In this document: piece after piece, positions 1 to 64,000 of the stretch | Layout: the number at the start of each line of letters is the position of its first letter | Position numbering within the stretch: position 1 is the first letter of the stretch | Assembly (NCBI RefSeq): GCF_034531395.1 | Contig: NZ_JARVCO010000010.1 | Span: 434,001 to 498,000, forward strand | Length of the DNA: 64,000 nt | From: Pontiella agarivorans | GTDB taxonomy: Bacteria; Verrucomicrobiota; Kiritimatiellia; Kiritimatiellales; Pontiellaceae | Reading direction: 5' to 3' | Notes under the pieces: generated by a model | Databases searched by the model: none | What the model saw: only the letters and a program-made list of their open reading frames with translations | What the model was told of the DNA's origin: nothing | Translations under genes and position numbers: made by a program

Positions 1-2
1 AG

Positions 3-62
3 GCACTGGAAGAGGCCATGCCGGATGAAGTGTATAAAGAAATCGTCAAACCGGCGGCGTAA
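3..62 (+). CDS. 3' end of an unidentified gene (partial)
   Basis: An open frame enters from the left edge and ends at TAA 60-62, encoding about 19 residues that finish PDEVYKEIVKPAA. A strong hairpin follows immediately, which supports this being a genuine gene end. The product cannot be named from so short a tail. Confidence 0.55.
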   Translation, partial: ALEEAMPDEVYKEIVKPAA

Positions 63-67
63 TCTTT

Positions 68-91
68 CCTCTCTTCTCCGGAGAAGGGAGG
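68..91 (+). terminator. Hairpin, probable terminator
   Basis: The perfect palindrome CTTCTCCGGAGAAG (73-86) is extended on both sides by CCTCT/GGAGG to about 12 bp of stem, starting 5 bases after the stop of the upstream gene. No T-run follows, so it may be an attenuating or processing hairpin instead. Confidence 0.45.
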
Positions 92-217
92 AAACAATGA
101 GAACACCCGGCGTTATGCACTATAACTAAAACTGACCTCCGAGTGGTTTAAAGACTGAGTGCACTTCTCTAGTGTGTCGGTGTCGGGCGCAGATGATGTG
201 ATGAAAGGGGGAAGAGG

Positions 218-1006
218 ATGCGTATTTTTTTTCTAAGGGTTGTACTTTTCGGGGGGATGATTTTTGCGGCTCAGGCGGATCATGTGTTCACGCTGGGGGA
301 TCGCTCGTTCGAGGGGGCGGTGCAGCGGCTGTCCAGTTCGCAGGGCGTGGTTGAAATTGAGTTTGCCGACGGGGATAGGCAGGTTTTTGAAATTCAGTCG
401 TTTAGTGCGGAGGATCAGGAGTATTTGCAGCAGCTGGACGATATTCAGACACTGATGCTGCAGCAGGCACAGGCTGAAAAGGCGGGTGCACCGGTTGCCG
501 CGATTGAGTCGCAGCTGAATGCAAAAATTCTGGAACTGTCCCGTAAGGAAGATCAGCAGGCGGACTCTGGAACAGGTATTGTTCCGAGTTTGGTGCTGTC
601 CGTATTCATTCTGTTTAGTTTCGCGATGATTTATTTTGGACATCGTTTGAAGGGAATCCGCCGCAGAATGGAAAATGAATGGCCGCATGTGCCGGCGCAG
701 ATAACGGGGATTCACCGTTCAACGTCTACGCGGGGAGGGGAGTTTCGTCGGGAAGACACGCTTTCTGTTAAATTTGAGTATGGCGGCAGGTCCTATAAAA
801 TTATGAGTCAGTACGTGAATCTGGCCGATAAATATATTGCCGAAGATGGAACGACCGAGGTGCTGCTCTGTACGGAGGACCCGGAAAAATCGGTGCATTA
901 TGTGGCAAAACTACAGTATATGGCGCCGCGCGTTATTACGGGGGTGGGAGTCTTGTTCCTGTTTTGTCTGGTATTGGCCGGGCTGCTGGTTTTCTTTATG
1001 AAATAA
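218..1006 (+). CDS. Membrane protein with SHD1-like N-terminus and DUF3592-like region
   Basis: 262 residues. The ATG is preceded by a good GGGGGAAGAGG ribosome site. An N-terminal signal or anchor segment (residues 4-19) is followed by about 50 residues with the spacing of an SHD1-like domain (GDRSFEGAV... VEIEFADG... FSAEDQEYL), a pattern frequent in secreted PVC-group proteins. Then come a short coiled stretch, a membrane segment near 122-142, a soluble part resembling DUF3592 (VPAQITGIHRS...VKFEYGG), and a final membrane helix near 238-260. Function unknown. The domain names are inference from pattern. Confidence 0.75.
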   Translation: MRIFFLRVVLFGGMIFAAQADHVFTLGDRSFEGAVQRLSSSQGVVEIEFADGDRQVFEIQSFSAEDQEYLQQLDDIQTLMLQQAQAEKAGAPVAAIESQLNAKILELSRKEDQQADSGTGIVPSLVLSVFILFSFAMIYFGHRLKGIRRRMENEWPHVPAQITGIHRSTSTRGGEFRREDTLSVKFEYGGRSYKIMSQYVNLADKYIAEDGTTEVLLCTEDPEKSVHYVAKLQYMAPRVITGVGVLFLFCLVLAGLLVFFMK

Positions 1007-1072
1007 GAGCGTGGCACGTATGGAAATGTTGGTGCCGTGCAAAACGGCGCGGATTTTGCTGTTATCCTGCCA

Positions 1073-1825
1073 ATGAAAGAGAAACGGTCCATCTGGATGA
1101 GGATACTCCCTGACCTGCTGGGATTTGCGGGCGGTCTGGCTGCGGCTTATTTTCTGCAATGGGAAACCGGGGATCTGGTGTGGAGCCTGTGGTTCTGCAG
1201 TCTGATGGTCGGCTATTTGACGATTCTTGTGACGATCGGCAGCGGCATGTATATGGGGAGCCAGGTGATTCGGCATGAATCGTTCCCTCGGAAATATCGT
1301 GCTGCGGCGGTGGGCGGTGGCGCGGTGCTGGCCTTGTTTTTTATCGGATTCTTCTCTTTTCATTTTTGCGGTTTTCATGCCGGCCACTCCGCATTTCTCA
1401 GCTCATTTTTTCCCATCCCCGGCATTTCGAACCAGGGCTTTGCCGACTGTTTTATGAATCCGTTCAAACTGCTGGGCCGCGCATTTATGACTCTGCTGCC
1501 TCTGTATGGAATTTTCCTGATCCCCGCGATAATCGCTGAGCGGGAAAACCTGCTGAAACCCGTTCGGAGCGCCTACGAAACCGTGCAACGCATGCAGGTT
1601 TCCGGTGAAAACATGCTGCAGAAAAAAGGTGAAAAAACAGATGCGAAGCAGAAAGCCGGGGCGGATTTTATGTTCGGCCCTTACAGAAATGTGATTCGCA
1701 TGCACCTGCTCATCTTTTTCTTTGCCGGAGCGCATTTTATGAAGCTGGACCATTTTGCGGTCTATGCCGTGGTCTACGCGGTCTATTTTTTCCCCTGGCG
1801 GGAATTCAGGCGGAAGAGGGGCTAA
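1073..1825 (+). CDS. Polytopic membrane protein of unknown function
   Basis: 250 residues from ATG 1073. A GTG at 1037 in the same frame would add 12 residues. I prefer 1073 because the protein then opens with a basic cytoplasmic segment (MKEKRSIWMR) directly before the first helix. About six hydrophobic segments are visible, including LLGFAGGLAAAYFLQW, a pair around residues 35-65, one rich in Phe/His near 85-110, and two closing aromatic helices ending YAVYFFPW. The composition recalls uncharacterised families such as DUF6498, but this is a weak impression. It lies 66 bp after the preceding membrane-protein gene and may be cotranscribed with it. Confidence 0.65.
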   Translation: MKEKRSIWMRILPDLLGFAGGLAAAYFLQWETGDLVWSLWFCSLMVGYLTILVTIGSGMYMGSQVIRHESFPRKYRAAAVGGGAVLALFFIGFFSFHFCGFHAGHSAFLSSFFPIPGISNQGFADCFMNPFKLLGRAFMTLLPLYGIFLIPAIIAERENLLKPVRSAYETVQRMQVSGENMLQKKGEKTDAKQKAGADFMFGPYRNVIRMHLLIFFFAGAHFMKLDHFAVYAVVYAVYFFPWREFRRKRG

Positions 1826-2478
1826 GCTTTATTGGCGATGAACGGTTTTTTGCGGTTGGGGTAGGTGGTGCGGCAGATTTCGCAGACGGTGCCGTCGCAG
1901 CCGCGGGCGGTGCAGTATTCGCGCCCGTAGGTGATGATCTGCAGGTGCAGTTTTTCCCAGTCTTCCGGCGGCCAGAGCTTTTTACAGTCCTCTTCGGTCT
2001 GGACCACATTTTTGCCTTTGGTCAGGCCCCAGCGCTGGGCAAGCCGGTGGATGTGGGTGTCGACCGGAAAGGCCGGAATTTTGAAGGCATGGATCATTAC
2101 GACGCTCGCGGTTTTATGTCCAACCCCTGGAAGTTCCTCGAGTTGTTCAAAAGTGCGCGGCACCTCGCCGTCATAGTTGCTGACGAGCATTTCGGAAAGT
2201 TTCCTGATGTTCTTCGCCTTGCTGTTGGCCAGTCCGCAGGTTTTTATGGTTTCGAGGATCTCTGCCACGGAAAGCTTTGCCATATCGTGCGGATTATCGG
2301 CTAATGCAAAAAGGCCCGGCGTCACCATATTCACCCGCGCATCGGTGCATTGCGCCGAAAGCAGCACGGCAATCAGCAGGGTGTAAGCATCTTTATGATC
2401 CAGCGGGATCGGAATCGAGGGATAGAGCTCATCGAGTTTCCGGGCAACATATGCCGCGCGTTCTTTTCGTGTTTTCAT
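1822..2478 (-). CDS. nth: Endonuclease III (DNA glycosylase/AP lyase)
   Basis: 218 residues, the usual size. Removes oxidised pyrimidines in base excision repair. The helix-hairpin-helix LPGVGHKTA carries the catalytic Lys (about residue 122) and VDTHIHR the catalytic Asp (about 140). The C-terminal cysteines (189, 194, 199, 202) are spaced C-X4-C-X4-C-X2-C, unlike the classical C-X6-C-X2-C-X5-C iron-sulfur loop. The start codon overlaps the stop of the upstream methyltransferase gene (TAATG), implying translational coupling. The 3' end overlaps the convergent membrane-protein gene by 4 bp. Confidence 0.93.
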   Translation of the reverse strand: MKTRKERAAYVARKLDELYPSIPIPLDHKDAYTLLIAVLLSAQCTDARVNMVTPGLFALADNPHDMAKLSVAEILETIKTCGLANSKAKNIRKLSEMLVSNYDGEVPRTFEQLEELPGVGHKTASVVMIHAFKIPAFPVDTHIHRLAQRWGLTKGKNVVQTEEDCKKLWPPEDWEKLHLQIITYGREYCTARGCDGTVCEICRTTYPNRKKPFIANKA

Positions 2479-3320
2479 TATTTCACACCCACCACATAGG
2501 CCACCCAGCCCTGGACGTTTTCGTAGGTTTTGCGGAGGCGGTAGATTTCGTCTGATTCGCCGTCGTCATCGAAGTCATGCAGATAAACTTCAGCTGTGGA
2601 GAAGCCGGCCTCTTTGAGAATCTCCTGCAATTCCATAAGGGTCCAGAGGCGCCACTTATACGTGAAGGCTTTTTCAATTCTTCCATAGCCTGGAACATTA
2701 AAATGAATGTGGCAGGTGGTGTCGTGGTTAATCGGGTTGTAATAGGCCTGATCCCAGATGTATTCAAAGTCCGGAATTTCCAGTCCGTCGGGGGTGGTCA
2801 GACCGGGGATCTCGCGGACGTCATCTTCTTTTTCCATGATGGCTTCAGTGCCGCCGTAAATATCCAGTACAAAGAGCCCTTCTTTGTTCAGACATTTGCA
2901 GACTTTTTTGAAATAGTCGCGCAGCACGTCCCGCTTTTTAAAGACGCAGAAGGAAAAATTCAGGGCAAATGCCATATCCACTTTCGGCGTGGTTTCTTCC
3001 AGCACATTGCCATGAATTAAATGCAGTCGTTTGCGTTGTTTTTCTGTCAGGTCGGAAACGTTGTATTTCACGCCCCAGTCGAGCGTCGGTTGATGGAAGT
3101 CGATGCCCCAGGCTTCATGCAGTTTGTTGCGTTGTGCCCAGCGGGCAGCCAGTTTGGCGGTTCCGCAAAAATCTTCACGTATGGTTAGCGGTTTGCGTTT
3201 CCAGTGTTTGCGATAGATCCGAACGCCGAAATCAAGATCGGTATCCACATTCTGAACGGAGGCTTCATAGAGCCAGTGAATATCTGGAAATGTTTTGTTC
3301 TTCTTTTTTTTCTTTGTCAT
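2478..3320 (-). CDS. Class I SAM-dependent methyltransferase
   Basis: 280 residues from ATG 3320. An upstream in-frame ATG at 3467 would lie inside the preceding gene and is rejected. The Rossmann signature appears as REDFCGTAKLAARWA followed by GIDFHQPTL and, later, the NFSFCVFKK and FVLDIYGG strands. The extreme N-terminus is a lysine run (TKKKKKNK). The substrate cannot be predicted. It sits 22 bp after the inositol-phosphatase gene and is coupled to nth by an overlapping stop and start. Confidence 0.85.
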   Translation of the reverse strand: MTKKKKKNKTFPDIHWLYEASVQNVDTDLDFGVRIYRKHWKRKPLTIREDFCGTAKLAARWAQRNKLHEAWGIDFHQPTLDWGVKYNVSDLTEKQRKRLHLIHGNVLEETTPKVDMAFALNFSFCVFKKRDVLRDYFKKVCKCLNKEGLFVLDIYGGTEAIMEKEDDVREIPGLTTPDGLEIPDFEYIWDQAYYNPINHDTTCHIHFNVPGYGRIEKAFTYKWRLWTLMELQEILKEAGFSTAEVYLHDFDDDGESDEIYRLRKTYENVQGWVAYVVGVK

Positions 3321-3342
3321 GGAAATATTCCGTGATGCAGGG

Positions 3343-4131
3343 TTAACAGGGCTGGGTGTAAATGGATTTAAGGTCATCAAAGATATGCCGGTTCGAAGCG
3401 ACCACCGTGGCTGACCCTGCAGGATGAGTATCGTTGAAAATTCGGGTAAGCCCTCCGGCCTGCTCAACGATCAGTGTTGCGGCGGCATAATCCCACAGAA
3501 AAATACTGCCCTCAAAAAAACCATCGGCGCTGCCGTCCGCGACGCGGCAGAGATCCAGTGCGGCAGCACCGGTCAAACGCAGTTTCTTTGTGCGCAACGT
3601 CAGCTTTTGAAAACGACCGAAATAGAGTTCCGGGTCCACTTCAATTTCTTTCGAAAGTCCGGTCAGGATCAGTGCTTTTTTCAGGGAAGAGGTTTGGCGC
3701 ACCTGAATCGGTTCTCCATTCAGCCGGGCAGAATCGTCGCGATGTGCGGTATAGCAGGCATCGAACTCCGGAGCAAAAACACAGCCGGCAACGATTTTCC
3801 CTTTATGCCGAACAGCCACCGACGAACACCAGTATTCCAGGCCGTGTGAAAAATTCATGGTTCCGTCGATGGGGTCAATGATCCACTCGTAATCACTCAG
3901 CTGATTCGGAGTGGCATCTTCCTCGCCGAGAATGCCGTGTTCCGGAAAGACTTTCGAGATGACGGCTTCGGCTTGTTTCTGACTTTCAACGTCAAGCACC
4001 AGCTTGACATCGTGAGTAAAAACTTCGTTCGTTTCTGTGCGCCGGGCTTTATTGTTGAATGCATGGCTGCCCGCCGCTTTGGCTGCCGCGACGGCAACGT
4101 CGAGAAGGTCGGATAAGGATGGATTTTTCAT
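3343..4131 (-). CDS. Inositol-monophosphatase family phosphatase (SuhB/HisN type)
   Basis: 262 residues, typical length. Mg-dependent phosphatases of this family hydrolyse inositol-1-phosphate, histidinol phosphate or PAP. The metal-binding motifs are intact: GEED at 69-72, DPIDGTMNF at 86-94, and LWDYAAATLIVEQAGG near 213-228. Sequence alone does not separate SuhB from histidinol-phosphatase or CysQ substrates. It is the first gene of a compact minus-strand run with the methyltransferase and nth. Confidence 0.9.
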   Translation of the reverse strand: MKNPSLSDLLDVAVAAAKAAGSHAFNNKARRTETNEVFTHDVKLVLDVESQKQAEAVISKVFPEHGILGEEDATPNQLSDYEWIIDPIDGTMNFSHGLEYWCSSVAVRHKGKIVAGCVFAPEFDACYTAHRDDSARLNGEPIQVRQTSSLKKALILTGLSKEIEVDPELYFGRFQKLTLRTKKLRLTGAAALDLCRVADGSADGFFEGSIFLWDYAAATLIVEQAGGLTRIFNDTHPAGSATVVASNRHIFDDLKSIYTQPC

Positions 4132-4185
4132 CCGGGTATTAAGCTAAACCCCGAACGGCTTGGCAACTTCCAATCCTCGGAACTC

Positions 4186-4779
4186 TCAGCGCTGAGCGGT
4201 ATTTTCGAACGAAGCATCGAAGGCCCGCGGCGGATCCAGTACCACTTTGGCGAGTATCGCCTTGCGAAGTTCTGCCGGATTTTTCAGCGAGAAATTAATG
4301 GAGCCGGCTGCGTTGTTTTTCATCATCGGCATCGATGGTATGGCCGCAGAGATGAAAGAGGATTTCATCGCTGGCATGGCTGTTTTCGACGATTTCAGCG
4401 AAGTAACCTGTACGGCGTTCAATTCAATCACCGGCTCAATATTGACCGGTTCGGGCATGGTGATGATTTCTTCGGAGGCGGTTGTCGGAATCTCGTCATG
4501 TTCTTGCTGATATTCCTCATAAGCGGCCTGTTCTGCCGTATAATCGGGCTTGTCATAGCCATCCGGCCATTCCGGCAGGTCCACCGGTTTTTCGTTCGGA
4601 TCGAGCTTCCGGGCCAGTCCTTCAAAGAGGTCCTCCAGCGATGAAGAACGGCGCTGTTGCGGCTGCTCCTGCGCTTCCGCCGGCGTACGTTTTTCTTTTG
4701 CGCCGCGTTCCATCAGGAATTTCGCAAAGTTGATGAGCGCGATTACAATGAAAACCAGAAATGGAATTAAGTCATCCAT
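4186..4779 (-). CDS. Single-pass anchored acidic protein downstream of floA
   Basis: 197 residues. An N-terminal hydrophobic helix (residues 4-22) is followed by a long hydrophilic region rich in Glu, Gln and Pro (PAEAQEQPQQRR, EYQQEHDE) and a conserved-looking C-terminal patch, LKNPAELRKAILAKVVLDPPRAF. I do not recognise a family. Its position after nfeD, the bactofilin-like gene and floA suggests a membrane-scaffold accessory. An 11-bp perfect inverted repeat lies in the 87-bp gap before it and may set its expression relative to floA. Confidence 0.7.
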   Translation of the reverse strand: MDDLIPFLVFIVIALINFAKFLMERGAKEKRTPAEAQEQPQQRRSSSLEDLFEGLARKLDPNEKPVDLPEWPDGYDKPDYTAEQAAYEEYQQEHDEIPTTASEEIITMPEPVNIEPVIELNAVQVTSLKSSKTAMPAMKSSFISAAIPSMPMMKNNAAGSINFSLKNPAELRKAILAKVVLDPPRAFDASFENTAQR

Positions 4780-4815
4780 AAATCCTCCTGCGTCGGAAGT
4801 CGAAAAATCGAAGCC

Positions 4816-4850
4816 CGGAATCCGAAACAGGTATTCTGATTCGGATTCCG
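4816..4850 (-). repeat. Perfect 11-bp inverted repeat between floA and the next gene
   Basis: CGGAATCCGAA at 4816-4826 is exactly complementary to TTCGGATTCCG at 4840-4850 with a 13-base loop. It would form a strong hairpin in the transcript just after the floA stop, consistent with a partial terminator or mRNA-stabilising element. Confidence 0.6.
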
Positions 4851-4866
4851 AGGTCGGGTTCAGTGC

Positions 4867-5880
4867 TTAGGATTTGTTTTCGTTTTCGTCGTCACTTCCA
4901 GCAATGGATTCGCGCATGGAGGTGTCGGCCGAGATGTTCTGCATACGATAGAAATCCATGACGCCGAGATTGCCCTTGCGGAACGCTTCGGCCATGGCCA
5001 GCGGAACTTCGGCCTGGGCTTCAATCACTTTGGCCTGCATTTCCTGTACGCGGGCGCGCATTTCCTGCTCAGCGGCGATGGCCATCGCTTTGCGGCCTTC
5101 AGCCTCAGCCTGGCGCATAATCTTGTCGGCATCGGCGCGGTCGGTTTCCAGTTTTGCCCCGACGTTGGCAATCTGGCCGACGCCGGCAACAGATACGTCG
5201 GCGATATCGATCGAAACAATTTCGAAGGCGGTCTGGGCATCGAGTCCGGATTCGAGCACCTTGCGGCTGATGTGGTCGGGATTTTCGAGCACATCTTTAT
5301 AGGAATTCATTGAGCCGATGGCCGAGACGATCCCCTGGCCGACCCGGGCAATGATGGTGGATTCCGTGGCACCGCCGACGAGGCGGTCGAGATTGGTACG
5401 TACAGTAACGCGTGCTTTCACGAGCAGGCGGATACCGTCTTTGGCGACGGCGTCGAGCATGGCGCCGGAGGTGGATTCAGAGTCGGGGCAGTTGATGACC
5501 TTCGGGTTGACGGAGGTCTGTACGGCATCGACAATGTTACGGCCGGCCAGGTCGATGGCGGCTGCCTGCTGAAATTGAAGATCGATGTTGGCTTTATCGG
5601 CGGCGATCATGGCGCGCACGACGTTCTGCATGGAGCCGCCGGCAAGGTAGTGGGCTTCGAGCATGCCGGTGCCGATATCCAGGCCGGCTTTGACCGCGGA
5701 AATGTAGGTGAGGACCACCTGGTTCGGCGGCACACGGCGCAGTTTCATGCCGATCAGATCGCGGATGCGGACCGGGGCTTCGGCGAAGAGTGCACGAACC
5801 CACAGGTTGATGACGGAAACAGCCAGTGCAAAAAAGACCAGCAGGAACAGAATCAGCGGTATGAGAATCACATAGATCAT
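4867..5880 (-). CDS. floA: Flotillin-like membrane-microdomain scaffold FloA
   Basis: 337 residues, the normal length for FloA (YqfA/UPF0365). An N-terminal hydrophobic hairpin (2-27) anchors the protein to the membrane; the SPFH domain follows ([23 protein letters not shown], then [16 protein letters not shown]), then an Ala/Glu-rich coiled coil ([23 protein letters not shown]...). FloA organises functional membrane microdomains. The start overlaps the stop of the upstream bactofilin-like gene by 4 bp (ATGA), and nfeD lies before that, the usual nfeD-floA association with an extra gene inserted. Confidence 0.95.
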
Positions 5881-7061
5881 TTTTCATTCTCCTCGGGGTT
5901 GTAGTTTTCGTCTCTCAGCTTCTGAAGTTTATGTAAATCGGACGGCACCTGAAGAATCAGCCGCCGCTTTTCAATGAGAGCGATTATAAAGGATCCCATT
6001 CCCAGCAGCAAGACGATGATCTGTACAGGAATTCCAATGATGGGAAAAACGGCTGTGCCATAAATCACCGCCAGACCGGCCGAAACCGCGCCGATGACTT
6101 TGCCGAGGGAGTTCTGCGCTTTTTTGAGAATCAGGTTCCCGATGACCAGGGCGAGGAGAATGCGGCTAAGATATACCATTGCGGCCCACGAGCCGAGCAG
6201 GAGCATGCCGAGCGGAACTCCGATGAGTGATGAAAAACTCATGAGTCCGAAAAGGGGCAGCCCAAGTGAGGCCATCAGTCCTACCAGAATACATTTTCCC
6301 GGCGACCGTTTAATCAGCTGTGTCGACATGGCGGTGGTCATTGGAAACAGCGTGAGGAAGGGAATGCCGACAAGGATCGCCGCCACAAAACTGATCAGAA
6401 TTTTTTTCAGCCGGCCGGCATCGAACAGCTCCGGTTCGGGCGGGGTGGACACAGAGCCGCCAATCACATCGCCGTCGAGAAACAGTTTTTTGGGTGCACT
6501 GTATTCAAAGTCGCCTTCAATCCGGGCTCCTTGGGCAAAGACGATATCCTGTGCCCGAACAGAGACATTGCCGAGAATGGTTCCGGCAAAGGTGACCGTC
6601 TGTGCCGATACGTCGACATTGCCCTCAATATGCCCTTCCTGCACGATGCTCATGGCCCCGTAAATGTGGGCATTTCCATGAATATAGGCATTGGTGCCGA
6701 GGACAATGGTATTTCCGGCAGCCAGCAGATTGCCCGCAATTCCACCATCGACTTTGATGGTCGGAGAATAGATACGCAGGTTTCGTTCACAGCTGCCGGT
6801 CTGTTCAATGGCGGTAAGTGTGGCCGCGAGGACGTTGCCCTGATAGATGCCGGCGAGCTGCAGGGGGGCGGCGGTTCCAATGAATAAATCATTTCCAAAA
6901 GTACCCGACACATCGGCCTGATCAGCATAAACCCACTGTTCGTTTTCGACTGAAGTGCCGAGACTGACGGCATACATATTGGTGGAGATCCATGGAATTG
7001 CGGCCTGTGCCTGCAGGGCCGCGCAAAGCACGAGAGAGGAGAAAAATGGTTTTAATGGCAT
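5877..7061 (-). CDS. Bactofilin-like beta-roll protein with C-terminal membrane domain
   Basis: 394 residues. A signal peptide (1-20, cleavage near AQA-AI) precedes a repetitive region to about residue 205 whose short strands ([65 protein letters not shown]) have the periodicity of bactofilin/polymer-forming repeats. Four or more membrane helices follow (about 220-355) and a charged cytoplasmic tail. It sits between nfeD and floA, spaced 1 bp and overlapped 4 bp, so the three are almost certainly one operon. An extracytoplasmic beta-roll on a membrane base would suit a scaffold joined to the flotillin. Confidence 0.85.
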
Positions 7062-7062
7062 A

Positions 7063-7533
7063 TTACACTTTCACGACGGAGACATGGCCGCCGGAGGTTG
7101 AGGAAACTTGGATGTGCTGGCCGGCTTCAATCCATTCGCCGTCGGCCATGACATCGATTCGTTTTCCGTTAAAGACGGCAATGCCGGACGGGCGCAGGGT
7201 GGAAACGGCTTCGCCTTCGGTGCCGATTTCAATCTTTTCTTCCATCGGCGATTTATACTCGGCTTGGTTTTCCTGCAGCGAAAGACTTTTTCCGATTCGG
7301 CTTTTCGGGAAATAGCGGATCCAGACGATCAGGGTCATGATGCCGAAGAGCAGCAGCCCGAGTGCACTCACCATGTTCCAGGGTTCGGAAAAATTCCGCC
7401 AGCCGATAACGGCGGCTACAATCCATGCAACGGATCCGAAGATGCCGAGGATGCCGCCGGGAATGAAAATCTCCATACCGATCAGCACAAAGCCGACCAG
7501 CAGAAGGGTCAAATATAGAGTAATCGGTTCCAT
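7063..7533 (-). CDS. nfeD: NfeD-family membrane protein (short form)
   Basis: 156 residues. Two or three membrane helices (about 5-20, 28-45, 52-72) are followed by the C-terminal OB-fold typical of NfeD (GTEGEAVSTLRPSGIAVFNGKRIDVMADGEWIEAG). The ClpP-like protease domain of long NfeD proteins is absent, as in the short forms paired with flotillins. It is first in a block with the bactofilin-like gene and floA; only 1 bp separates its stop from the next start. Confidence 0.9.
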   Translation of the reverse strand: MEPITLYLTLLLVGFVLIGMEIFIPGGILGIFGSVAWIVAAVIGWRNFSEPWNMVSALGLLLFGIMTLIVWIRYFPKSRIGKSLSLQENQAEYKSPMEEKIEIGTEGEAVSTLRPSGIAVFNGKRIDVMADGEWIEAGQHIQVSSTSGGHVSVVKV

Positions 7534-7651
7534 GAGCCGAATAATAGGGAAGATCAGCGAAAGTTAAAGATTTGAATGTGTTGATTTGGCGAGGGTGTTT
7601 CGTGACGGTATTTCGGAGGCCGGAAGGATCGGCGATGTGAAAACAGCAGGA

Positions 7652-7960
7652 TCAGTAGCTGCCGGTTTCCTCCGGAAAGTGGAAGATGGTTTCGTTGGTT
7701 CGGGCATAGCCGACTTCGTGCGCCACTTTCTCAACAAAATCGGGGTCTGTTTTGAAACGCCGCTGTTTATTGATCAGCTCCTCTTCGGCATCCACGGTGA
7801 TCTCGATGCGCTGTTGCAGGGAATCGTAGGTCTGCTGGTATTCCTGCATTTGACGGACTTTGGGGGTGAAGGCCAGCACAACACCGACGCCGGCCATAAT
7901 GATGATGGCCACCAGTACAATGCGGTTGATCAGGTTCCAGTATTTTTCCGTCTGTTGCAT
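7652..7960 (-). CDS. FtsB/DivIC-type septum formation initiator
   Basis: 102 residues. A short cytoplasmic N-terminus, one membrane helix (14-31) and a periplasmic coiled coil (VRQMQEYQQTYDSLQQRIEITVDAEEELI) followed by the conserved tail DPDFVEKVAHEVGYARTNETIFHFPE. This is the FtsB/DivIC layout; these proteins bridge FtsL and FtsQ in the divisome. It lies directly downstream of enolase, a neighbourhood common for ftsB, but beyond a strong terminator, so it probably uses its own promoter. Confidence 0.88.
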   Translation of the reverse strand: MQQTEKYWNLINRIVLVAIIIMAGVGVVLAFTPKVRQMQEYQQTYDSLQQRIEITVDAEEELINKQRRFKTDPDFVEKVAHEVGYARTNETIFHFPEETGSY

Positions 7961-8105
7961 AGGATGTAACGCGTAAGCTGTAATACGAAAGGGTATGGGT
8001 GAAATATAACGGGAAACGAAACGGCGACAAGAATGTTTTAAGGGCGGGGCGGATTGCCGTGCTTATTCCGGGCGGACGGAAGTGACCTCTTCTGCCCGGA
8101 AGAAT

Positions 8106-8132
8106 AAAAAGGCGCCCCGAGGGACGCCTTTT
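8106..8132 (-). terminator. Intrinsic terminator of enolase gene
   Basis: Read on the minus strand, AAAAGGCGTCCC-TC-GGGGCGCCTTTTT forms a GC-rich stem with a T-run, 26 bases past the enolase stop codon. Confidence 0.85.
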
Positions 8133-8157
8133 GAGGGTAGAAGTTTAAGCGGTGAGC

Positions 8158-9585
<1,428 letters not shown>

Positions 9586-9683
9586 TTAAAACGGAATAAT
9601 TTCCCCAAAACGAGCGGCGAATATAACGGTGCGCTAAAAAGGGGGCAATTCAATAAGGACTAGAATTCATCACGTATATTTGC

Positions 9684-11051
9684 TTACCACTTGATGATGT
9701 TCATGGTGCCATAGGAAAGTCCTCGCATCGCTTTGGCGGCTACCCAGCGTTCGGTATATGCGGGACCCCAGCTGTCGGAGATGGCAATTTCCCCGGTTGT
9801 TTCATTATAGCCGATAATCAGACAGATGTGTCCGCTGACGCTGGTGTCTTCGTTCTGCCCGGAATTATTGTACTTCTGTTCAACTTTCCAGCCGTTACGC
9901 TTTGCGGTATTGAGGGTGGCTTCGCGCTGGAATTGCGGGGTGCTGAGAAAGGTCCACATGACCGGCAGTCCCTTATCAATATACAAGGAGATTTTATCTA
10001 CGGTAGGCGTTTCACCCACTTTACCGAGTTTTCTTCCATAGGAAGAGATGATGTTGCTGGTGGCTTTGATAATGTTTTCGGAATAGGTTCCTCCTCCGAT
10101 TCCGGTGTTGGCAGCAAGGGCCAGCAAATACATATCGGCGGGGATGTCGACGAAGCGGAGATAGCGTTCCCACGTTGCCGGTGAGCAGTAGCCTTTGGGG
10201 CCTTGGTCAATCATTGGAATATTCGTGATGATTACATCGCCGTTTGCACGACGTTCCACGCAGGAGGACATGCGCTGTTTTAATTCGGCATCGGAGAGGC
10301 GTGCCGTTTTTCCGCCTTTTTCGGCTTGGTCAAGGGGCATAATGCGTATGGCGGTGTATTTGTCCTTTTGAATCGAAAGCAGAATGGCATGGCCGTTCCA
10401 GTCCCACCGCCAAACCTTTTCCCGCAAATCGCCGGTGCCTATAGAATCGCGTTCCGGGCTGCCCAGCAAACGTTCCAGCTGCATCTCCATATATTCTCCG
10501 CACTCTTCAATCTGTTCGATCAGTTTTTCAGTATTGGTATTCGGGGGAATATCGCCGAGGTTCAGAAAAAACATAGAGAGGCTGTTTGCAAAATCCGTAT
10601 CGCCATAAAGGGCCAGCGCATAGACGGGCTGATCAATGATGCTGGCCTGTCCCTGTGGATAGGATCGGTAGTTTTCCATGAAACTGGTTTTCGATTCTTT
10701 TTTCAGTTCCAGCCGTTTTCCAACCGCCGCAGTCGGATCGTCCCAGAGGTTGGTATCCTGCCAGATCGGCAGGTCGAAAAGGCGGTTCATTTTCTCCCAG
10801 GAAACAGGGTGCAGGGAGTCGCTGTTTTTTTCGGCCAGCAGGTTTTCCAGATATCGGACATCGGCTTCGGAAAAAGTAGAGAAGGGGACGGAAAATGATT
10901 TGCCGCGGCCGGTAACAAGCTCCACGGTTCTGTCGGAATTTACTTTGCGCACATCGGCGACAACCTTCTTGCCCTGCGTGCTTGTCCAGGTCCGCCCATA
11001 CGAGCCCGAAACAAACACTGCGGCAGCCATCAAAAAAAGGATTCGTTTCAT
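9684..11051 (-). CDS. Secreted SHD1-domain C39/papain-like cysteine protease
   Basis: 455 residues from ATG 11051. A longer frame upstream runs into the opposite-strand gene's leader and is not needed. A signal peptide (1-19) is followed by an SHD1-like domain (about 20-72: RTWTSTQGKKVVADVRKV...VELVTGRGKSFSVPF...FSEADVRYLENL), a middle region of unknown fold, and a C-terminal peptidase region with IDQGPKGYCSPAT (Cys289), SGHICLIIGYN (His408) and AISDSWGP (Asp426). The order Cys-His-Asp and the surrounding residues match C39-like/papain-fold peptidases. Substrate unknown; it should act outside the cytoplasm. Confidence 0.82.
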   Translation of the reverse strand: MKRILFLMAAAVFVSGSYGRTWTSTQGKKVVADVRKVNSDRTVELVTGRGKSFSVPFSTFSEADVRYLENLLAEKNSDSLHPVSWEKMNRLFDLPIWQDTNLWDDPTAAVGKRLELKKESKTSFMENYRSYPQGQASIIDQPVYALALYGDTDFANSLSMFFLNLGDIPPNTNTEKLIEQIEECGEYMEMQLERLLGSPERDSIGTGDLREKVWRWDWNGHAILLSIQKDKYTAIRIMPLDQAEKGGKTARLSDAELKQRMSSCVERRANGDVIITNIPMIDQGPKGYCSPATWERYLRFVDIPADMYLLALAANTGIGGGTYSENIIKATSNIISSYGRKLGKVGETPTVDKISLYIDKGLPVMWTFLSTPQFQREATLNTAKRNGWKVEQKYNNSGQNEDTSVSGHICLIIGYNETTGEIAISDSWGPAYTERWVAAKAMRGLSYGTMNIIKW

Positions 11052-11197
11052 GAGGTTAAAATAGTCGCTGATGTGTTTAAGGTAAAGAGCGTATAGTTTT
11101 TTGGATGAGCATCGACGGACGTTTGATTTACAACAGGCTGAGGTGTCCGGAAGCCGAGCGGAAGGCCGGGGTTGATTTACACCGGAATCACGATAAC

Positions 11198-13018
11198 ATG
11201 CGGGCGTATATGTTGAACAAATGGAACAGGAACGGGATAGGCTCGGTGATAGGGTTGGCCTTGGCGCTGCTGACCGGCTGTTCGACGATTCCTGAACGCG
11301 ACCTGGAAAATGCATTCACGTATCAGCGTCTGAAGCGGTATGAGGTGCATGAAGTCGCACCCATTGAGTCTGAATTTATAGACCTTGCTTCCAAGGCCTG
11401 GAAAAACAAAGAGAACGGAAATCCGGCGCAGTACATCAGTATTCTTGAACTGGGCGACGATGCCTTGCTGGCGCGGGTCCACCTGATCCGTGCCGCGAAA
11501 CGCTCGATTGACCTGCAGACGTTTATCTGGAAGGACGATGCCACCAGCCGATTTGTTTTTGATGAGCTGGTCCGCGCGGCCGAGCGCGGGGTGCTGGTCC
11601 GGATGCTGATCGATGCCATGGTTACTCCCGCGGATTCAAAGCAGCTGGCCCGAATGGCGCGGGCGCACCATAATCTTGAGATTGCACTCTATAAGCCCAT
11701 GGCGGAAACGTCATATGTCGGCCGAATCGGCTTCTGGAAAAATCTGGCTTTCAAAAGCCGGCGCATGAACCGGCGCATGCACAACAAGCTGCTGCTGATC
11801 GATGGGCAGGTTGGTATTTCAGGCGGACGGAACTATCAGGACAGATATTTTGACCGCGATACGGATTTTCTTTTCCGCGATCGTGATGTGGTGGTGGCCG
11901 GTCCTGCGGTGAGGGATATGCAGGATTCCTTTGAGCTTTTCTGGCAGGATAAGGATGCCGTTTTTCTGACCCAGTTTCCTGATGTGCAGAAAGAATTTAA
12001 ATCCCTCCCGGAGCAGTCAGGCCGGCTGTCCGATCCTGCTGATGCCGGGATGTTTGAAGAGATCAGCCGGCTGGCCGATGCCTATTCCATTTCCAGCCAT
12101 CGGAACTCACTGAGTGTCTATGAAGCCGACCGGGTCAGTTTTGTCTACGACACTCCGCGCAAATTCCGGGGCAGAAAAGAGCGCCTGAGTTTTGATGAAT
12201 ATTTTGAGGCGGTTCTTTTGCAGAGTGAGGAGCGGTTGGTGTATCAGACGCCCTATCTCATCTACAGCCGTGATCAACGCCGTGCGTTTAAGGCCCTCCG
12301 TAAAACCAATCCGAAATTCCGTATCATCGCCTCCAGCAACAGTCTGGCGTCGGCCGATCACCTTCCGGTCTACGGAGTTTCGTTCAAGCACCGGAAAGAG
12401 CTCTATCAAAAAGCCGGGATCGATATTTACGAAGCCAAGCCTTTTCCCGCCGCGCAGCGTGAATATGTGTATGACTATGACCGGATTCTTGATCGGGCCA
12501 TTCAGAAAGCCGGCATCACCGACCGCAGCGAAATTCCCCATATCGAGCGTGCAGGACCGATACTCTGTATTCACTCTAAATCGTTCGTGCTCGATGGTCG
12601 GATTACCCTGATCGGCTCGCATAATTTCGATCCGCGTTCGGCCAAGCTCAACACCGAATGCGGCGTATTTATTTTTGATGAAGAAGTTTCGGCTGTTCTC
12701 GAAAAAAGAATTCTCGAAGCATGTGAACCTTCCAATGCCTGGACCGTCAGTAAAGGCAAGCACACGCCGGTCATTTCACATTTCAGCGGTTTTGTCGGAA
12801 CCATTTCAACGGCACTTCCGGTTTTTGATGTGTGGCCCTACCGCTATACAACCAATTATGAACTGAAAGACGGCTGCGCTGTCCTGGGACCGCGCGATCC
12901 GGATTTTAAGAACAATTATACCGATGTCGGCTATTTCCCCGAAGTGGAGAGTTCGGTTAAAGTCATTCAGACCCGACTTGCAAAAGGATTCCTCGGATGG
13001 GGTCGCCCATTCATGTAA
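11198..13018 (+). CDS. Phospholipase D-family lipoprotein (cardiolipin-synthase-like)
   Basis: 606 residues from ATG 11198; ATG 11210 is an alternative. A lipobox LALLTGC places the modified Cys at residue 28. Two HKD motifs are complete: HNKLLLID (195-202) with GGRNYQDRYF after it, and HSKSFVLD (about 459-466) followed by GSHNFDPRSAKLNTE. This arrangement matches envelope PLD proteins of the YmdC/ClsC type, which transfer phosphatidyl groups between lipids. It is followed 14 bp later by the Cache-AlbA gene, so the two are probably cotranscribed, perhaps linking an envelope signal with lipid remodelling. Confidence 0.9.
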   Translation: MRAYMLNKWNRNGIGSVIGLALALLTGCSTIPERDLENAFTYQRLKRYEVHEVAPIESEFIDLASKAWKNKENGNPAQYISILELGDDALLARVHLIRAAKRSIDLQTFIWKDDATSRFVFDELVRAAERGVLVRMLIDAMVTPADSKQLARMARAHHNLEIALYKPMAETSYVGRIGFWKNLAFKSRRMNRRMHNKLLLIDGQVGISGGRNYQDRYFDRDTDFLFRDRDVVVAGPAVRDMQDSFELFWQDKDAVFLTQFPDVQKEFKSLPEQSGRLSDPADAGMFEEISRLADAYSISSHRNSLSVYEADRVSFVYDTPRKFRGRKERLSFDEYFEAVLLQSEERLVYQTPYLIYSRDQRRAFKALRKTNPKFRIIASSNSLASADHLPVYGVSFKHRKELYQKAGIDIYEAKPFPAAQREYVYDYDRILDRAIQKAGITDRSEIPHIERAGPILCIHSKSFVLDGRITLIGSHNFDPRSAKLNTECGVFIFDEEVSAVLEKRILEACEPSNAWTVSKGKHTPVISHFSGFVGTISTALPVFDVWPYRYTTNYELKDGCAVLGPRDPDFKNNYTDVGYFPEVESSVKVIQTRLAKGFLGWGRPFM

Positions 13019-13032
13019 ACACGGAGAACACC

Positions 13033-14586
13033 ATGCTGAGCAGACGATTCACACGAGACCTCATTCTGGTGCTCATCATATTATCCGTTGCCATTGCGGC
13101 CCCCGTGGCCTACTTCGCCACGCAGGCTCGCCGCGATATATCGGAGCAGTTTATTTTCGATGCCTCCAACCGCGCCGTCGAACGCTTCCGGGGTATGGCT
13201 CAGTCCATGGAGGCCACACTCGGTCTGATGCGTGACTGGGGGATTTCCGGTCAGTTGCATTTGGAAAAAGACGATGATCTTGCCCGGTTCCTTTTTCCGG
13301 TCTTCACCCGCGAGAAGCAGTTGACCGGAATCTCTGTCGGCACTCAGTCCGGTGAAAGTTTCTCCGTCTGGCGCGATGGAAACCGGTTCCGCTCCCGGCA
13401 TGTCCATATGAGCGGCGGAGAAAATAATGCGGAAGAAAAATACTGGACATCCCAGGCCGAAATACTGGAAGAGAGCACCGCAACCTCAACGTATGATCCT
13501 CGTCTCAGGCCTTGGTTTACCCCGGCGCTGACCTCCCGGAAAATTCAGTGGACGCAGCCCTATAAATTCCATTCAACACAGCGCGTGGGTATTACGGCCT
13601 CTACCTCATTCCTCCGTAAAGACGATGGCGAGCCGGTGGTCCTTGCGTTTGATATGCAGCTCGATAAACTGTTCGAGGATTTTTCCGGTCTGTCGCCCAG
13701 TGATCATTCCCGAATCATTATTTTTCGACACGACAACCAGCTCTACCGGCCGGGCGGCGATTCGCTGGAACCGGGGTTCATGCCCATGGTTGATGTCGAA
13801 GATTCGCTTATTCGCAAAGTGCACGCCAATTGGACCGGCGAAGAAGATCTGGCCGGCCGTGTAGTTTCTGTGCTTCATGACGGCGCGGTATGGTGGTGCG
13901 GGTTTCAGCCCCTGGAAAAAGAAAGCCGTAACACCTGGATCTGCGTCATGATCCCCGAAAAGGACATCACCGGCCATGCCGGCCGCCGTATGTACCGCGT
14001 TATCGGAGTGGGCATCCTTTCCCTGATCATCGCTTCCGGGCTCGCCGTCTGGCTGGTTTATCGCGGCCATCGTTCTTTCGAAGGAGCAGCCCTGTTCGAT
14101 CCCGAACATCCCGAATCCAGCCTGCGTCAGCTCATCGAGCAGGGGGAGAACCGTGCCGTCGAATTCAAATCGACCCTGCGCATGAATCTGCACTCCAAAA
14201 AACCGGGCAAGGAAATTGAGCTCGCCTGGATCAAAGGGGTTGCCGGTTTTCTCAATACCGACGGCGGAGTTCTGCTGCTCGGAGTCACCGACGACGGTGA
14301 AATTACCGGTCTCGAACGCGATGTGTTTGAAAACGAAGACAAATGCCGGCTCCATTTCAAAAATCTCATCAGTAAACATATCGGTGCAGACCGTTCCAAA
14401 TATATCCGCTTTCTCCTTGTTCCAATCGATGGGAAAACCGTCGGGGTTGTCCGCTGCGCCCGGGCGGAAGAACCCGTATTTGTGAAGGACGGCAACAAAG
14501 AACACTTCTATATCCGCAACGGCCCGTCCTCCGACGAACTGCCCGTCAGCCAGGCCCTCAATTATATTAAACGCCGAAAACGATAA
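13033..14586 (+). CDS. Membrane Cache-type sensor fused to a cytoplasmic AlbA/Schlafen domain
   Basis: 517 residues from ATG 13033, which has a GGAG site 9 bases upstream. One helix at about 9-29 and another at about 323-345 enclose a periplasmic sensor-like region with dCache features (RGMAQSMEATLGLMRDW, TYDPRLRPWFTPAL, TQPYKFHSTQRVGITAS, WWCGFQPL). The cytoplasmic part (about 365-512) is an AlbA_2/Schlafen-type domain: GENRAVEFKSTL, then GVAGFLNTDGGVLLLGVTDDGEITG, and a C-terminal RNGPSSDELPVSQALNYI. AlbA_2 domains are linked to nucleic-acid binding or cleavage. Joining one to a membrane ligand sensor is unusual. The gene lies 14 bp after the phospholipase D gene. Confidence 0.83.
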   Translation: MLSRRFTRDLILVLIILSVAIAAPVAYFATQARRDISEQFIFDASNRAVERFRGMAQSMEATLGLMRDWGISGQLHLEKDDDLARFLFPVFTREKQLTGISVGTQSGESFSVWRDGNRFRSRHVHMSGGENNAEEKYWTSQAEILEESTATSTYDPRLRPWFTPALTSRKIQWTQPYKFHSTQRVGITASTSFLRKDDGEPVVLAFDMQLDKLFEDFSGLSPSDHSRIIIFRHDNQLYRPGGDSLEPGFMPMVDVEDSLIRKVHANWTGEEDLAGRVVSVLHDGAVWWCGFQPLEKESRNTWICVMIPEKDITGHAGRRMYRVIGVGILSLIIASGLAVWLVYRGHRSFEGAALFDPEHPESSLRQLIEQGENRAVEFKSTLRMNLHSKKPGKEIELAWIKGVAGFLNTDGGVLLLGVTDDGEITGLERDVFENEDKCRLHFKNLISKHIGADRSKYIRFLLVPIDGKTVGVVRCARAEEPVFVKDGNKEHFYIRNGPSSDELPVSQALNYIKRRKR

Positions 14587-14601
14587 CTATCTATTCTGAG
14601 C

Positions 14602-14631
14602 CCCACGATCGTGGGTGCTGGATGATATACT
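14602..14631 (+). promoter_or_regulatory. 14-bp palindrome overlapping a possible promoter of tatD-like gene
   Basis: CCCACGATCGTGGG (14602-14615) is perfectly palindromic. A TATACT hexamer at 14626-14631 could be the -10 element, placing the palindrome over the -35 region of the TatD-family gene that starts at 14641. It could equally be the stem of a terminator for the preceding gene, but no T-run follows. Confidence 0.35.
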
Positions 14632-14640
14632 TTTAAGAAG

Positions 14641-15408
14641 ATGAAACTATTTGATGCACATAATCACATTCAGGATAACCGGCTGTTTCCCGACCTTGAA
14701 AAAGTAATGAAACGGGCGGCTGAGGTCGGTGTTGTAAAGATGGGAATAAAGGGGTGTTGCGAGAGCGATTGGCCGCGGGTCATCGACCTCTCGAAAACCT
14801 ATGACGGAATCTATCCTTCATTCGGTCTGCACCCGTGGTTCATCAGCGAACGTTCTGAACAGTGGCTGCGGACGCTGGAAAATCTGCTGATGGAATATCC
14901 TGAAGCCGCCGTCGGAGAAATCGGAATTGATCATGCCGTTGAAGAGCGCGACGACGTGGAGCAGGAAAAGGTATTTTTCCAGCAGTTGGAACTGGCGCGG
15001 ACACTGGAACGCCCGGTTTCGATTCACTGCCGGCGGGCATGGGGGCGGCTGATCGAGTTGCTGGATGACTTCGGGAAGCTGCCGTGCGGGATGCTGATCC
15101 ATTGTTTCGGCGGGTCGGCCGAAGTTGCGACAGAGCTGGTGAAACGCGGCGGTTATATTTCGTTTTCCGGTTCCATCACCCGTCCGAATGCCCGCAAGGC
15201 CGGCCCGGCCATACGCGCCGTGCCCGATGACCGTATTCTAATCGAAACCGATGCGCCGGATATTTTGCCGACCACGGCGACGGGGCATTTGAATGAACCG
15301 GCGAATGTGAAACTGGTTTTGGAAAAAGCCGCCGAGTTTCGCGGCCTTCCGGCGGAGACGCTGGCCGAATTAACCTTCCGAAATGCCGAGCGCTTCTTCG
15401 GGTTCTGA
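14641..15408 (+). CDS. TatD-family metal-dependent hydrolase
   Basis: 255 residues. TIM-barrel amidohydrolase with the family metal ligands visible: FDAHNHIQD at the N-terminus, GEIGIDH around 97-103, SIHCRRAW, LIHCFGG and ILIETDAPD. TatD proteins are Mg-dependent DNases implicated in DNA turnover and repair. The ribosome site (AAGAAG) is weak. The last 39 bp overlap, tail to tail, the convergent small gene on the minus strand. Confidence 0.92.
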   Translation: MKLFDAHNHIQDNRLFPDLEKVMKRAAEVGVVKMGIKGCCESDWPRVIDLSKTYDGIYPSFGLHPWFISERSEQWLRTLENLLMEYPEAAVGEIGIDHAVEERDDVEQEKVFFQQLELARTLERPVSIHCRRAWGRLIELLDDFGKLPCGMLIHCFGGSAEVATELVKRGGYISFSGSITRPNARKAGPAIRAVPDDRILIETDAPDILPTTATGHLNEPANVKLVLEKAAEFRGLPAETLAELTFRNAERFFGF

Positions 15409-15813
15409 CTGGTAGATGACTTCAATAGTTTGAAGTTCTCCGGTTTCGTCCTGAGCAATGGTTTCCACCTTAAGTACCCGAATGTCGGGGAGGTCGGTAT
15501 TGATGAGCAGGGCGACGGGCCGGGCATCGAAATGAATTTCGGTTTTGAATTCGCCCTTTTCCTGATAATCGACGCGATAGGCTTTTTCGGTTTCCGGATC
15601 CAGTTTGCGCAGGCGTACGGGCGGCGCCTTTTTCGGTGCAGCCTTGCGCTTTGATTTTTTCCGCTTCCGGCGCGAGGGCAGGTCGTCCGGCGGTGTGAGC
15701 GGATAGGGCTCGCCGCCGAGGATGACGTTGATCTGCCGCTCAAGGTCGAATACATCGACCAGGAGATCTTCGCGCTCCATCAGCTTCTGGTTAATCTGGA
15801 TCTGTTTATTCAT
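15370..15813 (-). CDS. Small conserved-looking protein with basic linker
   Basis: 147 residues, no recognised family. An N-terminal helical segment (QINQKLMEREDLLVDVFDLERQINVILGG) is followed by a strongly basic linker (RRKRKKSKRKAAPKK) and a beta-rich C-terminal part. It closes a minus-strand run ftsK, repeat protein, coiled-coil protein, this gene. The N-terminal heptad pattern resembles that of the gene just upstream, so the two may pair; that is inference. Confidence 0.6.
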   Translation of the reverse strand: MNKQIQINQKLMEREDLLVDVFDLERQINVILGGEPYPLTPPDDLPSRRKRKKSKRKAAPKKAPPVRLRKLDPETEKAYRVDYQEKGEFKTEIHFDARPVALLINTDLPDIRVLKVETIAQDETGELQTIEVIYQSEPEEALGISEG

Positions 15814-15821
15814 GAGAGGGA

Positions 15822-15866
15822 ACCACGGAATACACGGAAAATAATCCGTTCTGTGTATTCAGTGGT
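15822..15866. repeat. Intergenic imperfect hairpin (CCACGGAATACAC family)
   Basis: Left arm ACCACGGAATACACGGA and right arm TCTGTGTATTCAGTGGT fold back on each other around an AT-rich loop. Related hairpins occur at 24648-24712, 62227-62281 and 63435-63484. It fills the gap between two minus-strand genes. Confidence 0.65.
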
Positions 15867-16256
15867 CTACTGATCTTTGTCGGAGGCCTCTTCTGCTTCA
15901 GCCTCGATCTCCGTCTCAACCGCCTCTTCTTCCGCAGTTTCTTCGGCCGGTTCTTCTTCGGTCACTTCCGGCTCCGGTTGCGGTTTGGGTGCGGGTTTCG
16001 GTTTCGGGCGGGACGCGGGTGCAGGTTTTGCAAATCCGGCGACGGGAACGGGCGGCTCGGGATAGACGAATGCGCCTTCTTCGCCGACCAGCTCTTCAAC
16101 CTGCAGCTCAATCTCTTCGATCTGACGGTAGGCTTCCTCGCGCTTCACGAGCAACTCGTCAATCTTTACACGGGCTTCAAACGCCTCGCGGATCGTTTCG
16201 GCATCGGCCTGCAGAATAATATCGCGGGCGGTCAGTTGGATCAGTTTTTTTGCCAT
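15867..16256 (-). CDS. Coiled-coil protein with Pro/Lys linker and acidic tail
   Basis: 129 residues, unrecognised. Residues about 10-60 are a charged helix (AETIREAFEARVKIDELLVKREEAYRQIEEIELQVEELVGE), about 75-95 a Pro/Lys/Ala linker (ASRPKPKPAPKPQPEPE) and the rest a Glu-rich tail. The low-complexity composition suggests a flexible tether. It lies between the leucine-rich-variant repeat gene and another small helical protein. Confidence 0.6.
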   Translation of the reverse strand: MAKKLIQLTARDIILQADAETIREAFEARVKIDELLVKREEAYRQIEEIELQVEELVGEEGAFVYPEPPVPVAGFAKPAPASRPKPKPAPKPQPEPEVTEEEPAEETAEEEAVETEIEAEAEEASDKDQ

Positions 16257-16361
16257 GGTTATTACCTCTGTTTCTAAATCACGAAAGACACTGAATACAC
16301 GAATACCGGTAGATCGATTTTCGTGCGGTTTGTATATTCCGTGGTCATCTAATACATCCTG

Positions 16362-17810
16362 TTACTTAAAAAAGTTCACAATTTTCGAGACGAGACTTTC
16401 CTCGCCGTCAGCTTCATCAAATTCAGTTTCATCGTCTGTTTCGGGCAACTGCTCCAGTTTTTCCCGGGCGCGTTCCGCGACAGCCGGGTTCCAGTCCTTG
16501 GAAAGTTCGGTCAGAGCGAAGCGGGTCAGAATTGGATTTTCGCAAAGTGCCAGACGAACGCAGACCGCGTCGTCGCGCGTCAGTTTCCGGACATGGGAAC
16601 TGGTCAGTTCCTCGGCCGCACAGGCAAAGGTCCGCAGGGAAGGGCGTTTGTGGGACAGCAGTTTTTCAAGCAGTTCCGGTTTGGTCCGGGTAAACGTCAC
16701 GCCTTTCAAGGCCAGATGCGCGATCGCTTCCATATCCTCGCGTTCGTTTACAAAAATATTCACCATCTCTTCGTCAAGATCATCGCGGTAAATCATCTGC
16801 AATCGAACATCGTCCGACTCATGATGGCAAAGCTCAATTTTTCCAGACCTTGGAAGATTCGGGTTTGCGGCCAGAGCTTGACAGGCCGCCGGATCGTTGG
16901 ATGCGGCAATCAGCAGGGCGACTTCTTCATCGATTTCCGGGTTTGCGGCCAGCGCGGCGCGGACCTCGGCCGAGGAATCGGCGGCGAGCAGGTGCTGGAT
17001 TTCGACCGGCAGCGCCGGATATCCGGCGGTTTCCGCCCGTAGTTTTTTGTTGTCCGATTCCGCGCGGGCGAGCAGCTCGGCGGCATCGGGTTCATAGAGG
17101 TCCTTCACTGCACTTTTCACCAGCGGGTCGGGACTGAAGCGAAGGGCCTGTATGATTTCCGGCTTCAGTTTTGAACGACTGAGCAGCAGACGCTGCATTT
17201 CCGGATTATCCGATTCCGCCCAACCCAGCAGCATCTCCTCGTCCACCCGGCCGAAACCGAATAAGGCCGCTCGGATTACGGCGCTGTCATCGGCCGAAAG
17301 GGCATGTACGATTTCGGCGGGAAGTTTGGCGGAAAATGCGAGGGCGGCGCGTACAGCCGGCTCCGGATCACAGGCCAGGGCGGCGCGGTAATTATCATTA
17401 ATCGTTCCGTTCCCGGCGAGCGATGCCCGCACCGTCAGGCTTGGATCGTTCAGCAGTTCCGAGGTGATCTTCGAGTTCTGCAGTTTATTGGCCGCCAGTG
17501 CGGCCCGAACCGCCGGACCGCCCTCTCGTGCCATGCGTACCAGCAGCAGATGGGAACAGCGCGGGTTGGTGGCAATGGCCGCCTGAATTTGCGGGTCGGC
17601 GCAGGCGTCGGCCAGATCTTCCAGCACCTGGCTCGGCACGGTGGGGTAGAGTGCCAGAAAGAGCAGTACGTCGCGTTCCGGATGTTCGCTGTAGAGATCA
17701 ATCAGCACGCGGCTGGGCAGCAGGTTGTGACGGTATTGCTTCACAACCTCGCGCGGGCCATCGTTTCGGATGGCCTCCAGCAGTTCGTCTTTATGGATCT
17801 CAGCAGGCAT
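16362..17810 (-). CDS. Leucine-rich-variant / HEAT-like repeat protein
   Basis: 482 residues built almost wholly of helical repeats of roughly 24 residues, with recurring VRAALAxNxxL and LPxEIxxxL patterns (GPAVRAALAANKL, PAVRAALAFSAKLP, AVIRAALFGFGRVD, AEVRAALAANPEID, DPAACQALAANPNLP). This matches the LRV class of alpha-solenoid scaffolds. The C-terminus is acidic (PETDDETEFDEADGEE) and ends in a short amphipathic helix. The stop of ftsK lies only 2 bases upstream of this start, so the two are coupled. A role as a protein-binding platform for the FtsK translocase is inference from position. Confidence 0.8.
   Translation of the reverse strand: MPAEIHKDELLEAIRNDGPREVVKQYRHNLLPSRVLIDLYSEHPERDVLLFLALYPTVPSQVLEDLADACADPQIQAAIATNPRCSHLLLVRMAREGGPAVRAALAANKLQNSKITSELLNDPSLTVRASLAGNGTINDNYRAALACDPEPAVRAALAFSAKLPAEIVHALSADDSAVIRAALFGFGRVDEEMLLGWAESDNPEMQRLLLSRSKLKPEIIQALRFSPDPLVKSAVKDLYEPDAAELLARAESDNKKLRAETAGYPALPVEIQHLLAADSSAEVRAALAANPEIDEEVALLIAASNDPAACQALAANPNLPRSGKIELCHHESDDVRLQMIYRDDLDEEMVNIFVNEREDMEAIAHLALKGVTFTRTKPELLEKLLSHKRPSLRTFACAAEELTSSHVRKLTRDDAVCVRLALCENPILTRFALTELSKDWNPAVAERAREKLEQLPETDDETEFDEADGEESLVSKIVNFFK
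16489..16503. repeat. TTCCA-N5-TGGAA palindrome
   Basis: TTCCAGTCCTTGGAA, inside the LRV-repeat gene; in that frame it encodes SKDWN. Confidence 0.7.
16841..16855. repeat. TTCCA-N5-TGGAA palindrome
   Basis: TTCCAGACCTTGGAA, second copy inside the LRV-repeat gene but in another reading frame (encodes LPRSGK). Confidence 0.7.
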
Positions 17811-17812
17811 GA

Positions 17813-19708
17813 TTAATAACTGTCGATTAAAATTTCGCGCGGGGTGCTGCCGATCTGCGGGCCGACAATGCCGCGGCGTTCCATTTCTTCAATCAGGTTG
17901 GCGGCGCGGTTGTAGCCGATACGCAGACAACGCTGAATATAGGAGGTCGATGCCCGCTGGTCGCGCAGAATAATTTCAATAGCCTGGTCGAGCAGTTCAT
18001 CGGATGCTTCCGCATCCTGCAGGGCATAGGCCTCGTCGCTGTCACATGGGGCCAGATCGGTGATGGAGGTTTTAAAGTGCTGTTCCCGCTGTTCTGCGCA
18101 GTGCGCAACGGCCCGCGCAATTTCGTCATCGTCGACCCACGGTCCCTGCACCCGTTTAAGGGTTCCGATGCCCGGCGGACTGAAGAGCATATCGCCTTTT
18201 CCGCGCAGCGCTTCGGCGCCGCGGCCATCCAGAATGGTGCGCGAATCAATCTGCGACGACACTTTGAATGCAACACGGGTCGGGAAGTTGGCTTTAATCA
18301 TGCCGGTGATCACATTAACGCTCGGGCGCTGCGTGGCAATGATGGTGTGAATGCCGACCGCGCGCGAAAGCTGGGCAATACGGGCCAGCGCGGTTTCCAC
18401 ATCGGCCCCGGTGGTCAGCATAATATCCGCCAGCTCGTCAATGATGACGACGAGGTAGGGCATGCGTTTCATGCCGAGTTCATCCATTTTGGCATTGTAG
18501 CCCGCAATATTCCGCGCTCCAACCTGCGCCATGGTTTTATAGCGCTCCTCCATTTCCCGCACGACCCACTGCAGGGCGGGCACCACCAGTTTGGCTTCTG
18601 TGATGACCGGCCGAACGAGGTGCGGCAGTTTTTCGTAGGCACCGAACTCGACGCGTTTCGGGTCGATTAGAATCAGCTCCAGTTCATCCGGAGAAAATTT
18701 ACTGAGCAGGCACATCAGAATGGTATTCATGCAGACCGATTTGCCGCTGCCGGTTGCGCCGGCAATCAGCATATGGGGTGCGGCATTGAGGTCGGCAATA
18801 CAAAGGCTTCCGCCCAGCTCCATGCCCAGCATCAGCGGAATGGCGGCGGACGTTTCCTGCCAATCTCTGGAGCGCAGCAGCAGGCCGAGGTTGAGCGGCG
18901 CGGAATTGCCGTTCGGAATTTCGAGCCCGACGTAGGGCTTGCCCGGAATCGGAGCCTGAATGCGGATGCTTTCGGCCGCCAGTGCCAGTGCCAGATTATT
19001 GCTCAGCGAACTAATGGCTTCCACGCGGACGCCGAGGCCGGGCTTGAGACGCAGCTGGGTGACACGCGGGCCGACGACGGCATCCCAGACGGTGGCGTCG
19101 ACCGCAAAATTGTCGAGGGTATCCTGAACCGCCTTTTTCTGGTGCTCCAGCTCTTCGGGATCAATAAAGATGAAGTCGGTATTTTCCGGCTGATTAAAGA
19201 GATCGGCGCCGGGGCGCATATAGTCGTCTTCCACAGCCGCCACCTGCTCATGAACTTCATGTTCGGGTTCCACGATTTCGATGGGGGCCGGTTCGGCGGC
19301 CACGGTTTTCGGCAGAGGCTCTTCTTTAATTTCGCTTAATTTCTGCTGCACCGTGTCGGCATGCTGTCTGATCCGTTCGATGGCCGCGTTCCGAGCATTG
19401 GAAAAACGTTCCTGCTGTGCGGAGCGGGCGGCAATACGGTCCGCATATTCGGTCCGCCAGGCGGCGAGCTGTTCCTCGCGCTGAATCCGCTGCTCTTCAG
19501 CGGCGGCTTCGGCGGGGTCGATAACATCCTCAAATTCGTCCTCTTCTTCGACTTCGACGACGCGCTCAAAGCCGGCGGCTGAGAGCAGGCCATCGCCGAT
19601 ACGGGTCATGAACGACCGCACTGCACGGGCGGAAAAAGGGTCTGATCCCTTGAATTCCAACGGCTTGCGGTTACGGTTTTCGAGTTTTTCTGGAGAGGCT
19701 TGCGGCAT
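17813..19708 (-). CDS. ftsK: FtsK/SpoIIIE-type DNA translocase lacking a membrane domain
   Basis: 631 residues. The motor is complete: Walker A GATGSGKS (317-324), Walker B IIDELAD (422-428), and a C-terminal gamma winged helix (about 570-631: STSYIQRCLRIGYNRAANLIEEME) of the kind that reads KOPS-like sites and activates XerCD. The first about 200 residues are acidic and coiled-coil-like, with no transmembrane segments, whereas standard FtsK has four. Either this is a soluble translocase or anchoring is supplied by a partner. No clear ribosome site precedes the chosen ATG; the in-frame Met about 34 codons later is an alternative. The stop is 2 bases from the LRV-repeat gene. Confidence 0.93.
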   Translation of the reverse strand: MPQASPEKLENRNRKPLEFKGSDPFSARAVRSFMTRIGDGLLSAAGFERVVEVEEEDEFEDVIDPAEAAAEEQRIQREEQLAAWRTEYADRIAARSAQQERFSNARNAAIERIRQHADTVQQKLSEIKEEPLPKTVAAEPAPIEIVEPEHEVHEQVAAVEDDYMRPGADLFNQPENTDFIFIDPEELEHQKKAVQDTLDNFAVDATVWDAVVGPRVTQLRLKPGLGVRVEAISSLSNNLALALAAESIRIQAPIPGKPYVGLEIPNGNSAPLNLGLLLRSRDWQETSAAIPLMLGMELGGSLCIADLNAAPHMLIAGATGSGKSVCMNTILMCLLSKFSPDELELILIDPKRVEFGAYEKLPHLVRPVITEAKLVVPALQWVVREMEERYKTMAQVGARNIAGYNAKMDELGMKRMPYLVVIIDELADIMLTTGADVETALARIAQLSRAVGIHTIIATQRPSVNVITGMIKANFPTRVAFKVSSQIDSRTILDGRGAEALRGKGDMLFSPPGIGTLKRVQGPWVDDDEIARAVAHCAEQREQHFKTSITDLAPCDSDEAYALQDAEASDELLDQAIEIILRDQRASTSYIQRCLRIGYNRAANLIEEMERRGIVGPQIGSTPREILIDSY

Positions 19709-19773
19709 AAATTTTTCAGGATGTTCAAAAGCCGGTTACTGTACAGAAAAGCCGCGCTTTCAGGCGAGCCAAT

Positions 19774-20253
19774 TCAGCTTTTTTCCCGGCGTGAAAGGGT
19801 TTTTTCCATGCGATACCGCAAAAATTCGATACCGCGCCGCACCGGCCGCTCTTCGGCGAGAACCCGGAATCCGTTTTTTTCAAATAGCGGACGTGATATC
19901 GCGCTGGCTTCGGTTCGGATCAGCGGGGCGTTCTGTTTCAATGCAGCGGATTCCAGTTTATGAAGAAGAGAGGAGGCATAGCCGCGCCGAGCAAAGCGGG
20001 GGTGGCAGTAAAGAAAGGCAATGTGATCAGTCGGATTCAGCTGGCCGAAGGCTACGGGGATACCATCTTCCACAGCACAAAGGGTCAGACCCTGCAGCAG
20101 GGTTCGGCGGAATTCCCGTGGGTCCTCGGGATAGGTCGCCCATGCCTGCACCTGCTCATCGGTATAGGCCTGCCGGCCGAGGTATAGTGCGGCTGTGCGG
20201 TAGATTTCGATCACTTTATCGCAATCGCAGTTCCGGTATAGTTGGATTTGCAT
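19774..20253 (-). CDS. GNAT-family N-acetyltransferase
   Basis: 159 residues. The acetyl-CoA binding motif is seen as LYCHPRFARRGYASSLLHKLE, followed by the LFEKNGFRVL strand-helix typical of GNAT domains. It resembles small YjdJ/PhnO-like acetyltransferases of unknown substrate. It is separated from ftsK (same strand) by 65 bp and follows another acetyltransferase gene of a different fold. Confidence 0.85.
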   Translation of the reverse strand: MQIQLYRNCDCDKVIEIYRTAALYLGRQAYTDEQVQAWATYPEDPREFRRTLLQGLTLCAVEDGIPVAFGQLNPTDHIAFLYCHPRFARRGYASSLLHKLESAALKQNAPLIRTEASAISRPLFEKNGFRVLAEERPVRRGIEFLRYRMEKTLSRREKS

Positions 20254-20286
20254 GACAGGTTAATCCGTTTGTTCGCAGCTTAATGT

Positions 20287-20943
20287 TCAGGGTTCGAAGG
20301 ATTCAGCCGTTTTGACGAGTCGGGTCAGATCGTCCGGATGACCCGAGACAATGCTCTGCAGATTTTCCGTGATGACGTCCGCCGGCCAGTTCCACCATTG
20401 GACCGCCAGCAGTTTTTCCACGGTATCCCGGCCGAACCGCATTCGGATCTCTTTTGCAGGATTTCCTCCGTAGACGGCATAAGGCGGGACATCGCCGGTG
20501 ACGACTGATCGCGAGGAAATAATCGCTCCGTCACCAATCGTAACGCCGGGCATAATCAGACTGTCATAGCCGATCCAGACATCATTTCCGATAACGGTAT
20601 CGCCTTTGTACGGCAGGTCGCCCGGTTCGGGTTGCGCCTCCTCCCATCCGTTTCCAAAAATATAAAACGGAAAAGTGGAGTGGCCGGAGAGTTTATGGTT
20701 TGCCCCGTTCATGATGAATTTTACGCCACGGGCAATGGCGCAGAACTTCCCGATGATCAATTTGTCGCCGATAAATGGAAAGTGGTAGAGGACATTGCGT
20801 TCAAAATCTTCGGAATTTTCCGGATCATCGCAGTAGGTGTAATCGCCAATGACAATATTTGGATTATCCACCGTATTTTTAATGAAGCAAATTTGGGGAA
20901 ATCCCTCCATGGGATGTTTGCGGTCCGGGGATGGGTAGTTCAT
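20287..20943 (-). CDS. Vat/CatB-type hexapeptide O-acetyltransferase (xenobiotic acetyltransferase family)
   Basis: 218 residues. A left-handed beta-helix is evident from hexapeptide repeats (IGKFCAIARGVKF, VIGNDVWIGYDSLIMPGVTIGDGAIISSRSVVTGDVPPYAVYGGNPAK). The catalytic His is in MNGANHKLSG (His83), and the C-terminal RFGRDTVEKLLAVQWWNWP is characteristic of streptogramin A/chloramphenicol (Vat/CatB) acetyltransferases. AAGGA lies at the right distance before the ATG. Chromosomal relatives may have other substrates; whether it gives resistance cannot be read from sequence. Confidence 0.9.
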   Translation of the reverse strand: MNYPSPDRKHPMEGFPQICFIKNTVDNPNIVIGDYTYCDDPENSEDFERNVLYHFPFIGDKLIIGKFCAIARGVKFIMNGANHKLSGHSTFPFYIFGNGWEEAQPEPGDLPYKGDTVIGNDVWIGYDSLIMPGVTIGDGAIISSRSVVTGDVPPYAVYGGNPAKEIRMRFGRDTVEKLLAVQWWNWPADVITENLQSIVSGHPDDLTRLVKTAESFEP

Positions 20944-21255
20944 CGCTTGTCCTTGGCTTGTTTTATGAGAGACGATTCATGTGCATTTAAGCGCGAAGGG
21001 AGCCCCGGTTTCAATCGCGGGTAAGTTATTTTTTAAGAGAAAGAAAAAGCAGACTGTGCGCGTATTCCCGCGATCGCGGATCACGCCCGCAGGTTGATAG
21101 GGGACGATACGGTGGGTATAATGCATGGTACGGGGAACGGGCCTCCTGCCGACGAATCGAAGGGGAAGGCCGTTATAATTTTCCGAAGATTGGATACTGG
21201 TGTTGAGCGCCGATTTTGAATAGGGTTAGGTCCGATTAACCGTAAGGATTTTATT
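20944..21255. other. 312-bp intergenic region between divergent genes
   Basis: This holds the promoters for the acetyltransferase gene (-) and the Bax-inhibitor gene (+). Visible items are a perfect 12-bp palindrome CCGCGATCGCGG (21068-21079) and an inverted repeat GGTTA...TAACC at 21224-21241, close to the + strand start. I see no tRNA, no small ORF with a ribosome site and no recognised riboswitch. Confidence 0.5.
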
Positions 21256-21954
21256 ATGAACCAGTATGCACAACAGTTATCCGTTTCTCAGTCGGAGCCG
21301 TCGGAGCGCGCGGCGTTTATTCGGCGAACCTATGCTCATCTGGCCGGTGCCTTGCTGCTGTTTGCCGGGCTGCTGGCCTATCTGATTCCATCGCCGTTCG
21401 GTGAGCAGTTTACCGGCTGGGTGCTGGGCTCAAAGTTTGGATGGCTGGGGGTGCTGGGCGGCTTTACGGTGTTGGGCTGGCTTGCGCGGGGGCTGGCCAC
21501 GAGTCCGGCCTCGCAGTCCATGCAGTATCTCGGGCTGACGCTGTATGCAATTATGGAGGCGGTAATCTTTGTGCCGATTATGTACATTGCAGCGTACTAT
21601 TCCGATCCGTCCGTTATTCCCACCGCGGGGGTCATTACACTGGCCTTGTTCGGCGGACTGACGGCGGTGGTTTTCACCACCCGCAAGGATTTTTCATTTC
21701 TGCGCGGGGCATTAATGGTCGGCGGTTTTGCCGCTTTGGGGCTGATTATTGCCGGAACGCTTTTCGGATTTTCCATGGGAATCTGGTTCAGTGCGGGGAT
21801 GATCGGGCTGGCAGGGGCGGCGATTCTCTATGATACCTCGAAAATCATGCTGCACTATCGCACCGATCAGCACGTCGGTGCCGCCCTCGAACTGTTTGCC
21901 TCGGTGGCCATGCTGTTTTATTACGTGCTGCGTCTGTTGATGGACCGGCGTTGA
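21256..21954 (+). CDS. Bax inhibitor-1 family membrane protein (YccA/YbhL-like)
   Basis: 232 residues with seven hydrophobic segments. Family hallmarks include the N-terminal RAAFIRRTYAHLAGALLLFAG and the C-terminal ILYDTSKIMLHY with YYVLRLLMD at the end. These proteins act as pH-sensitive calcium leak channels or in membrane stress protection. AAGGA precedes the ATG at a suitable distance. It is 120 bp from the next membrane-protein gene on the same strand. Confidence 0.92.
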   Translation: MNQYAQQLSVSQSEPSERAAFIRRTYAHLAGALLLFAGLLAYLIPSPFGEQFTGWVLGSKFGWLGVLGGFTVLGWLARGLATSPASQSMQYLGLTLYAIMEAVIFVPIMYIAAYYSDPSVIPTAGVITLALFGGLTAVVFTTRKDFSFLRGALMVGGFAALGLIIAGTLFGFSMGIWFSAGMIGLAGAAILYDTSKIMLHYRTDQHVGAALELFASVAMLFYYVLRLLMDRR

Positions 21955-22027
21955 CCGGGAGATCGATTTTTTAATTTCCGTCCTTTTCGGGCTGTATTCA
22001 ACGTCTAATCAAAACAGGCGTGACAGA

Positions 22028-22075
22028 ATGTTACGCCGTTATCTTCTGTACAGAAAAACGGGTGGAGCAGGATAA
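22028..22075 (+). other. Possible 15-residue leader ORF with embedded palindrome
   Basis: ATG 22028 opens a 15-codon frame (MLRRYLLYRKTGGAG) whose TAA overlaps the ATG of the next gene (TAATG at 22073-22077). The perfect palindrome TTCTGTACAGAA (22044-22055) lies inside, flanked by CCGTT/AACGG. It could be a coupled leader peptide or simply an operator or hairpin. Evidence is structural only. Confidence 0.25.
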
Positions 22076-22590
22076 TGAAGTTTCTACGTGGATTTTTTAT
22101 GTTTCTCGGTGTGCTGGCACTGACCGCCGCCATTGGAATCGCAATCTCGTTCTGGGTCAAACCCAGTGAAGTTCCCGCGGCTGGCGGGGCGGGGGCCATC
22201 AGTCCGGAAATGCTTGAACAGGCCCGTCTGGTTTCCGAGCGGGTCGGCAAACGGATGGCCTGGATCATGGTGCTGATTTCCGCTGTGCTGCAGATTTTTG
22301 CCTGGATTGCCGCACTGGCTAAAACGAAAGCCATTAAGCAGGTCGGAAACAACCCGGCCCACACGCTGGAACTGCTCGAAGCCATCGATATTTATTACGA
22401 CCTTCCGCTCTATTTCGGTCTGCTGGGCTCGGTGGGCAGTTTTATTGTGATGACCTATTTTCCGGATGCCGGCCTCATGTTCGCTTATGCTTCGACCGCG
22501 ATGGGCATTATTGTTTCCGTCATCCTGCGTCTCGGCTACCACACGCCGCTCAAGCAGGAGCTGTTGAACGCATCGGCTGACGCGAAGTAG
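22075..22590 (+). CDS. Four-helix membrane protein of unknown function
   Basis: 171 residues. Hydrophobic segments lie at about 6-27, 62-82, 112-130 and 136-152, separated by a Gly/Ala-rich loop (EVPAAGGAGAISPEMLEQARLVSERVG). I recognise no family. It precedes the long coiled-coil gene by 10 bp, so the two very probably form one transcription unit and may form a complex: a membrane base with an extended periplasmic or cytoplasmic rod. Confidence 0.65.
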   Translation: MKFLRGFFMFLGVLALTAAIGIAISFWVKPSEVPAAGGAGAISPEMLEQARLVSERVGKRMAWIMVLISAVLQIFAWIAALAKTKAIKQVGNNPAHTLELLEAIDIYYDLPLYFGLLGSVGSFIVMTYFPDAGLMFAYASTAMGIIVSVILRLGYHTPLKQELLNASADAK

Positions 22591-22600
22591 GAGAAACCCC

Positions 22601-24190
22601 ATGCGGCGATCGATTTTAATCTGTATGCTGGATGTCATGGTGCTCTCCGTACTGGCACTGAATGCCCGGCATACGGCAGGCGGCGGAGCGGGAAATATTC
22701 CGGCTCCGACCGGCCGCGCAGCCGGGCTGATTGAAGAAGGGCTGCGAAATGAAGCCGGCTATCGGGAGGAAATTGCCCGCCTCGAAGCCCGGCTGAAAGA
22801 ATCCGCAGAAATTTCCCGTAAAGCCCTGGAGCAGGCCGCCCTGGTCGAAGCACGGGCGGAACGCCAGCGGGCGGAAAATCTCCAGGCTTTGGAAAAACTG
22901 CGTGCGGCGGAGCTGGCTGCGATGCAGGCGCGATCGCAGGCCGATGTGGCCGCGCGCGAAGCGGAGCTGGTGAGTCGGCAGGCGGAAGAGGCGCGAGCCA
23001 GAACGCGGGAGTTTGAGGCCCGCGAACGGGAAGCTAAAGCGCAGGCCGAGGCCGCGCTCGCCCGCGTTGCTTTAGCCGAAAAACTGGCCGAAGAGGCTGA
23101 GCGCCGGGCAAAGGAAATTGAAAAGTCAGCCGACTCCCGCGAAACGGAAATTCTCGCGATCAAAGAGGAGGTCGCCCGCGCACGGGCGGAAAAAGAGGTG
23201 GCGGAGCAGCGTGCGAAAGAATTACGTACTGCCCTGGCCGACCGCGAGGCGGCACTTCATGCCGCCCGGGCCGCCGAAGCGGAAGCATCGGCGAAGGCGG
23301 CCGTTGCTCTTACCGAACGAGAGCGCCTGGCGCAGAAAACCGAGCAGGTTACTGAGGAACTGGTGGAGGCACGGGTTTCGGTGGCAACGCTGAAAACCGA
23401 GGACAAAGAGAAAGAGGCTGCGATTGCTAAACTTGAAGCGGAGAAAAAGAAAGCGGTAGAGGAGCAGAATGCATCCGTCTGGGTCCGTCGGGATGAGGCG
23501 ATGCGTCGGGTGATGGTCAGTTATACGGAGCAGAACGGTTCCAGCGGGCGGCTGTACCGCGTGAATAAACAGTTGTTTATGCCGCTTGTTCAAGTGGGCG
23601 GTTTTACGCTGGTGCCGGCGGAGTTCAAAGCGCTGGGCCTGAAAAAATCCTTTTTCGGCGGCGGGCTTTCGGATCGGATAACCGATGTTCGCGGTGTAGC
23701 CGCACCGATGGTGGGGGAGGCGAAGTCCGGTTCATTGCGCACTCTGATTGTACCTGTTGAAGAACCGCAGGTCTGCCTGGCGCACGCGAGCGCTGCGGGT
23801 GTCGATGCACTGAAACCCGTTACCATGGCGGGGATCAAAAAACGGCGTATGCGTACCGCCATGCTGTTCAGTTACAATGATGTGAATGCCTATGGATTGG
23901 TGGAGATTGTTCCCATGCTTGGAAGGGATTATCTCCGGGTCCGGGCCATCAGTGGTTCACGCCCGCAGGTTGGAGATTATCTGTTGACAGACCGCGGCGA
24001 ATTTATAGGCGTTATGGTTGAAAATGAAGTCTGCTATGTGCTGCCGCAGGAGCTGGCCTCCGAGCCGAAACCCGTCATCATTCCGCTTAGAGCTTACGGC
24101 AGGCAGGAGGGGTACCTGACCGAATTTGTGGATCGCCTGAACGAAGTGCGGAAGCTCGTGGATGAGCAGTCTAAAACGCGCGGGTTTTAA
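22601..24190 (+). CDS. Membrane-anchored long coiled-coil protein
   Basis: 529 residues. One N-terminal helix (4-19) is followed by about 240 residues of almost uninterrupted coiled coil rich in Ala, Glu and Arg (RLEARLKESAEISRKALEQA and similar to about residue 290), then a globular C-terminal domain of about 240 residues with beta-rich stretches (VGGFTLVPAEFKALGL, NAYGLVEIVPMLGRDYLRVRAI). No family recognised. AGGAGAAACCCC precedes the ATG. It is paired with the four-helix membrane protein upstream. The C-terminus overlaps the convergent FKBP gene by 4 bp. Confidence 0.72.
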   Translation: MRRSILICMLDVMVLSVLALNARHTAGGGAGNIPAPTGRAAGLIEEGLRNEAGYREEIARLEARLKESAEISRKALEQAALVEARAERQRAENLQALEKLRAAELAAMQARSQADVAAREAELVSRQAEEARARTREFEAREREAKAQAEAALARVALAEKLAEEAERRAKEIEKSADSRETEILAIKEEVARARAEKEVAEQRAKELRTALADREAALHAARAAEAEASAKAAVALTERERLAQKTEQVTEELVEARVSVATLKTEDKEKEAAIAKLEAEKKKAVEEQNASVWVRRDEAMRRVMVSYTEQNGSSGRLYRVNKQLFMPLVQVGGFTLVPAEFKALGLKKSFFGGGLSDRITDVRGVAAPMVGEAKSGSLRTLIVPVEEPQVCLAHASAAGVDALKPVTMAGIKKRRMRTAMLFSYNDVNAYGLVEIVPMLGRDYLRVRAISGSRPQVGDYLLTDRGEFIGVMVENEVCYVLPQELASEPKPVIIPLRAYGRQEGYLTEFVDRLNEVRKLVDEQSKTRGF

Positions 24191-24636
24191 ATCACTTTTT
24201 CGAGGCGGATGTCGAAAATGAGGGCCGCGTAGGGGCCGATTTTTTCGCCGGCCCCGCGCTTTCCCCAGGCCAGATCGGGCGGAACGACAAAACGGAATTT
24301 TCCACCCTCCTTCATCATCGGCAGGCCTTCTTTCAGTCCGTCGATGGCTTCTTCCATGGTAAAGGTATCGGTCTCGGTGCTGTGATAGGTGTCTTTAATG
24401 ACGGTGCCGTCGACCAGCAGAATGCGCTGGTTGACTTCGACCGTGCTCCACTCATCGGGCGATTTGCCGGTGCCCGGTTCCTTGATGGTATACTGCAGGC
24501 CGCTGGCGGTTTCGATGACGTCCGGTTTGGAGCGGTTCTTTTTCAGAAAGGCTTCGGTTTCGGCGCGGTTCTGCCCGGCTCCGCCGCGCCCGCGCTTTTT
24601 TCCGGCATTCTTATTGTTGTTCTTTTGACGTCCCAT
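24187..24636 (-). CDS. FKBP-type peptidyl-prolyl cis-trans isomerase
   Basis: 149 residues. A basic N-terminal stretch (GRQKNNNKNAGKKRGRGG) takes the place of a signal peptide, then an FKBP domain: ASGLQYTIKEPGTGKSP, VEVNQRILLVDGTVIKDTY, GLKEGLPMMKEGGKFRFVVPPDLAWGKRGAG and the closing LIFDIRLEKVI. Proline isomerase and probable chaperone. The basic head and absent signal suggest a cytoplasmic, possibly ribosome- or nucleic-acid-associated protein. Confidence 0.88.
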   Translation of the reverse strand: MGRQKNNNKNAGKKRGRGGAGQNRAETEAFLKKNRSKPDVIETASGLQYTIKEPGTGKSPDEWSTVEVNQRILLVDGTVIKDTYHSTETDTFTMEEAIDGLKEGLPMMKEGGKFRFVVPPDLAWGKRGAGEKIGPYAALIFDIRLEKVI

Positions 24637-24647
24637 AAAACCAGTAA

Positions 24648-24712
24648 ACCACGAAATACACTAAATATACGGAAGGCAAGAGCTGCTTTCGTTTGGTTGG
24701 TGTATTTCGCGG
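24648..24712. repeat. Intergenic imperfect hairpin (CCACGAAATACAC family)
   Basis: ACCACGAAATACAC at the left and GGTGTATTTCGCGG at the right are inverted, 12 of 13 paired. It occupies the gap between pgm and the FKBP gene, both minus-strand, and is related to the hairpins at 15822, 62227 and 63435. Confidence 0.65.
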
Positions 24713-24721
24713 CTAATCTTT

Positions 24722-26362
24722 TTAGGCCAGTGCGGCCTTAACGATTTCGCGGGCTTCGGCCTGGATCTGTTTGAGGTGATCCTCGCCTTTGAAGCTTTCG
24801 GCGTAAATTTTGTAGACGTCTTCGGTGCCGGACGGGCGGGCGGCAAACCAGCCGTTTTCGGTGCAGACCTTGAGGCCGCCGATAGCCGCGCCGTTGGCGG
24901 GGGCATGGGTCAGCTTCTGGGTGATGGCATCGCCGGCGAGGGTTTCGGCGGTGACCTGTTCCGGGGAGAGGGCGGCGAGTTTGGCTTTTTCTTCGCGGTT
25001 GGCCGGGGCGTCGACGCGGGCATAGACCGGGGCACCGAATTTGGCGGTCAGTTCGGCATAGTGTTCGCCGGGATCTTTGCCGGTAACGGCGAGGATTTCG
25101 CAGGCGAGCAGGCAGAGGATGATGCCGTCTTTGTCGGTGCTCCAAACCGTTCCGTCTTTGCGGAGGAAGGAGGCGCCGGCGGATTCTTCGCCGCCGAATC
25201 CGTAGGAGCCGTCGACGAGGCCGTTGACGAACCATTTAAAGCCGACGGGAACCTCTTTCAGTTCGCGGCCGAGGTCGGCGGCAACGCGGTCGATCATGGA
25301 AGAGGAAACCAGGGTTTTTCCGACGGCGGCGTCTTTATTCCAGCCTTCGCGGTTGGCGTAGAGATAGTTGATGGCGACGGCGAGGTAGTGGTTCGGGTTG
25401 AGCAGACCGGCGGATTTGGTGACGATGCCGTGGCGGTCGTAATCCGGGTCGTTGCCAAAGGCGATATCGAAATCGTCTTTGAGTTCAATCAGGCTGGCCA
25501 TGGCGTAGGGCGAGGAGCAGTCCATGCGGACTTTTCCGTCGCCGTCGACGGTCATGAAGCTGAAGGTGTAGTCGACGGTGTTATTGCGGATGGTGAGGTC
25601 GAGGCCGTATTTTTCGGCGATCGGTTTCCAGTAGCGGATGCCCGCGCCGCCCATGGCGTCGGCACAGATTTTGAGGCCGGTCTTTTTGATGGCGGCCATG
25701 TCGATGACGTTTTCGAGATCGTCGACATAGGGGGTGATGAAGTCGTAGCCGACGGTGGTGTCGGCGGCGAGGGCTTCGGGATAGTAAAGCGATTCGACTT
25801 CGTCGTTCTGGTCGGCGAGCAGTTCGTTGGCGCGTTCGGCAATCCAGCCGGTGGCGTCGGTGTCGGCCGGTCCGCCGTGGGGCGGGTTGTATTTAAAGCC
25901 GCCGTTGTCGGGCGGGTTATGCGAAGGGGTGATGACGACGCCGTCGGCGAGGCCTTCGGTTTTGTCTTTGTTGTAGGCGAGGATGGCGTGGGAGATGACC
26001 GGGGTCGGCGTGTAACCGCCGTCTTTGTCGATCATGACGGTGACGCCGTTTGCGGCGAAGACTTCGAGAGCGGTTTTTTCGGCCGGGATGGAGAGGGCGT
26101 GGGTGTCTTTGCCCATGAAGAGCGGGCCGGTGATGCCCTGGGCGGCGCGGTATTCGCAGATCGCCTGGGCGATGGCCATGATGTGGTCTTCGGTAAAGCT
26201 GGTTTTCAGTGAGGTGCCGCGGTGGCCTGAGGTGCCGAAGGCCACTTTTTCATCGGGGTTGGAAACGTCGGGCTGGGTTTCGTAGTAGAGGCTGATCAGT
26301 TCGGCTACGTCGGTGAGGTTTTCCTTCTTAACGGGTTTTCCTGCGTCTGGGTGAATGGCCAT
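24722..26362 (-). CDS. pgm: Phosphoglucomutase (alpha-D-glucose phosphate specific)
   Basis: 546 residues from ATG 26362, which has a perfect AGGAG site; this equals the length of E. coli Pgm. Interconverts glucose-1-phosphate and glucose-6-phosphate. Key motifs: FGTSGHRG, phosphoserine loop [12 protein letters not shown], metal loop NDPDYDRHG, sugar loop GGEESAG and the phosphate-binding RPSGTED near the end. It follows the adenylate-kinase-like gene on the same strand with 101 bp between, including an inverted repeat. Confidence 0.97.
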
Positions 26363-26384
26363 TTTTTTCTCCTGAAATTGATCG

Positions 26385-26426
26385 GTTGAGCCGGGGTTCA
26401 TACCAGAGGGGCCGAACGGGCTCAAC
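26385..26426. repeat. Inverted repeat GTTGAGCC...GGCTCAAC upstream of pgm
   Basis: Eight-base arms at 26385-26392 and 26419-26426 flank a GC-rich loop. It lies between the adenylate-kinase-like gene stop and the pgm start. It could be an attenuator or an operator; no T-run is present. Confidence 0.4.
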
Positions 26427-26463
26427 GCAAAAGCGATTCCTGAGAAATTTAAACTCCGTTCAA

Positions 26464-27270
26464 TCAGCCGGTGACGGGCTCAATCCCCATAATTTCGAGT
26501 ACGCTGTTTTCGACGCGTTCGGGAGAATAGTCCGGCAGGTTGCCGGGAACGGCGTAGAATGGAATGCCGGCGCTTTTCAGATATTCAATGGCCGGGAGTG
26601 TTTTTTCGCGGAATTCGGCGAGCCGTTTTTTGAGGCTTTCCACATTATCGTCGCTGCGCTGAACAATGTTGCATTTTTTCAGGCATTCGTTTTTGCGTTC
26701 ATCCGGCGGCGGGCGGAATTCCATGTGGAAGAGTTCGCCGCAGGATTTGCAGATGCGTCGTCCCATGGTCCGGTTGATGATGAGTTCGTCTTCGTTTTCC
26801 ACGAGCAGGATGGCATCGAGCCGAACGCCTTCGCGTTTCAGGAGCTCGGTTAAAAAACGGGCCTGTTCTTCGGTGCGCGGAAATCCGTCCAGAACCGCGC
26901 CTTTAAAATTCATGGCCCGGAAGGCGGATTCGAAGAGGGCGTTGGTGATGCGGTCGGGAACGAACAGTCCCTGCTCGACATAATATTTAGCCTTCAGGCC
27001 CAGCACGATGGCATCGGCATCCGGGGTGCCGGTAATCGCCAGCTGTTCTTTGATGTTTTCATCGGGAATAAAATCATCGGCCGCCGTGTCATAAAAGCGG
27101 TTGAGATCACCTTCGTATCCGAAGGCATTAAAAAGGCCGAGGTAGTGCCGGAAGATATCGCCGGTCGAAAGCTGTTTGAGGCCGAAGCGGCGGATGAGTA
27201 CGTCGGCCCGCGGCTGTTTGCCCGATCCGCTTTTTCCCATCACCATCATATTATCTACATTGCTGAACAT
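26464..27270 (-). CDS. adk: Adenylate kinase-like nucleoside monophosphate kinase with insertion
   Basis: 268 residues from ATG 27270 (GGAGAG upstream), against about 215 for usual Adk. The P-loop is GKSGSGK (12-18), followed by [11 protein letters not shown]; the NMP-core [10 protein letters not shown] is near 128-137. The LID carries a probable zinc site with Cys174, 177, 196 and 200 (CKSC...CLKKC). About 50 extra residues (44-95: [20 protein letters not shown]...) sit in the AMP-binding arm, and the P-loop lacks the common GxPGxGKGT, so substrate preference may differ from AMP. The family call is firm; the gene name is by homology. Confidence 0.85.
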
Positions 27271-27407
27271 TCTATTCTCTCCAAAAAAAACGGGCGTCAG
27301 GCTATGCAGACTTAATGGGTATTGCAATACGGATTTATGTTTTTTGTCCGTTACAATTTCTGCATGAAATAATAGTGGTGGCCAAATGGGCGCGTGTTAA
27401 CATCTTT

Positions 27408-27466
27408 TTCAATCCTTGGAAGTACTGTGAATGTACGGGGGATTGTTGTTTTTCCAATGGTTGGAT
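27408..27466. promoter_or_regulatory. Upstream region of the SPFH operon with two degenerate TTCCA palindromes
   Basis: TTCAATCCTTGGAA (27408-27421) and TTCCAATGGTTGGAT (27452-27466) are one-mismatch members of the window-wide palindrome family and flank the inverted repeat GTAC...GTAC. They lie 24-82 bases before the SPFH start, followed by a strong AAGGAGG ribosome site. Confidence 0.4.
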
Positions 27467-27489
27467 TTTTTTAAAAAAGGAGGTTCAGG

Positions 27490-29001
27490 ATGAGTGATTC
27501 CGGTGATTTCAAACCGCCCGGAGCACGGGCGAATGTTGCGCTGTTGGCATCGTTGCCGGTGCTGATCGGTGGTGGGCTTGCGGCGCTGTTTATTTTTGTC
27601 TGGTTTTTCTGCCGGATCGAACCGGGGGCCGGCGAGATTGCGGTGCTGATTCGCAAGACGGGGGAAGATCTTCCGCCCGGTCAGGTGATTGCGCTGGATG
27701 AAAGACAGAAAGGGATTCAGCTGGAGGTGCTTCCGGAGGGGCGTTATTTCCGGAACCCGTATACCTGGGGCTGGAGCAGGCATCGGATTCTGGATGTGCC
27801 GGCCGGTAAACTGGGGGTCATCACCCGGCTCTACGGCCGGGAACTTCCGCCCGGGAAAATCATGGCCGGGGAAGGGGAGAAAGGCATTATGGAAGAGATT
27901 TACCGGCCCGGTAAATATCGCGTGAACCCCTATGCCTATAAAGTCCACACCTTCGATGCCATCAATATCAAACCCGGGTATGTCGGTGTGGTTACGGCAC
28001 TGACCGGCCGTGATGTGCTGAACAATGATCTGCCGGCGGATAAGCGGAACAGCTTTATGGTGGAAAGCGGGCTTAAAGGCGTGGCCGGTGAACTGCTGCC
28101 GCCGGGGACCCATTACCTGAATCCCTATATGTATAATTCGGTTGAAGTGGATCTGCGCAGTCAGCGGTTCGATATGTCGGGTTCGGATGTCATCAGTTTT
28201 CTGACGCTGGACGGATTTACGGTGACGGTTGAGGGCTACATTGAATTCGGAATCCAGCGTGGGGAGGCGGCCCTGCTGACTCATCGGGTCGGCGATATGG
28301 ATGACATCATTAAAAAGCTGATTCTTCCCCGGGCCCGCGGCTTCAGCCGGATCGAGGGCAGCAAGCATCCGGCGGTGAATTTTATTGTGGGGGAAACGCG
28401 CCAGAAATTTCAGAACGACCTCGAAGAGCACCTTCGTTCCAGGTCGAAAGGCTGGGGCGTGGATATTAAAGCCGTCGGCGTGCGTAAAGTGATTGTTCCG
28501 GATGAAATTGCCTCGATCAACCGTGATCGCGAACTGGCGGTGCAGGAGGCGGCCAAATATGAACAGCAGATTATTCAGGCCAAATCCAAAGCGGAGCTGA
28601 CCAAGCAGGAGATGCTGGCGATTCAGAATCGGGAAAAGGTGGAGGCCGATACCAAGCGTATTCGCGCGGTGATTGATGCAGAACAGGACCAGAGCGTGCG
28701 GTTGATTGCCGCACAGAAGGAACTGGATGTGGCGAAGGTTGAATATGAGGCGGCACAGTTTCAGGCCGATGCCATTCTGCTGACGGCCGACGGGGAAAAG
28801 GATGCGATTACGGCGCGGAATGAGGCGGAGGCTTCGGTGCTCGGAAACCGGGTGAATGCTTTGGGTTCAGGTCGTGCGTTTGCGCAGTATACGTTGTATG
28901 AAAAGCTGGCTCCGAATATTCTTTCGGTGCTCAGTTCGGATTCGGAAAAGGGGCTGGGCGGCATCTTCAGCACCTACGCAGAGCAGGGAGGTGCGGAATG
29001 A
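27490..29001 (+). CDS. SPFH/band-7 protein with three N-terminal tandem repeats (A)
   Basis: 503 residues. A membrane helix (20-41) is followed by three tandem repeats of about 58-64 residues (43-102, 103-160, 161-224), each reading roughly [IV]xPGxxGVITxxxGxxLPPGxI...KGI...LxPGxYxxNPYxY. Next come an SPFH domain (about 226-360: FLTLDGFTVTVEGYIEFGI... GVRKVIVPDEIASINRDREL) and a long coiled coil to about 450 (KYEQQIIQAKSKAELTKQEMLAIQNREK). SPFH proteins form large membrane-bound rings. The next gene, an SPFH paralogue with the same repeats, overlaps by ATGA. The repeats-SPFH-helix order resembles major vault protein, a structural analogy only. Confidence 0.9.
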   Translation: MSDSGDFKPPGARANVALLASLPVLIGGGLAALFIFVWFFCRIEPGAGEIAVLIRKTGEDLPPGQVIALDERQKGIQLEVLPEGRYFRNPYTWGWSRHRILDVPAGKLGVITRLYGRELPPGKIMAGEGEKGIMEEIYRPGKYRVNPYAYKVHTFDAINIKPGYVGVVTALTGRDVLNNDLPADKRNSFMVESGLKGVAGELLPPGTHYLNPYMYNSVEVDLRSQRFDMSGSDVISFLTLDGFTVTVEGYIEFGIQRGEAALLTHRVGDMDDIIKKLILPRARGFSRIEGSKHPAVNFIVGETRQKFQNDLEEHLRSRSKGWGVDIKAVGVRKVIVPDEIASINRDRELAVQEAAKYEQQIIQAKSKAELTKQEMLAIQNREKVEADTKRIRAVIDAEQDQSVRLIAAQKELDVAKVEYEAAQFQADAILLTADGEKDAITARNEAEASVLGNRVNALGSGRAFAQYTLYEKLAPNILSVLSSDSEKGLGGIFSTYAEQGGAE

Positions 29002-30710
29002 AAATTTCAGGGAAAGGAATTACAGGACTGATCGGCAGCCTGATTTTTATTATCGGGGGAATTGCGATCATGTTTATCTGGGGCTTCTGCCGCTTTTATG
29101 TGGGGCCGAATGAAATGGCGATCATCACGGCAAAAGTGGGTGAATCGCTGGAGCCCGGTCAGATTCTGGCGAAACCGGGACAGAAAGGGATTCAGGAAGA
29201 ACCGCTGGGTGAAGGCCGTCATTTCCGTTTTCCGCTTTTTTATGAGTGGGAGATTGAAGAAGTCATCATCATTGATCCCGGCAAGGTCGGAATTGTGACG
29301 TCCAAGGTGGGTGAAAAACTGTCCACGGGAGAATTTATTGCGGAACGCGGCCAGAAAGGGATCTGGCGGAATGTGCTGGGGCCCGGCAAATACCGGATGA
29401 ACCCCTATGGGTACAATGTTGAGATTGTCGATGCCATCAGTATTCCGATCGGGTATGCCGGCGTCATCACCTCGCGTTCGGGCGGTCAGGCACCGTCGGG
29501 CCAATTTGCGGGGAACGGTCAGAAGGGTGTACGCAAGGATGTGCTGCAGCCGGGGCTCTATTATGTCAATCCGCAGGCCTATAAAGTGGATGTGCTTGAA
29601 GTCGGTATCAACCAGGTTTCCCTGCTTGGTCAGGACGGTAGTAAAGTGGTGACGAAGGCGCGCCAGCTGGGCCAGAATCAGGCGTTGAATGTGCTGCAAA
29701 GCAATATGCTCGAAAAGCAGGAGCAGAAACGGGCGGACTATTTCAGTAAACGTGCGCGTTCTTTCCTCCCCCCGAAAAGAGGGCAGGAGGTGAACTTTGC
29801 AGCTGGAAAAAAAGTGAAACAGATTGCACCTGCATCGTTGGATGAAGGGGAAATCAATCTGGCCGAACTGGTCAGTTTCCCCTCGCGCGACGGATTTGAA
29901 ATCAGCCTGGATATGACGCTGGAGTTTGAGCTGGATCCCGGCGATATCGCCGGAATTTACCGGCGTTACGGTGATCTGCCGGCCGTAGTGGACAAAATCA
30001 TTATGCCGCAGATCACGTCGATTTCACGCAACAAGGGATCGGAGTACCGGGCCAAGGACTTTATTGTGGGCGAAGGCCGCGAGAAATTTCAGGACGATCT
30101 GACGGAGTCGCTGGAGCTGGAACTGGGCGAAAAAGACATCCGCGTTTACAATGCACTGATCCGTCATGTTGAAGTTCCGGACGAGATTCGCGCACCGATT
30201 CAGCAGGCGAGTATTGCGGTGGAGCAGGACCTGACCAATAAGGAGCGGCAGAATACTGCGCGCAAAGAGGCGCAGCTGAATACCGAGCTTTCGCTGATTC
30301 AGCAGCGCGGCGAGCAGGTGATGCAGGAGACTGAAAAGCTGAAAGCCGAAATTGCCGCCGATCTGCAGAAGCAGGTGGCGACCATTCAGGCCGAAACCCT
30401 TAAAAAAGAAGCCGAGGTCCGCAAAGCCACCGCGGCAATCAATGCCGACAAAGTGCGTGTGCTCGGGCAGGCCGAGGCCACGGCACTGGAAAAAGTGGAT
30501 GGCGAAAAAGCCAAAGGGCTGCAGCTGAAAACTGCCGCGTTTAATGATTCGCTGGCCTATTCACAATGGATCTTTGCCGACCGTCTGAATCCGGAAATGA
30601 AAATTAATATCATTCATGCCGGTGAAGGAACGCTTTGGACCGATCTTGAAAAAACCGGTTTTGCTGAACTCGGCGGAGCCGAGTTGCTGAAAACCGGAAA
30701 AAAACAATAG
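28998..30710 (+). CDS. SPFH/band-7 protein with three N-terminal tandem repeats (B)
   Basis: 570 residues. Membrane helix at 9-30; tandem repeats at about 34-92, 93-149 and 150-205 (each with a GQKGI/V core and LGPGKYRMNPYGY-like end). Unlike its partner it has an insertion of about 85 residues before the SPFH domain, including QKRADYFSKRARSFLPPKRG. The SPFH core contains VSFPSRDGFEISLDMTLEFEL and RHVEVPDEIRAPIQQASIA, then a coiled coil and a C-terminal ALEKVDGEKAKGLQLKTAAFN. The start overlaps the stop of gene A by 4 bp, so the two are coupled and probably assemble as a hetero-oligomer. Confidence 0.9.
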   Translation: MKISGKGITGLIGSLIFIIGGIAIMFIWGFCRFYVGPNEMAIITAKVGESLEPGQILAKPGQKGIQEEPLGEGRHFRFPLFYEWEIEEVIIIDPGKVGIVTSKVGEKLSTGEFIAERGQKGIWRNVLGPGKYRMNPYGYNVEIVDAISIPIGYAGVITSRSGGQAPSGQFAGNGQKGVRKDVLQPGLYYVNPQAYKVDVLEVGINQVSLLGQDGSKVVTKARQLGQNQALNVLQSNMLEKQEQKRADYFSKRARSFLPPKRGQEVNFAAGKKVKQIAPASLDEGEINLAELVSFPSRDGFEISLDMTLEFELDPGDIAGIYRRYGDLPAVVDKIIMPQITSISRNKGSEYRAKDFIVGEGREKFQDDLTESLELELGEKDIRVYNALIRHVEVPDEIRAPIQQASIAVEQDLTNKERQNTARKEAQLNTELSLIQQRGEQVMQETEKLKAEIAADLQKQVATIQAETLKKEAEVRKATAAINADKVRVLGQAEATALEKVDGEKAKGLQLKTAAFNDSLAYSQWIFADRLNPEMKINIIHAGEGTLWTDLEKTGFAELGGAELLKTGKKQ

Positions 30711-30718
30711 TTCGGGCA

Positions 30719-30744
30719 GACTGGGCCGGTGCGCCGGCTCAGTC
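30719..30744. terminator. GC-rich hairpin between convergent genes
   Basis: GACTGGGCCGG-TGCG-CCGGCTCAGTC forms a long stem 9 bases after the second SPFH gene and overlapping the last codons of the convergent zinc-ribbon gene. It probably ends transcription from the SPFH operon, though no long T-run follows. Confidence 0.55.
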
Positions 30745-31575
30745 TTCGAGGTCTTCCGCGTTTTTTGCGGTTTTGATTTCGGGCAGCTCAAAGCCGGTTT
30801 CTGCAGCCTGTGTGGCTTCCGGAACATTGCGTACTTCGGCAATGTAGCGTTTCAGCATTTTTTTCTGTTCACCGCTGAGGCGGGGAAAGCTGTAGACGCC
30901 GTCGTTGATCCAGGTTTTTGTGCCTTCAATAACGCCGAGACGGCTGATAAAGGTCTGCAGTAACTGGTCATGCGGGTAACGATAGGTGGTATCGTCTTCG
31001 GAAAAGGTTACCCAGACGTCGTAGCCGAGCCACTCTTTTTTAAAGATCAGGCGTGAGGCCTCCTGCTCGGATTCGACCACATCGTCTTCGTGCTGGGCTT
31101 CCCACTCCGCTTTGACTTCGGCGAAGACTGCTTTTGATTTGCCGCAGTGCGGGCAGGCGCGAACGCCTTTATTGAGAAATCCGGAAATAAGATAGGCTTT
31201 TGAGCAGTTCGGGCAGATGACGGCGGCGTTGTTGCCATGGCAGTCGGCCACTTCCACTCTAGGGGCCGCCGCATCAACGGTGGCGTCGGCATCTCCTTCA
31301 AATTCTTCAACGGCGGTTTGCAGTTGTCGGCCTTTGGTAATGATTTCTTCGGAGGACATCAGGTCGGGATGGAGGTCGGCAGGCTTATAGCCGTTGGGCA
31401 TGCCGGTTTTCTTATTAACCACCCAGGAGGTGTACTGCCGGTTGGGGCCGAGTACTTCGTTCCAGTCGATTTTGTCAAAGGTTCCGAAGCCCAGATAGCT
31501 CTTTACAGCATCGTAGGTCGCGCGCTGCTTTGCGGCATTAAGATAGTCGAGTGCTTTTCTGATATCACCTTTCAT
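30739..31575 (-). CDS. Zinc-ribbon protein of unknown function
   Basis: 278 residues. An N-terminal helical segment (IRKALDYLNAAKQRATYDAVKSYLG, winged-helix-like) is followed by a variable region and a two-knuckle zinc ribbon, CPNC at 121-124 and CPHC at 141-144. The rest is alpha/beta with YRYPHDQLLQTFISRLGVIEGTKTWINDGVYSFPRLS. The ribosome site is GGAG. It converges on the SPFH operon. I do not recognise the family; a nucleic-acid or regulatory role is possible but unsupported. Confidence 0.7.
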   Translation of the reverse strand: MKGDIRKALDYLNAAKQRATYDAVKSYLGFGTFDKIDWNEVLGPNRQYTSWVVNKKTGMPNGYKPADLHPDLMSSEEIITKGRQLQTAVEEFEGDADATVDAAAPRVEVADCHGNNAAVICPNCSKAYLISGFLNKGVRACPHCGKSKAVFAEVKAEWEAQHEDDVVESEQEASRLIFKKEWLGYDVWVTFSEDDTTYRYPHDQLLQTFISRLGVIEGTKTWINDGVYSFPRLSGEQKKMLKRYIAEVRNVPEATQAAETGFELPEIKTAKNAEDLED

Positions 31576-31620
31576 AATAAATCTCCGTTGTCTGTTTAAG
31601 GAATACTATGTCCTGCTAGG

Positions 31621-31728
31621 ATGACAATCCGAAAATTGCTCAAAAACAGGGCTCCATTCTCTTCCAATGGCTGGAAATGGGCGCTTGCGCTCGGCGTGAT
31701 TGCCCTGCATGGTTCACCGTTTAATTAA
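31621..31728 (+). CDS. Candidate 35-residue membrane peptide upstream of the parvulin gene
   Basis: The frame from ATG 31621 gives MTIRKLLKNRAPF... with a C-terminal hydrophobic stretch (WKWALALGVIALHG) and ends 17 bases before the parvulin ATG. A basic head plus hydrophobic tail is what a small membrane peptide looks like. Against it: AGG touches the start codon instead of being well spaced, and a TTCCA palindrome lies within the frame. Confidence 0.25.
   Translation: MTIRKLLKNRAPFSSNGWKWALALGVIALHGSPFN
31662..31676. repeat. TTCCA-N5-TGGAA palindrome
   Basis: TTCCAATGGCTGGAA, 70 bases before the parvulin gene start. Confidence 0.7.
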
Positions 31729-31745
31729 ACCGAAGGAGAGAAATC

Positions 31746-32027
31746 ATGGCATCAGCAGTAGCACGTCATATTCTGGTGGCATCCGAAGCGGACTGTCTTA
31801 CCTTGAAAAAGCAGATTGAAGAGGGCGGGAGCTTCGCGGAGCTTGCAAAACAGCATTCCAAATGCCCGTCGGGCGCAGAAGGCGGTAATCTGGGTACATT
31901 CGGACCGGGACAGATGGTCCGCGAGTTCGATGAAGTCGTATTCAGCGCGCCGGTCGGCGAAGTGCAGGGTCCGGTGAAAACCCAGTTCGGGTATCACCTT
32001 GTGGAAGTCACCGCCCGCACCGACTGA
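31746..32027 (+). CDS. ppiC: Parvulin-type peptidyl-prolyl isomerase (PpiC-like)
   Basis: 93 residues, a single stand-alone parvulin domain as in E. coli PpiC: VARHILVASEADCLTLKKQIEEGGSF, LAKQHSKCPSGAEGGNLGTFGPGQMV, FDEVVFSAPVGEVQGPVKTQFGYHLVEV. No signal peptide, so cytoplasmic. AAGGAGAG is a strong ribosome site. An intrinsic terminator follows 58 bases later, so it is probably monocistronic or paired only with the tiny upstream frame. Confidence 0.94.
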   Translation: MASAVARHILVASEADCLTLKKQIEEGGSFAELAKQHSKCPSGAEGGNLGTFGPGQMVREFDEVVFSAPVGEVQGPVKTQFGYHLVEVTARTD

Positions 32028-32029
32028 TT

Positions 32030-32060
32030 TTCCAGTGATTGGAAATTCCCGGGATTGGAA
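32030..32060. repeat. Two adjacent TTCC-N-GGAA palindromes
   Basis: TTCCAGTGATTGGAA (32030-32044) is exact; TTCCCGGGATTGGAA (32046-32060) differs at one arm position. They lie back to back between the parvulin stop and its terminator. Confidence 0.65.
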
Positions 32061-32084
32061 ACTGCAGTCCCGGAAATGCAAATT

Positions 32085-32117
32085 ACCGCCTCGTCCTTAT
32101 GGACAGGCGGTTTTTTT
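32085..32117 (+). terminator. Intrinsic terminator after parvulin gene
   Basis: ACCGCCTCGTCC-TTAT-GGACAGGCGGT followed by seven T residues. Confidence 0.9.
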
Positions 32118-32203
32118 GATTTATGAACTGGCACCGTTAACATTCTGGCGTGGGAACTGCTTGAATTCAGCGATATTTTGACCCGGAAAAGGAGAGTTAG
32201 CGA

Positions 32204-33013
32204 ATGAAACATATAGGATGGATTGCTGCGGGGGCTGTGGCGTTTCTGCCGATTGTGCATGCTGAAGAGTGTACTTTCAATGGATTCAACGACGGGCCGC
32301 TGCACGGTCAGCAGGGTTGGTGGGTTGACCGTAAGGACGCCGCAATGGGGAACTTTATGGTGATTGATCATCTCGGTATTACGCAGACCATGGGCGACAA
32401 GGCGCTTGTGATCAGCGGTTCGGATCATTTTATGAAGGTTTACCGCAATAAAAATGCCGTAACCTGGAAGCCGGGCGATACTGCTGTTTTTGAAATGGAT
32501 TTCCAGATCGGCCTTAACGGCGGGCATATCGATAAAACAAAAAACGGAATCGCAATGCTGTTTGGCGGTCCAAAATTCAAAACGGAAAACCGCTGGGTTA
32601 TCGGTATCGGGATTAATCCCGACGGGAAATGGATGATCCGCGGCAGTGCTCCGCATTGGGAAAATCTCCCGCCTCTGCCGGCCGAAACCTTTGTTTCGCG
32701 ACCTCCCGAAGGATCCAGCGCGGTTTCTCCGTGGTACCATCTCAAATTCACAACGGTTAAAGATCAGACGCGCGGCGTTTTCCGCAGTACTCTTCAGATC
32801 ACGGATTTTGACGGAAAAACGGTTGTGAAGCATAACTTCAAAACGGATCCGTTAGAAGGGGAGAAGAGTACGCTATGGGACACGGAAACGCTCAATGTGG
32901 CATTTTCAGCTAAAGACGATATCAATGGGCTGGTCTGCGTGGACAATGTCAATCTGACTTCCATTAAGGGCGATCGCAAGGTCACCGGGCTGAAAGATCT
33001 GCTCAATCCTTAG
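32204..33013 (+). CDS. Secreted protein, unknown function
   Basis: 269 residues. A signal peptide (1-20, cleavage near VHA-EE) and an all-beta mature region with a start ([18 protein letters not shown]) and jelly-roll-like strands reminiscent of concanavalin-like/laminin-G folds, including [17 protein letters not shown] and [17 protein letters not shown]. No catalytic motif seen. AAGGAGAG lies before the ATG. The 3' end overlaps the convergent ruvB stop by 11 bp. A surface or polysaccharide-binding role is a guess from fold impression. Confidence 0.7.
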
Positions 33014-33992
33014 CGGGCGGAACCAGTCCGAATTTTGCATAGGCACGGTCCGTGGCAATTCGCCCCTGGGCCGTGCGCTGCAGATACCCCTCCTGAATCA
33101 GGTAGGGTTCGTATACTTCTTCGATGGTATCAGCCTCTTCGCCGACCGAAACCGACATGGAATTGATGCCCACCGGTCCGCCGCCGAATTTTTCGATGAT
33201 GCAGGAAAGAATACGTTTATCCATTTCCTCCAGCCCGTCGCCGTCGATATCCAGCAGGTTCAGCGCCTGGTCGGCAAGGTCGGCGGTGATGATATTGTCG
33301 GCCTTCACCTGTGCATAATCACGTGCGCGCCGCAGCAGGTTGTTGGCAATACGCGGGGTGCCGCGCGACCGCGACGCAATTTCCATGGCCCCGCCGTCTT
33401 CAATTTCCACGCCCAGAATACTGGCCGAGCGTTTGACAATTTTACAAAGGGTGAGGGCGTCGTAATAGTCGAGGCGGTTGACGAGACCGAAACGCGAGCG
33501 CATCGGGGCGGAAAGCATGCCGGCGCGGGTGGTGGCGCCGATCAGAGTGAAGGGCTGGATGTTCAGCCGTACGGAACGCGCATTGGGGCCCTGATCAATG
33601 ACGATATCGATCACAAAATCCTCCATGGCGGAATAGAGATATTCCTCCACGGCGCGCTGCATGCGGTGAATTTCATCAATGAACAGGACGTCGCCGCGTT
33701 CCAGGCTGGTGAGCAGTCCGGCGAGGTCGGACGGTTTATCGATTACCGGCCCTGAAGTGCATTTGATATTCACATCCATTGCTTCAGCAAGAATGTAAGA
33801 CAGGGTTGTTTTTCCAAGGCCCGGAGGGCCGGAAAGCAGGACGTGGTCGAGTACATCTTCGCGCTGGCGGGCGGCCTGAACAAACAGTTCGAGGCGTTCG
33901 ATGATTTTTTCCTGTCCTGTAAAATCCTCGAAGCGCGACGGTCTCAGCTTCTGCTCAAATTCCTGATCCGGTGTGATGATTTCGTTGTTCAT
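33003..33992 (-). CDS. ruvB: Holliday-junction branch-migration motor RuvB
   Basis: 329 residues, standard size. Walker A GPPGLGKT (55-62), Walker [10 protein letters not shown] (103-111), sensor [18 protein letters not shown] and the C-terminal winged helix [19 protein letters not shown] are all intact. AAA+ ATPase that drives branch migration with RuvA. It lies 102 bp after ruvA on the same strand; the gap holds an inverted repeat GAATCCG...CGGATTC (34057-34084). Confidence 0.98.
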
Positions 33993-34094
33993 GATTGGGC
34001 GTATGTAGCCACAGATGGATATGAATTGTCACGAATTATAACCACGAACACGTTGCGAATCCGCCTCGTTCCTGTAACGGATTCCGGCGCGGAG

Positions 34095-34688
34095 TTATTT
34101 GGTCAAAGCCAGCCGGATAAGATCTTCGACGCTCATATCGGGGGTTAGTTTTTTGGCGGCGTTTTTAACCAGTTTGGCGGCATCGTCGGGTTTTTGGCCG
34201 AGCGCGGTGAGGGCCAGCGCGGCGTCGCGCAGGCGGTTGTCGCCGCCGGCCGCTTCGGCCGGCGCAAAGGCATCGAGCTGTTCGCCGGAGTCAAATTTGT
34301 CCCGCAGTTCCATCACAATGCGCTCGGCGGTCTTTTTTCCAATCCCTGAAATGGAGGAGATCATTTTTATGTCGCCGTTAATCAGGGCGTTTTTCAGTTC
34401 CCGGACGGGCAGGCCGGAGAGGGCGGAGATTGCGAGCTTGGGGCCGACGCCGCTGATGGTCAGCAGTTTCAGAAACATATCGCGTTCATCTTCGGTGCAG
34501 AATCCGAAAAGTTTCTGGTCGGCATCGGTGATGTGGTGGTGGGTCAGGATACGGCAGGGCTCGCCTTCGAGCGGGAGGCCGTCATAGCTGCTGAGCGGGA
34601 TTAAAACTTCATAGCCGACGCCGGATACATTCATCACCACGCGGCCGAGCTGCTTGGTGTCGAGTTTGCCTTCAAGAAACGTAATCAT
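34095..34688 (-). CDS. ruvA: Holliday-junction recognition protein RuvA
   Basis: 197 residues. The N-terminal OB fold starts MITFLEGKLDTKQLGRVVMNVSGVGYEV; the two helix-hairpin-helix motifs are LLTISGVGPKLAIS and ISSISGIGKKTAERI; the C-terminal RuvB-binding domain (DAALALTALGQKPDDAAKLV) is present. Tetrameric partner of RuvB in recombination repair. ruvC is not adjacent in this window. Confidence 0.97.
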   Translation of the reverse strand: MITFLEGKLDTKQLGRVVMNVSGVGYEVLIPLSSYDGLPLEGEPCRILTHHHITDADQKLFGFCTEDERDMFLKLLTISGVGPKLAISALSGLPVRELKNALINGDIKMISSISGIGKKTAERIVMELRDKFDSGEQLDAFAPAEAAGGDNRLRDAALALTALGQKPDDAAKLVKNAAKKLTPDMSVEDLIRLALTK

Positions 34689-34796
34689 GCGTACAATGTT
34701 GCCGCATCAGGCGGGGTAAATACAGCCCTTTTCAGGCGATCCGTAAAAAAATCTCTCAAAAACGGTAAGGCATCGGGAGGATGAACGAAATGGAAC

Positions 34797-34802
34797 TATA
34801 AT
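34797..34802 (+). promoter_or_regulatory. Possible -10 box TATAAT
   Basis: A perfect TATAAT 38 bases before the secreted-protein ATG at 34840. No convincing -35 hexamer is visible at the standard distance. Confidence 0.35.
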
Positions 34803-34839
34803 GGTCTATATTAAATTCAACCGGAAAGGGAAATAAATC

Positions 34840-35415
34840 ATGAAAATAAGAACGGGTATAGCAGCAGGATTAGGAGCATTGGTTCTGGCCGGATCCACCG
34901 CGCTGGCGGAGGTTCGTGTTGAGATCAACGACATAAAAATCGAAGATACGGTATATACGCCGTATTATCAGGCGGTCACGGAGCAGGATAATGAGCAGGG
35001 GGCCAGTCGGAAATGGATCCGGTTGGGCGTCTATTTTACAACAGAAGGTGGATGGATCGATGAACTTGATGTCACCCAGATGGCTTTGCTGGATTGTGGG
35101 TCGAAGAGCTGTCTGGCTCTGGCAGAGACGGTAAATTATATCAATATCGAACCGGGTGACCATGTGGTGTATGTTTATCTGCATCCCAGTTATGTGAAGC
35201 GCTATGACATAGACGGTTTTGATCTTGATTCCGCCGCGCTGCTGAAGGTCGACGGTGAACTGGTGGCCCGTAAAGAGACGAACCGCCGTTTTGAAAAAGG
35301 CTGGTCCGAAGGCGATATTGCGGCCGGGGCCAAAGGGTATCTGCTGAATCACGCGGAAACCCCGTTCTGGTTCATCAATTATGACTTTCAGGAAATCATA
35401 AAGCGGCAGAAGTAA
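34840..35415 (+). CDS. Secreted protein, unknown function
   Basis: 191 residues with a clear signal peptide (1-23, cleavage near ALA-EV). The mature part is mixed alpha/beta with one Cys pair (LLDCGSKSCLAL) that could form a disulfide outside the cytoplasm. No family recognised. It stands alone: minus-strand ruvA upstream and typA 171 bp downstream on the same strand with its own ribosome site. Confidence 0.72.
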   Translation: MKIRTGIAAGLGALVLAGSTALAEVRVEINDIKIEDTVYTPYYQAVTEQDNEQGASRKWIRLGVYFTTEGGWIDELDVTQMALLDCGSKSCLALAETVNYINIEPGDHVVYVYLHPSYVKRYDIDGFDLDSAALLKVDGELVARKETNRRFEKGWSEGDIAAGAKGYLLNHAETPFWFINYDFQEIIKRQK

Positions 35416-35586
35416 GCGGTCGAATAACCTCCGGGCGGGCGGTGAGCCATTTAATGCACCCGTTCCGGTGATTTTCTTCAAAACAGGATAAGGTGCAGAT
35501 ACATGGGTATTTGTAATCTTGTTACGTTGCTTTTCGGCTGAAAAGCGATATCTTCACGCCTCATTTTGCATTTTGGAGAAAACCCT

Positions 35587-37395
35587 ATGGCTCAGGAAAT
35601 TAGAAATATCGCAATTATTGCGCACGTTGACCACGGCAAAACTACGCTGGTGGATGAGATTATTAAACAGGCGGAACTGTTTCGCGATAACGAGGACATG
35701 GAGGTATGTCTGCTCGACAGCAACGATCTGGAGCGCGAGCGCGGAATTACGATTCTCTCCAAAAACATCAGCGTCAACTATAAGGGCGTAAAGGTTAACG
35801 TCATCGACACCCCCGGCCATAGCGATTTCGGCGGGCAGGTTGAACGCGTGTTGAACCTCGCCGACGGTGTACTGCTGCTGGTTGATGCCGCGGAAGGGCC
35901 GATGCCGCAGACCCGTTTTGTGCTGGATAAGGCGCTGGAGCTGGATCTGAAGCCGGTGGTGATCATTAATAAAGTCGACAAGCCGGATGCGCGCCCCGAC
36001 ATTATTCATGATTTGGTTTTCGATCTTTTCGTTGAACTCGATGCCAACGACGACCAGCTCGATTTTCCGATGCTTTACGGCAGCGGCCGTGACGGCTGGG
36101 CTGATACAGAGCTCGACGGTCCGCGCGATTCCATGCTGCCTTTGATGGATGCGATTCTGGAGCATATTCCGGCTCCGGAAAAGGTCGATGGTCCGGTTCA
36201 GATGCAGGTGACGTCGATTGACTACAACGATTATGTCGGCCGTATCGGCGTCGGCCGTGTCTATCGCGGTACGCTCGATACCAAGCAGCCGCTGATGCAT
36301 ATCCGCCGCGACGGCAAGCAGGAGCAGACCCGCATCAAACAGCTCTTCACCTTCGAGGGCCTCGGCCGGAACGAGGTGGAGGAAGTGCAGTGCGGCGATC
36401 TCTGCGCCATCGTCGGTATTCCGGATATTGATATCGGCGACTGCATCACCGATTTTGAAACTCCGGAAACGCTGCCGCCGATCCACATCGACGAGCCGAC
36501 GCTGTCGATGACCTTCAGCGTGAATGATTCCCCGTTCTACGGTCAGGACGGCCAGTTTGTCACCAGCCGCCACCTGCGTGAACGGCTGCTGAAAGAAACG
36601 GAGCGTGACGTGGCCCTGCGGGTGGAAGAAGCCGGCGGTGATTCGTTCCGCGTCAGCGGCCGCGGTGTACTGCATCTTTCGATTCTGATCGAAACCATGC
36701 GCCGGGAAGGTTTTGAAATGTCCGTGGCTCAGCCGCAGGTGATTTTTAAAGAGAAGCACGGTAAAAAAGAAGAGCCGATCGAAATTCTGCACATCGACGT
36801 GCCGGATGAATATGCCGGCAAGGTGATCGAGGTGGCCGGAACCCGTAAGGGTGAAATGGTGGATATGGAGCAGCATGGTTTGCGCAAGACCATTCGTTTT
36901 GAAATCCCGACCCGCGGTCTGATCGGTCTGCGTTCAAAAATGCTGACGGCCTCGGCCGGTGAAGCCATTGTGACGCATCGCTTCCTGCATTACGCCCCCT
37001 ATAAAGGCGATATCCAGCAGCGTCTGAACGGCGTTCTGGTTTCCCAGGGCAAAGGGCCCGCCGTGGCTTTTGCCATCGACGGCCTGCAGCAGCGCGGTAC
37101 CTTCTTTGTGAATCCGGGCGAAGATTGTTATGAAGGCATGGTCGTGGCGGAGCACTGCCTCGACAACGACCTCGTCGTCAACCTGCAGAAAGCCAAGCAG
37201 CTCACCAACGTCCGGGCCTCCGGCACCGACCGGGCCATGAAAATTGCCCCGGCGCAGGTGAAAAGTCTGGAAGAGGCGCTGGAATATATCGACGAAACCG
37301 AGCTGGTGGAAATTACGCCGAACCACATCCGCATGCGTAAAAAGCTTCTGCTTGAGCATGAGCGTAAAAAAGCATCGCGCCAGAAAAACGCGTAG
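35587..37395 (+). CDS. typA: Ribosome-associated GTPase TypA/BipA
   Basis: 602 residues from ATG 35587, with GGAG well spaced; an in-frame start 7 codons upstream is less likely. The G motifs are intact: AHVDHGKTT (12-20), DTPGHSDF (74-81), NKVD (128-131). The EF-G-like domains and the BipA-specific C-terminal region ([50 protein letters not shown]) follow. BipA binds 70S or 50S and supports ribosome assembly under stress and cold. A strong terminator follows. Confidence 0.97.
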
Positions 37396-37416
37396 ATTTC
37401 ATCGAGGCCTTGGATA

Positions 37417-37463
37417 ACACGGATATACACGGATGCTGAATCCGGGGGTATCCGTGTTTTTTT
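37417..37463 (+). terminator. Intrinsic terminator after typA
   Basis: ACACGGATA at 37417-37425 pairs exactly with TATCCGTGT at 37449-37457, with an inner CGGAT/ATCCG stem, and is followed by T residues. Confidence 0.85.
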
Positions 37464-37573
37464 GGGTTTCTATTCCACCTGTCTGAAGACGGCAAAGCAA
37501 CGGGATAAAGGTTGATTTCTTACTGTCGGGGGCTAGAGTTCTTTCAGCGCAAGAAGGTATGGAGACCGATACA

Positions 37574-37870
37574 ATGGAAAAGAGACTGTACGTTGGAAAC
37601 CTGAGTTATGACTCCACCGAAGAAGAGGTCGAGAATCTCTTCAAACAGGCCGGTGCTGTTGAAGCCTGTCATCTGATGCTCGACAAATTCACCAGTCGTT
37701 CCCGCGGTTTTGCATTTGTTGAAATGGCCACGGTCGAAGAGGCGAACGCCGCCGTGGCCTTGTATAACAATAAAGATTTCCAGGGCCGCCCGTTGCGGGT
37801 GAATATTGCCCGCCCGCGCGAAGAGCGCCCTCCGCGCCGCGATCAGAATGTGCATCGTTCTGATCGGTAG
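37574..37870 (+). CDS. Small RNA-binding protein (RRM domain)
   Basis: 98 residues from ATG 37574, chosen because GGAG lies 8 bases upstream; ATG 37559 has poor spacing. A complete RRM is visible: RNP2 LYVGNLSYD (5-13) and RNP1 RSRGFAFVEM near 42-51, with a basic Arg/Pro tail (PREERPPRRDQNVHRSDR). Such stand-alone RRM proteins are common in cyanobacteria and the PVC group and are often cold-induced. The decayed tail of a second copy follows directly. Confidence 0.92.
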   Translation: MEKRLYVGNLSYDSTEEEVENLFKQAGAVEACHLMLDKFTSRSRGFAFVEMATVEEANAAVALYNNKDFQGRPLRVNIARPREERPPRRDQNVHRSDR

Positions 37871-37872
37871 GC

Positions 37873-37983
37873 GCGATCACCGAGCTCGACCAGAATTTCC
37901 AAGGCCGTAGCCTACGCGTCAAATCGCCAAAACCGCGAGAAGAACGTAACCCGTGGCCGGAAGTGCGGTGCGAGCGGTACTGA
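37873..37983 (+). pseudogene. Relic of a second RRM protein C-terminus
   Basis: In a different frame from the preceding gene, 36 codons read AITELDQNFQGRSLRVKSP... KPREER and end at TGA 37981. This matches the intact gene's C-terminus (NNKDFQGRPLRV...RPREER) over about 25 residues. No start codon, ribosome site or RRM core is present, so this is a leftover of a tandem duplicate, probably after deletion between the copies. Confidence 0.7.
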
Positions 37984-37988
37984 CGAGC

Positions 37989-38036
37989 CTCCAACCATTG
38001 GAACCCAAAAAGCCCGAGCATCCGCCCGGGCTTTTT
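37989..38036. terminator. TTCCA-type palindrome plus bidirectional terminator
   Basis: CTCCAACCATTGGAA (37989-38003, one mismatch to the palindrome family) sits 3 bases before AAAAAGCCCG...CGGGCTTTTT (38007-38036), a terminator stem with T-runs readable on either strand. The same palindrome-then-terminator layout recurs at 40255-40303. Confidence 0.75.
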
Positions 38037-38089
38037 CGTTGTCTGTAGATATGCTGCTGCGCGAATCGCAAACGGGTTAAATGGTGACA

Positions 38090-38162
38090 ATTAATATAAT
38101 AATATTAATGAAAGATATAAGGTATAGTTTAATAAATGTTTTTAAATGTAAGATCACGTGAT
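38090..38162 (+). promoter_or_regulatory. AT-rich promoter region with two palindromes
   Basis: ATTAATAT-AATA-ATATTAAT (38090-38109) and ATCACGTGAT (38153-38162) lie in a strikingly AT-rich stretch 30-100 bases before the secreted FGE-like gene. The second contains an E-box-like CACGTG and would suit a dimeric regulator. Confidence 0.45.
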
Positions 38163-38191
38163 ATCATACACGCAAGTTCCGGGAGGTTGAT

Positions 38192-39286
38192 ATGAAGGTT
38201 GCAGAGTTACTTTTTTCGTTACTGATTGGATGGAGTTGCGTATCGGATGCGGCAAGCCCGACGGTCTCAAATATTGTCACCACTCAGCGTGAAGGAACCA
38301 AGCTGGTGGACATCTACTACGATTCCTACGATCAACACGGCGATAATGTGGATATTTCAGTGGTGGTGAAGGTGGACGGAACGCCGATTCCGGCCGAAAA
38401 CTTCCACGGCGATATCGGCATGAATCTGCGCCCCGGAACCGGAAAGCAGATTATCTGGGATGCGGGCAGTGACTGGGATAAGGAAATATCTCCGCTGGTC
38501 ACGTTTGAAATTACCGCAGACGATGGCATGGGCGAAGCGCCTCCAGCCGGTATGGTATTTATTCCAGGCGGAACCAACGGGAACTGGATTCAGTCGTTCT
38601 ATATGGATGAAACGGAAATTACCAAAGCGAAGTGGGATGAAGTTCGGGAATGGGCGCTTACCAATGATTACAGCTCAAGCTATCTGCCAGCAGCTTCAGC
38701 TAAGGCCTCCAATCATCCGGTACATTCCATACCGCGCACCTACGCCATATGTTGGTGTAATGCGCGGAGTGAAATGGAGGGAAGGAGCCCGATTTATTAT
38801 TCAAACGGACACGTACAGGGAACCAGTCCCTCACGTCCGCCGTTGGATAGCGTAAACTCCAGTGCAGGTGGGTTCCGTCTCCCTACTTTTAATGAGTTTG
38901 TATACGCGGGGAGAGGAGGCCTTTCCGGAAAGCTCTACCCGTCCGGAGATACGATCTCGCTTGCCGATGCGAATTTCAAACCAAGCACGGGCGATGATTC
39001 GAATTATGGCTATACCGGCACGGTGTATGGCTATCATCCTCTTTACGAAGTAGGTTCCCTCCCCTATACCAGCCCGGTCAAATCATTCCCTGCCAATGGC
39101 TATGGACTCTACGATATGGCCGGGAATGTCAGGGAATGGTCGAATCAGGCCTATAACACCTATAGTTACTATACCATGGGGGGAAGCTGGAAGGACTCAA
39201 CCCGTTACCAGCAATGCGAAAGAGAAACGTATTCAGATTATAGGTACGGGGAGAACTATATCGGGTTCCGTTGTATGTGCCGATAG
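38192..39286 (+). CDS. Secreted formylglycine-generating-enzyme-like (SUMF1-fold) protein
   Basis: 364 residues. A signal peptide (1-20) and a beta-sandwich N-terminal part (about 22-110) precede an FGE/SUMF1 fold: GMVFIPGGTNGNWIQSFYMDETEITKAKWDEV, NHPVHSIPRTYAICWCNA, GGFRLPTFNEFVYAGRGG, ANGYGLYDMAGNVREWSNQ and a closing GFRCMCR. The fold serves either sulfatase maturation or other tasks. Here the classical RxxNC region is not seen, so enzyme activity is uncertain. GGGAGG lies before the ATG. The next secreted-protein gene follows after 16 bp. Confidence 0.82.
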   Translation: MKVAELLFSLLIGWSCVSDAASPTVSNIVTTQREGTKLVDIYYDSYDQHGDNVDISVVVKVDGTPIPAENFHGDIGMNLRPGTGKQIIWDAGSDWDKEISPLVTFEITADDGMGEAPPAGMVFIPGGTNGNWIQSFYMDETEITKAKWDEVREWALTNDYSSSYLPAASAKASNHPVHSIPRTYAICWCNARSEMEGRSPIYYSNGHVQGTSPSRPPLDSVNSSAGGFRLPTFNEFVYAGRGGLSGKLYPSGDTISLADANFKPSTGDDSNYGYTGTVYGYHPLYEVGSLPYTSPVKSFPANGYGLYDMAGNVREWSNQAYNTYSYYTMGGSWKDSTRYQQCERETYSDYRYGENYIGFRCMCR

Positions 39287-39302
39287 ATTGCGGATAGAGG
39301 AA

Positions 39303-40235
39303 ATGATGCAGATTCAGTCCATCATGAGTGTGAAGCACATCAGTTTGGTTATGCTGTTGCTAGGGGCGGTGTCGGTTTTTGCTCATACCTTTACGGAAGC
39401 ATCTCTCTATACCACGGTTGACACCCGCGATTCCGCATGGGTCCCATTCGTCTCTGAGGGGTATACAGAAGTATCTGCCTTAACGGAATTGGATACGCGC
39501 AACCCGGCTTTCAGGCCCTTTTCGTCCGGCGCCTATATCGGTACTTCCGGTCTCACACCGGTCGATTCGCGGGACTACACTTTGACGGTGGTTTCTGAAT
39601 ATGGAAATCCTGTTCCCGCAACGGGTGTTTATTCCAACTATTGCTGGCACTCCGCTGTCACCTGTTCAGTTGAAGCGGTGTTGATCGATGGGGGCATGGA
39701 GTACGTCGTCACAGGTTGGGGCGGAAACGGTATTGCTCCGGCAAGCGGCACCACAAATGTTACGGGGCAGCTTCTGCTCACAGATCCTGATGCGATCTTC
39801 AACTGGAACTGGTTGGTGGAGCAGTGGGATGCCGACCTCGATATGCTGCCCGACCGCTGGGAGCAGAGCATCGTTGATGCCGATCCGGATGATGACATCA
39901 CTTCATTGGCCGATGTGCTTCCGGATGGAGATGCGGACGGCGACGGCATTCAGAATGTTTTTGAGTATGCCTTTGAAGAAAACCTCAGCACAAATGAGCC
40001 GCTGTTAACCATTCAGATAGTGGACGGGAGACCTGTCCTTCAGGTTCCGGAACAATCGACCCAGTCAACCCGTTATATCGAGATCGAGGTTGAGTGTTCC
40101 GGAGATTTACAGAGTTGGAATATTCCGGTTGTTCCGGTCGCAACCTCGAATCAACCACCTGCTGGAAAGGCATGGTATGAATCAATGAATGCACCAACTA
40201 ACGCCTTCTTCATTATCCATGCCGCCGGGCAGTAA
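39303..40235 (+). CDS. Secreted protein with calcium-binding thrombospondin-3-like repeat
   Basis: 310 residues; start taken at ATG 39303 (39306 and 39324 are also possible), the reading frame upstream being a shadow of the preceding gene. A signal peptide ends near FAH. Two N-terminal segments repeat (YTTVDTRDSAWVPFVSEGY, LTELDTRNPAFRPFSSGAY, LTPVDSRDYTLTV). A beta domain follows, then a linker with calcium-loop motifs (DADLDMLPDRWE, DPDDDITSLADVL, DGDADGDGIQNVFEYAF), ending in a beta-rich module. This layout is common in Kiritimatiellota secreted proteins. Probably cotranscribed with the FGE-like gene. Confidence 0.75.
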   Translation: MMQIQSIMSVKHISLVMLLLGAVSVFAHTFTEASLYTTVDTRDSAWVPFVSEGYTEVSALTELDTRNPAFRPFSSGAYIGTSGLTPVDSRDYTLTVVSEYGNPVPATGVYSNYCWHSAVTCSVEAVLIDGGMEYVVTGWGGNGIAPASGTTNVTGQLLLTDPDAIFNWNWLVEQWDADLDMLPDRWEQSIVDADPDDDITSLADVLPDGDADGDGIQNVFEYAFEENLSTNEPLLTIQIVDGRPVLQVPEQSTQSTRYIEIEVECSGDLQSWNIPVVPVATSNQPPAGKAWYESMNAPTNAFFIIHAAGQ

Positions 40236-40254
40236 GCCGCGATCGTTATTAAAT

Positions 40255-40303
40255 TTCCAACCCTTGGAAACGAAAAAGCCCGGACATTCGTCCGGGATTT
40301 TTT
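40255..40303. terminator. TTCCA palindrome plus intrinsic terminator
   Basis: TTCCAACCCTTGGAA (40255-40269) is followed 3 bases later by AAAAAGCCCGGAC-ATTC-GTCCGGG and a T-run to 40303. The T-rich ends allow use on both strands, serving the secreted-protein gene (+) and the tldD-like gene (-). Confidence 0.85.
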
Positions 40304-40382
40304 GCTTTTGGTAGGGATGGATCGATGATCCGTCCGCGCCCAGGGTGGAGGCGGCGCTTTCGACGAAAGCGCCCAACCAAAA

Positions 40383-41969
40383 TCAACCGCAGGTGATGCC
40401 TTCCCAGAGAATCCACGGGCCGCCACATCCGGCTTCAACGCCTTCTTTATGATACTTCCCGCAGCCGCCCCATTTATTGATCGGCTCGCTGCCGTTTTCA
40501 TTCAGCGGGTCCTCTTCCGAAATCACGCTTTTGGCGATGATGGAATCCAGCAGGCGCGGGACCGGATCGGACAATTCAATATGCCCGCCCTGCGGACCGA
40601 GGAACAGCTTTCCGGTCCGTTTCCCGTTTTTCACCTCTTCGAGGTATTCCGTACCGGCCGTCAGGCCCATCCCTTTAGGATCTTCCATGCCACCGTGGGC
40701 GTGTTCGGCAATAAAGCCATCGCCGCACAGTTCGGCCAGCTGATCGAGCGTTTTGTCGCCGGCCGTGAAGTAGGTGTTGGTCTGGCGCGGCATCAGCGGG
40801 CGTTTCCAGCTTTCGCGTTTGCCGTTCGACTGACGCGGCGATGGCCCGTTGATATCGCCGACGATGGAGGACATCAGGTCATTCATCGGCGATGAAAGTT
40901 CACCTTTATCCAGAATAACCTGGGGCCGGGCAATGAACCCTTCATCATCGAAAAAGTGGGTGCCGTTGACGCCGTAGGGGATGGTCCCCATGGCAAAGAC
41001 GCCGGCGTTGTTGATGATCGAAGCCTGCTCATTGCCGACTTTGATTCCTTTCTTTTTCAGGCCGGGAGCACAGCTGCGGCCGAGGCGGCAGGTATCGCCC
41101 TCCTGCGTATGGCCGAAGGCTTCGTGGGCAATCACACCGGTTACATCCGGGCCGGTAATAATGCGGTAACGCCCGGGTTTGATCCGTTCGGCGTGTTCCA
41201 CTTTATCGGCCGTTTCCACCAGTTTGGTAATCAGCGCATCGTTAATTGCCGCAGCGGCTTCGGCTCCGGTCATACCGCCGATAATGTCGCGCACATTTTT
41301 GCCCGACGGCGTAATCGCATAAATATAGTAGAGGCTGGAAAAGAGCGACTGCGACATCATGCGGGTACGGTCAACAAACAGGCGGCTTTTAACTTTGCGG
41401 CGGATCATGCAGCCGGCCGATGCCAGTTTATCGCCGCCCTTTTCCATGATGGCTTCTTTGATCGCTTTGGAGCGCGCGGCGGTTTCGGCGCGGTCCATCG
41501 ATTCCGAAATCGACGGATCATAGGCATTGCCGAAATGTACGGGTTTTCCAGCCTCCGGAAGTTTTCCATTGATCAGGATCTGTTCGCGGATCGGAGCTGC
41601 AAACTGATCGATCGGTTCGTCGGCCCAGGTCGGCGGAGTGTAAACCGCCGGATTTTCCAGGGATTGGAAATAATCGAGGGCTTCGGCGCGCAGACGTTCC
41701 GCCGCAGAAAGAAGAGCGGTTTCATCGAAGTTGTTCGTGGCATATTCAAAATTCCGGTGTCCGGCAAGAATACGCAGCACGATGCCGCGGTCCATCGTCA
41801 GTCCGCTTGCTTCGGTCTGGCTGACGTGGCTCTGGAACTGATCGAGATCTTCCAGACAGGCGAAGGCATAGATTTTATCTTCAACGCCGGTTTCCAGCGT
41901 CTGGACCAGTTTTCCAAGCATTGGAAAAAATGCACGGAGTTCGTCGGAAAGGGGATAATATGTTTTCAT
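40383..41969 (-). CDS. tldD: TldD-family metalloprotease (active subunit type)
   Basis: 528 residues. TldD proteases form heterodimers with TldE/PmbA and trim unfolded or modified peptides. The zinc-binding motif is present as HEAFGHTQEGD (HExxxH at 282-287), and the C-terminal Cys-rich end (WGGCGKYHKEGVEAGCGGPWI) matches many members. It contains two exact TTCCA palindromes (41655, 41912). The gene order is tldE-like then this gene, 15 bp apart, both minus strand. Confidence 0.9.
   Translation of the reverse strand: MKTYYPLSDELRAFFPMLGKLVQTLETGVEDKIYAFACLEDLDQFQSHVSQTEASGLTMDRGIVLRILAGHRNFEYATNNFDETALLSAAERLRAEALDYFQSLENPAVYTPPTWADEPIDQFAAPIREQILINGKLPEAGKPVHFGNAYDPSISESMDRAETAARSKAIKEAIMEKGGDKLASAGCMIRRKVKSRLFVDRTRMMSQSLFSSLYYIYAITPSGKNVRDIIGGMTGAEAAAAINDALITKLVETADKVEHAERIKPGRYRIITGPDVTGVIAHEAFGHTQEGDTCRLGRSCAPGLKKKGIKVGNEQASIINNAGVFAMGTIPYGVNGTHFFDDEGFIARPQVILDKGELSSPMNDLMSSIVGDINGPSPRQSNGKRESWKRPLMPRQTNTYFTAGDKTLDQLAELCGDGFIAEHAHGGMEDPKGMGLTAGTEYLEEVKNGKRTGKLFLGPQGGHIELSDPVPRLLDSIIAKSVISEEDPLNENGSEPINKWGGCGKYHKEGVEAGCGGPWILWEGITCG
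41655..41669. repeat. TTCCA-N5-TGGAA palindrome
   Basis: TTCCAGGGATTGGAA inside the tldD-like gene; encodes FQSLE on the minus strand. Confidence 0.7.
41912..41926. repeat. TTCCA-N5-TGGAA palindrome
   Basis: TTCCAAGCATTGGAA inside the tldD-like gene; encodes FPMLGK, a different frame from the copy at 41655. Confidence 0.7.
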
Positions 41970-41984
41970 GTTGATAAACCTCGG

Positions 41985-43346
41985 TTATTTGCCGGCAATG
42001 GAAACGCCTTTGGTGATGAGCATCGCGTCGGGACCTTTGTATCCGAGCGGCGGGGCATAGCTGCTTTTCGGGACGTTGACGGTGCCGATCGTGGACGACA
42101 GTCGGCAGTCGGTAAAGTTGTCCTTCAGGTTGCCGGAAACGACGCCGCCTTTAACGAGCGTGACGGTTCCGTCGGCCGCGATATGTTTGCCGAGTTTGAT
42201 TTCCGAGCTCCACGTCAGCTTTTGCGCATCGATCAGCAGGGAGGAAAATTTAATGATCTGCGTGCACTCCACGCCCTGCAGCGTTGACGCATCGAGTGTT
42301 CCCGGCTTGACCACCAGATTGCCGCTTAAACCGTTCGGTTCGAGGTCGAGATACTGCCCGAAACGGTTGCCGATAATCCGGTTCTTAACCGTATTGTTTT
42401 CAATCAGCGTTCCGCCCCGGGCCGGCAGGCCGTCGATGGCATAGGCGGAAGAGAGCACCATGCAGGGAATCGTTGGATCGAGGCTGAGGTGCAGCGGATC
42501 GCCGTTGCCGCCGCCGAACGTGTCGCCGAGGTTAAGAAACGGCAGTTTAAGGTATTCATTCAGCACGTTGAGCTGACCGAGCAGCGCTTCGAGCATTTGG
42601 GAGAGGGCGTCTTTTTCGATCAGAATGATTGCGCCGTCCTGCGTTTCCGGTTCAGCACTGTCGCCCAATGTGGCGACCTGCAGGGCGCATTCCCGGATGA
42701 ACGTTTCCACGTCGAGATCATTCACAGTAACGGAGGTGGTGTGCTCGTGCACTTCCTTGTCGTTTTCCTGCCCGGCCTTTTCCATGGCGGCTTCGAGGTA
42801 GAGCTCGCTCAGTTCGGTTTCGTAGGCGAGGCCTTCCGAGTTGGTCTGGGCGCTGATGGAATAGTTGACAAACAGCTCGGCGGAATTAAGGGCGCAGCCG
42901 TCAGTTTCGGCAAAAGCCGCCGTAAACTGCTCTTCAATTTTTGAAGCCACTTTTTCCGGATGGTCCCGGATATCCGGATCGCAGGTTTCCACCGCCTGCG
43001 GTTCTTCGGCCGGCGGTTTGGCGAGATCCCATGTTCTGTTCTGACTGCAGGCCGCCAGTTTGACGGCTTCGTCGATCTGTTTTGCAACCGGCAGATAACT
43101 GACGAGATCGATCATGGCCGTGCCGACCAGACCTTCTGTTTCCGATGGCGTGTAGACCGAAAGTTTATAGTCCTCGCCCTCAACCCGCCGGCTCTGGTGA
43201 CTGTGCAGGGTGGCGGCGTCGGGCGAAGAATAGAGCCGCTGCAGGCTGCGCGACTCCGTGGCGTTCAGGCTCCAGCCGGTCAGTGTACCGGCCTCGACCG
43301 CGGCATTCAGCGCGGCGGTTACGTTGTTGATAAATGTCTGGTTCAT
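41985..43346 (-). CDS. TldE/PmbA-family partner protein
   Basis: 453 residues. Lacks the HExxxH zinc motif, as TldE subunits do. Matching regions include SLNATESRSLQRLYSS, NSAELFVNYSISAQTNSEGLAYET and a C-terminal half with GGGNGDPLHLSLDP, PARGGTLIENN, NGLSGNLVVKPG and GVVSGNLKDNFTDC. It probably forms the heterodimer with the TldD-like protein encoded 15 bp downstream. Modified-peptide maturation genes are not visible nearby. Confidence 0.85.
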   Translation of the reverse strand: MNQTFINNVTAALNAAVEAGTLTGWSLNATESRSLQRLYSSPDAATLHSHQSRRVEGEDYKLSVYTPSETEGLVGTAMIDLVSYLPVAKQIDEAVKLAACSQNRTWDLAKPPAEEPQAVETCDPDIRDHPEKVASKIEEQFTAAFAETDGCALNSAELFVNYSISAQTNSEGLAYETELSELYLEAAMEKAGQENDKEVHEHTTSVTVNDLDVETFIRECALQVATLGDSAEPETQDGAIILIEKDALSQMLEALLGQLNVLNEYLKLPFLNLGDTFGGGNGDPLHLSLDPTIPCMVLSSAYAIDGLPARGGTLIENNTVKNRIIGNRFGQYLDLEPNGLSGNLVVKPGTLDASTLQGVECTQIIKFSSLLIDAQKLTWSSEIKLGKHIAADGTVTLVKGGVVSGNLKDNFTDCRLSSTIGTVNVPKSSYAPPLGYKGPDAMLITKGVSIAGK

Positions 43347-43472
43347 AAATCCTCAGTGTTTCGTTGAATAGTGCAGAGGATAAATGAATGCCGGAAAAGT
43401 TCTGCAATTAAATACGCAAAAATGAGGGGCTTTCGATGTTTTTTCCGCTTTGCAGGGATGTGTAGGGAAGGT

Positions 43473-44630
43473 TCAGCTTTTCACGCGCAGGGCGGACGGG
43501 ATGGCGAAGAGGCCGAGGACGGCGGTTATTTTGTATGTAATCGCCAGACCGTAGTGGTCGGCCGCAAAGCCGACGATCATGGCGATGGCGGAGCCGGCGG
43601 CAAAGTTCATGGTCATAAAAAGGCCGTTGGCGAGCGATGGGCGGTCGGAGTTGAGATCGTGGATCATGGCCATGAAGACCGGTGTGCTGGCAAAAAAGAG
43701 CAGGCCCATCAGGATCAGCAGAAGCCAGAGTACGATTCCGCCGGAAAGGGTGAATAGATACATCAGTGCCGGGGAGATCAGCATAATGCCGAGCAGCACC
43801 TTTTTGCGGCCGATCCGGTCGGACAGACTGCCGGCTCCGAGGGCGCCGAGGGCGCCGGCGAGCTCAAGAAGGGCCAGTGCGGCGGCTGCGGTTTTCAGGG
43901 GGTGGCCGTGGTCGACCATGTAGGAGGGCAGAAAGAGGGCGAGCGCAGATTTGGAAAAGCCGCGGAAAAACATGATCGGCAGAATTGTGCTGAACAGCGG
44001 GGTCATGCCCCGGAAAGATTTTAAAAGGGGTTCTTTGGCGGGGGTGCTGAAATGGAGGAGGTCTGCTTTGCGGATGGTGCGCAGGTTCAGAAACAGCAGC
44101 AGCGAAGCCGCGAGGCCGACCGGAATCAGGCGCCAGATGCCTTCGAGTCCCCACCAGGAAACCGCGGCGGTGACGAGCAGTGGTCCGACGGTGCGGGCCA
44201 GTTCGCCGCCGAACATGAAGAAGCTCATGCCGCGCCCTATTTTATCGCCGGAAACGCGCCGCATCAGCACGGGGGCGGTGACGTGGTAAACTGCGGCGGT
44301 GATTCCGCTGACCAGCATCAGCAGAGCCAGCATGATAATCGACGGTGCCAGGCCGATCAGGCTCATGGTGACGACCGCAACCACCGGACAGAGAATAATG
44401 CCGGAGCGTATCAGTACCCGGTCGGCGATGATACCGAAGAGCGGATTGAAGAGGGCGGGGATCCGTTGCACCACGGAGAGTGCTCCGGCGAGGGCATAAG
44501 TGAATCCCAGCTTTTCACTCAGCAGTGGAAGCAGCGGAGCAAAAAACGAAGTATACGCATCGTGCAGCAGATGAGTGGCGGCAATGGAGCTGACATGTCC
44601 GCTTTGAAAACGTTTTTCGGCCGGGCTCAT
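43473..44630 (-). CDS. MFS transporter, fosmidomycin-resistance (Fsr) type
   Basis: 385 residues with 11-12 helices. The N-terminal pattern HLLHDAYTSFFAPLLPLLSEKLGFTYALAGALS and the A-like loop DRIGRKKVLLG place it in the Fsr/MFS branch. The start overlaps the stop of the upstream flavodoxin-ferredoxin gene by 4 bp. Substrate unknown; Fsr proteins export fosmidomycin-like phosphonates or other small molecules. Confidence 0.87.
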   Translation of the reverse strand: MSPAEKRFQSGHVSSIAATHLLHDAYTSFFAPLLPLLSEKLGFTYALAGALSVVQRIPALFNPLFGIIADRVLIRSGIILCPVVAVVTMSLIGLAPSIIMLALLMLVSGITAAVYHVTAPVLMRRVSGDKIGRGMSFFMFGGELARTVGPLLVTAAVSWWGLEGIWRLIPVGLAASLLLFLNLRTIRKADLLHFSTPAKEPLLKSFRGMTPLFSTILPIMFFRGFSKSALALFLPSYMVDHGHPLKTAAAALALLELAGALGALGAGSLSDRIGRKKVLLGIMLISPALMYLFTLSGGIVLWLLLILMGLLFFASTPVFMAMIHDLNSDRPSLANGLFMTMNFAAGSAIAMIVGFAADHYGLAITYKITAVLGLFAIPSALRVKS

Positions 44631-45400
44631 TGGCCGAGAAAGATTTCGGGTTCGCGCCGTTCAGAAAAATGGTCGTTCAGTTTCTGCGCGGTCGCCCTGA
44701 TGGGTTCAAGGGTCAGACTGCGGGCATCTGCCGGGCAGAAGCGCAGGCAGGCCATGCACCAGATACAGTTATCAGGGTCGGCTTCAGCCACAGAATTATT
44801 GATCGACATTCCCTGTGTCGGACAGATTTCAATACATTTGCCGCAGGCGGTGCAGCGTTCCGGATCGACCGATGTGGCGGACCCGGTCAGAGTTTTTCCG
44901 GCTTTATAGGGCCGGTGGCCGGGCACCGTTTTGAGTTCTGCGGTTCCGATCTGTCGGCCGAAGGCTTCCGCTTTCTCAAGATCGGCGGCATCGGGCCGCC
45001 CTTTGGAGAGAGGAAGCTGCGGAGTTGAAAATGAATGTTCGCCCAGGAACGTGCCGGCCGCCACCGGCCGGAATCCCTGTTTGCGGCAGCAGTCGTAGAG
45101 TTCAATCAGCGCATCGTCGTAGTGACGGTTCCCATAAACCACCACCGGTACAACGGCTGCGTCGTTTCCGGTGATTGGAAGAAAGCGTTGCACCGCCAGT
45201 TGCGGCAATCGGCCGGCGTAAACCGGCATGCCGACCAGAACGAGGTCGTCTTTTCCGAAAACGGGAAGCGGTTCCGGGGATCGGCAGGTGAGGTCGGTTT
45301 CGCTTTGTACCGTGCCGTTGGTGCCGCGCGTAATGGCTTCCAATGTTTTGCGGGTGGTTGCTGTAGGGGAGAAGTAAATCAAGTGTATTTTTCTGTGCAT
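44627..45400 (-). CDS. EFR1-type flavodoxin/2[4Fe-4S] ferredoxin fusion
   Basis: 257 residues. N-terminal flavodoxin-like domain (IYFSPTATTRKTLEAI, VLVGMPVYAGRLPQLAV, VVVYGNRHYDDALIEL), then two [4Fe-4S] clusters: CTACGKCIEICPTQ and CIWCMACLRFCPADA. Electron carrier of the EFR1 family; partner unknown. AAGGA precedes the ATG. Overlaps the MFS gene, so the two are translationally coupled; the reason for pairing a redox protein and an exporter is not clear. Confidence 0.9.
   Translation of the reverse strand: MHRKIHLIYFSPTATTRKTLEAITRGTNGTVQSETDLTCRSPEPLPVFGKDDLVLVGMPVYAGRLPQLAVQRFLPITGNDAAVVPVVVYGNRHYDDALIELYDCCRKQGFRPVAAGTFLGEHSFSTPQLPLSKGRPDAADLEKAEAFGRQIGTAELKTVPGHRPYKAGKTLTGSATSVDPERCTACGKCIEICPTQGMSINNSVAEADPDNCIWCMACLRFCPADARSLTLEPIRATAQKLNDHFSERREPEIFLGQ
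45166..45180. repeat. Near-perfect TTCC-N-GGAA palindrome
   Basis: TTCCGGTGATTGGAA within the flavodoxin-ferredoxin gene, one arm position changed from the consensus. Confidence 0.5.
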
Positions 45401-45529
45401 CTTTAATCCTTAAAACATTTGGTAACGGGTTGTGAGCATATGCTTAATATGTGTACGATCAAGCCCGTGTTTTTAAAAAACATGCAGTCCGTTTTTTTTC
45501 AGGGTAGGAAGCCGGGGGTGAACGTTGCC

Positions 45530-46046
45530 AGGTCCGACGTTTCCCTCCCGTTGGTCAGGTAAACGTCCGCTACACCGGGGTAGTCTTTTGAGGAAGAAAA
45601 TTCCGTTGTTGTAGAGGACGCTTACCCGCAGGGAAGCGTCGGGAGTCAGAAAGACAACCGTCGGGAGATGAAGTTGGGCGGGTCTGCTCGACGTTTCCTT
45701 CCCGCTGGTCAGGTAAACGTCCGCTACACCGGAGCGGCTTTTGAGGAAGAAATTCCGTTGTTGTAGAGGACGCTTACCCGGAGGGACACGCAGTGAGTCT
45801 GAAAGAGAACCGTCGGGTGCTGAAGTTGAGCGGTTTTTTCTACGTTTCCTTCCCGTTGGTCAGGTAAACGTCCGCTACACCTTTGGCAGGAATGGTTGGT
45901 GCAGAGGACGCTTACCCGCGCAGGGACACGCAGTGAGTCTGAAAGACAACCGTCGGGAGTCAGAAAGACAACCGTCGGGTGCCGAAGCAGAGGGAGGCTG
46001 AACCGACGTTTCCTCCGCTGCGCGAAGGTAAACGTCCGCTACACTG
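45530..46046. repeat. Array of alternating hairpin repeats
   Basis: Four copies of an about 39-bp element A (ACGTTTCC...GGTAAACGTCCGCTACAC; starts 45537, 45691, 45842, 46006) alternate with three copies of element B (GAGGACGCTTACCCG; 45614, 45766, 45904). Spacing is 151-164 bp. A carries its own stem, ACGTTT/AAACGT; in the first copy B does too (GACGCTT/AAGCGTC). B is an inverted diverged copy of A's right end (GTGTAGCGGACGTTTACC against TTGTAGAGGACGCTTACC). Spacers repeat as well (AAAGACAACCGTCGGG). It fills the 667-bp gap between two minus-strand genes. Spacers are similar to each other, so this is not CRISPR. Confidence 0.85.
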
Positions 46047-46067
46047 ATTCTGTTTGCGGCAGGAATT

Positions 46068-47012
46068 TTAGACCGTGACGACGGCTTTGCCGACGGTGCG
46101 GCCGGATTCAAGCTGTCGATGGGCGTCCTGCAGTTGGTCGAACGGGAAGGTTTTTGAAACGTGCGGTTTGAGCGTTCCGGCTTCCAGCATCTCTTTCAGC
46201 GTATTCATATCTGTACCGTTGGAGGTAACGAGAATGAATTCCACGTTAAGGTGCCGGGCTTCGGCTTCTTTGATAACGTCTTCCGGAAAATCCGGGACGG
46301 GAAGAGAAACCGCGCCGCCCCCGTCTTTAAGCACTTTGATCGATTTCGACAGTGTTTCGCCGCCCATGCCGTCGAGCACAAAGTCGATGTTGTTCAGGAC
46401 CTCTTCAAACTGCACTTCGCGGTAGTCGATATGTTCATCGGCACCCATGGCCATGCAGAAATCTTTGTTCTTTGCGGATGATGTAGTGATAACCTGCGCA
46501 CCTAGGTTTTTGGCTATCTGAATGGCGAAATGGCCGACGCCGCCGGAACCGGCATGAATCAGTACGCGGTCGTCTTTTTTAACGCGCGACTGCAGCACCT
46601 GCAGCGCGGTCAGGGCCGCCAGTGTCGTTGCGGCGGCGTCTTCGAATGAGCAGTTTTCCGGCATGTGGGCGAGATGGTCGGCCGGAGAGGCGACGTATTC
46701 TGCATAGGCTTTTCCATGCCCTGGAAAATTCACCATGCCGAAGACCTTGTCGCCGACCTTGAAACCGGTGACATCTGTGCCGGTTTCGGCGACGACGCCG
46801 GCAATATCCCAGCCGATGATGACCGGACGTTCTTCGGTCTGCATGATCATGTTGAGGACTTCTTCATGCGGTCGTACTTTCACGTCGACCGGGTTGATGC
46901 TGATGGCTTTGGTTTCCACCAGAACTTCATTGGCGTTGATTTCGGGTTTTTCAATGTCGGACAGGACGAGGTTTTCCACGCCGCCGGCTTCATGTAGTAC
47001 GTATGCTTTCAT
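46068..47012 (-). CDS. Quinone/zeta-crystallin-type NADP-dependent oxidoreductase
   Basis: 314 residues from ATG 47012 with AGGAG. MDR-superfamily enzyme without the structural zinc Cys cluster: N-terminal MKAYVLHEAGGVENL, ISINPVDVKVRP, the Rossmann GSGGVGHFAIQIAKNLGAQVI and the C-terminal GRTVGKAVVTV. Reduces quinones or enones using NADPH. It begins the electrophile-handling region. A TTCCA palindrome (46712) lies inside. Confidence 0.92.
   Translation of the reverse strand: MKAYVLHEAGGVENLVLSDIEKPEINANEVLVETKAISINPVDVKVRPHEEVLNMIMQTEERPVIIGWDIAGVVAETGTDVTGFKVGDKVFGMVNFPGHGKAYAEYVASPADHLAHMPENCSFEDAAATTLAALTALQVLQSRVKKDDRVLIHAGSGGVGHFAIQIAKNLGAQVITTSSAKNKDFCMAMGADEHIDYREVQFEEVLNNIDFVLDGMGGETLSKSIKVLKDGGGAVSLPVPDFPEDVIKEAEARHLNVEFILVTSNGTDMNTLKEMLEAGTLKPHVSKTFPFDQLQDAHRQLESGRTVGKAVVTV
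46712..46726. repeat. TTCCA-N5-TGGAA palindrome
   Basis: TTCCATGCCCTGGAA inside the quinone oxidoreductase gene; encodes FPGHGK. Confidence 0.7.
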
Positions 47013-47043
47013 TTGTCTGTCTCCTGTTTGTTTTAAGAATGAA

Positions 47044-48381
47044 TCATCGCATTTCAAATAGTTCCTGATGGAATGCTGAATTAAATCCACATCCTTTAAG
47101 GTCTTTTTTTAAGGATGCTCCCATTTTTGATGGGCCGCAGAACCAAACGCTTTTAGATTTCCAGTTCGAGACCGTATTTCGAATATGTTCTCCTGAAATA
47201 CGGGGAGATTTACAGGTTTCAAACAGGTGCAACTTGACGTTGGCTGCGGCTGAAAGCTGCTTCAACTTATTCTTTAAACTGGAATCTAATTTTTCTGTCG
47301 TGTAGAAAAAATCAATTTCCGGCGTATCCATCTGTTGGCCCAGGCGCTCCAATCGTGCGAGGAAAGGCGTTAGACCAACTCCACCGGCTATCCAAATTTG
47401 ACTTTCCTGGTTGTGATTAAATGTGAAGTTGCCATACGCGCCTTCGAGTACGACCGAGTCGCCGACGCTCAATCGATCAGCCAACGCATTGGTATAATCG
47501 CCAAGCGCCTTAATGGTGAAACTGATCAGTTTGGTGTTTTTATCCCATGCCGAGCTTATTGTGAAAGGGTGGTGCGGCTCTTTCTTTTCAAACTTCAGAA
47601 AGGCAAATTGACCTTCATGATGACCTGCCCACTTATCGCTTTTAATTACTAATTCAAACATGTTCATGTCCGGATAGGTATTGATCGCCTGAATGGAACC
47701 CGCGGCCTTTCGCTTTTTGCCCGCTTGCCTAAATAGAACAATGCATGCTGACGCGGTGCCTGCGACCATTAAAAGGGCCATCGTTATGCCAATGGGCTGC
47801 GTCCAATATTTGATATACATCAATGCAAAAGCATGAAAAGTCAGCGCCAGATAAATGATGGCCATTCCAATGTGGGTTTTTGCAAAGAAGCGATACGGTA
47901 TCTTCTTCAGCAAGGCGATAATGAGAAACAGAACTGTTAAATAAAAAGCATACTGACCTGTTTGAAGGGCCGGAAATTCAATCGCTTCAAAGAATCTTTC
48001 GAAGGCGGTGGGCTCAGCTTCAACCTGAGTGGCTCCCGAGATGCCATCCAGAATGATTATATTTTCTAAATATGACGACCATTTCGGCAGTTGACTCGCT
48101 AACCAGTGTATAACGGAAAAAGAAAAAGCAACAATGCCGAGCCATTTATGCAGGCGATAAATTTTGTCCAGTCCGCCCGCCCATTTCTCAAGCCACATCG
48201 GGCGAGTGGCCAGTACCATGGCAAACGTCATAGCGGTAAAAGCAATAATTCCAGTGTACTGATCAACGCTTTTGCTGAACAAATTGGAATCAAAAGGAAT
48301 ATACACCAGCGTATTGGTCAAAAACCAAATGATCGAAATGAGGATAAACGGAAGGATAAATATGAGTTTAATTTTTTTCAT
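47044..48381 (-). CDS. Ferric-reductase-like membrane flavoprotein
   Basis: 445 residues from ATG 48381. Six hydrophobic helices carry a ferric-reductase domain with heme-ligand candidates (IYRLHKWLGIVAFSFSVIHWL, KTHIGMAIIYLALTFHAFAL), followed by an FAD domain (HPFTISSAW, VVLEGAYGNFTF) and an NAD(P) domain (IWIAGGVGLTPFLARL, VWFCGPSKMG). Transfers electrons from NAD(P)H across the membrane via heme; substrate could be Fe(III), quinone or a partner. Composition is visibly more AT/Lys/Ile-rich than its neighbours, hinting at transfer. Confidence 0.88.
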   Translation of the reverse strand: MKKIKLIFILPFILISIIWFLTNTLVYIPFDSNLFSKSVDQYTGIIAFTAMTFAMVLATRPMWLEKWAGGLDKIYRLHKWLGIVAFSFSVIHWLASQLPKWSSYLENIIILDGISGATQVEAEPTAFERFFEAIEFPALQTGQYAFYLTVLFLIIALLKKIPYRFFAKTHIGMAIIYLALTFHAFALMYIKYWTQPIGITMALLMVAGTASACIVLFRQAGKKRKAAGSIQAINTYPDMNMFELVIKSDKWAGHHEGQFAFLKFEKKEPHHPFTISSAWDKNTKLISFTIKALGDYTNALADRLSVGDSVVLEGAYGNFTFNHNQESQIWIAGGVGLTPFLARLERLGQQMDTPEIDFFYTTEKLDSSLKNKLKQLSAAANVKLHLFETCKSPRISGEHIRNTVSNWKSKSVWFCGPSKMGASLKKDLKGCGFNSAFHQELFEMR

Positions 48382-48473
48382 GGTGCTGGAATAGTTTAAG
48401 CGCAACGCACTGGGTACAGAGACTCTGCCGCCGAATTTGATTAATCATGTCATCGGGGATGCATTTTTTGACT

Positions 48474-48514
48474 GGATGAACAGGATCAACCGGATGGTGT
48501 GATTCAGTTCATCC
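48474..48514. repeat. Inverted repeat GGATGAAC...GTTCATCC
   Basis: Eight-base arms (48474-48481, 48507-48514), with a second AACAGGAT...ATCCTGTT pairing offset inside, between the nitroreductase stop and the ferric-reductase gene start. May end the nitroreductase transcript. Confidence 0.45.
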
Positions 48515-48560
48515 TGTTATCCCGTCAAAATATAACGCGATTTGAGCGGTCTGTTTTTAA

Positions 48561-49310
48561 TTAAAGCTCAAAAATTACATCTTCTTTTGCCATACGTCCT
48601 TTAGGCAATTTGCGGTTGTAATCTTTTTCTTCGTTGTGATAGCCGATGGCCAGGGCAAACGTGCATTCGTAATCATCGCCCAGCTCCTTGGCGAACTCCT
48701 TTTTGATCCGTGTTGCATCAACACCTTCCATTGGGGTGGAGTCAATTTTCAGACGTGCCAATGCGTGCAGCACATTGCCCAGAGCAATATACGTTTGCGC
48801 TTTCGTCCAGTCGCTGTTGTCTCCATTTTCATCGGCCGCCATCTCTGCAAATCCATAGGCTGCTTTAAGCTGTTTGTCATAGCCTTTCTGATTCATGCGT
48901 CGGGCGGCCAGGCTGGCGTCCAACCGTTTTTTGTAATCCTCTTTGCTGAAGTGCACTTTATGAGCAAAAAGGATAATTTCAGACGCGTTAGTGGCGTGGG
49001 GCTGATTGAATGCATATTTCCCGAATGTGCCCGCAAGACGTTGTTTGGCCTCATCACTTTTGATGACGATAAATTTCCAGGGCTGTGAGTTGATCGAGGA
49101 AGGCGATAAGCGCAACACTTCTTCGATTGCTGCCAGGTCTTCGGCCGAAACGCGTTTTGTTTTATCGTAGGCTTTGGAGGTATAGCGCCAGGTTAAATCT
49201 TCGATGATTTCATTGCCAACAGAGTCTTTCGGTTTTTCTTTTTTTCCTTTTGGCGTACAGGCGACTAACAACCCTGCGGCTCCTGACATCAGTAAATTTC
49301 TTTTTTTCAT
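48561..49310 (-). CDS. Lipoprotein-type nitroreductase
   Basis: 249 residues. The N-terminus MKKRNLLMSGAAGLLVACTP is a lipoprotein signal (lipobox LVAC, Cys18); a nitroreductase domain follows (RYTSKAYD, LSPSSINSQPWKFIVI, STPMEGVDATRI, FALAIGYHNEEKDYNRKLPKGR). FMN-dependent nitroreductases are normally cytoplasmic, so an envelope-anchored one is odd, unless the signal is unused. AAGGAAC precedes the ATG. It is paralogous to the 51.4-kb nitroreductase. A decayed tetR tail and operator-like site lie just upstream. Confidence 0.88.
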   Translation of the reverse strand: MKKRNLLMSGAAGLLVACTPKGKKEKPKDSVGNEIIEDLTWRYTSKAYDKTKRVSAEDLAAIEEVLRLSPSSINSQPWKFIVIKSDEAKQRLAGTFGKYAFNQPHATNASEIILFAHKVHFSKEDYKKRLDASLAARRMNQKGYDKQLKAAYGFAEMAADENGDNSDWTKAQTYIALGNVLHALARLKIDSTPMEGVDATRIKKEFAKELGDDYECTFALAIGYHNEEKDYNRKLPKGRMAKEDVIFEL

Positions 49311-49348
49311 ATGTTCCTTATATTTTTATTTACTCATTATTATGCGAC

Positions 49349-49549
49349 TCAGCAAATTGACCGGTCCGTCTCTTGGACATTGGTTTTAATACGTTCAGCG
49401 GGTCGAAGCTCCGGTTCCGAGCCTCGAAAAATAACCGCCCGCTGTGCAGTTCCAAAGCAATGATCATAGATCAGCTCCGGCCGGAGTTCCTCCATCACTT
49501 TGCGATCGGCGGTCAGCAAAAAATTACCCAGGCTAAAAAGCCGCGTCAA
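49349..49549 (-). pseudogene. Relic of a TetR-family regulator (C-terminus)
   Basis: About 45 codons ending at 49349 read LIYDHCFGTAQRAVIFRGSEPELR..., matching LIQDHWAGAAQRAVIFQTSEPVRL of the intact TetR protein encoded at 52.1-52.7 kb. No DNA-binding domain remains. Its placement directly before the nitroreductase at 48.6-49.3 kb copies the order of the intact tetR-nitroreductase pair. Confidence 0.65.
49357..49372. promoter_or_regulatory. Degenerate TetR operator
   Basis: TTGACCGGTCCGTCTC resembles the intact operators TAGACCGGTCGTCTA at 52050 and 52699, with one inserted base and end changes. It lies 47 bases before the lipoprotein nitroreductase gene, like its intact counterpart before the other nitroreductase. 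Confidence 0.45.
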
Positions 49550-49582
49550 AAATACCGACTTTTGATCTGAATATTCAGGTGC

Positions 49583-50407
49583 TTATTCATCTGTTACGAT
49601 GTTGTATCTGGCATCGGTGCGGACATAGAGGACGGTTTCGTTATCCGTTTCAACGTCCAGTGCCGTCGGACCGAAGGCTTCGATGCCGCTGCCCGGAAGC
49701 AGGTCGTTGTTTTCGTACTTGATCCCGCCCTTAACCAGTACTGTGCGGAAGGTTGAGCCAGAGCTTTTGATGGTTCCCTCAAAACCGGCCGGCAGTTTGA
49801 TGAAGGTGCCGTTGAGTCCTTCGGTATCTCCCCACAGGAAGGCGACCTGTGCGCCGGACTGATTGATCCAGGTCATGTCCGAGGGATTCAGCCAGACGAT
49901 ATTGGTTTCATCCACGTTGACCGGTCGCTCGTCGGTGTCGAAATGATCCTCTTCCGGCAGGACGAGATAAGGACCTTCCTCAATTTCAATGTAAGCCAGC
50001 GAGTCGCTTCCTTCGGCGGCTGTGATATGCACGTGGCCCTTCGGCTGTGTCCAGAATGAGCCGGCCGGCATCCACATCTCCGCGGCATTCGGATCGTCGT
50101 TGTGGATTACGCCCTCGATCACGACGCCGCGGTAGGAAATGTTGTGAATATGCGGGGGCGACTCAAAGTCACTGGGCGGCTTCAGCAGAAAACCGGTCGG
50201 TTCGTTGCCGTTGCGGTCGCCCCAAAGTGTTCCGGCTTTTGGCGCGAGGTCGCCGCGTTTCGGATTGAGATGGGTCCAATCAACCTGATCAGCGGTGATG
50301 ACTCTGATCTTCTGCAGCCCGGCGACTTCCGGGCTTGCGGTGTTGCATCCTGCAACGAGGGCGGCGGTGAACAGGAGTGCTGATGCAGTCAGTATATTTT
50401 TCATCAT
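49583..50407 (-). CDS. Cupin-like (DUF4437-type) lipoprotein
   Basis: 274 residues. A lipoprotein signal ends at LVAGC (Cys21). The mature part has two cupin-like beta barrels, the first with metal-ligand-like residues ([48 protein letters not shown]) and the second around [14 protein letters not shown] and [14 protein letters not shown]. It resembles DUF4437 proteins of unknown activity. Last gene of the nitroreductase operon; the stop of the monooxygenase-like gene is 11 bp before it. Confidence 0.83.
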
Positions 50408-50418
50408 CGGGTTTTCCC

Positions 50419-50709
50419 TTATGCGATCCGGGTCATGGTATTGACGGTAAACTCTTCAGTTCCAGTTTCCGTCGCTTTCATAAAGGCCTGGAAATGTTCT
50501 GAATTGCTATGCTTCTGCAGGAGTGCTTCAGAAGCCCAGTTTTCGTAAACCACAAAGAGCATGGCGGCTTCGTTGTCCTGGTGAACAACATAATCGATAC
50601 AGCCTTCATCCTTGGCGTGTGTTTGTTCCGCCAGTTTTTGCAGTTCGTTTTTTACCAGTTCTACCTGATCCGCTTTTGCCTTAATCGTTGCAATGATGGT
50701 CAATGCCAT
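50419..50709 (-). CDS. Antibiotic-biosynthesis-monooxygenase-fold protein (quinol monooxygenase-like)
   Basis: 96 residues forming one ABM ferredoxin-like domain: [48 protein letters not shown] and [10 protein letters not shown]. Small dimeric proteins of this fold oxidise quinols without cofactor (YgiN type). Its place among nitroreductases and a quinone reductase suits a quinone-cycling role; that is inference. Confidence 0.88.
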
Positions 50710-50787
50710 TTTCCGTTCTCCATTTTGTTTGTTGCAGATACCGAATTGAATCTGTGTTGTTTCGTGTTTATCTGCGGGATTATTTTT

Positions 50788-51336
50788 TTAAATAAAGCGT
50801 AGGATTTCGTAGGCTTTCATACGCGGGGTGGGGTTGGGGGTTTCGTCCGGCCAGCCGTAGACAATCAGTGCGGAAACGGTTTCCCCTTCCGGCAGGTTCA
50901 GCAGTTTCGGCAGGGTCTCTTTATCGATCACCCCGAAAATACAGGTGCCGACGCCCAATGCATGCGCCGCCAGGCAGAAGGTCTGGCAGGCGATCCCGGC
51001 ATCGAACGACTCCCAGGCCTCGGGATCGGAAAGTTCAATGTCCAGTTTGGCGGGATCGATCCGTCCGCTTTTACCCTCCACATGGCTCAGCACGCAGACG
51101 CCCGGTGCATTTGCCAGCGTTTTCATATTATAGGCAAATCCCTTAACACCTTTGCCCGCAATCTGCTGAATCATTTCGGGATTATCCACCAGCGTGTAGC
51201 GTGCAATCTGGGTGTTGGCCCACGACGGCGCCCAGCGTGCAATATCGATGATTTCATGCATCGTTTCCCGGTCGACCGGATTTTCTTTGAATTTACGCAC
51301 GCTCCGGCGCGTTTTTATCAGTTCAATGGCATCCAT
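50788..51336 (-). CDS. Nitroreductase-family protein
   Basis: 182 residues. FMN-binding features RRSVRKFKENPVDRE, IARWAPSWANTQIARYTLVD and the C-terminal GVGTCIFGVIDKETLPKLLNLPEGETVSALIVYGWP. Small-form nitroreductase, likely cytoplasmic NAD(P)H-dependent reduction of nitro compounds, quinones or enones. It begins 21 bp after the next nitroreductase gene. Confidence 0.92.
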   Translation of the reverse strand: MDAIELIKTRRSVRKFKENPVDRETMHEIIDIARWAPSWANTQIARYTLVDNPEMIQQIAGKGVKGFAYNMKTLANAPGVCVLSHVEGKSGRIDPAKLDIELSDPEAWESFDAGIACQTFCLAAHALGVGTCIFGVIDKETLPKLLNLPEGETVSALIVYGWPDETPNPTPRMKAYEILRFI

Positions 51337-51357
51337 ATTTTATCCTTTGTTTTTGAA

Positions 51358-52014
51358 TCAGTCGAGTACGGTGAAAATTTCGGTTTCCGGAAGGCGGGAT
51401 TTCGGCAGGGCGGCGTTGAAGTCGGAATCCTTGCGGTAGCCAAGCGAGATGATGGCGACGGCGGTATATCCTTGTTCGCTGAGGCCGAATTCTTCATTCA
51501 GTGCGACGGCATCGATGCCTTCCATCGGTACGGCGTCAATCCCCAGCGCGGCGGCGCCGAGCAGGACTGTGCCCATATTGAGATAGACCTGTTTTTCCAT
51601 CCAATGCCCGGCATCGTTCAGATCGTTGCGGTGAATGTCGGCAAAGGTGGTGCGCGCGCCGTGCATCATGTCCTTGAAAGAGGGCTCCGCAAAACGGCCG
51701 TCCTTTTCTTCCTGTTCGAGCAGGTGGTTGAGATAATCATCGTCCAGATCGTTTTTCACGCAGAAGACAATGGAATGGGAGGCATCGAGAATCTTCGCTT
51801 CGTTAAACCGGAAGGTGCCCTGCGTGCCTTTGGCGACGCGGCGTTTGCCGTTCGGGGTATCGGCGATGATGAAATGCCAGGGTTGCGAATTTACGCTTGA
51901 TGGGCTTTTCCGAAGCAGCGCTTTAATCTGTTCAAACTGCTCGTCGGAGATTTTTCTGTCAGGGTCGAATTCCTTGGTGGAATAACGCCATTCTGCAACT
52001 TCATTCAGGTTCAT
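51358..52014 (-). CDS. NfsB-like oxygen-insensitive nitroreductase
   Basis: 218 residues, the size of NfsB. RYSTKEFDPDRKIS, LRKSPSSVNSQPWHFIIA, VPMEGIDAVALNEEF and AIISLGYRKDSDFNAALPKSR fit the NfsB/dihydropteridine reductase branch. First gene of a four-gene operon directly behind a palindromic operator (52050-52064) and the tetR gene. Its paralogue at 48.6 kb shares SPSS[VI]NSQPW[HK]FI and PMEG[IV]DA. Confidence 0.93.
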   Translation of the reverse strand: MNLNEVAEWRYSTKEFDPDRKISDEQFEQIKALLRKSPSSVNSQPWHFIIADTPNGKRRVAKGTQGTFRFNEAKILDASHSIVFCVKNDLDDDYLNHLLEQEEKDGRFAEPSFKDMMHGARTTFADIHRNDLNDAGHWMEKQVYLNMGTVLLGAAALGIDAVPMEGIDAVALNEEFGLSEQGYTAVAIISLGYRKDSDFNAALPKSRLPETEIFTVLD

Positions 52015-52049
52015 GGTGTCTTCTTTCCGGTTAAGGTGGGTTTAAATAA

Positions 52050-52064
52050 TAGACCGGTCGTCTA
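52050..52064. promoter_or_regulatory. TetR operator O1
   Basis: TAGACCGGTCGTCTA, a near-perfect palindrome 36 bases before the NfsB-like start. It is identical to O2 at 52699. The sequence resembles operators of NemR-type TetR regulators that respond to electrophiles. Confidence 0.8.
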
Positions 52065-52087
52065 TAAAATGTTCAAAAAAAGTTTCC

Positions 52088-52684
52088 CTACGTTCGGAGT
52101 TCTTCGAGGCGGTGTTTAATATGCTCCACGGTGAGGCGCACGGGTTCCGATGTCTGGAAAATAACCGCCCGCTGTGCGGCGCCCGCCCAGTGGTCCTGAA
52201 TGAGCGAAGCTTCTGCGGCCGTATCAAAATCTTTGGGCAGCTGGCCGGCCGCGACGGCGTCGTCGAGCACCTCCTGATAAATAGAAATCCAGTCGTTAAA
52301 TCCCTTCATCAGTTCCTCGCGCATACCCTCGCTGATTTCCGACACCTCGTTGCCCAGTTTGACGGCGAGGCAGGGGAATCTGCCGGGGTGTTTATCCATA
52401 AAGGCAATGCTGCCTTCCAGATATTGGAAAAGACGCTTCAGAGCATCCGGTTCTTTTGCCCGGTTAAGCATGAACGAGCGCTTATGTGCGCTGGCCTCAG
52501 CCATGTAGTGCTTCATCATTTCGATGCCGAACTGCTCTTTAGATTCGAAATAGTGATAAAACGATCCTTTCGGCACTTTTACGGCATCCAGCAGCTGTTT
52601 GAGGCCCACGGCGTGGAAACTGTGCTCCAGCATCAGTGCTTCCGCCGCTTCCAAAATCCGTTCTCTGGTTGGTTTCCCGTTCAT
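52088..52684 (-). CDS. TetR-family transcriptional regulator
   Basis: 198 residues from ATG 52684; a start at 52696 is also possible, and one at 52744 would place operator O2 inside the gene. N-terminal helix-turn-helix: TRERILEAAEALMLEHSFHAVGLKQLLDAVKVPKGSFYHYFESKEQFG. The C-terminal ligand domain includes DKHPGRFPCLAVKLGNEVSEIS, as in NemR/TetR_C_6 types. Flanked by two identical 15-bp operators, one over its own promoter and one before the nitroreductase operon, so it probably represses both and is induced by a reactive substrate. A TTCCA palindrome lies at 52415. Confidence 0.92.
   Translation of the reverse strand: MNGKPTRERILEAAEALMLEHSFHAVGLKQLLDAVKVPKGSFYHYFESKEQFGIEMMKHYMAEASAHKRSFMLNRAKEPDALKRLFQYLEGSIAFMDKHPGRFPCLAVKLGNEVSEISEGMREELMKGFNDWISIYQEVLDDAVAAGQLPKDFDTAAEASLIQDHWAGAAQRAVIFQTSEPVRLTVEHIKHRLEELRT
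52415..52429. repeat. TTCCA-N5-TGGAA palindrome
   Basis: TTCCAGATATTGGAA inside the tetR gene; encodes FQYLE. Confidence 0.7.
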
Positions 52685-52698
52685 GATGTGTCGCATAT

Positions 52699-52713
52699 TA
52701 GACCGGTCGTCTA
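52699..52713. promoter_or_regulatory. TetR operator O2 (autoregulatory)
   Basis: TAGACCGGTCGTCTA, identical to O1, immediately upstream of the tetR start. Confidence 0.8.
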
Positions 52714-52962
52714 GAAGGACAAGTTTAAAATGCAGCTTATTCATGTCGACGGATGAATTTCTGAAAAAGGGTCTGTAGGAATCTGTTTTTAGAATGATGA
52801 ACTTGACGCATTACCGTATGAAATATGCGGGGATGCTTATAGTCATAGGGTGCGGATTTTCGTTGTATAACAGGTTCATGGATTCTGTATCCTGCGGACC
52901 GGCCTGCGGGGCACGGGATTCATGATGAAGCGTGATACTGTGTGGTGAGCGTTTGAGGGGGA

Positions 52963-52985
52963 AGAGGCAAAGTCTGCCTCTTTTA
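52963..52985 (+). terminator. Small hairpin with T-run
   Basis: AGAGGCA-AAGTC-TGCCTCT followed by TTTT, upstream of the symporter gene. No plus-strand gene lies before it, so it could act in the symporter leader or stop stray transcription. Confidence 0.5.
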
Positions 52986-53182
52986 TCCATGGGGTTGCCG
53001 AATTCCCCCATGGCCAATATTCAGAAGTTTCGTATTATGGAACCCTTCGGCTCATGTCATTACATGATAGTAAAGACAGCTGGATCTTTAAGGGGTGGCG
53101 TTCTAGGATGCGAAAGTTGGCGCGTCAGTTTAAACGGCTTGCCCGGGTTTGTTGCTGAGTAGGAAACTCAAAGGAGAATGAG

Positions 53183-54991
53183 ATGGGAATAGTTGACATC
53201 ATTGTGTTTGTGGCCTTTGTGGCGGCAGTGCTTTTTATCGGCTTATATATGTCGAAGGGTGAAAAGACCCACAGCGAAGAGGGAGCGGCGGATTACTTTC
53301 TCGCCGGGCGAGGGCTGACCTGGTGGCTGATTGGCTTTTCGCTGATTGCGGCCAATATTTCGGCAGAACAGTTTGTGGGTATGAGCGGGCAGGGAGCCGG
53401 CCTTTACGGCCTTTCGGTTTCGAGCTGGGAATGGATTGCAGCGATCACGCTGGTCGTGGTGGCCTTTGTGCTGCTGCCGTATTTCCTGCGTTCCGGAATT
53501 ACCACGATTCCAGAGTTTCTGGAGGTGCGCTACAATCACTGGGCGCGTCTGCTGATGACGGTTTCGATGATTCTGATTCTCGTTGGCGTCAGCCTGATCG
53601 GTGTGATCTATGCCGGTGCGCTTACGCTGAAGCAGCTGATGAACGAATTCGGCGTGAATCTTAATCTGGCGGGTTGCTGCTGGGCGCTGGGTGCGATGGC
53701 GGCGGTTTATGTGGCAGTCGGTGGGTTGAAAGCCTGTGCCTGGGCGGACTTGATTCAGGGTTCTGCACTGATTGTCGGTGGCGGTGTGATTGCTTATTTT
53801 GCCTTCGGTGCGCTGGACGGCGCCCCGGTTGCGGAGCTGGTGACGTCCACAGGTGCTTTGCCGGATATTGCACAGGAAGCGGGTGCGCTGGAAACCTTCA
53901 GTGCCTTGAATAAATCCGCTATGCATATGGGCAGCAATCCCACGATGCCATGGGGGATTCTGTTGCTGGGTATCTGGATTCCGAACTTTTACTACTGGGG
54001 CCTGAACCAGTACATCACACAGCGTATTCTCGGCTCTGCATCGCTGGGTGAAGGTCAGAAGGGGCTCGTGCTGGCGGCCGGTCTTAAACTGCTGATTCCG
54101 TTTGTAATCGTAATTCCGGGCATCATTGCCTTCAACCTGTTCAGTGATGATATGGAAGCGAACATGGGGGATCACATGGCTCCGTATGAGGCTGCTGCGG
54201 CAAATCCTGAAACGGCAACGGAAGTGTTCCGTCTGGATCCGCGCTGGGAAACTGCCAATCCGGAAAAGGCCGCTGAAGTCGCGGCGTTTAACAAAGTGGT
54301 AACGGCGCGTATTGGTGCGGAAAATGTGGAAACGGTGACGATCAACCAGTACAAATATGACTCGGCGCTGGGCCTGCTGATTACCCGTTTGATTCCGCGA
54401 AATGTCGGTTTGCTGGGATTCGTGATTGCGGCGCTGATGGGGGCCATTGTCTCCTCGCTGGCCGCCGTTCTGAACGCGGCTTCGACCTTGCTGACGATGG
54501 ATGTTTATCAGCGGTATATTAAACCGGAAGCCTCCCAGTTCAAACTGGTAACCATGGGCCGTATCTTCATCGGTGTTTTTGTTCTGATCGGCTGCATTGT
54601 GTCGCCGATGCTGGCGAACAACAGTTCGGTGTTTGAGTACATCCAGCTTTTCCAGGGCTATGTTTCGGCCGGTATTCTCGGGGTGTTTATTTATGGTCTG
54701 GTTAACCGTTCCGGCGGTCAGTGGGCCGGTGTGATCGGGCTGATTGCCAATCCGATCTTCTACGGTTTCCTGAGCACCAAATTTCCGGATATGCACTTCC
54801 TCTACTGGATGTCGTATTCGCTGATCGGGGTGTTGGCGACGCTTTTCATCTATGGCTTTATTCACAAGCGTGCCGAAAAGATGGTTTTTACCACCAATAC
54901 CACGATGGATCTGACTTCTTCCAAGCCGGCTTTGATCTGGGGGCTGGTGGTCTGTGTGGCCACCGTCGCGCTCTATGTAATCTTCTGGTAA
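53183..54991 (+). CDS. Sodium:solute symporter (SSS family, SGLT-like)
   Basis: 602 residues with about 14 membrane helices. Recognisable SSS motifs: AADYFLAGRGLTWWLIGFSLIAANISAEQFVGM, TTIPEFLEVRYN, GGLKACAWADLIQG and GLNQYITQRILGS, the last as in Na+/sugar transporters of the vSGLT type. A long loop of about 80 residues (about 330-405) is larger than usual. AAAGGAG precedes the ATG. Na+-coupled uptake of a sugar or related solute is likely. A terminator follows, so it is probably a single-gene unit. Confidence 0.92.
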   Translation: MGIVDIIVFVAFVAAVLFIGLYMSKGEKTHSEEGAADYFLAGRGLTWWLIGFSLIAANISAEQFVGMSGQGAGLYGLSVSSWEWIAAITLVVVAFVLLPYFLRSGITTIPEFLEVRYNHWARLLMTVSMILILVGVSLIGVIYAGALTLKQLMNEFGVNLNLAGCCWALGAMAAVYVAVGGLKACAWADLIQGSALIVGGGVIAYFAFGALDGAPVAELVTSTGALPDIAQEAGALETFSALNKSAMHMGSNPTMPWGILLLGIWIPNFYYWGLNQYITQRILGSASLGEGQKGLVLAAGLKLLIPFVIVIPGIIAFNLFSDDMEANMGDHMAPYEAAAANPETATEVFRLDPRWETANPEKAAEVAAFNKVVTARIGAENVETVTINQYKYDSALGLLITRLIPRNVGLLGFVIAALMGAIVSSLAAVLNAASTLLTMDVYQRYIKPEASQFKLVTMGRIFIGVFVLIGCIVSPMLANNSSVFEYIQLFQGYVSAGILGVFIYGLVNRSGGQWAGVIGLIANPIFYGFLSTKFPDMHFLYWMSYSLIGVLATLFIYGFIHKRAEKMVFTTNTTMDLTSSKPALIWGLVVCVATVALYVIFW

Positions 54992-54994
54992 TGT

Positions 54995-55042
54995 TTCCGA
55001 ATAATGGAAATGACAAGGCGTCCTTCGGGGCGTCTTTTTTTT
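54995..55042 (+). terminator. TTCC-N-GGAA palindrome and intrinsic terminator after symporter
   Basis: TTCCGAATAATGGAA (54995-55009) precedes AAGGCGTCC-TTCG-GGGCGTC and a T-run (55013-55042). It is the third place where a member of the palindrome family directly precedes a terminator. Confidence 0.8.
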
Positions 55043-55156
55043 GATTTCGGCCCGAAACCGAATCGTTTGACCGAATGCGGGGGGCAAATAGATTGAGTTT
55101 ATTATTGAGACCGAATCTAAATAAGGCTCTAAATACAGACTTCAATTTTGCAGAGA

Positions 55157-55172
55157 TTTAGGAAGGCCTAAA
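55157..55172. promoter_or_regulatory. DtxR/IdeR-like palindrome upstream of the feo operon
   Basis: TTTAGG-AAGG-CCTAAA is a perfect 6-bp-arm palindrome. Its TTAGG/CCTAA arms resemble operators of DtxR-family metal regulators. It lies about 90 bases before the first gene of the iron operon. Related half-sites (TCTAAAT) recur nearby. Confidence 0.55.
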
Positions 55173-55189
55173 AAACCATCCAAATAGGG

Positions 55190-55217
55190 TTGACCAAAAT
55201 AGGACAACATCTAAATT
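55190..55217 (+). promoter_or_regulatory. Candidate promoter of the feo operon
   Basis: TTGACC (55190-55195) and TAAATT (55212-55217) are 16 bases apart, just downstream of the metal-regulator-like palindrome. Confidence 0.45.
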
Positions 55218-55246
55218 AACCGGAATTTTTAAGCAGGACTAACAAA

Positions 55247-55438
55247 ATGGCAGATTGCCACGAACAGGTGAAAAAGCGGATTAACGTTCTTTATAACATG
55301 CTGGTTGAGCATGATGGGTACGGTGAAATGTCGATTGACTTCAGAATCCTGAAACGAGGACAGAAGGAAGTGATTATTCGTTGCGGAAAGCAATACCGGT
55401 ATGTGGTGGAAACGTCCATGAACTGTTTGAAAGACTAA
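55247..55438 (+). CDS. Small protein at head of the iron-uptake operon
   Basis: 63 residues, unrecognised. Contains YNMLVEHDGYGEMSIDFRILKRGQKEVIIRCGKQYRYVV, a likely small alpha/beta fold, and three Cys (4, 46, 60). AGGA lies before the ATG. It sits first behind the iron-type operator, 91 bp before the porin gene, so a role in the iron operon is plausible but unproven. Confidence 0.6.
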   Translation: MADCHEQVKKRINVLYNMLVEHDGYGEMSIDFRILKRGQKEVIIRCGKQYRYVVETSMNCLKD

Positions 55439-55529
55439 TACCGCCGGGGTGCGCTCGGGGTTGAAATTAGAATCGGTTGAGAAGCGACAGGGTTCCAGTG
55501 GATGGAACATGCTTTTTAAAGGTAGTGGA

Positions 55530-56576
55530 ATGAAAGATGTGAAGGGGTTGTTATACGTTGCTGTATGGATCGGTCTGACTGGATCGGTACATGCTCAGAG
55601 TAAGGTGAGGTTGACCGAAGTTCCACCAGCCAATGAATTGCGGGGGGAAGATTTGAGTACACTGGTCCACGCCGGACTGGAAAGTCTGCAGTGGGGAGTC
55701 CTGCTTGAAGCTGAGGCGGGTTATTCCAGGGCGGGTTCGGTGGAAGAGAGCGACATCAAGCTGGCGACCTTTGAATTTGTCATGGATGCGGCCGTCAATG
55801 ATTGGCTGGGCGGTCATGTTGGTTTTCTCTGGGAGGAAGATGATACGGATCCCGTAGATCTGGATGAAGGCTATATTATTTTAGGCGGGGAAGCGGCCAA
55901 TGGATTTTACGGGCAGGCCGGGAAGTTTTATCTGCCCTTTGGTAATTTCGAGACGGCGTTTATTTCTGATCCGCTGACGCTGGAGCTGGCGGAAATCAAT
56001 AAGAGTTCTGCAATGGCGGGTTATGCCACAGAATGGTTTGATATCAGCGCCGGGGTATTCAAAGGCGACGAAGATGATGTGATTCAGTGCGGTTATGCGG
56101 CCGTGAATTTCAATGTCGGCGAAACGGCTGTTGTGGGGGCCTATGTGCTTTCCGACCTTCTTGAAGCGGACGGTTTTGCGGATCTCAATACAAATTTCGC
56201 CGACCGAGTGGCCGGTGCAGGCGGTTATGTGAATGTTTTTGTGGGGCCGCTGATGCTGAATGCCGAGGTGGTCTCCGCGCTGGATACCATCGATTTCGGT
56301 GGGGGCGAGAAGATGCAGCCGGTGGCCTATAATCTGGAGGCCTCCTGTGCATTTTCGGAAAAATGGGCGGCCGGCCTCAAATATGAGGGATCCGATGAGT
56401 TTTATACGGAGTTTGATGCCGGCCTGGGTGGTCTCTTTTACGAAACAGGCATCGGCGGGGTGGTCTCCTACGGCTTTCACGATAATGCTGTAATCGGTGT
56501 TGAATATATGCGGCAGCTGAATAAGGGCGCGGACGATGCGGATCTGGTTACGGTTCAGCTCGCGTTGGAAATTTAG
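55530..56576 (+). CDS. LbtU-type outer-membrane porin
   Basis: 348 residues from ATG 55530 with AAAGG upstream. A signal peptide (1-23, ending VHAQ) precedes a beta-barrel rich in alternating strands (WGVLLEAEAGYSRAG, FEFVMDAAVNDWLGGHVGFLWEEDDT, GFYGQAGKFYLPFGNFETAF, AAGLKYEGSDEFY) and a terminal aromatic-poor strand LVTVQLALEI. Layout matches LbtU-family siderophore/metal porins. Its place directly before feoAB suggests it admits iron or a chelate across the outer membrane. Confidence 0.85.
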   Translation: MKDVKGLLYVAVWIGLTGSVHAQSKVRLTEVPPANELRGEDLSTLVHAGLESLQWGVLLEAEAGYSRAGSVEESDIKLATFEFVMDAAVNDWLGGHVGFLWEEDDTDPVDLDEGYIILGGEAANGFYGQAGKFYLPFGNFETAFISDPLTLELAEINKSSAMAGYATEWFDISAGVFKGDEDDVIQCGYAAVNFNVGETAVVGAYVLSDLLEADGFADLNTNFADRVAGAGGYVNVFVGPLMLNAEVVSALDTIDFGGGEKMQPVAYNLEASCAFSEKWAAGLKYEGSDEFYTEFDAGLGGLFYETGIGGVVSYGFHDNAVIGVEYMRQLNKGADDADLVTVQLALEI

Positions 56577-56597
56577 AACAGAAAGAAAAGGTATATC

Positions 56598-56825
56598 ATG
56601 AAACTCAGGGAACTTAAAGCGGGCGAAAGCGGCGTTGTTACAGGATTCAGTACATCCGATGCAGCCTATCGTCAGCAGCTCCTTCGCATGGGATTTACAA
56701 AAAATGCGTCGTTCAAAGTGGTTCGAAAAGCACCCCTGGGTGGTCCGATTGAGGTGGAGGTCCGTGGATCGCGTGTCGTGCTGCGCAGCGACGAAGCGGA
56801 TGTCCTGGAGGTGGATAGAAAATGA
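56598..56825 (+). CDS. feoA: FeoA ferrous iron transport accessory protein
   Basis: 75 residues with the SH3-like FeoA fold: MKLRELKAGESGVVTGF, YRQQLLRMGFTKNASFKVVRKAPLGGPIEVEVRGSRVVLRSDEADVLEV. Stimulates FeoB. Its stop overlaps the feoB start by 4 bp (ATGA). Confidence 0.96.
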   Translation: MKLRELKAGESGVVTGFSTSDAAYRQQLLRMGFTKNASFKVVRKAPLGGPIEVEVRGSRVVLRSDEADVLEVDRK

Positions 56826-59176
56826 GTAATCTTCAGATCGCCATCGTAGGGAATCCCAACTGCGGAAAAACCACGGTGTTCAATGCCCTGACCGGGGCAA
56901 AGCAGAAAGTCGGAAACTGGCCGGGGGTCACGGTTGAACGAGTGATCGGTGAGTATACTCACTGTGACGCCACAATCGATGTGACCGACCTGCCGGGGAT
57001 TTACTCTTTTTCTGCGCTCTCTCCGGATGAAGAGGTGGCTCGTAAGCACATTCTGCTGGATAGACCGGAGGTGGTTGTCAACGTTATCGATGCCACGAAT
57101 CTGGAGCGGAACTTATATCTGACCACGCAACTGCTCGAAATGGATGTGCCGGTGGTTGTGGCGCTCAATATGATGGATATGGCGAAACAGCGTGGAATCC
57201 GTGTTGAGATTGAGCACCTGCAGAAACATATCGGCTGTCCTGTAGTTCCGATAGTTGCTTCCCGTAAAAAGGGGATTGCTGAACTGAAGCATGCGATTTG
57301 CGAAATCAGCAAAACACAGCATAAGCCGGGTGTTCGGGTTTCGTATGAAAAGGACATTGAAAAAGTCCTGCGTACCATGGAAGTGAGCCTGGGCGATGTT
57401 GCTCTGACCAAAAAGGTATCCCCGCGTTGGCTGGCTATCAAGCTGTTGGAAAAGGATGATCTTGCCTGGGGGATTCTGGGAGCCGATAAGGCGCTTCTTC
57501 CGGATATTGAAGATGAATTGAAGAAGGTTGAAAAACTGGTAGGCGATGATTCCGATATGATTATTGCCGATGGCCGGTACGGTTTCATTCACGGCCTTGC
57601 CCGGGATGTGACCAAGGGCAGCGATAAAACCCGGAAAACTTTCACCGATATGGTGGACCGTGTGGCGCTGAATAAAGTGCTGGGTTTCCCGCTGTTCTTT
57701 TTCGTTATGTATTTGGTTTTCGCCATCACGATTAATGTCGGGGGGCCGTTTATTGATTTTTTTGACGGTCTAACCGGCACGATCTTTGTGGATGGATTTG
57801 GTGCGCTGCTCGAAACAATGGCCCTGCCGGGGTGGCTCATTGCCATTCTGGCTGACGGTCTCGGCGGCGGTATTCAGACCGTTTCAACCTTCATTCCGCC
57901 GATTTTTCTGATTTTCCTCTGTCTGTCATTTCTTGAAGATTCCGGCTACATGTCGCGCGCGGCGTTTGTGATGGACCATTCGCTCCGGAAAATCGGTCTT
58001 CCGGGCAAGGCATTTATTCCGATGCTGGTCGGTTTCGGGTGCAATGTGCCGGGGATTACGGCGACGCGGACACTGGAAAACCGAAGGGATCGGATTCTTG
58101 CGATTATGATGAATCCGTTTATGTCGTGCGGTGCGCGTCTTCCCGTATATACCCTGTTTGCTGCGGCATTTTTTCCTCAGAAGGGCGGGGTGCTGATTTT
58201 CGGTATTTATCTCATTGGGATTGCTCTGGCGGTACTCACCGGTCTGTTGTTCAAGAAAACGATCCTGCGTGGCGAAGTGTCCAGCTTTGTGATGGAGCTT
58301 CCGCCGTACCATATGCCGACCTTCAGTGGTGTCATGCTGCATACTTGGCACCGTCTGAAATCCTTCCTGATAAAGGCCGGTAAAATTATTCTGCTGCTCG
58401 TCGCCGTGCTCGGTTTCCTGAATTCCATGGGCACCGACGGCTCCTTCGGGAACAGCGATTCCAAGGATTCGCTGCTCAGCGCCATGAGCCGATCCGTTAC
58501 GCCGGTTTTCCGCCCTATGGGTATTCAGGATGATAACTGGCCGGCCACCGTTGGACTCTTCACCGGGATCTTCGCTAAAGAAGCGGTGGTCGGAACTCTT
58601 GATGCGATCTATTCCCAGATCGATGTCAAGGAGTCCGCCGATGCAGAGATTGTTGCCGAAGAGCCGGAAGCGGTGTTCGATTTCTGGGACGGTGTCATCG
58701 CCGCATTTTCCGCGATTCCTGAAGGCTATCAGGGGTTCTGGGATGGGTTGAAGGATCCCTTGGGGCTGACGGGTGCGGTTGAAGAAGTTGATGAGGCGGA
58801 TGCGGGTTCCTATTCGACGATGGTGAGTCATTTTGGCGAACATGGAAAACATGCGGCTTTTGCCTATCTGCTGTTTGTTCTCATCTATGCCCCCTGCGTT
58901 GCGGCTCTGGCGGCCATTTACCGTGAAATCGGGCTGCGCTGGATGTTGCTGGCCGTCACCTATCTCACGTTGCTGGCCTGGGTCATAGCGACCGTTTATT
59001 ACCAGATTGCGACCTTTGCCTTGAATCCTTCCCAGTCCGCCATTTGGCTCGGAGTTTGTGCGGCTATTTGCGCCGCGTTTTTCATCGGGCTCCGGGTTGT
59101 TGGTAACGGCCGCGAAAAAAAAGAGGCGGCAACTGCCAGGGCTGCGAGAAAAAGGGTAACGGAGTCCGGCGTCTGA
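56822..59176 (+). CDS. feoB: Ferrous iron transporter FeoB
   Basis: 784 residues. Cytoplasmic G domain with G1 GNPNCGKTT (10-18), G3 DLPG (56-59) and G4 NMMD (116-119), a GDI-like linker, then a membrane domain with Gate repeats (FVMDHSLRKIGLPGKAFIPMLVGFGCNVPGI, MNPFMSCGARLPVYTLFAAAFF, LFTGIFAKEAVVGTLDAIYSQ). Imports Fe(II). A late loop (VFDFWDGVIAAFSAIPEGYQGFWDGLKDP) is long, as in larger FeoB forms. The stop overlaps a downstream reading frame; the FeoC-like ATG is 74 bases further. Confidence 0.97.
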   Translation: MSNLQIAIVGNPNCGKTTVFNALTGAKQKVGNWPGVTVERVIGEYTHCDATIDVTDLPGIYSFSALSPDEEVARKHILLDRPEVVVNVIDATNLERNLYLTTQLLEMDVPVVVALNMMDMAKQRGIRVEIEHLQKHIGCPVVPIVASRKKGIAELKHAICEISKTQHKPGVRVSYEKDIEKVLRTMEVSLGDVALTKKVSPRWLAIKLLEKDDLAWGILGADKALLPDIEDELKKVEKLVGDDSDMIIADGRYGFIHGLARDVTKGSDKTRKTFTDMVDRVALNKVLGFPLFFFVMYLVFAITINVGGPFIDFFDGLTGTIFVDGFGALLETMALPGWLIAILADGLGGGIQTVSTFIPPIFLIFLCLSFLEDSGYMSRAAFVMDHSLRKIGLPGKAFIPMLVGFGCNVPGITATRTLENRRDRILAIMMNPFMSCGARLPVYTLFAAAFFPQKGGVLIFGIYLIGIALAVLTGLLFKKTILRGEVSSFVMELPPYHMPTFSGVMLHTWHRLKSFLIKAGKIILLLVAVLGFLNSMGTDGSFGNSDSKDSLLSAMSRSVTPVFRPMGIQDDNWPATVGLFTGIFAKEAVVGTLDAIYSQIDVKESADAEIVAEEPEAVFDFWDGVIAAFSAIPEGYQGFWDGLKDPLGLTGAVEEVDEADAGSYSTMVSHFGEHGKHAAFAYLLFVLIYAPCVAALAAIYREIGLRWMLLAVTYLTLLAWVIATVYYQIATFALNPSQSAIWLGVCAAICAAFFIGLRVVGNGREKKEAATARAARKRVTESGV

Positions 59177-59250
59177 TGGTGTGTCGAGGATCGCAGATTC
59201 TGCGATTCATAGGGTCATGCGGTAGATGGGGACTTCACAGAGGAAAAACA

Positions 59251-59478
59251 ATGCTTAGCGGAATCATCAGACTCCTGAACGAGCGCTTAGGAGCGCTCTC
59301 TGTTCAGGAAATCAGTCTGGCGCTGGACATCGAGTCCAGCGCACTGCGACCGATGCTCGAGTTGCTCGAGTCCAAGGGCCGGGTTGAGAAGGTCGAAATT
59401 CCGTGCGGAAAATCCTGCGCCGGCGGCTGTACCGAATCCGATACCATGACGTTTTATAAAGTAAAGCGTACCGATTGA
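59251..59478 (+). CDS. FeoC-like winged-helix protein
   Basis: 75 residues from ATG 59251, chosen because AGAGGA is well placed; a longer frame from 59176 has no ribosome site. Winged-helix N-terminus (SVQEISLALDIESSALRPMLELLESKGRVEKVEI) followed by Cys52-X3-Cys56-X3-Cys60 (CGKSCAGGC), as in FeoC proteins that bind an iron-sulfur cluster and protect or regulate FeoB. Confidence 0.88.
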   Translation: MLSGIIRLLNERLGALSVQEISLALDIESSALRPMLELLESKGRVEKVEIPCGKSCAGGCTESDTMTFYKVKRTD

Positions 59479-59502
59479 ATCATGACCCTGCCTTGTCTCT
59501 CG

Positions 59503-59892
59503 CTACTGCATATCGCTCAGGTGCAGTTCGAGAGCGTGGACTGAAATCTGGATTTCATGAATTGATGCGCCGAGCGAGGCAATCAGCATCAGCAGGGCGG
59601 TGCCGAACACAATCTCCGCCGTTCCGACCCAGCTGACATAAATCAGAAACATGCAAAGCACGCAGAGCAGCAGACTGCCGACGCCGAGCACCTGCATGGC
59701 GCGGATCAGATAAAGCCGTTTCCGAAGATTGGAAATCTGTCCGCGCAGTAATTCATCCGGATTTTTCATGTAGTGGTCATGAAGGGTCCGTACCAGATTG
59801 GCATACGAAAGAAAGCGGTTGGTGTAGGCCAGCAGAATCAGCGAGATCGCCGAGAAAAGCAGGGCGGGGGTGGTCAGTGTCAAATGGTTCAT
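59503..59892 (-). CDS. DUF2721 membrane protein
   Basis: 129 residues with three hydrophobic helices (about 8-26, 66-87, 92-110) separated by a charged loop with RQISNLRKRLYLIRAMQ-like sequence (DELLRGQISNLRKRLYLIRA). This is the DUF2721 pattern; function unknown. The start overlaps the stop of the U32-type gene by 4 bp, so the two are coupled. Confidence 0.82.
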   Translation of the reverse strand: MNHLTLTTPALLFSAISLILLAYTNRFLSYANLVRTLHDHYMKNPDELLRGQISNLRKRLYLIRAMQVLGVGSLLLCVLCMFLIYVSWVGTAEIVFGTALLMLIASLGASIHEIQISVHALELHLSDMQ

Positions 59893-62192
59893 AGCGTTTT
59901 CCTGTAGTTGCCGTCATAACTTCCAGGCATTGGAAGTCCCTTCATCGTTCTGCGGATAATTTCAGCCGCGTCCTCAGCATCAATCACTCCGTAGGAGAGA
60001 TCAATCCGGAAATGCCGCGCACCGGCGCGCAATTCATCGAGATATTCAGCCAGCGAAAAGGGGGCTTCAAAAATCAGCACAAACTGATCGCCGTTTTTCT
60101 CGATTTTCATGGGCCGGTTTTTCCGGTCGGATAAATGGTCGCCGCTCTCCGGCCGTGTTGCGGAAATCATCAGCGGCGTATGCTGATAAACCGGAACAAT
60201 GGCGCGGTCGCCCAGCAGGTTCAGTAAAGCCTTCAGGTTATCGCCCGTATCCTCCGGCGAAAGTACCAGCCCGGAAATCCCCAGTTCCTGCCACTGTTCA
60301 GCGGCTTCGGAATTCATCGTGTACAGCGGCCAGTCGGCGGTGAGATCGGGGTGGTCTGCAACCGCCTGAAGCGCGCCGATATTGGCGGCTTCGATGGGTA
60401 GGCCGTGTTTCGGGCGCTGCACGTCGTGATTCCGTTGAATAACCGGAATGGCGATTCTTGAAGGGCGGGGTTCGGTCCTTGCCGGCTCTGAGGAAATGCT
60501 GTTTTCCAGCACAACTTCCAGTTGACTCAATTCCTGTTCGGTAAGTTGCTCTAATAATGAAAGATCCCGGACTTTGACCGACCAGGATTCTTCATTTTCC
60601 GGTTCTGCCGGCGGCCGCACCAGTTTTTCCAATCGTTGGAAATGTTCGGCCTGTTTCTGCTGTTTCAGGTTTTTGCTCAGCCGATCCAGGAGTTGCCGGC
60701 GGCCTTCATTCAGCACGGAGGCCGGAGCAAAAAGACCGTGGTCTTTAACGTCCAGTGATTGGAGAACCCATTCAGTATCGCCCGTTTTTTCGAAGCTCCT
60801 GCGAATCCCCGCCTCGGTCTTTTCAGGTTTACGCGCTTCGCTCAGCGGTTCTTCAATCATCCGCTGTGCCGAAATTTTTCCGGCTTTTGCGGACAGCTGG
60901 ATGCCGCCTGGGCTCAGCTCGACAGCTGCATCGAACGGTTTGCGCTGTTTGCAGGTTCCGGGGCGCGGCGCTTCGAATCCGTAGCGCTGGCGGACGGCCT
61001 GCGACGCCGAGCAATAGAGCGGCATGCCGGCTTCAATGAACGGATGATCCGGCGGCAGCTGCACTTCGATTTCCGCCTCGGCCGGAACCTCAAACTGCAA
61101 ATGTTTTTTCCGATCATTGGAAAACCGCATTTCGCGGGCAAAAAAGTTAAACGGCGGCCGGCCGTCGCCCAGTTCGATTTTGAGTCCGTCGTGCTTCATC
61201 AGGGCGCGGGTGGAGGTAAAGCGGATCCACTGCTGCCCGCGTTCTTTAAAAACATCTTTGATTGTTCCGATCGCGGCCCCGCGGTGTCCGTTGGTGGTGG
61301 GGTCAATCGGATGGGTGTCGGCATTTTTAAGATAAAGGTCGGTGGAAGGCCGCCCGAAAATCGTCTGGATGTCGGCGAGCAGTTTCCGCTGTTCGGTCTC
61401 GCTGAGGCCCTGATCCATCCGTTTACGGTAAAAGTCGGTAACGGCACCGACATAATTCGGACCCTTCATGCGGCCTTCAATTTTAAGGGAGGCCACGCCG
61501 GTTTTCAGCAGTTCATCAAAATGCTCACCGACCGCAAAATCCTTCATCGAGAAGGGCAGGGTGGTTTTTCCCCCGCTGTCAAATTTCATACGGCAGCAGT
61601 AGGCGCATTTTCCGCGGTTGCCGCTGCGGCTGTTGCGATGCGAAGAAAAGAGGCAGAGTCCGCTGTAGGAATAACAGAGCGCGCCGTGGATAAAAACCTC
61701 GGTTTCGATGCCGCAGTTTCGGGTAATGTGTCCAATCTCCGGAAGGCTCAGTTCGCGCGCCAGCACGACGCGCGAAAAACCGAGTTCCTTCAGGAGCCGG
61801 GCTCCTGCCGGATTATGCACGGCCAGCTGGGTGCTGGCATGGAGTTCCAGAGATGGGAAAAACCGCCGCGCCATCCGCGCCACGCCCATATCCTGCACAA
61901 TCACGCCGTCGGCCTTCAGATCGTGAATCAGTGCCAGTGCTTCCAGAGCCTCCGGCAGTTCGTGCTGCTGCACGAGGGTGTTGAAGGTGAGATAGACTTT
62001 GCGGCCGTGGGCATGGGCATAGCCGATCAGTTCGTCCAGCTGTTCCGCCGTCAGGTTGACGGCTTCGGCCCGCGCGGAGAAGCGGGGCAGGCCCGCAAAG
62101 ACGGCGTCAGCACCATAATAAAAGGCCGCCCACGCTGCATCGGCGCTTCCTGCCGGTGCCAAAAGTTCTGCCTGAAAGTTACTCATGAACAT
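59889..62192 (-). CDS. Peptidase U32-family protein (RlhA/collagenase-like)
   Basis: 767 residues; the first two Met are two codons apart (62192, 62186) and neither has a clear ribosome site. N-terminal TIM-barrel U32 domain: ELLAPAGSADAAWAAFYYGADAVFAG, DGVIVQDMGVARMARRFFPSLELHASTQLAVHNPAG, EVFIHGALCYSYSGLCLFSS followed by iron-sulfur ligand cysteines (GKCAYCCRM). Large C-terminal region as in RlhA, which makes 5-hydroxycytidine at 23S rRNA C2501 in E. coli. Contains exact TTCCA palindromes at 59921 and 60627 and a near one at 61108. Confidence 0.88.
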   Translation of the reverse strand: MFMSNFQAELLAPAGSADAAWAAFYYGADAVFAGLPRFSARAEAVNLTAEQLDELIGYAHAHGRKVYLTFNTLVQQHELPEALEALALIHDLKADGVIVQDMGVARMARRFFPSLELHASTQLAVHNPAGARLLKELGFSRVVLARELSLPEIGHITRNCGIETEVFIHGALCYSYSGLCLFSSHRNSRSGNRGKCAYCCRMKFDSGGKTTLPFSMKDFAVGEHFDELLKTGVASLKIEGRMKGPNYVGAVTDFYRKRMDQGLSETEQRKLLADIQTIFGRPSTDLYLKNADTHPIDPTTNGHRGAAIGTIKDVFKERGQQWIRFTSTRALMKHDGLKIELGDGRPPFNFFAREMRFSNDRKKHLQFEVPAEAEIEVQLPPDHPFIEAGMPLYCSASQAVRQRYGFEAPRPGTCKQRKPFDAAVELSPGGIQLSAKAGKISAQRMIEEPLSEARKPEKTEAGIRRSFEKTGDTEWVLQSLDVKDHGLFAPASVLNEGRRQLLDRLSKNLKQQKQAEHFQRLEKLVRPPAEPENEESWSVKVRDLSLLEQLTEQELSQLEVVLENSISSEPARTEPRPSRIAIPVIQRNHDVQRPKHGLPIEAANIGALQAVADHPDLTADWPLYTMNSEAAEQWQELGISGLVLSPEDTGDNLKALLNLLGDRAIVPVYQHTPLMISATRPESGDHLSDRKNRPMKIEKNGDQFVLIFEAPFSLAEYLDELRAGARHFRIDLSYGVIDAEDAAEIIRRTMKGLPMPGSYDGNYRKTL
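59921..59935. repeat. TTCCA-N5-TGGAA palindrome
   Basis: TTCCAGGCATTGGAA near the 3' end of the U32-type gene; encodes LPMPGS. Confidence 0.7.
60627..60641. repeat. TTCCA-N5-TGGAA palindrome
   Basis: TTCCAATCGTTGGAA inside the U32-type gene; encodes FQRLE, in another frame from the copy at 59921. Confidence 0.7.
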
Positions 62193-62226
62193 AAGCTAAC
62201 AATTAACCACCCGCTACGCTAGAGAA

Positions 62227-62281
62227 CACCGAGATCGCAGAGAAAAAGAGGAACACTGCGTGCTCTGTGATCGCTGTGGTG
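62227..62281. repeat. Intergenic imperfect hairpin
   Basis: CACCGAGATCGCAGAGA and GCTCTGTGATCGCTGTGGTG are inverted around a short loop, filling the gap between thiH and the U32-type gene. Related in design to the CCACGGAATACAC hairpins. Confidence 0.6.
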
Positions 62282-62290
62282 AAAAATGAA

Positions 62291-63418
62291 TCAGGCTTTG
62301 GCGTAGTGAGCGGGTTCGCGATAGGCGGCGTCCCAGTTTTTGAAGACGGGTTCGAGGCCTTTTGCGCGAAGCATATCGCAGAATTCGGGAATATTGCGTT
62401 CGTCGGAAATTTCGAATTGCTCGGTGGACTCCTCGGCGTCGTCGCTGTAGCCGCCGACGGTGGTTTTGCTGGCAATGCTCATTTTAGAGATGCCGAGGCC
62501 GGCCATGCCGTCGCGGACGCGCCGGGGTTCGCGGGTGGAGAGCAGCAGCGGAGTTTCCGGCAGGCAGATGCGCATGGCGAAAATGTACTGGGCCAGCATT
62601 TTTTCGTCGACCGGGAAATCGGGCTCGAAGCCGCCCATCTGGGGGCGGATGCGCGGAAAGGAGATGGAGACGCCGGCCTGCCAGTATTTTTTCAGGAGGT
62701 ATTTGGCGTGGCGGTAGACGCAGAGCATATCGAAGCGCGGGTCGGCGAGGCCGAGAAGGGCGCCGATACCGATGGCCCGCATGCCGCCGCTGAGCGCGCG
62801 GTCGGGGGCATCGATGCGGGCGTGGAAATCGCGTTTATCGCCCCAGCGGTGCATTTTTTCGTAGATGACCGGATCGTAGGTTTCCTGATAGAGGGTCACG
62901 CCGGTGCAGCCGGCGTTGGCCAGCGTACGGTATTCTTCTTCGGCCATGGGAAAAACTTCCACCACCACCTGATGGATATATTCGGCGGCGATGGCGACGC
63001 ATTGTTCGAGGTAGGGCACGTCGGCTTCCGGCATGCGTTCGCCGGTGAGCAGCACCAGTTCCTCGAAGTGCATGTTTTTGATGGCCTCCATTTCGTGGCG
63101 CAGCTGGGCTTCGTTGAGTACGGCCCGTTTGGCGCGGCGATCGGCGGCGAGGCCGCAGTAGAGGCAGCCGCCGTTGCAGAAGTTGGAAAGATAGAGCGGG
63201 GTGTAGAGCGAGATGGTCCGGCCGAAGTGGCGACGGGTGATCGCCTGCGCCCGCCGGGCCATCGGCTCGAGATAGTCGGCCGCCTGCGGTGACAGCAGGG
63301 CCGCCAGCGTTTTTTCGTTCGGGGCATCGGCGCTGATCGCGCGTTCGATGTCTGCGGGACTGAATTCAAGATTCAGCCAGGGTTCGGGATTCAGCCAGTC
63401 AGGTAATTTTTTATTCAT
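62291..63418 (-). CDS. thiH: 2-iminoacetate synthase ThiH
   Basis: 375 residues. Radical-SAM enzyme that cleaves tyrosine to dehydroglycine for the thiazole ring of thiamine. The cluster motif CNGGCLYC is at 81-88, preceded by LYTPLYLSNF, and ThiH-typical GVTLYQETYDPVIYEKMH, SFPRIRPQMGGFEP and LLLSTREPRRVRDGM follow. It lies 74 bp after thiG on the same strand, with an intergenic hairpin between. Confidence 0.96.
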   Translation of the reverse strand: MNKKLPDWLNPEPWLNLEFSPADIERAISADAPNEKTLAALLSPQAADYLEPMARRAQAITRRHFGRTISLYTPLYLSNFCNGGCLYCGLAADRRAKRAVLNEAQLRHEMEAIKNMHFEELVLLTGERMPEADVPYLEQCVAIAAEYIHQVVVEVFPMAEEEYRTLANAGCTGVTLYQETYDPVIYEKMHRWGDKRDFHARIDAPDRALSGGMRAIGIGALLGLADPRFDMLCVYRHAKYLLKKYWQAGVSISFPRIRPQMGGFEPDFPVDEKMLAQYIFAMRICLPETPLLLSTREPRRVRDGMAGLGISKMSIASKTTVGGYSDDAEESTEQFEISDERNIPEFCDMLRAKGLEPVFKNWDAAYREPAHYAKA

Positions 63419-63434
63419 GATTCAACCATGGAAG

Positions 63435-63484
63435 ACGCTGAATACACGGAACAGATTGATTCTGAGTTCGTTGTGTATGCAGTG
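63435..63484. repeat. Intergenic imperfect hairpin (GAATACAC family)
   Basis: CGCTGAATACACGGAA and TTCGTTGTGTATGCAGTG face each other between thiG and thiH; same family as 15822-15866. Confidence 0.6.
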
Positions 63485-63492
63485 ATTTTAAT

Positions 63493-64000
63493 TTAGTCAT
63501 TTGCAGAGAGGAAGCTGGTTAACGGGGAGCTGGCAACGGCGACTTCGGAGGTCGGCATGAGGCCGGCGTTGCGGGCCATACGACCGGCTTCGACACCGGT
63601 CTTGAAGGCGGCCCCCATGGCGGCGGGATCTTCTGCGGCGGCGATGGCGGAGTTGACGAGCACAGCATCGCAACCCATTTCGAGGGCGCAGGCGGCTTCG
63701 GACGGGGAGCGGAGGCCGGCGTCAACGACGACCGGGACGTTGGCATCGCGGATAATGATTTTGATCATTTCGGCGGTGGAGAGGCCTTTGCCGGTTCCGA
63801 TGGCGGCGCCGAGCGGCATGACGGCGGCGCAGCCGATATCTTCAAGGCGTTTGGCGAGCACCGGATCGGCGGGGATATAAGGAAGAACCAGAAAATCCTG
63901 TTTAACGAGTTCAATGGCGGCTTCGTAGGTTTCGATCGGATCGGGCAGCAGGTGGTGGGGGTTGGGGTGGATTTCCAGTTTCACGAAAGGGCTTTTGCTC
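63493..64000 (-). CDS. thiG: Thiazole synthase ThiG (5' end beyond window)
   Basis: The last about 169 residues are present. The frame continues to the window edge ([20 protein letters not shown]), so the GTG inside it is internal. Family motifs: [72 protein letters not shown] and [19 protein letters not shown]. Condenses deoxyxylulose phosphate, dehydroglycine and ThiS thiocarboxylate. The active-site Lys that forms the Schiff base lies off the edge. Confidence 0.95.

Follow-up and report, generated by a model that had tools for sequence, protein, structure and literature searches.

The locus lies in a 64,000-nucleotide stretch of a Pontiella agarivorans contig (NZ_JARVCO010000010.1, positions 434,001 to 498,000), referred to as the window throughout. 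Its central gene encodes a protein of 517 aa in which a periplasmic sensor and a cytoplasmic AlbA_2/Schlafen domain are joined in one membrane-bound chain, flanked by genes for a phospholipase D (PLD)-superfamily lipoprotein and a TatD-family protein. The features, in window coordinates, are as follows:

11210..13018, + strand: PLD-superfamily lipoprotein gene, upstream neighbour (Pfam PLDc_2, 1.2e-30)
13033..14586, + strand: dCache-AlbA_2 receptor gene, 517 aa (Pfam, structure models, 75 related loci)
13060..13116, + strand: transmembrane (TM) helix 1, residues 10-28 (hydropathy 2.74)
13117..13983, + strand: periplasmic double Cache domain, residues 29-317 (Z 18.8 to the Mlp24 ligand-binding domain; phmmer)
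13492..13653, + strand: distal-pocket dCache_1AA residues Y154, R159, W161, Y177 and D207 (alignment to PctA)
13999..14055, + strand: TM helix 2, residues 323-341 (hydropathy 2.41)
14146..14541, + strand: cytoplasmic SLFN_AlbA_2 domain, residues 372-503 (Pfam, 1.6e-20)
14146..14169, + strand: ExxxxExK metal motif, E372-NRAV-E377-F-K379 (invariant, 69/69)
14290..14292, + strand: D420, third acidic active-site position (invariant, 69/69)
14641..15408, + strand: TatD-family gene, downstream neighbour, 54 bp away (Pfam, 1.4e-70)

The stop codon of the PLD gene occupies positions 13016-13018 and the receptor ATG lies at 13033, which leaves the 14 bp between the two genes that had been read from the sequence originally; an in-frame ATG at 12997 is a possible alternative start and would overlap the PLD gene. 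Judged from the RR..RD that precedes TM helix 1, the N-terminus is predicted to be cytoplasmic, and the layout is TM helix, periplasmic domain, TM helix and cytoplasmic SLFN_AlbA_2. A Pfam scan of the protein found no HAMP, kinase, cyclase or MCP domain, and no HTH or other specificity domain; the linker of about 30 residues between TM helix 2 and the AlbA_2 domain is likewise free of HAMP or kinase. The core of the original prediction thus holds: two membrane helices (residues 10-28 and 323-341 by hydropathy) enclose a sensor with the double Cache fold in the model, the cytoplasmic output is AlbA_2 (E=1.6e-20) in place of a kinase, cyclase or methyl-accepting domain, and, with dCache and AlbA_2 in one chain, the protein is a single-protein membrane receptor whose output is predicted to act on nucleic acid.

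At the level of profile searches, the confirmation of the two domains was complete for the output and partial for the sensor. SLFN_AlbA_2 (PF04326) scored 74.2 bits against a gathering cutoff of 25.3 and MCP-like_PDC_1 (PF22673) reached 28.7 against a cutoff of 27 over residues 143-213, but dCache_1 (PF02743), at 15.6 bits, missed its gathering score of 45. A phmmer search against the PDB returned the dCache domains of Mlp24 (6iop) and PctA, with Schlafen proteins matched weakly. The AlphaFold2 model of the receptor, built from 13 relatives (mean pLDDT 81.5), shows two alpha/beta subdomains besides a long helix at the N-terminus and the second TM helix. Residues 29-317 of the model superpose on the ligand-binding domain of Mlp24 over 233 residues (Z 18.8, 3.1 A; Foldseek, VIA-align), and on Tlp3 and PctA at Z 18.5 and 17.7 (VIA-align). 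Because the model aligns with these chemoreceptor domains, the sensor is, on the model, a true double Cache (dCache) despite the dCache_1 score below cutoff.

The receptor also carries all five residues of the dCache_1AA motif (Tyr, Arg, Trp, Tyr, Asp), in which the first Tyr, the Arg and the Trp bind the carboxyl group of the ligand and the second Tyr and the Asp bind its amino group (PMC11237719). In the alignment to PctA, Y154, R159, W161, Y177 and D207 correspond to Y121, R126, W128, Y144 and D173 (PctA pocket numbering from PMC10104139 and PMC11245519). They are kept in 49/69, 65/69, 67/69, 66/69 and 65/69 full-length relatives, respectively; of the 25 columns in the sensor and TM regions with a conservation of at least 85%, four belong to this set of five. 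R126 of PctA distinguishes amino-acid from amine sensors, and D173 is missing in purine sensors; since the equivalents of both are retained, our best guess from the sequence is that the ligand would most likely be an amino acid or a close analogue. The position of PctA D146 is taken by F179, which is 96% conserved in the family, so the exact ligand may differ.

The AlbA_2 domain was modelled from 30 relatives (pLDDT 95), and the best structural match of the model was DIP2311 (3lmm, Z 14.0). Structures of the SAMD9 DNA-binding/tRNase domain followed at Z 13.4 (7ksp) and 13.1, the catalytic C-lobes of SLFN14, SLFN11, SLFN5, SLFN12 and SLFN13 at about 9-10, and the next unrelated folds at Z < 6. 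The HMM alignment places E372, E377, K379 and D420, unchanged in 69/69 full-length relatives, on E206, E211, K213 and D249 of SLFN14. RNase activity of that enzyme requires the E-E-K residues, which serve in metal coordination or RNA contact, and the Asp is auxiliary (PMC12215978); the equivalent triad of SLFN13 is catalytic (PMC5862951). The ExxxxExK motif is not specific proof of an RNase, since all AlbA_2 relatives examined carry it, non-receptor ones included. In addition, a single AlbA_2 lobe is present within the 517 aa; the two-lobe RNA clamp of the vertebrate Schlafen core is absent, and the invariant R133 of SLFN14 falls in the missing lobe.

The same design recurs widely. A scan of 84,980 GTDB species genomes yielded 75 loci with the dCache-AlbA_2 architecture; two or more TM helices are predicted in 68 of them, and the other seven are split or lie at the edge of a contig. 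They are found in Kiritimatiellota, Verrucomicrobiota, Pseudomonadota (gammaproteobacteria, many of them Chromatiaceae), Thermodesulfobacteriota, Myxococcota, Krumholzibacteriota and Bacteroidota, and include cultured species such as Thiocystis violacea, Marichromatium gracile, Desulfosarcina widdelii and Pontiella sulfatireligans. The dCache-AlbA_2 proteins are therefore a real, dispersed family, far beyond chance. The distribution is patchy, as a near full-length match was found in only 7 of 288 genomes drawn from the window's own phylum (five of the same genus, the window's own included, plus G228 and G044). Phage records gave no match to the receptor, and plasmid records gave no full-length copy, their matches being partial and covering one domain at a time. 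Two copies from metagenome-assembled genomes labelled Deltaproteobacteria and Desulfuromonadales (L113, L114) nest within the Pontiellaceae clade, a placement that points to gene transfer or to contigs binned wrongly.

Both modules also occur in other combinations. The same AlbA_2 subtype follows a restriction-type GmrSD_N domain in a Pontiella-genus protein that is likely a defence effector (L046:4197-6458); in another protein (L049:6688-7974) a cyclic-nucleotide-binding domain precedes two predicted TM helices and AlbA_2, possibly making it another signal-gated membrane Schlafen. In related genomes the subtype is found behind a short membrane segment (L048) or soluble N-termini (L043-L045, L047), and a histidine kinase (L027) carries the same dCache type. 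Plug-in sensor and effector modules would be expected to show such exchange, which speaks for the receptor reading given below; the receptor thus combines two modules that already exist in other proteins.

Regarding the neighbouring genes, the PLD lipoprotein has a lipobox (LTGC) and two HxKxxxxD motifs; its assignment as a cardiolipin synthase was rejected because all NCBIfam models scored below cutoff. The TatD gene is present in 27 of 28 genomes of the genus, some of which have no receptor. A match to QatD (7.5e-26) was set aside in view of the Pfam TatD match (1.4e-70) and the occurrence of the gene with and without the receptor, and for the same reasons it was treated as housekeeping. Within the genus Pontiella the order PLD-receptor-TatD is conserved and the genes often overlap, which suggests an operon, and nearly all examined Pontiellaceae have the PLD gene upstream of the receptor. 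However, PLD adjoins TatD without the receptor in three genomes (G014, G019, G007), and a fourth (G009) has the receptor and TatD with no PLD; a functional unit of the three genes was rejected, as these four genomes break the arrangement and it does not occur outside Pontiellaceae. A tree of the PLD gene does not place the three genomes without the receptor together. Elsewhere in the family, G012 retains a 175-aa remnant from which the ExxxxExK motif and the greater part of the sensor are missing, and in G005 the receptor C-terminus is cut by an IS3-like element with OrfA/OrfB-like ORFs (L032:9780-11300), the missing end lying about 1.4 kb downstream. With three absences, one deletion remnant and one insertion, the receptor is dispensable and has been repeatedly lost in Pontiellaceae.

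We infer that the protein works as a receptor with an enzymatic output. The periplasmic amino-acid-type dCache_1 domain would sense a small ligand, with an amino acid or something closely similar as the most likely candidate, and the signal would pass through TM helix 2 and the linker to alter the arrangement of the cytoplasmic AlbA_2 domain. The latter is predicted to be a Mg/Mn-dependent endoribonuclease with tRNA or other structured RNA as its substrate. Schlafen cores clamp RNA with two lobes, and a receptor chain has a single one; the likely switch would therefore be a receptor dimer in which the ligand drives a change that brings two AlbA_2 domains together or apart. MCP- and kinase-type dCache receptors act as dimers, which fits such a switch. 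Translation would thereby be adjusted to outside nutrients or stress, whichever the sign of the control may be. Our confidence is evenly divided on whether an amino-acid-type dCache receptor directly gates a membrane-tethered Schlafen-type endoribonuclease in this way and so tunes translation. The wider proposal, that these proteins form a widespread bacterial class of receptor-ribonucleases in which an extracellular amino acid at the dCache domain switches a Schlafen tRNA nuclease, giving nutrient-gated control of translation with no kinase, second messenger or transcription factor, is put forward tentatively, as a serious possibility. Counting against the RNase-receptor reading are the variation of Y154 (49/69), F179 in place of PctA D146, the single lobe and the dispensability of the gene. 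No genomic neighbour in the loci examined ties the receptor to translation.

The invariance of the active site also bears on a reading in which the protein would be a membrane-bound regulator without catalysis, its AlbA_2 domain binding DNA or RNA to control transcription as a one-component system or to regulate mRNA localisation. Nucleic-acid binding is the common annotation of prokaryotic AlbA_2 proteins, the AlbA_2 domain of SAMD9 was crystallised with DNA (7ksp, Z 13.4) and SLFN5 structures are titled DNA/RNA binding protein. However, E372, E377, K379 and D420 are kept in 69/69 relatives over several phyla, beyond what nucleic-acid binding by itself would call for, and the receptor has no HTH or other specificity domain, so we consider this reading unlikely. 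Genomic context outside Pontiellaceae raises a further one. In 12 gammaproteobacterial loci, all of one clade (L142, L128, L137, L138, L141, L146, L152, L155, L159, L160, L164, L177), the receptor gene adjoins a squalene/phytoene synthase gene (hpnC-like). In the one scanned in full (L142:4889-10325) it lies between hpnC-like and hpnD/hpnE-like genes, a second squalene/phytoene synthase gene and an amine-oxidase gene following, and thus inside a hopanoid-synthesis (hpnC-hpnD) operon. Upstream of the receptor gene in four Chromatiaceae lie IspH/DAO-type genes (scanned in L161, with the same layout in the other three), and in L163 a PLD/cardiolipin-synthase-like gene lies upstream, independently of Pontiellaceae. 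The receptor could accordingly be an envelope-lipid homeostasis switch that senses the state of the periplasm or membrane and thereby controls how strongly the neighbouring membrane-lipid genes are expressed, PLD/cardiolipin-synthase-like in Pontiellaceae and hpnC-hpnD-hpnE in gammaproteobacteria. The 12 loci, the further hopanoid genes of L142, the PLD gene of nearly all examined Pontiellaceae and the independent one of L163 speak for it. On the other side, each association apart from L163 is confined to a single clade, leaving very few independent events, most of the receptor's contexts are unrelated, and the PLD-TatD pair persists without the receptor. We regard such a switch as quite improbable, and the hopanoid link, real as synteny in the 12 loci, was rejected as the main reading for its restriction to one clade.

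The original prediction had further proposed that the receptor and the PLD lipoprotein form an envelope-damage or phage-sensing unit. Read as an abortive-infection sensor, the periplasmic domain would detect attack or damage and unleash the Schlafen RNase. According to PMC12839542 (citing 10.1101/2025.07.24.666596), systems linked to Schlafens can take part in the defence of prokaryotes against phages, and the patchy distribution, the repeated loss and the fusion of the same AlbA_2 subtype to GmrSD_N in L046 are in keeping with a role of this kind. The context is not: PADLOC, run on 44 proteins of the window and 50 encoded next to relatives, detected no defence genes and yielded only cross-hits (FtsK to the SspH and mad8 models, endonuclease III and PLD/DrmC), so the idea of a defence island was rejected. 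On the receptor itself PADLOC gave no meaningful match (weak pAgo only, E 0.019). The PLD neighbour is conserved in Pontiellaceae only, with one separate PLD neighbour in Thiohalocapsa. As the receptor is also absent from phage records, has no full-length plasmid copy and retains pocket residues that fit a small amino-acid-like ligand, the sensing of envelope damage or phage was not supported and we judge it quite improbable. In the window-wide Pfam tally the neighbours are housekeeping genes (enolase, FtsK, RuvB, BipA, FloA and others). The enolase gene (window 8158-9564, - strand) encodes a long C-terminal tail that is rich in lysine and made up of SKKKA-type repeats, and its ORF length differs among Pontiella relatives (468, 450 and 425 aa); upstream of it, a minus-strand membrane-protein cluster (window 4186-7533) probably corresponds to the FloA/Band_7-type genes of that tally.

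The architecture is not rare, occurring in dozens of species of several phyla, and no description of a Cache plus Schlafen protein was found in the open-access literature; the dCache-AlbA_2 receptor design is apparently undescribed so far. The outputs named in the 2016 survey of Cache domains are kinases, MCPs, cyclases and diesterases, phosphatases, transcription factors and ion channels, with no nuclease among them (PMC4822843). Since the proteins used to build its models were ones whose outputs were known beforehand, a nuclease output would have escaped that survey. If the RNase-receptor reading is true, the list gains a type of receptor in which a chemical outside the cell is linked directly to RNA cleavage, and Schlafen domains work in ordinary signalling and not solely in immunity. 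With the family present in cultured species, the idea is testable now.

Several known systems share parts of this design. The PUCH complex of C. elegans (TOFU-1/TOFU-2/SLFL-3 or SLFL-4) is likewise a membrane-anchored Schlafen-domain nuclease, as predicted for the receptor, and its activity requires several Schlafen domains together (PMC10567574), but it is a hetero-trimer for piRNA processing with a mitochondrial TM anchor and no sensor domain. Bacterial anti-phage Schlafens, as presented in PMC12839542, also have an AlbA_2/Schlafen effector, which is either BREX-linked or joined to a minimal histidine kinase and wHTH, whereas the receptor has a dCache sensor and lies outside any defence locus. 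SAMD9/SAMD9L resemble it in using a single AlbA_2 domain (Z 13.1) as the effector of a larger sensor protein; they are cytosolic STAND-like host proteins, and the SAMD9 acidic residues are spaced E184/E196/D241 (PMC11221667), in contrast to ExxxxE here. With the vertebrate Schlafen RNases (SLFN11, SLFN12, SLFN13, SLFN14) the receptor has in common the catalytic-lobe fold and the ExxxxExK motif plus Asp; those enzymes have two lobes, and the receptor has one, is membrane-anchored, carries a periplasmic sensor and has no bridging or helicase domains. The dCache_1AA chemoreceptors (PctA, Mlp24, Tlp3) also place a double Cache between two TM helices (fold Z 17-19) with the same Y, R, W, Y and D pocket residues, but their output is HAMP plus an MCP signalling domain, where here AlbA_2 directly follows TM helix 2 and the ligand class is predicted. 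Finally, IRE1, although built of unrelated domains, with a kinase plus KEN RNase in the eukaryotic ER, follows a logic similar to that of the proposed receptor: a lumenal sensor, one membrane crossing and a cytosolic RNase switched by oligomerisation.

Follow-up and report, generated by a model that had tools for sequence, protein, structure and literature searches.

A gapped 15-bp palindrome iterated across genomes of Kiritimatiellia as the candidate site of a chromosome-wide DNA-binding protein

The matS site (GTGACRNYGTCAC) is an odd-length palindrome with an R-N-Y center that is recognized by a dimer of MatP and functions in chromosome organization; Escherichia coli carries about 23 matS sites, confined to one macrodomain. 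Ss-LrpB boxes are 15 bp long and separated by 16- to 17-bp linkers, and Fur-family boxes have a 7-1-7 layout. More generally, sites of the Lrp family are spaced two or three helical turns apart (PMC2995911). HIP1 (GCGATCGC) is a highly iterated palindrome of cyanobacteria whose function is unsettled (PMC4390886). Bacterial DNA words as long as the one described here seldom reach such density, and what the best-known one, HIP1, does is still an open question.

A 64,000-nucleotide stretch of the genome of the marine bacterium Pontiella agarivorans (the window) was scanned for the sequence TTCCA-N5-TGGAA, and 15 exact copies were identified. The initial annotation had located eleven of these correctly and missed the four starting at 2681, 11389, 14977, and 55493. 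The six copies it had described as carrying one arm change were confirmed, and the two it had called degenerate are one-mismatch sites, the first of which starts at 27407 and not at 27408. The sites and their locations are as follows, with strands referring to the host gene.

2681..2695, exact site TTCCATAGCCTGGAA, within gene 2478-3467 (minus strand)
11389..11403, exact site TTCCAAGGCCTGGAA, within PLD-like gene 11105-13018 (plus strand)
14977..14991, exact site TTCCAGCAGTTGGAA, within TatD gene 14641-15408 (plus strand)
16489..16503, exact site TTCCAGTCCTTGGAA, within gene 16362-17810 (minus strand)
16841..16855, exact site TTCCAGACCTTGGAA, within gene 16362-17810 (minus strand)
19389..19403, R-variant site TTCCGAGCATTGGAA, within ftsK-like gene 17813-19708 (minus strand)
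27407 and 27452 (start positions), one-mismatch sites
31662..31676, exact site TTCCAATGGCTGGAA, intergenic
32030..32044, exact site TTCCAGTGATTGGAA, intergenic, followed by the one-mismatch copy at 32046
32046..32060, one-mismatch site TTCCCGGGATTGGAA
40255..40269, exact site TTCCAACCCTTGGAA, intergenic, with convergent genes on both sides
41655..41669, exact site TTCCAGGGATTGGAA, within PmbA/TldD-like gene 40383-41969 (minus strand)
41912..41926, exact site TTCCAAGCATTGGAA, within the same PmbA/TldD-like gene, 40383-41969 (minus strand)
45166..45180, R-variant site TTCCGGTGATTGGAA, within gene 44627-45400 (minus strand)
46712..46726, exact site TTCCATGCCCTGGAA, within zinc dehydrogenase gene 46068-47090 (minus strand)
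52415..52429, exact site TTCCAGATATTGGAA, within TetR-family gene 52088-52744 (minus strand)
54995..55009, R-variant site TTCCGAATAATGGAA, intergenic
55493..55507, exact site TTCCAGTGGATGGAA, within gene 55449-56576 (plus strand)
59921..59935, exact site TTCCAGGCATTGGAA, within U32 peptidase gene 59889-62192 (minus strand)
60627..60641, exact site TTCCAATCGTTGGAA, within the U32 peptidase gene, 59889-62192 (minus strand); identical in the related genome G017, absent in G005
61108..61122, R-variant site TTCCGATCATTGGAA, within the U32 peptidase gene, 59889-62192 (minus strand); identical in G017

Allowing one mismatch or fewer, the window held 41 sites compared with 2.62 ± 1.48 in dinucleotide shuffles, none of 100 shuffles reaching 41. 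Across the 4.44-Mb genome there were 1,146 exact copies, an average of about one site per 4 kb, and five of the reversed pattern, an excess larger than first claimed. As in other highly iterated palindromes, the word lies far above chance across genome and lineage. Spacer length was fixed, with 221 copies of N5 in a sampled 864 kb and 0 to 5 copies for each other spacer from 0 to 25. The consensus, (T)TTCCA-RNSNY-TGGAA(A), is strictly symmetric over 15 bp; it retains the R-NNN-Y interior proposed at the outset and adds a G/C spacer center (90% of copies) and T/A-enriched outer flanks, with conservation ending at about 2 bp. The inner R and Y positions vary independently (A-T, 22; A-C, 22; G-T, 22; G-C, 16), a pattern that would be expected of two protein contacts rather than base pairing. 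None of the motif variants tried was found printed in the literature searched.

Seventy-five percent of copies were intragenic, occupying all three reading frames (74, 35, and 56 copies in frames 0, 1, and 2) as the initial annotation had stated. An explanation of the copies by codon usage had been named beforehand as one way in which its claim could fail; coding sequences in the sampled 864 kb contained 165 copies, compared with 18.3 after synonymous-codon shuffling (maximum of 26 in 30 shuffles). The claim survived, and codon usage was rejected as the source of the copies. Given this approximately 9-fold excess and the use of all frames, the constraint acts on DNA rather than protein, as first suggested, and comparisons of orthologues gave further support. 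Conserved sites with diverged spacers were found in 14 of 56 comparisons versus about 2.1 expected, approximately 7-fold in a small sample; the site at 59921..59935, for example, is kept in G017 despite a changed spacer and amino acid (LPMPGS/LPMIGS). Paralogous families had a lower site density, and a 40-kb flagellar region had zero sites in its coding sequences. This is not an obvious prediction of a purely architectural site and resembles uptake sequences.

Arrays of sites were identified at 117 loci, in which spacing peaked at 21 to 22, 31 to 32, 52 to 53, 62 to 63, 83 to 84, and 93 to 94 bp, placing the sites on one helix face. These palindromic sites are thus aligned at two or three helical turns (21 to 22 and 31 to 32 bp, and sums of these), as in Lrp boxes. 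Phased arrays hold three to eight sites, and arrays at both spacings occur in several families of Kiritimatiellia; genome G048 carries 31/32-bp arrays and has 746 phased pairs. The window's own genome has mostly single sites, and phasing was not significant over the sampled 864 kb; three-turn pairs in that genome numbered 18 versus about 1.2 expected from density, and were above chance in most motif-bearing relatives too. No gene family was common to the neighbors of the 117 arrays, and an autoregulated array beside a shared gene was rejected on this basis. In the low-copy genomes G054 and G056, only defense and unrelated genes neighbored the sites.

The word was enriched in 13 of 42 sampled families of the class Kiritimatiellia and in none outside the class. 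One family (f18) has few TTCCA copies and instead uses a symmetric dialect, TTCCG-RNSNY-CGGAA; in its genome G069, 321 of 412 TTCCGN5CGGAA copies obey the spacer rule (12.5% expected), and 32-bp pairs of the dialect are present in phage contigs. Copies of TTCCGN5CGGAA in G004 and G014 do not obey the rule. Some congeners have lost the word, and inspection of about 100 kb of the low-copy congener G004 and about 72 kb of G019 showed no replacement dyad. In phages related to one another, arrays are kept upstream of terminase genes, at one noncoding place, and array copy number differs between close phages.

Copies in and between genes, helical line-up, and a spelling variant together look like the landing site of a chromosome-wide protein. 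Of the three candidates initially put forward, a chromosome-organizing or global protein site fits best, and we consider it slightly more probable than not that the word is the site of a dimeric, sequence-specific, cooperatively binding, chromosome-wide putative protein of Kiritimatiellia. We infer the existence and identity of this protein, its cooperative binding, and its chromosome-organizing role from the patterns described above. Its action would extend over the chromosome instead of being limited to a few promoters, resembling that of a nucleoid-associated or Lrp-type architectural protein. Within the major groove, each monomer would read a single half-site (TTCCA/TGGAA), with the spacer R...Y and central G/C read as DNA shape. 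Dimers adjacent on the same helix face may bind cooperatively, which we propose as the reason for the two- and three-turn spacing. Selection for having sites, mostly without fixed position, would create and keep them by point substitutions, and selected sites could persist even in genes, altering the encoded peptides. A changed protein specificity would account for the family-wide replacement of A by G at the fifth base of both arms, and loss of the protein for the lack of sites in some congeners. More tentatively, the data may describe a class-wide, sequence-directed chromatin system, with a dedicated nucleoid protein, between one and two thousand exact 15-bp sites in coding sequence, helical arrays in other families, and a symmetric dialect swap in one bacterial family. 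If the word is the site of a nucleoid protein, it would represent genome-wide, protein-directed sequence evolution inside genes.

Examination of the Lrp/AsnC and Fur families and of array neighbors did not identify a binding protein, and neither family was supported. Of 35 well-completed genomes, 34 encode a single Lrp/AsnC protein (PF01037), whether sites number in the thousands or are absent. The promoter of its gene lacked sites, none of these proteins was autoregulatory, and by eye a conserved Arg of the recognition helix was missing in site-bearing G000, G017, and G041. Lrp/AsnC was rejected as the binder because it showed no link to copy number and its own gene was without sites. The Fur family (PF01475) is absent from G048 (1,808 sites), G040, G036, and G030, and was rejected since it is missing in several site-rich genomes.

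A DNA uptake sequence, by which naturally competent Kiritimatiellia would prefer word-bearing DNA and recombination would drive copy number in susceptible genome parts, is an unlikely alternative. The word is enriched in genes and intergenic DNA, in all frames and with an excess outside genes, and arises by substitution, which is the published pattern (PMC1939737). Also consistent are the dialects, the loss of the word in relatives, its lower density in paralogous and flagellar genes, and the arrival of sites with defense genes in low-copy genomes. However, the word is strictly palindromic, published uptake sequences are non-palindromic, phased arrays of three to eight sites have no uptake role, and phages hold theirs at a single noncoding place. 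All 35 well-completed genomes searched in the class encode ComEC (PF03772); as it is equally present in genomes without the word, it speaks neither for nor against uptake. Should the word prove to be an uptake sequence, it would be palindromic and would belong to a phylum for which we know of none.

We regard it as improbable that the word has no structural role and owes its maintenance to a DNA methyltransferase or to a bias in mismatch repair. Its core, CCAN5TGG, is among the known targets of type II methylation and is recognized by enzymes such as PflMI. Cyanobacterial HIP1 is likewise an iterated palindrome tied to methyltransferases and rapidly lost or replaced in some strains (PMC4390886). 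Nevertheless, specificity extends well beyond the 6-base core (outer TT/AA, RNSNY, and flanking T/A), and helical-spacing arrays are not expected from methylation. Similarly doubtful is the regulator site initially suggested, taken here as an operator for a conventional transcription factor whose regulon would be very large. Dimeric geometry, an intergenic density about 2-fold the genic, and arrays upstream of phage late genes favor it, but it fits poorly with the distribution of sites, which are not concentrated upstream of genes: three-quarters lie in coding sequences, the intergenic regions poorest in sites are those between divergent genes (0.41/kb) and the richest those between convergent genes (0.93/kb), and array neighbors share no gene family.

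An RNA-level element (hairpin, terminator, or processing site) is very improbable. A weak hairpin of 4 to 7 bp is possible and sites are densest in intergenic regions of the convergent class, yet the inner R and Y positions show no paired covariation, no alternative arms of the same pairing are enriched in the genome, many shuffles fold equally well, spacing tracks the DNA helix, and the arrays match no Rfam family. The mobile short palindrome (REP/MITE-like) of the initial annotation, suggested by numerous dispersed copies and the variable arrays of close phages, is scarcely credible, as inserted units of conserved extent and empty sites were not found in the sequences compared, flanks are unconserved beyond about 2 bp, orthologous sites align without insertions and differ mostly by substitutions with intermediate point variants, and alignment gaps showed no clear enrichment (9 of 68 sites versus 7% of background windows).

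With cultured anaerobes (Pontiella and Tichowtungia), a precise consensus, a dialect, species that have lost the word, and phages available, the putative protein and its function are directly searchable. Among described systems, HIP1 is also a short palindrome repeated hundreds to thousands of times throughout a lineage and lost or replaced in some relatives; however, it is an ungapped octamer based on GATC/CGATCG methylation sites, whereas the word here is a gapped 5-5-5, 15-bp sequence with a spacer rule, phased arrays, and a one-base symmetric dialect. Lrp/AsnC (FFRP) boxes, which are palindromic sites of dimers, have the same alignment at two or three helical turns, but the word here occurs in thousands, with near-invariant arms and a GC center, and the sole Lrp homologue of the class does not track it. 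The DUS and USS of Neisseriaceae and Pasteurellaceae are comparable in density, genic placement in all frames, substitution-based evolution, and dialects, although the word here differs in being strictly palindromic and in forming helical arrays. Finally, matS/MatP shares the odd-length palindrome with an R-N-Y center, but its approximately 23 sites lie in one macrodomain, compared with roughly one per 4 kb here.

The 64-kb window contained 15 exact copies of the 15-bp gapped palindrome TTCCA-N5-TGGAA. Allowing one mismatch raised the count to 41, compared with a mean of 2.62 and a maximum of 6 at the same tolerance in dinucleotide shuffles of the window. Every copy named in the initial annotation was present, including two described as degenerate that were ordinary one-mismatch copies, although four exact copies had been overlooked. 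The over-representation it described held across the whole genome (4,436,865 bases, 12 contigs), where 1,146 exact copies were counted against 5 for the reversed pattern, AAGGTN5ACCTT. In 864 kb of this genome, a spacer of 5 bp gave 221 copies and each other spacer from 0 to 25 bp gave 0 to 5, while half-sites in the opposite order or the same direction showed no comparable peak. A symmetrized consensus, (T)TTCCA-R-N-S-N-Y-TGGAA(A), was generated from 93 copies; position 6 was A or G in 95%, the center G or C in 90%, and, in 52%, the base flanking the arms was T (A at the opposite end). One-mismatch copies mostly changed the fifth base from A to G, and the CC/GG core was nearly invariant. The inner R and Y combined independently (A-T, 22; A-C, 22; G-T, 22; G-C, 16) and therefore do not pair with each other in an RNA or cruciform stem.

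Using a simple hexamer gene finder, which makes in-gene counts approximate, 165 of the 221 copies were placed inside predicted genes, in all three reading frames (74, 35, and 56). Synonymous-codon shuffling within genes left a mean of 18.3 copies (maximum, 26); thus, protein sequence does not explain the genic copies, and the constraint lies on DNA, as initially proposed. Genic density was 0.40/kb for single-copy genes and fell to 0.18 to 0.27/kb where paralogues existed. No sites were identified in the longer coding sequences examined from a flagellar-gene-rich 40-kb region (G000:C2:320000-360000 of the window's genome; stretches L047 and L048); for P. agarivorans NLcol2, a cultured marine anaerobe of Kiritimatiellia, the published description notes flagellar genes without motility (PMC10880615). 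Intergenic DNA, about 12% of the sequence, carried 24% of the copies. Counted with a one-letter-relaxed pattern, intergenic density was 0.93/kb between convergent genes, 0.68/kb between tandem genes, and 0.41/kb between divergent genes, the opposite of a promoter-centered regulon.

In the window's U32 peptidase gene, the sites at 59921, 60627, and 61108 recur in genome G017 (72% amino acid identity), one of them despite changes in its spacer and in a residue (LPMPGS to LPMIGS). All three are absent from the congeners G005 and G004, and order-level relatives and genome G001 share other sites within this gene. Across reciprocal-best genes of site-bearing genomes, all ten fixed bases were kept in 14 of 56 comparisons (a small, nonindependent sample); windows elsewhere that matched in codon phase predict about 2.1. 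Nine sites could be aligned with low-copy G004, and none of them was kept there. Alignment gaps held 9 of 68 sites and 7% of background windows, so insertion was not the main route of site origin, contrary to the suggestion of a mobile palindrome. These comparisons indicate that sites arise and decay by point substitution and that their position is conserved in part. The same pattern, buildup in genes through substitution plus an excess in intergenic DNA, has been published for DNA uptake sequences (PMC1939737), the main rival explanation for the word.

In other families, sites were strung in intergenic arrays of two to eight with mostly unconserved linkers. Across 117 array loci, distances between sites peaked at 21 to 22, 31 to 32, 52 to 53, 62 to 63, 83 to 84, and 93 to 94 bp, which correspond to steps of two and three helical turns added together; the loci were chosen for one 31/32-bp pair, leaving the remaining peaks as independent evidence. 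Arrays occurred in all gene orientations, and no neighboring gene family common to the 117 loci was found. The 31/32-bp rule recurred in overview stretches of genome G048, which carried 746 pairs at 30 to 33 bp, compared with 249 in G028 and 51 in G001. The window's genome had 18 such pairs, of which site density would account for about 1.2; considered separately, phasing in the 864 kb was not significant. In genome G057, arrays often lay at contig ends (C1, C13, C18, C34, C48, C64, C65, and C77) and some linkers recurred between arrays, which therefore behave there like an assembly-breaking repeat family. Both the helical arrays and the palindromy fall outside the published uptake pattern.

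Among 58 relatives, most members of the genus (up to 2,297 copies) and the whole sister family showed strong enrichment of the word, but some congeners had almost none (20 copies in 4.3 Mb of G004 and 20 in 3.0 Mb of G019); no replacement palindrome was seen in the stretches read from low-copy congeners. Among 388 genomes of the phylum, enrichment was confined to the class Kiritimatiellia, where 13 of the 42 sampled families showed it, and counts outside the class did not exceed 30. When two copies at 31/32 bp were sought in the genomes of 84,980 species, the matches listed were mainly labeled Kiritimatiellae, Lentisphaerae, Verrucomicrobia, and Pontiellaceae, labels that belong to unclassified MAGs and may not reflect true class. 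Phased pairs also occur in the low-copy genomes G056 (L321 7423-7470) and G054 (L324 7402-7449); by eye, they lie at a CD-NTase-type defense-like gene and within a Cas3-like gene that neighbors a Cas5-like gene, which suggests that defense genes acquired horizontally bring sites with them. Separately, a ComEC match in G053 (same class; 3.1 Mb, two contigs; C1:1409676-1410500) contains three in-frame TAG codons; either it is a pseudogene or this genome reads TAG as an amino acid. The unrelated G109 (same phylum, family f44, 2.4 Mb) has another over-represented gapped palindrome, with 55 copies of AAGGTN5ACCTT and none of the forward word.

Pairs at 31/32 bp were also present in twelve viral-contig stretches. 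Two related phages with terminase, portal, Mu-like protease, and capsid genes carry 7 to 11 phased sites in noncoding DNA immediately upstream of the terminase genes. By eye, the corresponding position in two further relatives retains two or three copies that are partly degenerate. Across this group (L372 to L375; portals 80 to 100% identical to the query; 2 to 11 sites), the location is kept, but close relatives differ in site number.

A variant spelling, TTCCG-N5-CGGAA, was over-represented in family f18 (412 copies against 6 for the control in G069, 334/6 in G195, and 204/3 in G435), where TTCCA-N5-TGGAA was near background (6 to 18 copies). The RNSNY spacer, expected in 12.5%, was found in 321 of 412, 232 of 334, and 174 of 204 of these copies, respectively; genus g20 of f18 followed it more weakly (25 of 108 in G431), and it did not hold for the few TTCCG-N5-CGGAA words of G004, G014, and G292. 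Phage contigs likewise had variant pairs at 32 bp that followed the spacer rule. If a dimeric reader altered its specificity, it would be expected to leave such a trace, with one base changed symmetrically in the two arms and all else kept. Five identical copies of TTCCGAAAACCGGAA on viral contig L385 (374-500; GC, 0.41), with iteron-like 32/23-bp spacing and outside the RNSNY rule, are probably unrelated to the word.

Given the long gapped palindrome, independent inner contacts, exact spacing, helical phasing, and symmetric variant, the word is best read from sequence as the site of a putative dimeric DNA-binding protein, whose dimers would cooperate on one helix face. A chromosome-wide role is suggested by its density, by the predominance of intragenic copies, and by the absence of any preference for promoters; of the initial candidates, a chromosome-wide protein site is thus favored over a promoter-centered regulator. 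A HIP1-like methylation-linked word (PMC4390886) is a third possibility, after the uptake sequence. None of six spellings of the word was found printed in the PMC open literature (subscription papers were outside the scope). As candidate readers, Fur-family proteins are missing from site-rich genomes, and the occurrence of the sole Lrp/AsnC protein in the class is not linked to that of the sites. Uptake sequences are alike in accumulation but differ from the word in its palindromy and helical arrays, whereas Lrp-family boxes, spaced two or three helical turns apart (PMC2995911), share its array geometry. The word would thus appear to work like an Lrp/NAP array.

What the first reader, a model, noticed from the sequence alone, without database searches (positions are those of the whole stretch)
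27490..30710. Coupled pair of SPFH proteins with three tandem N-terminal repeats, vault-like in layout
Both products have a membrane helix, three repeats of about 58 residues with a KGI...LxPGxYxxNPYxY core, an SPFH domain and a long coiled coil. The genes overlap by ATGA. Major vault protein has the same order: tandem repeats, SPFH-like shoulder, long cap helix. The two paralogues, one with an 85-residue insert, could build a hetero-oligomeric membrane cage. The window also carries a separate FloA system.
Basis: partly seen in the sequence, partly recalled or inferred. Interest (0 to 1): 0.75.

Follow-up and report, generated by a model that had tools for sequence, protein, structure and literature searches.

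The report
Bacterial membrane cage with vault-like repeats
Two always-paired bacterial genes encode membrane-anchored ring-forming proteins whose lower wall is built from repeats that, by predicted fold, look most like those of the eukaryotic vault particle, so a trait described as unique to vaults also appears in bacteria, though the function is still untested.

Summary
Gene A (27490-29001) and gene B (28998-30710) overlap by ATGA. Each product has one N-terminal membrane helix, three ~57-residue repeats, an SPFH domain and a ~120-residue helix. One correction: the third repeat is the start of the SPFH domain, so there are two extra units. In an AlphaFold2 model of the repeats of A, the 14 best matches among 350,542 PDB chains are all major vault protein (MVP), over the whole array; other SPFH proteins match one repeat only. 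No sequence method finds MVP similarity, so this is fold resemblance, not shown homology. The pair occurs in PVC bacteria, sulfate reducers and Competibacteraceae. B adjoins A in 80 of 81 loci, neighbours are not conserved, and coiled-coil length is constant (120 in 81 A, 121 in 76 B). This fits a hetero-oligomeric dome of the HflK/C type, probably periplasmic, raised on two vault-like storeys. Replacement of HflK/C is unlikely: 21 of 21 proteobacterial carriers also have HflK. SPFH relatives with four or more repeats occur in Verrucomicrobiota, Rhizobium, Paraburkholderia and Streptomyces. A closed vault is not supported. Verdict: a new variant of the SPFH cage family; function inferred only.

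The parts
27477..27483 (+). Shine-Dalgarno-like AAGGAGG in front of gene A
   Evidence: Sequence read
27490..29001 (+). Gene A, repeat-SPFH protein, 503 aa
27535..27609 (+). A: N-terminal membrane helix (residues 16-40)
   Evidence: helix in the AF2 model; N-tail charge mean +2.3 against -0.04 after the helix over 81 loci suggests N-in, C-out
27622..27792 (+). A: repeat 1 (residues 45-101), MVP-like fold
   Evidence: repeat HMM 82.0 bits; Foldseek
27796..27966 (+). A: repeat 2 (residues 103-159), MVP-like fold
   Evidence: 81.8 bits
27967..28152 (+). [quoted passage not shown]
   Evidence: 70.0 bits; Band_7 starts at residue 159; found by the repeat 1+2 HMM at 1.2e-11
27964..28590 (+). A: SPFH/Band_7 domain (residues 159-367)
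   Evidence: PF01145 E=4.7e-22
28501..28863 (+). A: long helix CC1 (residues 338-458)
   Evidence: AF2; motif-to-motif length 120 in all 81 loci
28870..28971 (+). A: C-terminal cap segment (residues 461-494)
   Evidence: AF2
28998..30710 (+). Gene B, repeat-SPFH paralogue, 570 aa, start overlaps stop of A (ATGA)
29025..29087 (+). B: N-terminal membrane helix (about residues 10-30)
   Evidence: hydrophobic stretch after MKxxxK in the sequence
29100..29267 (+). B: repeat 1 (residues 35-90)
   Evidence: 74.0 bits
29271..29441 (+). B: repeat 2 (residues 92-148)
   Evidence: 88.4 bits
29442..29603 (+). B: repeat 3 / start of SPFH domain (residues 149-202)
   Evidence: 66.9 bits
29610..29876 (+). 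B: insert inside the SPFH domain (residues 205-293), conserved first half, variable second half
29439..30272 (+). B: SPFH/Band_7 domain with insert (residues 148-425)
   Evidence: PF01145 E=2.6e-18
30174..30536 (+). B: long helix CC1 (residues 393-513)
   Evidence: 121 residues in all 76 loci
30615..30647 (+). B: conserved C-terminal motif HAGEGTLWTDL (residues 540-550)
   Evidence: near-invariant in alignments A2 and A4
30719..30744 (+). Strong hairpin after gene B, between convergent genes; possible terminator
   Evidence: 86-nt region folds at -41.4 kcal/mol, z=-5.65

Best explanation
A and B are two SPFH subunits that co-assemble, probably alternating, into one ring-shaped dome anchored in the inner membrane by their N-terminal helices, with the body of the dome most likely on the periplasmic side as in HflK/C. 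From the membrane upward the wall would be: membrane helix, two vault-like beta-repeat storeys, SPFH ring, a CC1 helix wall, and a C-terminal cap. The two storeys make the chamber taller than in HflK/C. The dome would work passively, by enclosing a patch of membrane and sequestering, sorting or shielding membrane proteins with large periplasmic parts. If the published relation between CC1 length and copy number (y = 0.1782x + 10.22, PMC12624060) holds, about 120 residues gives about 32 subunits, or 16 A/B pairs. Shown here: anatomy, pairing, fold resemblance and length constancy. Inferred: hetero-oligomer, side of the membrane, copy number and function.
For: Both proteins share architecture and the Band_7 domain. 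B lies directly after A in 80 of 81 loci, mostly with a 4-base overlap (72 of 81); the one exception has B on another contig. A and B distances correlate at r=0.92 with equal means. CC1 is exactly 120 residues in 81 A and 121 in 76 B across several phyla, while the B insert varies from 80 to 123. Repeat-region model pLDDT 89.5, pTM 0.78; its best 14 PDB matches are all MVP (E 4.8e-3 to 0.2, probability 0.89-1.00, mostly 187-197 columns). Full-length A matches erlin, prohibitin, HflK/C and MVP with E about 1e-11. In the viral library, which shows no MVP hit, the best matches are SPFH proteins over about one repeat. N-tails carry positive charge. No conserved neighbours, so the pair looks self-sufficient.
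Against: No complex was predicted: only single chains of A could be modelled. Foldseek E-values for the repeats alone are weak in absolute terms and TM-scores are 0.39-0.50. The topology signal is modest for B (+1.3 against +0.6). Strict pairing also fits two subunits that merely act in one pathway. Pair distances correlate partly because the two genes travel together. Nothing ties the pair to a client protein or phenotype.
Confidence: 0.58

Rival explanations
1. An ordinary two-gene band-7 scaffold whose N-terminal repeats are local duplications of the first SPFH segment. The likeness to MVP arises because MVP repeats are the same kind of element, duplicated independently; it says nothing about vaults.
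For: Repeat 3 belongs to Band_7 and repeats 1-2 are detectably related to it. Single repeats match SPFH proteins in PDB and BFVD. No sequence similarity to MVP repeats: hhalign probability under 1%, like shuffles; PSSM score reached by 7 of 100 shuffles. No Pfam Vault match in 54 repeat regions.
Against: The full array matches MVP before any other solved structure. The order repeats-SPFH-helix is the same as in MVP.
Confidence: 0.25
2. The pair replaces HflK/HflC as regulator of the FtsH protease.
For: In 241 genomes of the phylum, canonical HflK (31 genomes) and the pair (51) overlap in one genome, 6.6 expected, hypergeometric P=0.004 without correction for kinship; 0 overlaps in 58 close relatives, P=0.015. 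The own genome has no HflK above cut-off.
Against: All 21 proteobacterial carriers examined also have HflK above cut-off. No ftsH gene nearby.
Confidence: 0.1
3. A true prokaryotic vault or direct ancestor of MVP: a half-vault fixed to a membrane.
For: Fold and domain order. Relatives with four or more repeats exist. Eukaryotic vaults were recently seen on membranes (PMC13100048).
Against: No MVP sequence signal. Transmembrane anchor, two different subunits, and only two extra repeats. The vault meets the membrane at its shoulder, in inverted orientation (PMC13100048). The tree cannot place MVP (branch 7.4).
Confidence: 0.07

Closest known systems
HflK/HflC (TIGR01933 and partner), 24-subunit periplasmic dome on FtsH
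   Same: Two adjacent SPFH paralogues with one N-terminal membrane helix each, SPFH domain, helix wall and cap; probably the same topology
   Different: Two extra beta repeats before SPFH, a 75-90 residue insert in B, longer CC1, below the HflK cut-off, and both systems coexist in proteobacterial carriers
Major vault protein (vault particle)
   Same: Predicted repeat fold and the order repeats - SPFH-like shoulder - long helix
   Different: MVP has nine repeats, no membrane helix, one subunit type, and closes by end-to-end pairing of two half-cages; no detectable sequence similarity
Hinderhofer subfamily SPFH11a/b (PMC2636767)
   Same: The other prokaryotic SPFH pair described as always adjacent and probably a duplication; present in Deltaproteobacteria and Planctomycetes
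Prohibitin, erlin, stomatin, flotillin and QmcA cages
   Same: SPFH domain and helix wall; top full-length fold matches with MVP
   Different: They match only one repeat; no tandem array
Four-or-more-repeat 'flotillin family' proteins (Rhizobium leguminosarum, Paraburkholderia phymatum, Streptomyces clavuligerus, Verrucomicrobiota)
   Same: Membrane-proximal tandem repeats of the same HMM, then SPFH
   Different: Single genes, more repeats, flotillin-like C-termini, separate group in the SPFH tree

Membership tests
SPFH / Band_7 superfamily | Band_7 domain over the curated cut-off | tested here: met
   A 79.3 bits, B 67.2 bits, cut-off 23.6
SPFH / Band_7 superfamily | SPFH fold followed by long helix | tested here: met
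   Foldseek matches of A to erlin, prohibitin, stomatin and HflK/C
SPFH / Band_7 superfamily | Ring or cage assembly | not testable with these tools
   Only single chains could be modelled
HflK/HflC | Match to TIGR01933 above cut-off (HflK) | tested here: not met
   No match over the cut-off in the own genome; its only hit is the QmcA-like gene at 95 bits
HflK/HflC | Adjacent paralogue pair with N-terminal membrane helix | tested here: met
HflK/HflC | Binds FtsH | not testable with these tools
   needs pull-down
Major vault protein | Pfam Vault repeat models | tested here: not met
   No Vault match at E<=10 in 54 repeat regions or in 9 longer relatives
Major vault protein | Repeat array with MVP-repeat fold | tested here: met
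   14 best PDB matches are MVP over the array; predicted model, TM 0.39-0.50
Major vault protein | No membrane anchor | tested here: not met
   helix 16-40 in A
Major vault protein | Closed 78-subunit barrel | not testable with these tools
   needs cryo-EM
FloA / flotillin | FloA Pfam model or NCBIfam flotillin model | tested here: not met
   A and B match only Band_7 in Pfam and no NCBIfam model over cut-off
SPFH11a/b of Hinderhofer et al. | Adjacent pair, 11b without coiled coil | tested here: inconclusive
   Pairing fits, the helix in B does not; supplementary lists not available

The most novel reading that the evidence does not exclude
Bacteria build membrane-planted half-vaults: SPFH cages whose lower wall is a tandem array homologous to the MVP repeats, with two extra repeats in the A/B pair and more in single-gene relatives. 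The vault would then be an elaboration of a bacterial repeat-SPFH cage that lost its anchor and closed end to end.
Probability: 0.25. Interest if true: 0.9.

Novelty: new variant of a known kind. Interest (0 to 1): 0.68.

Why it matters
Recent papers call the MVP domains unique to the vault (PMC13100048) and its purpose mysterious (PMC12624060). Bacterial proteins with the same predicted repeat fold in front of an SPFH domain give a place to look for the origin of the vault wall and a culturable system in which to study what such storeys do. They also add a dome type with an extended lower wall to the SPFH family and show that a widespread array in bacterial SPFH proteins is not annotated in Pfam.

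Tried and rejected
Sequence-level link to MVP: hmmscan, hhalign and a PSSM scan with shuffles, all without significant signal; two hmmsearch attempts against MVP returned no hits because of option settings or reporting (one search failed, empty) and are not used. Replacement of HflK/C: suggested by mutual exclusion inside the phylum, rejected as a general rule. Lipoprotein reading of the Cys after the membrane helix: rejected, because W replaces it in several A relatives and the preceding residue is F. Conserved gene neighbours as a clue to function: none. Phage origin: no relatives in viral contigs. Known defence models: A and B match none. SPFH tree: A, B and the multi-repeat proteins form separate groups, but MVP and HflK/C sit on very long branches and cannot be placed. 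Plasmid search found only distant 22% matches for A.

Full report
Observation. Two ORFs of 503 and 570 codons lie at 27490-29001 and 28998-30710 and overlap by ATGA. The first has a Shine-Dalgarno-like AAGGAGG at 27477-27483. A strong hairpin follows the second gene (z=-5.65). Both products match only PF01145 Band_7 in Pfam. A repeat HMM built from 54 aligned relatives finds three units in each protein with 67-88 bits; an HMM of repeats 1 and 2 alone finds repeat 3 at 1.2e-11 (A) and 9e-15 (B). Since Band_7 begins at residue 159 in A and 148 in B, the third repeat is the first part of the SPFH domain. The extra material is two repeats, which are thus copies of the first SPFH segment.

Distribution. 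A profile search of one genome per species found 203 relatives; the best 80 were kept. They come from Pontiellaceae and other Kiritimatiellota, Verrucomicrobia, Lentisphaerae, Planctomycetes, Desulfobulbaceae and other sulfate reducers (including Desulfopila aestuarii DSM 18488), and Competibacteraceae. In 241 genomes of the window's phylum about 51 carry the pair (counted from the table); in the family of Desulfopila 7 of 60 do. Desulfobulbaceae copies are 73-78% identical to the window protein, as high as within the genus, which suggests transfer of the whole operon. B directly follows A in 80 of 81 loci (two of these B genes are split and two run off the contig); in the exception B is on another contig of the same genome. 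No other neighbour is conserved.

Anatomy and constraint. The full-length AF2 model of A (pLDDT 83) shows a membrane helix 16-40, beta repeats, SPFH, a helix 338-458 and a cap helix. The helix between fixed motifs is exactly 120 residues in all 81 A sequences and 121 in all 76 B sequences, while the insert in B varies from 80 to 123. Such constancy is expected if A and B share one ring wall. With the published regression of copy number on CC1 length (PMC12624060) this gives about 32 subunits; that is an estimate, since my motif boundaries may differ from the authors'. In known heteromeric SPFH cages the two C-termini differ in conformation (PMC12624060); A and B likewise have different conserved C-termini (GLGGIF and HAGEGTLWTDL). 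N-tail charge exceeds the charge after the membrane helix, clearly in A (+2.3 against -0.04) and weakly in B (+1.3 against +0.6), which favours a periplasmic body.

Fold. The repeats alone (A 40-228; pLDDT 89.5, pTM 0.78) were compared with 350,542 PDB chains. Ranks 1-14 are all MVP (E 4.8e-3 to 0.2, mostly 187-197 columns, TM 0.39-0.50). Ranks 15-29 are all SPFH proteins over 69-91 columns, that is about one repeat, with E 0.29 or more; the first unrelated protein is at rank 30. The full-length model matches erlin, prohibitin, HflK/C, stomatin and, over more than 500 columns, MVP. In the viral library the best matches are SPFH proteins over about one repeat. So each repeat looks like the beginning of an SPFH domain, and the tandem array looks like MVP. 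Sequence comparison does not support homology to MVP: no Vault model in Pfam, hhalign probability under 1% as for shuffles, PSSM score matched by 7 of 100 shuffles.

Wider class. The repeat profile also found single-gene SPFH proteins of about 510-725 residues in the phylum. Several have three detectable repeats (L119, L127, L128), others four (L116-L118, L121, L122) or four to five partial hits (L120, L123-L126). Proteins of this kind are on plasmids of Rhizobium leguminosarum, Paraburkholderia phymatum and Streptomyces clavuligerus, annotated only as flotillin family or SPFH proteins. In an SPFH-domain tree they form a group apart from A and B; deep placement is unreliable.

Function. Architecture places the pair with SPFH domes. 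HflK/C replacement was tested: mutual exclusion holds in the phylum (1 overlap, 6.6 expected, P=0.004 without correction for kinship) but 21 of 21 proteobacterial carriers have both. I therefore commit to a self-sufficient two-subunit membrane dome with an extended lower wall, enclosing a membrane patch and its proteins. That step is inference by analogy with HflK/C, prohibitin, erlin and stomatin.

Known or new. The 2009 survey of prokaryotic SPFH proteins names 12 subfamilies and does not mention repeats in its text; its SPFH11a/b is an adjacent pair, but 11b is said to lack the coiled coil (PMC2636767). A 2026 paper calls MVP domains unique to the vault (PMC13100048). My literature searches covered only open-licence PubMed Central papers and found no description of vault-like repeats in bacterial SPFH proteins; absence there is not proof of novelty.

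Noticed in passing
window 4867-5880 (-) and 5877-7061 (-): A FloA gene (PF12127, 2.4e-143) is overlapped by an upstream gene with a bactofilin domain (5e-10), a possible flotillin-cytoskeleton coupling.
   Followed up: no
L138:1223-5225 (Streptomyces clavuligerus plasmid pF1D18A): A four-repeat SPFH gene lies directly downstream of two overlapping TIR-domain genes; the larger TIR protein matches several defence-system models.
   Followed up: partly
L116-L128; L137, L139: Single-gene SPFH proteins with three to five N-terminal repeats and flotillin-like C-termini, unannotated upstream of Band_7 in Pfam.
   Followed up: partly
G000 C12:209722-210234 (L035 6206-7571): The only other Band_7 gene of the genome is a QmcA-like protein next to an NfeD-like gene.
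   Followed up: partly
G045, G046, G048, G049, G050, G054, G057 (e.g. G046:C31:44455-47290): Clusters of three neighbouring HflK-like SPFH frames, distinct from HflK/C, seen in the HflK search.
   Followed up: no
L072 and L085: Gene B is split into two frames in these assemblies, by frameshift or sequencing error.
   Followed up: no
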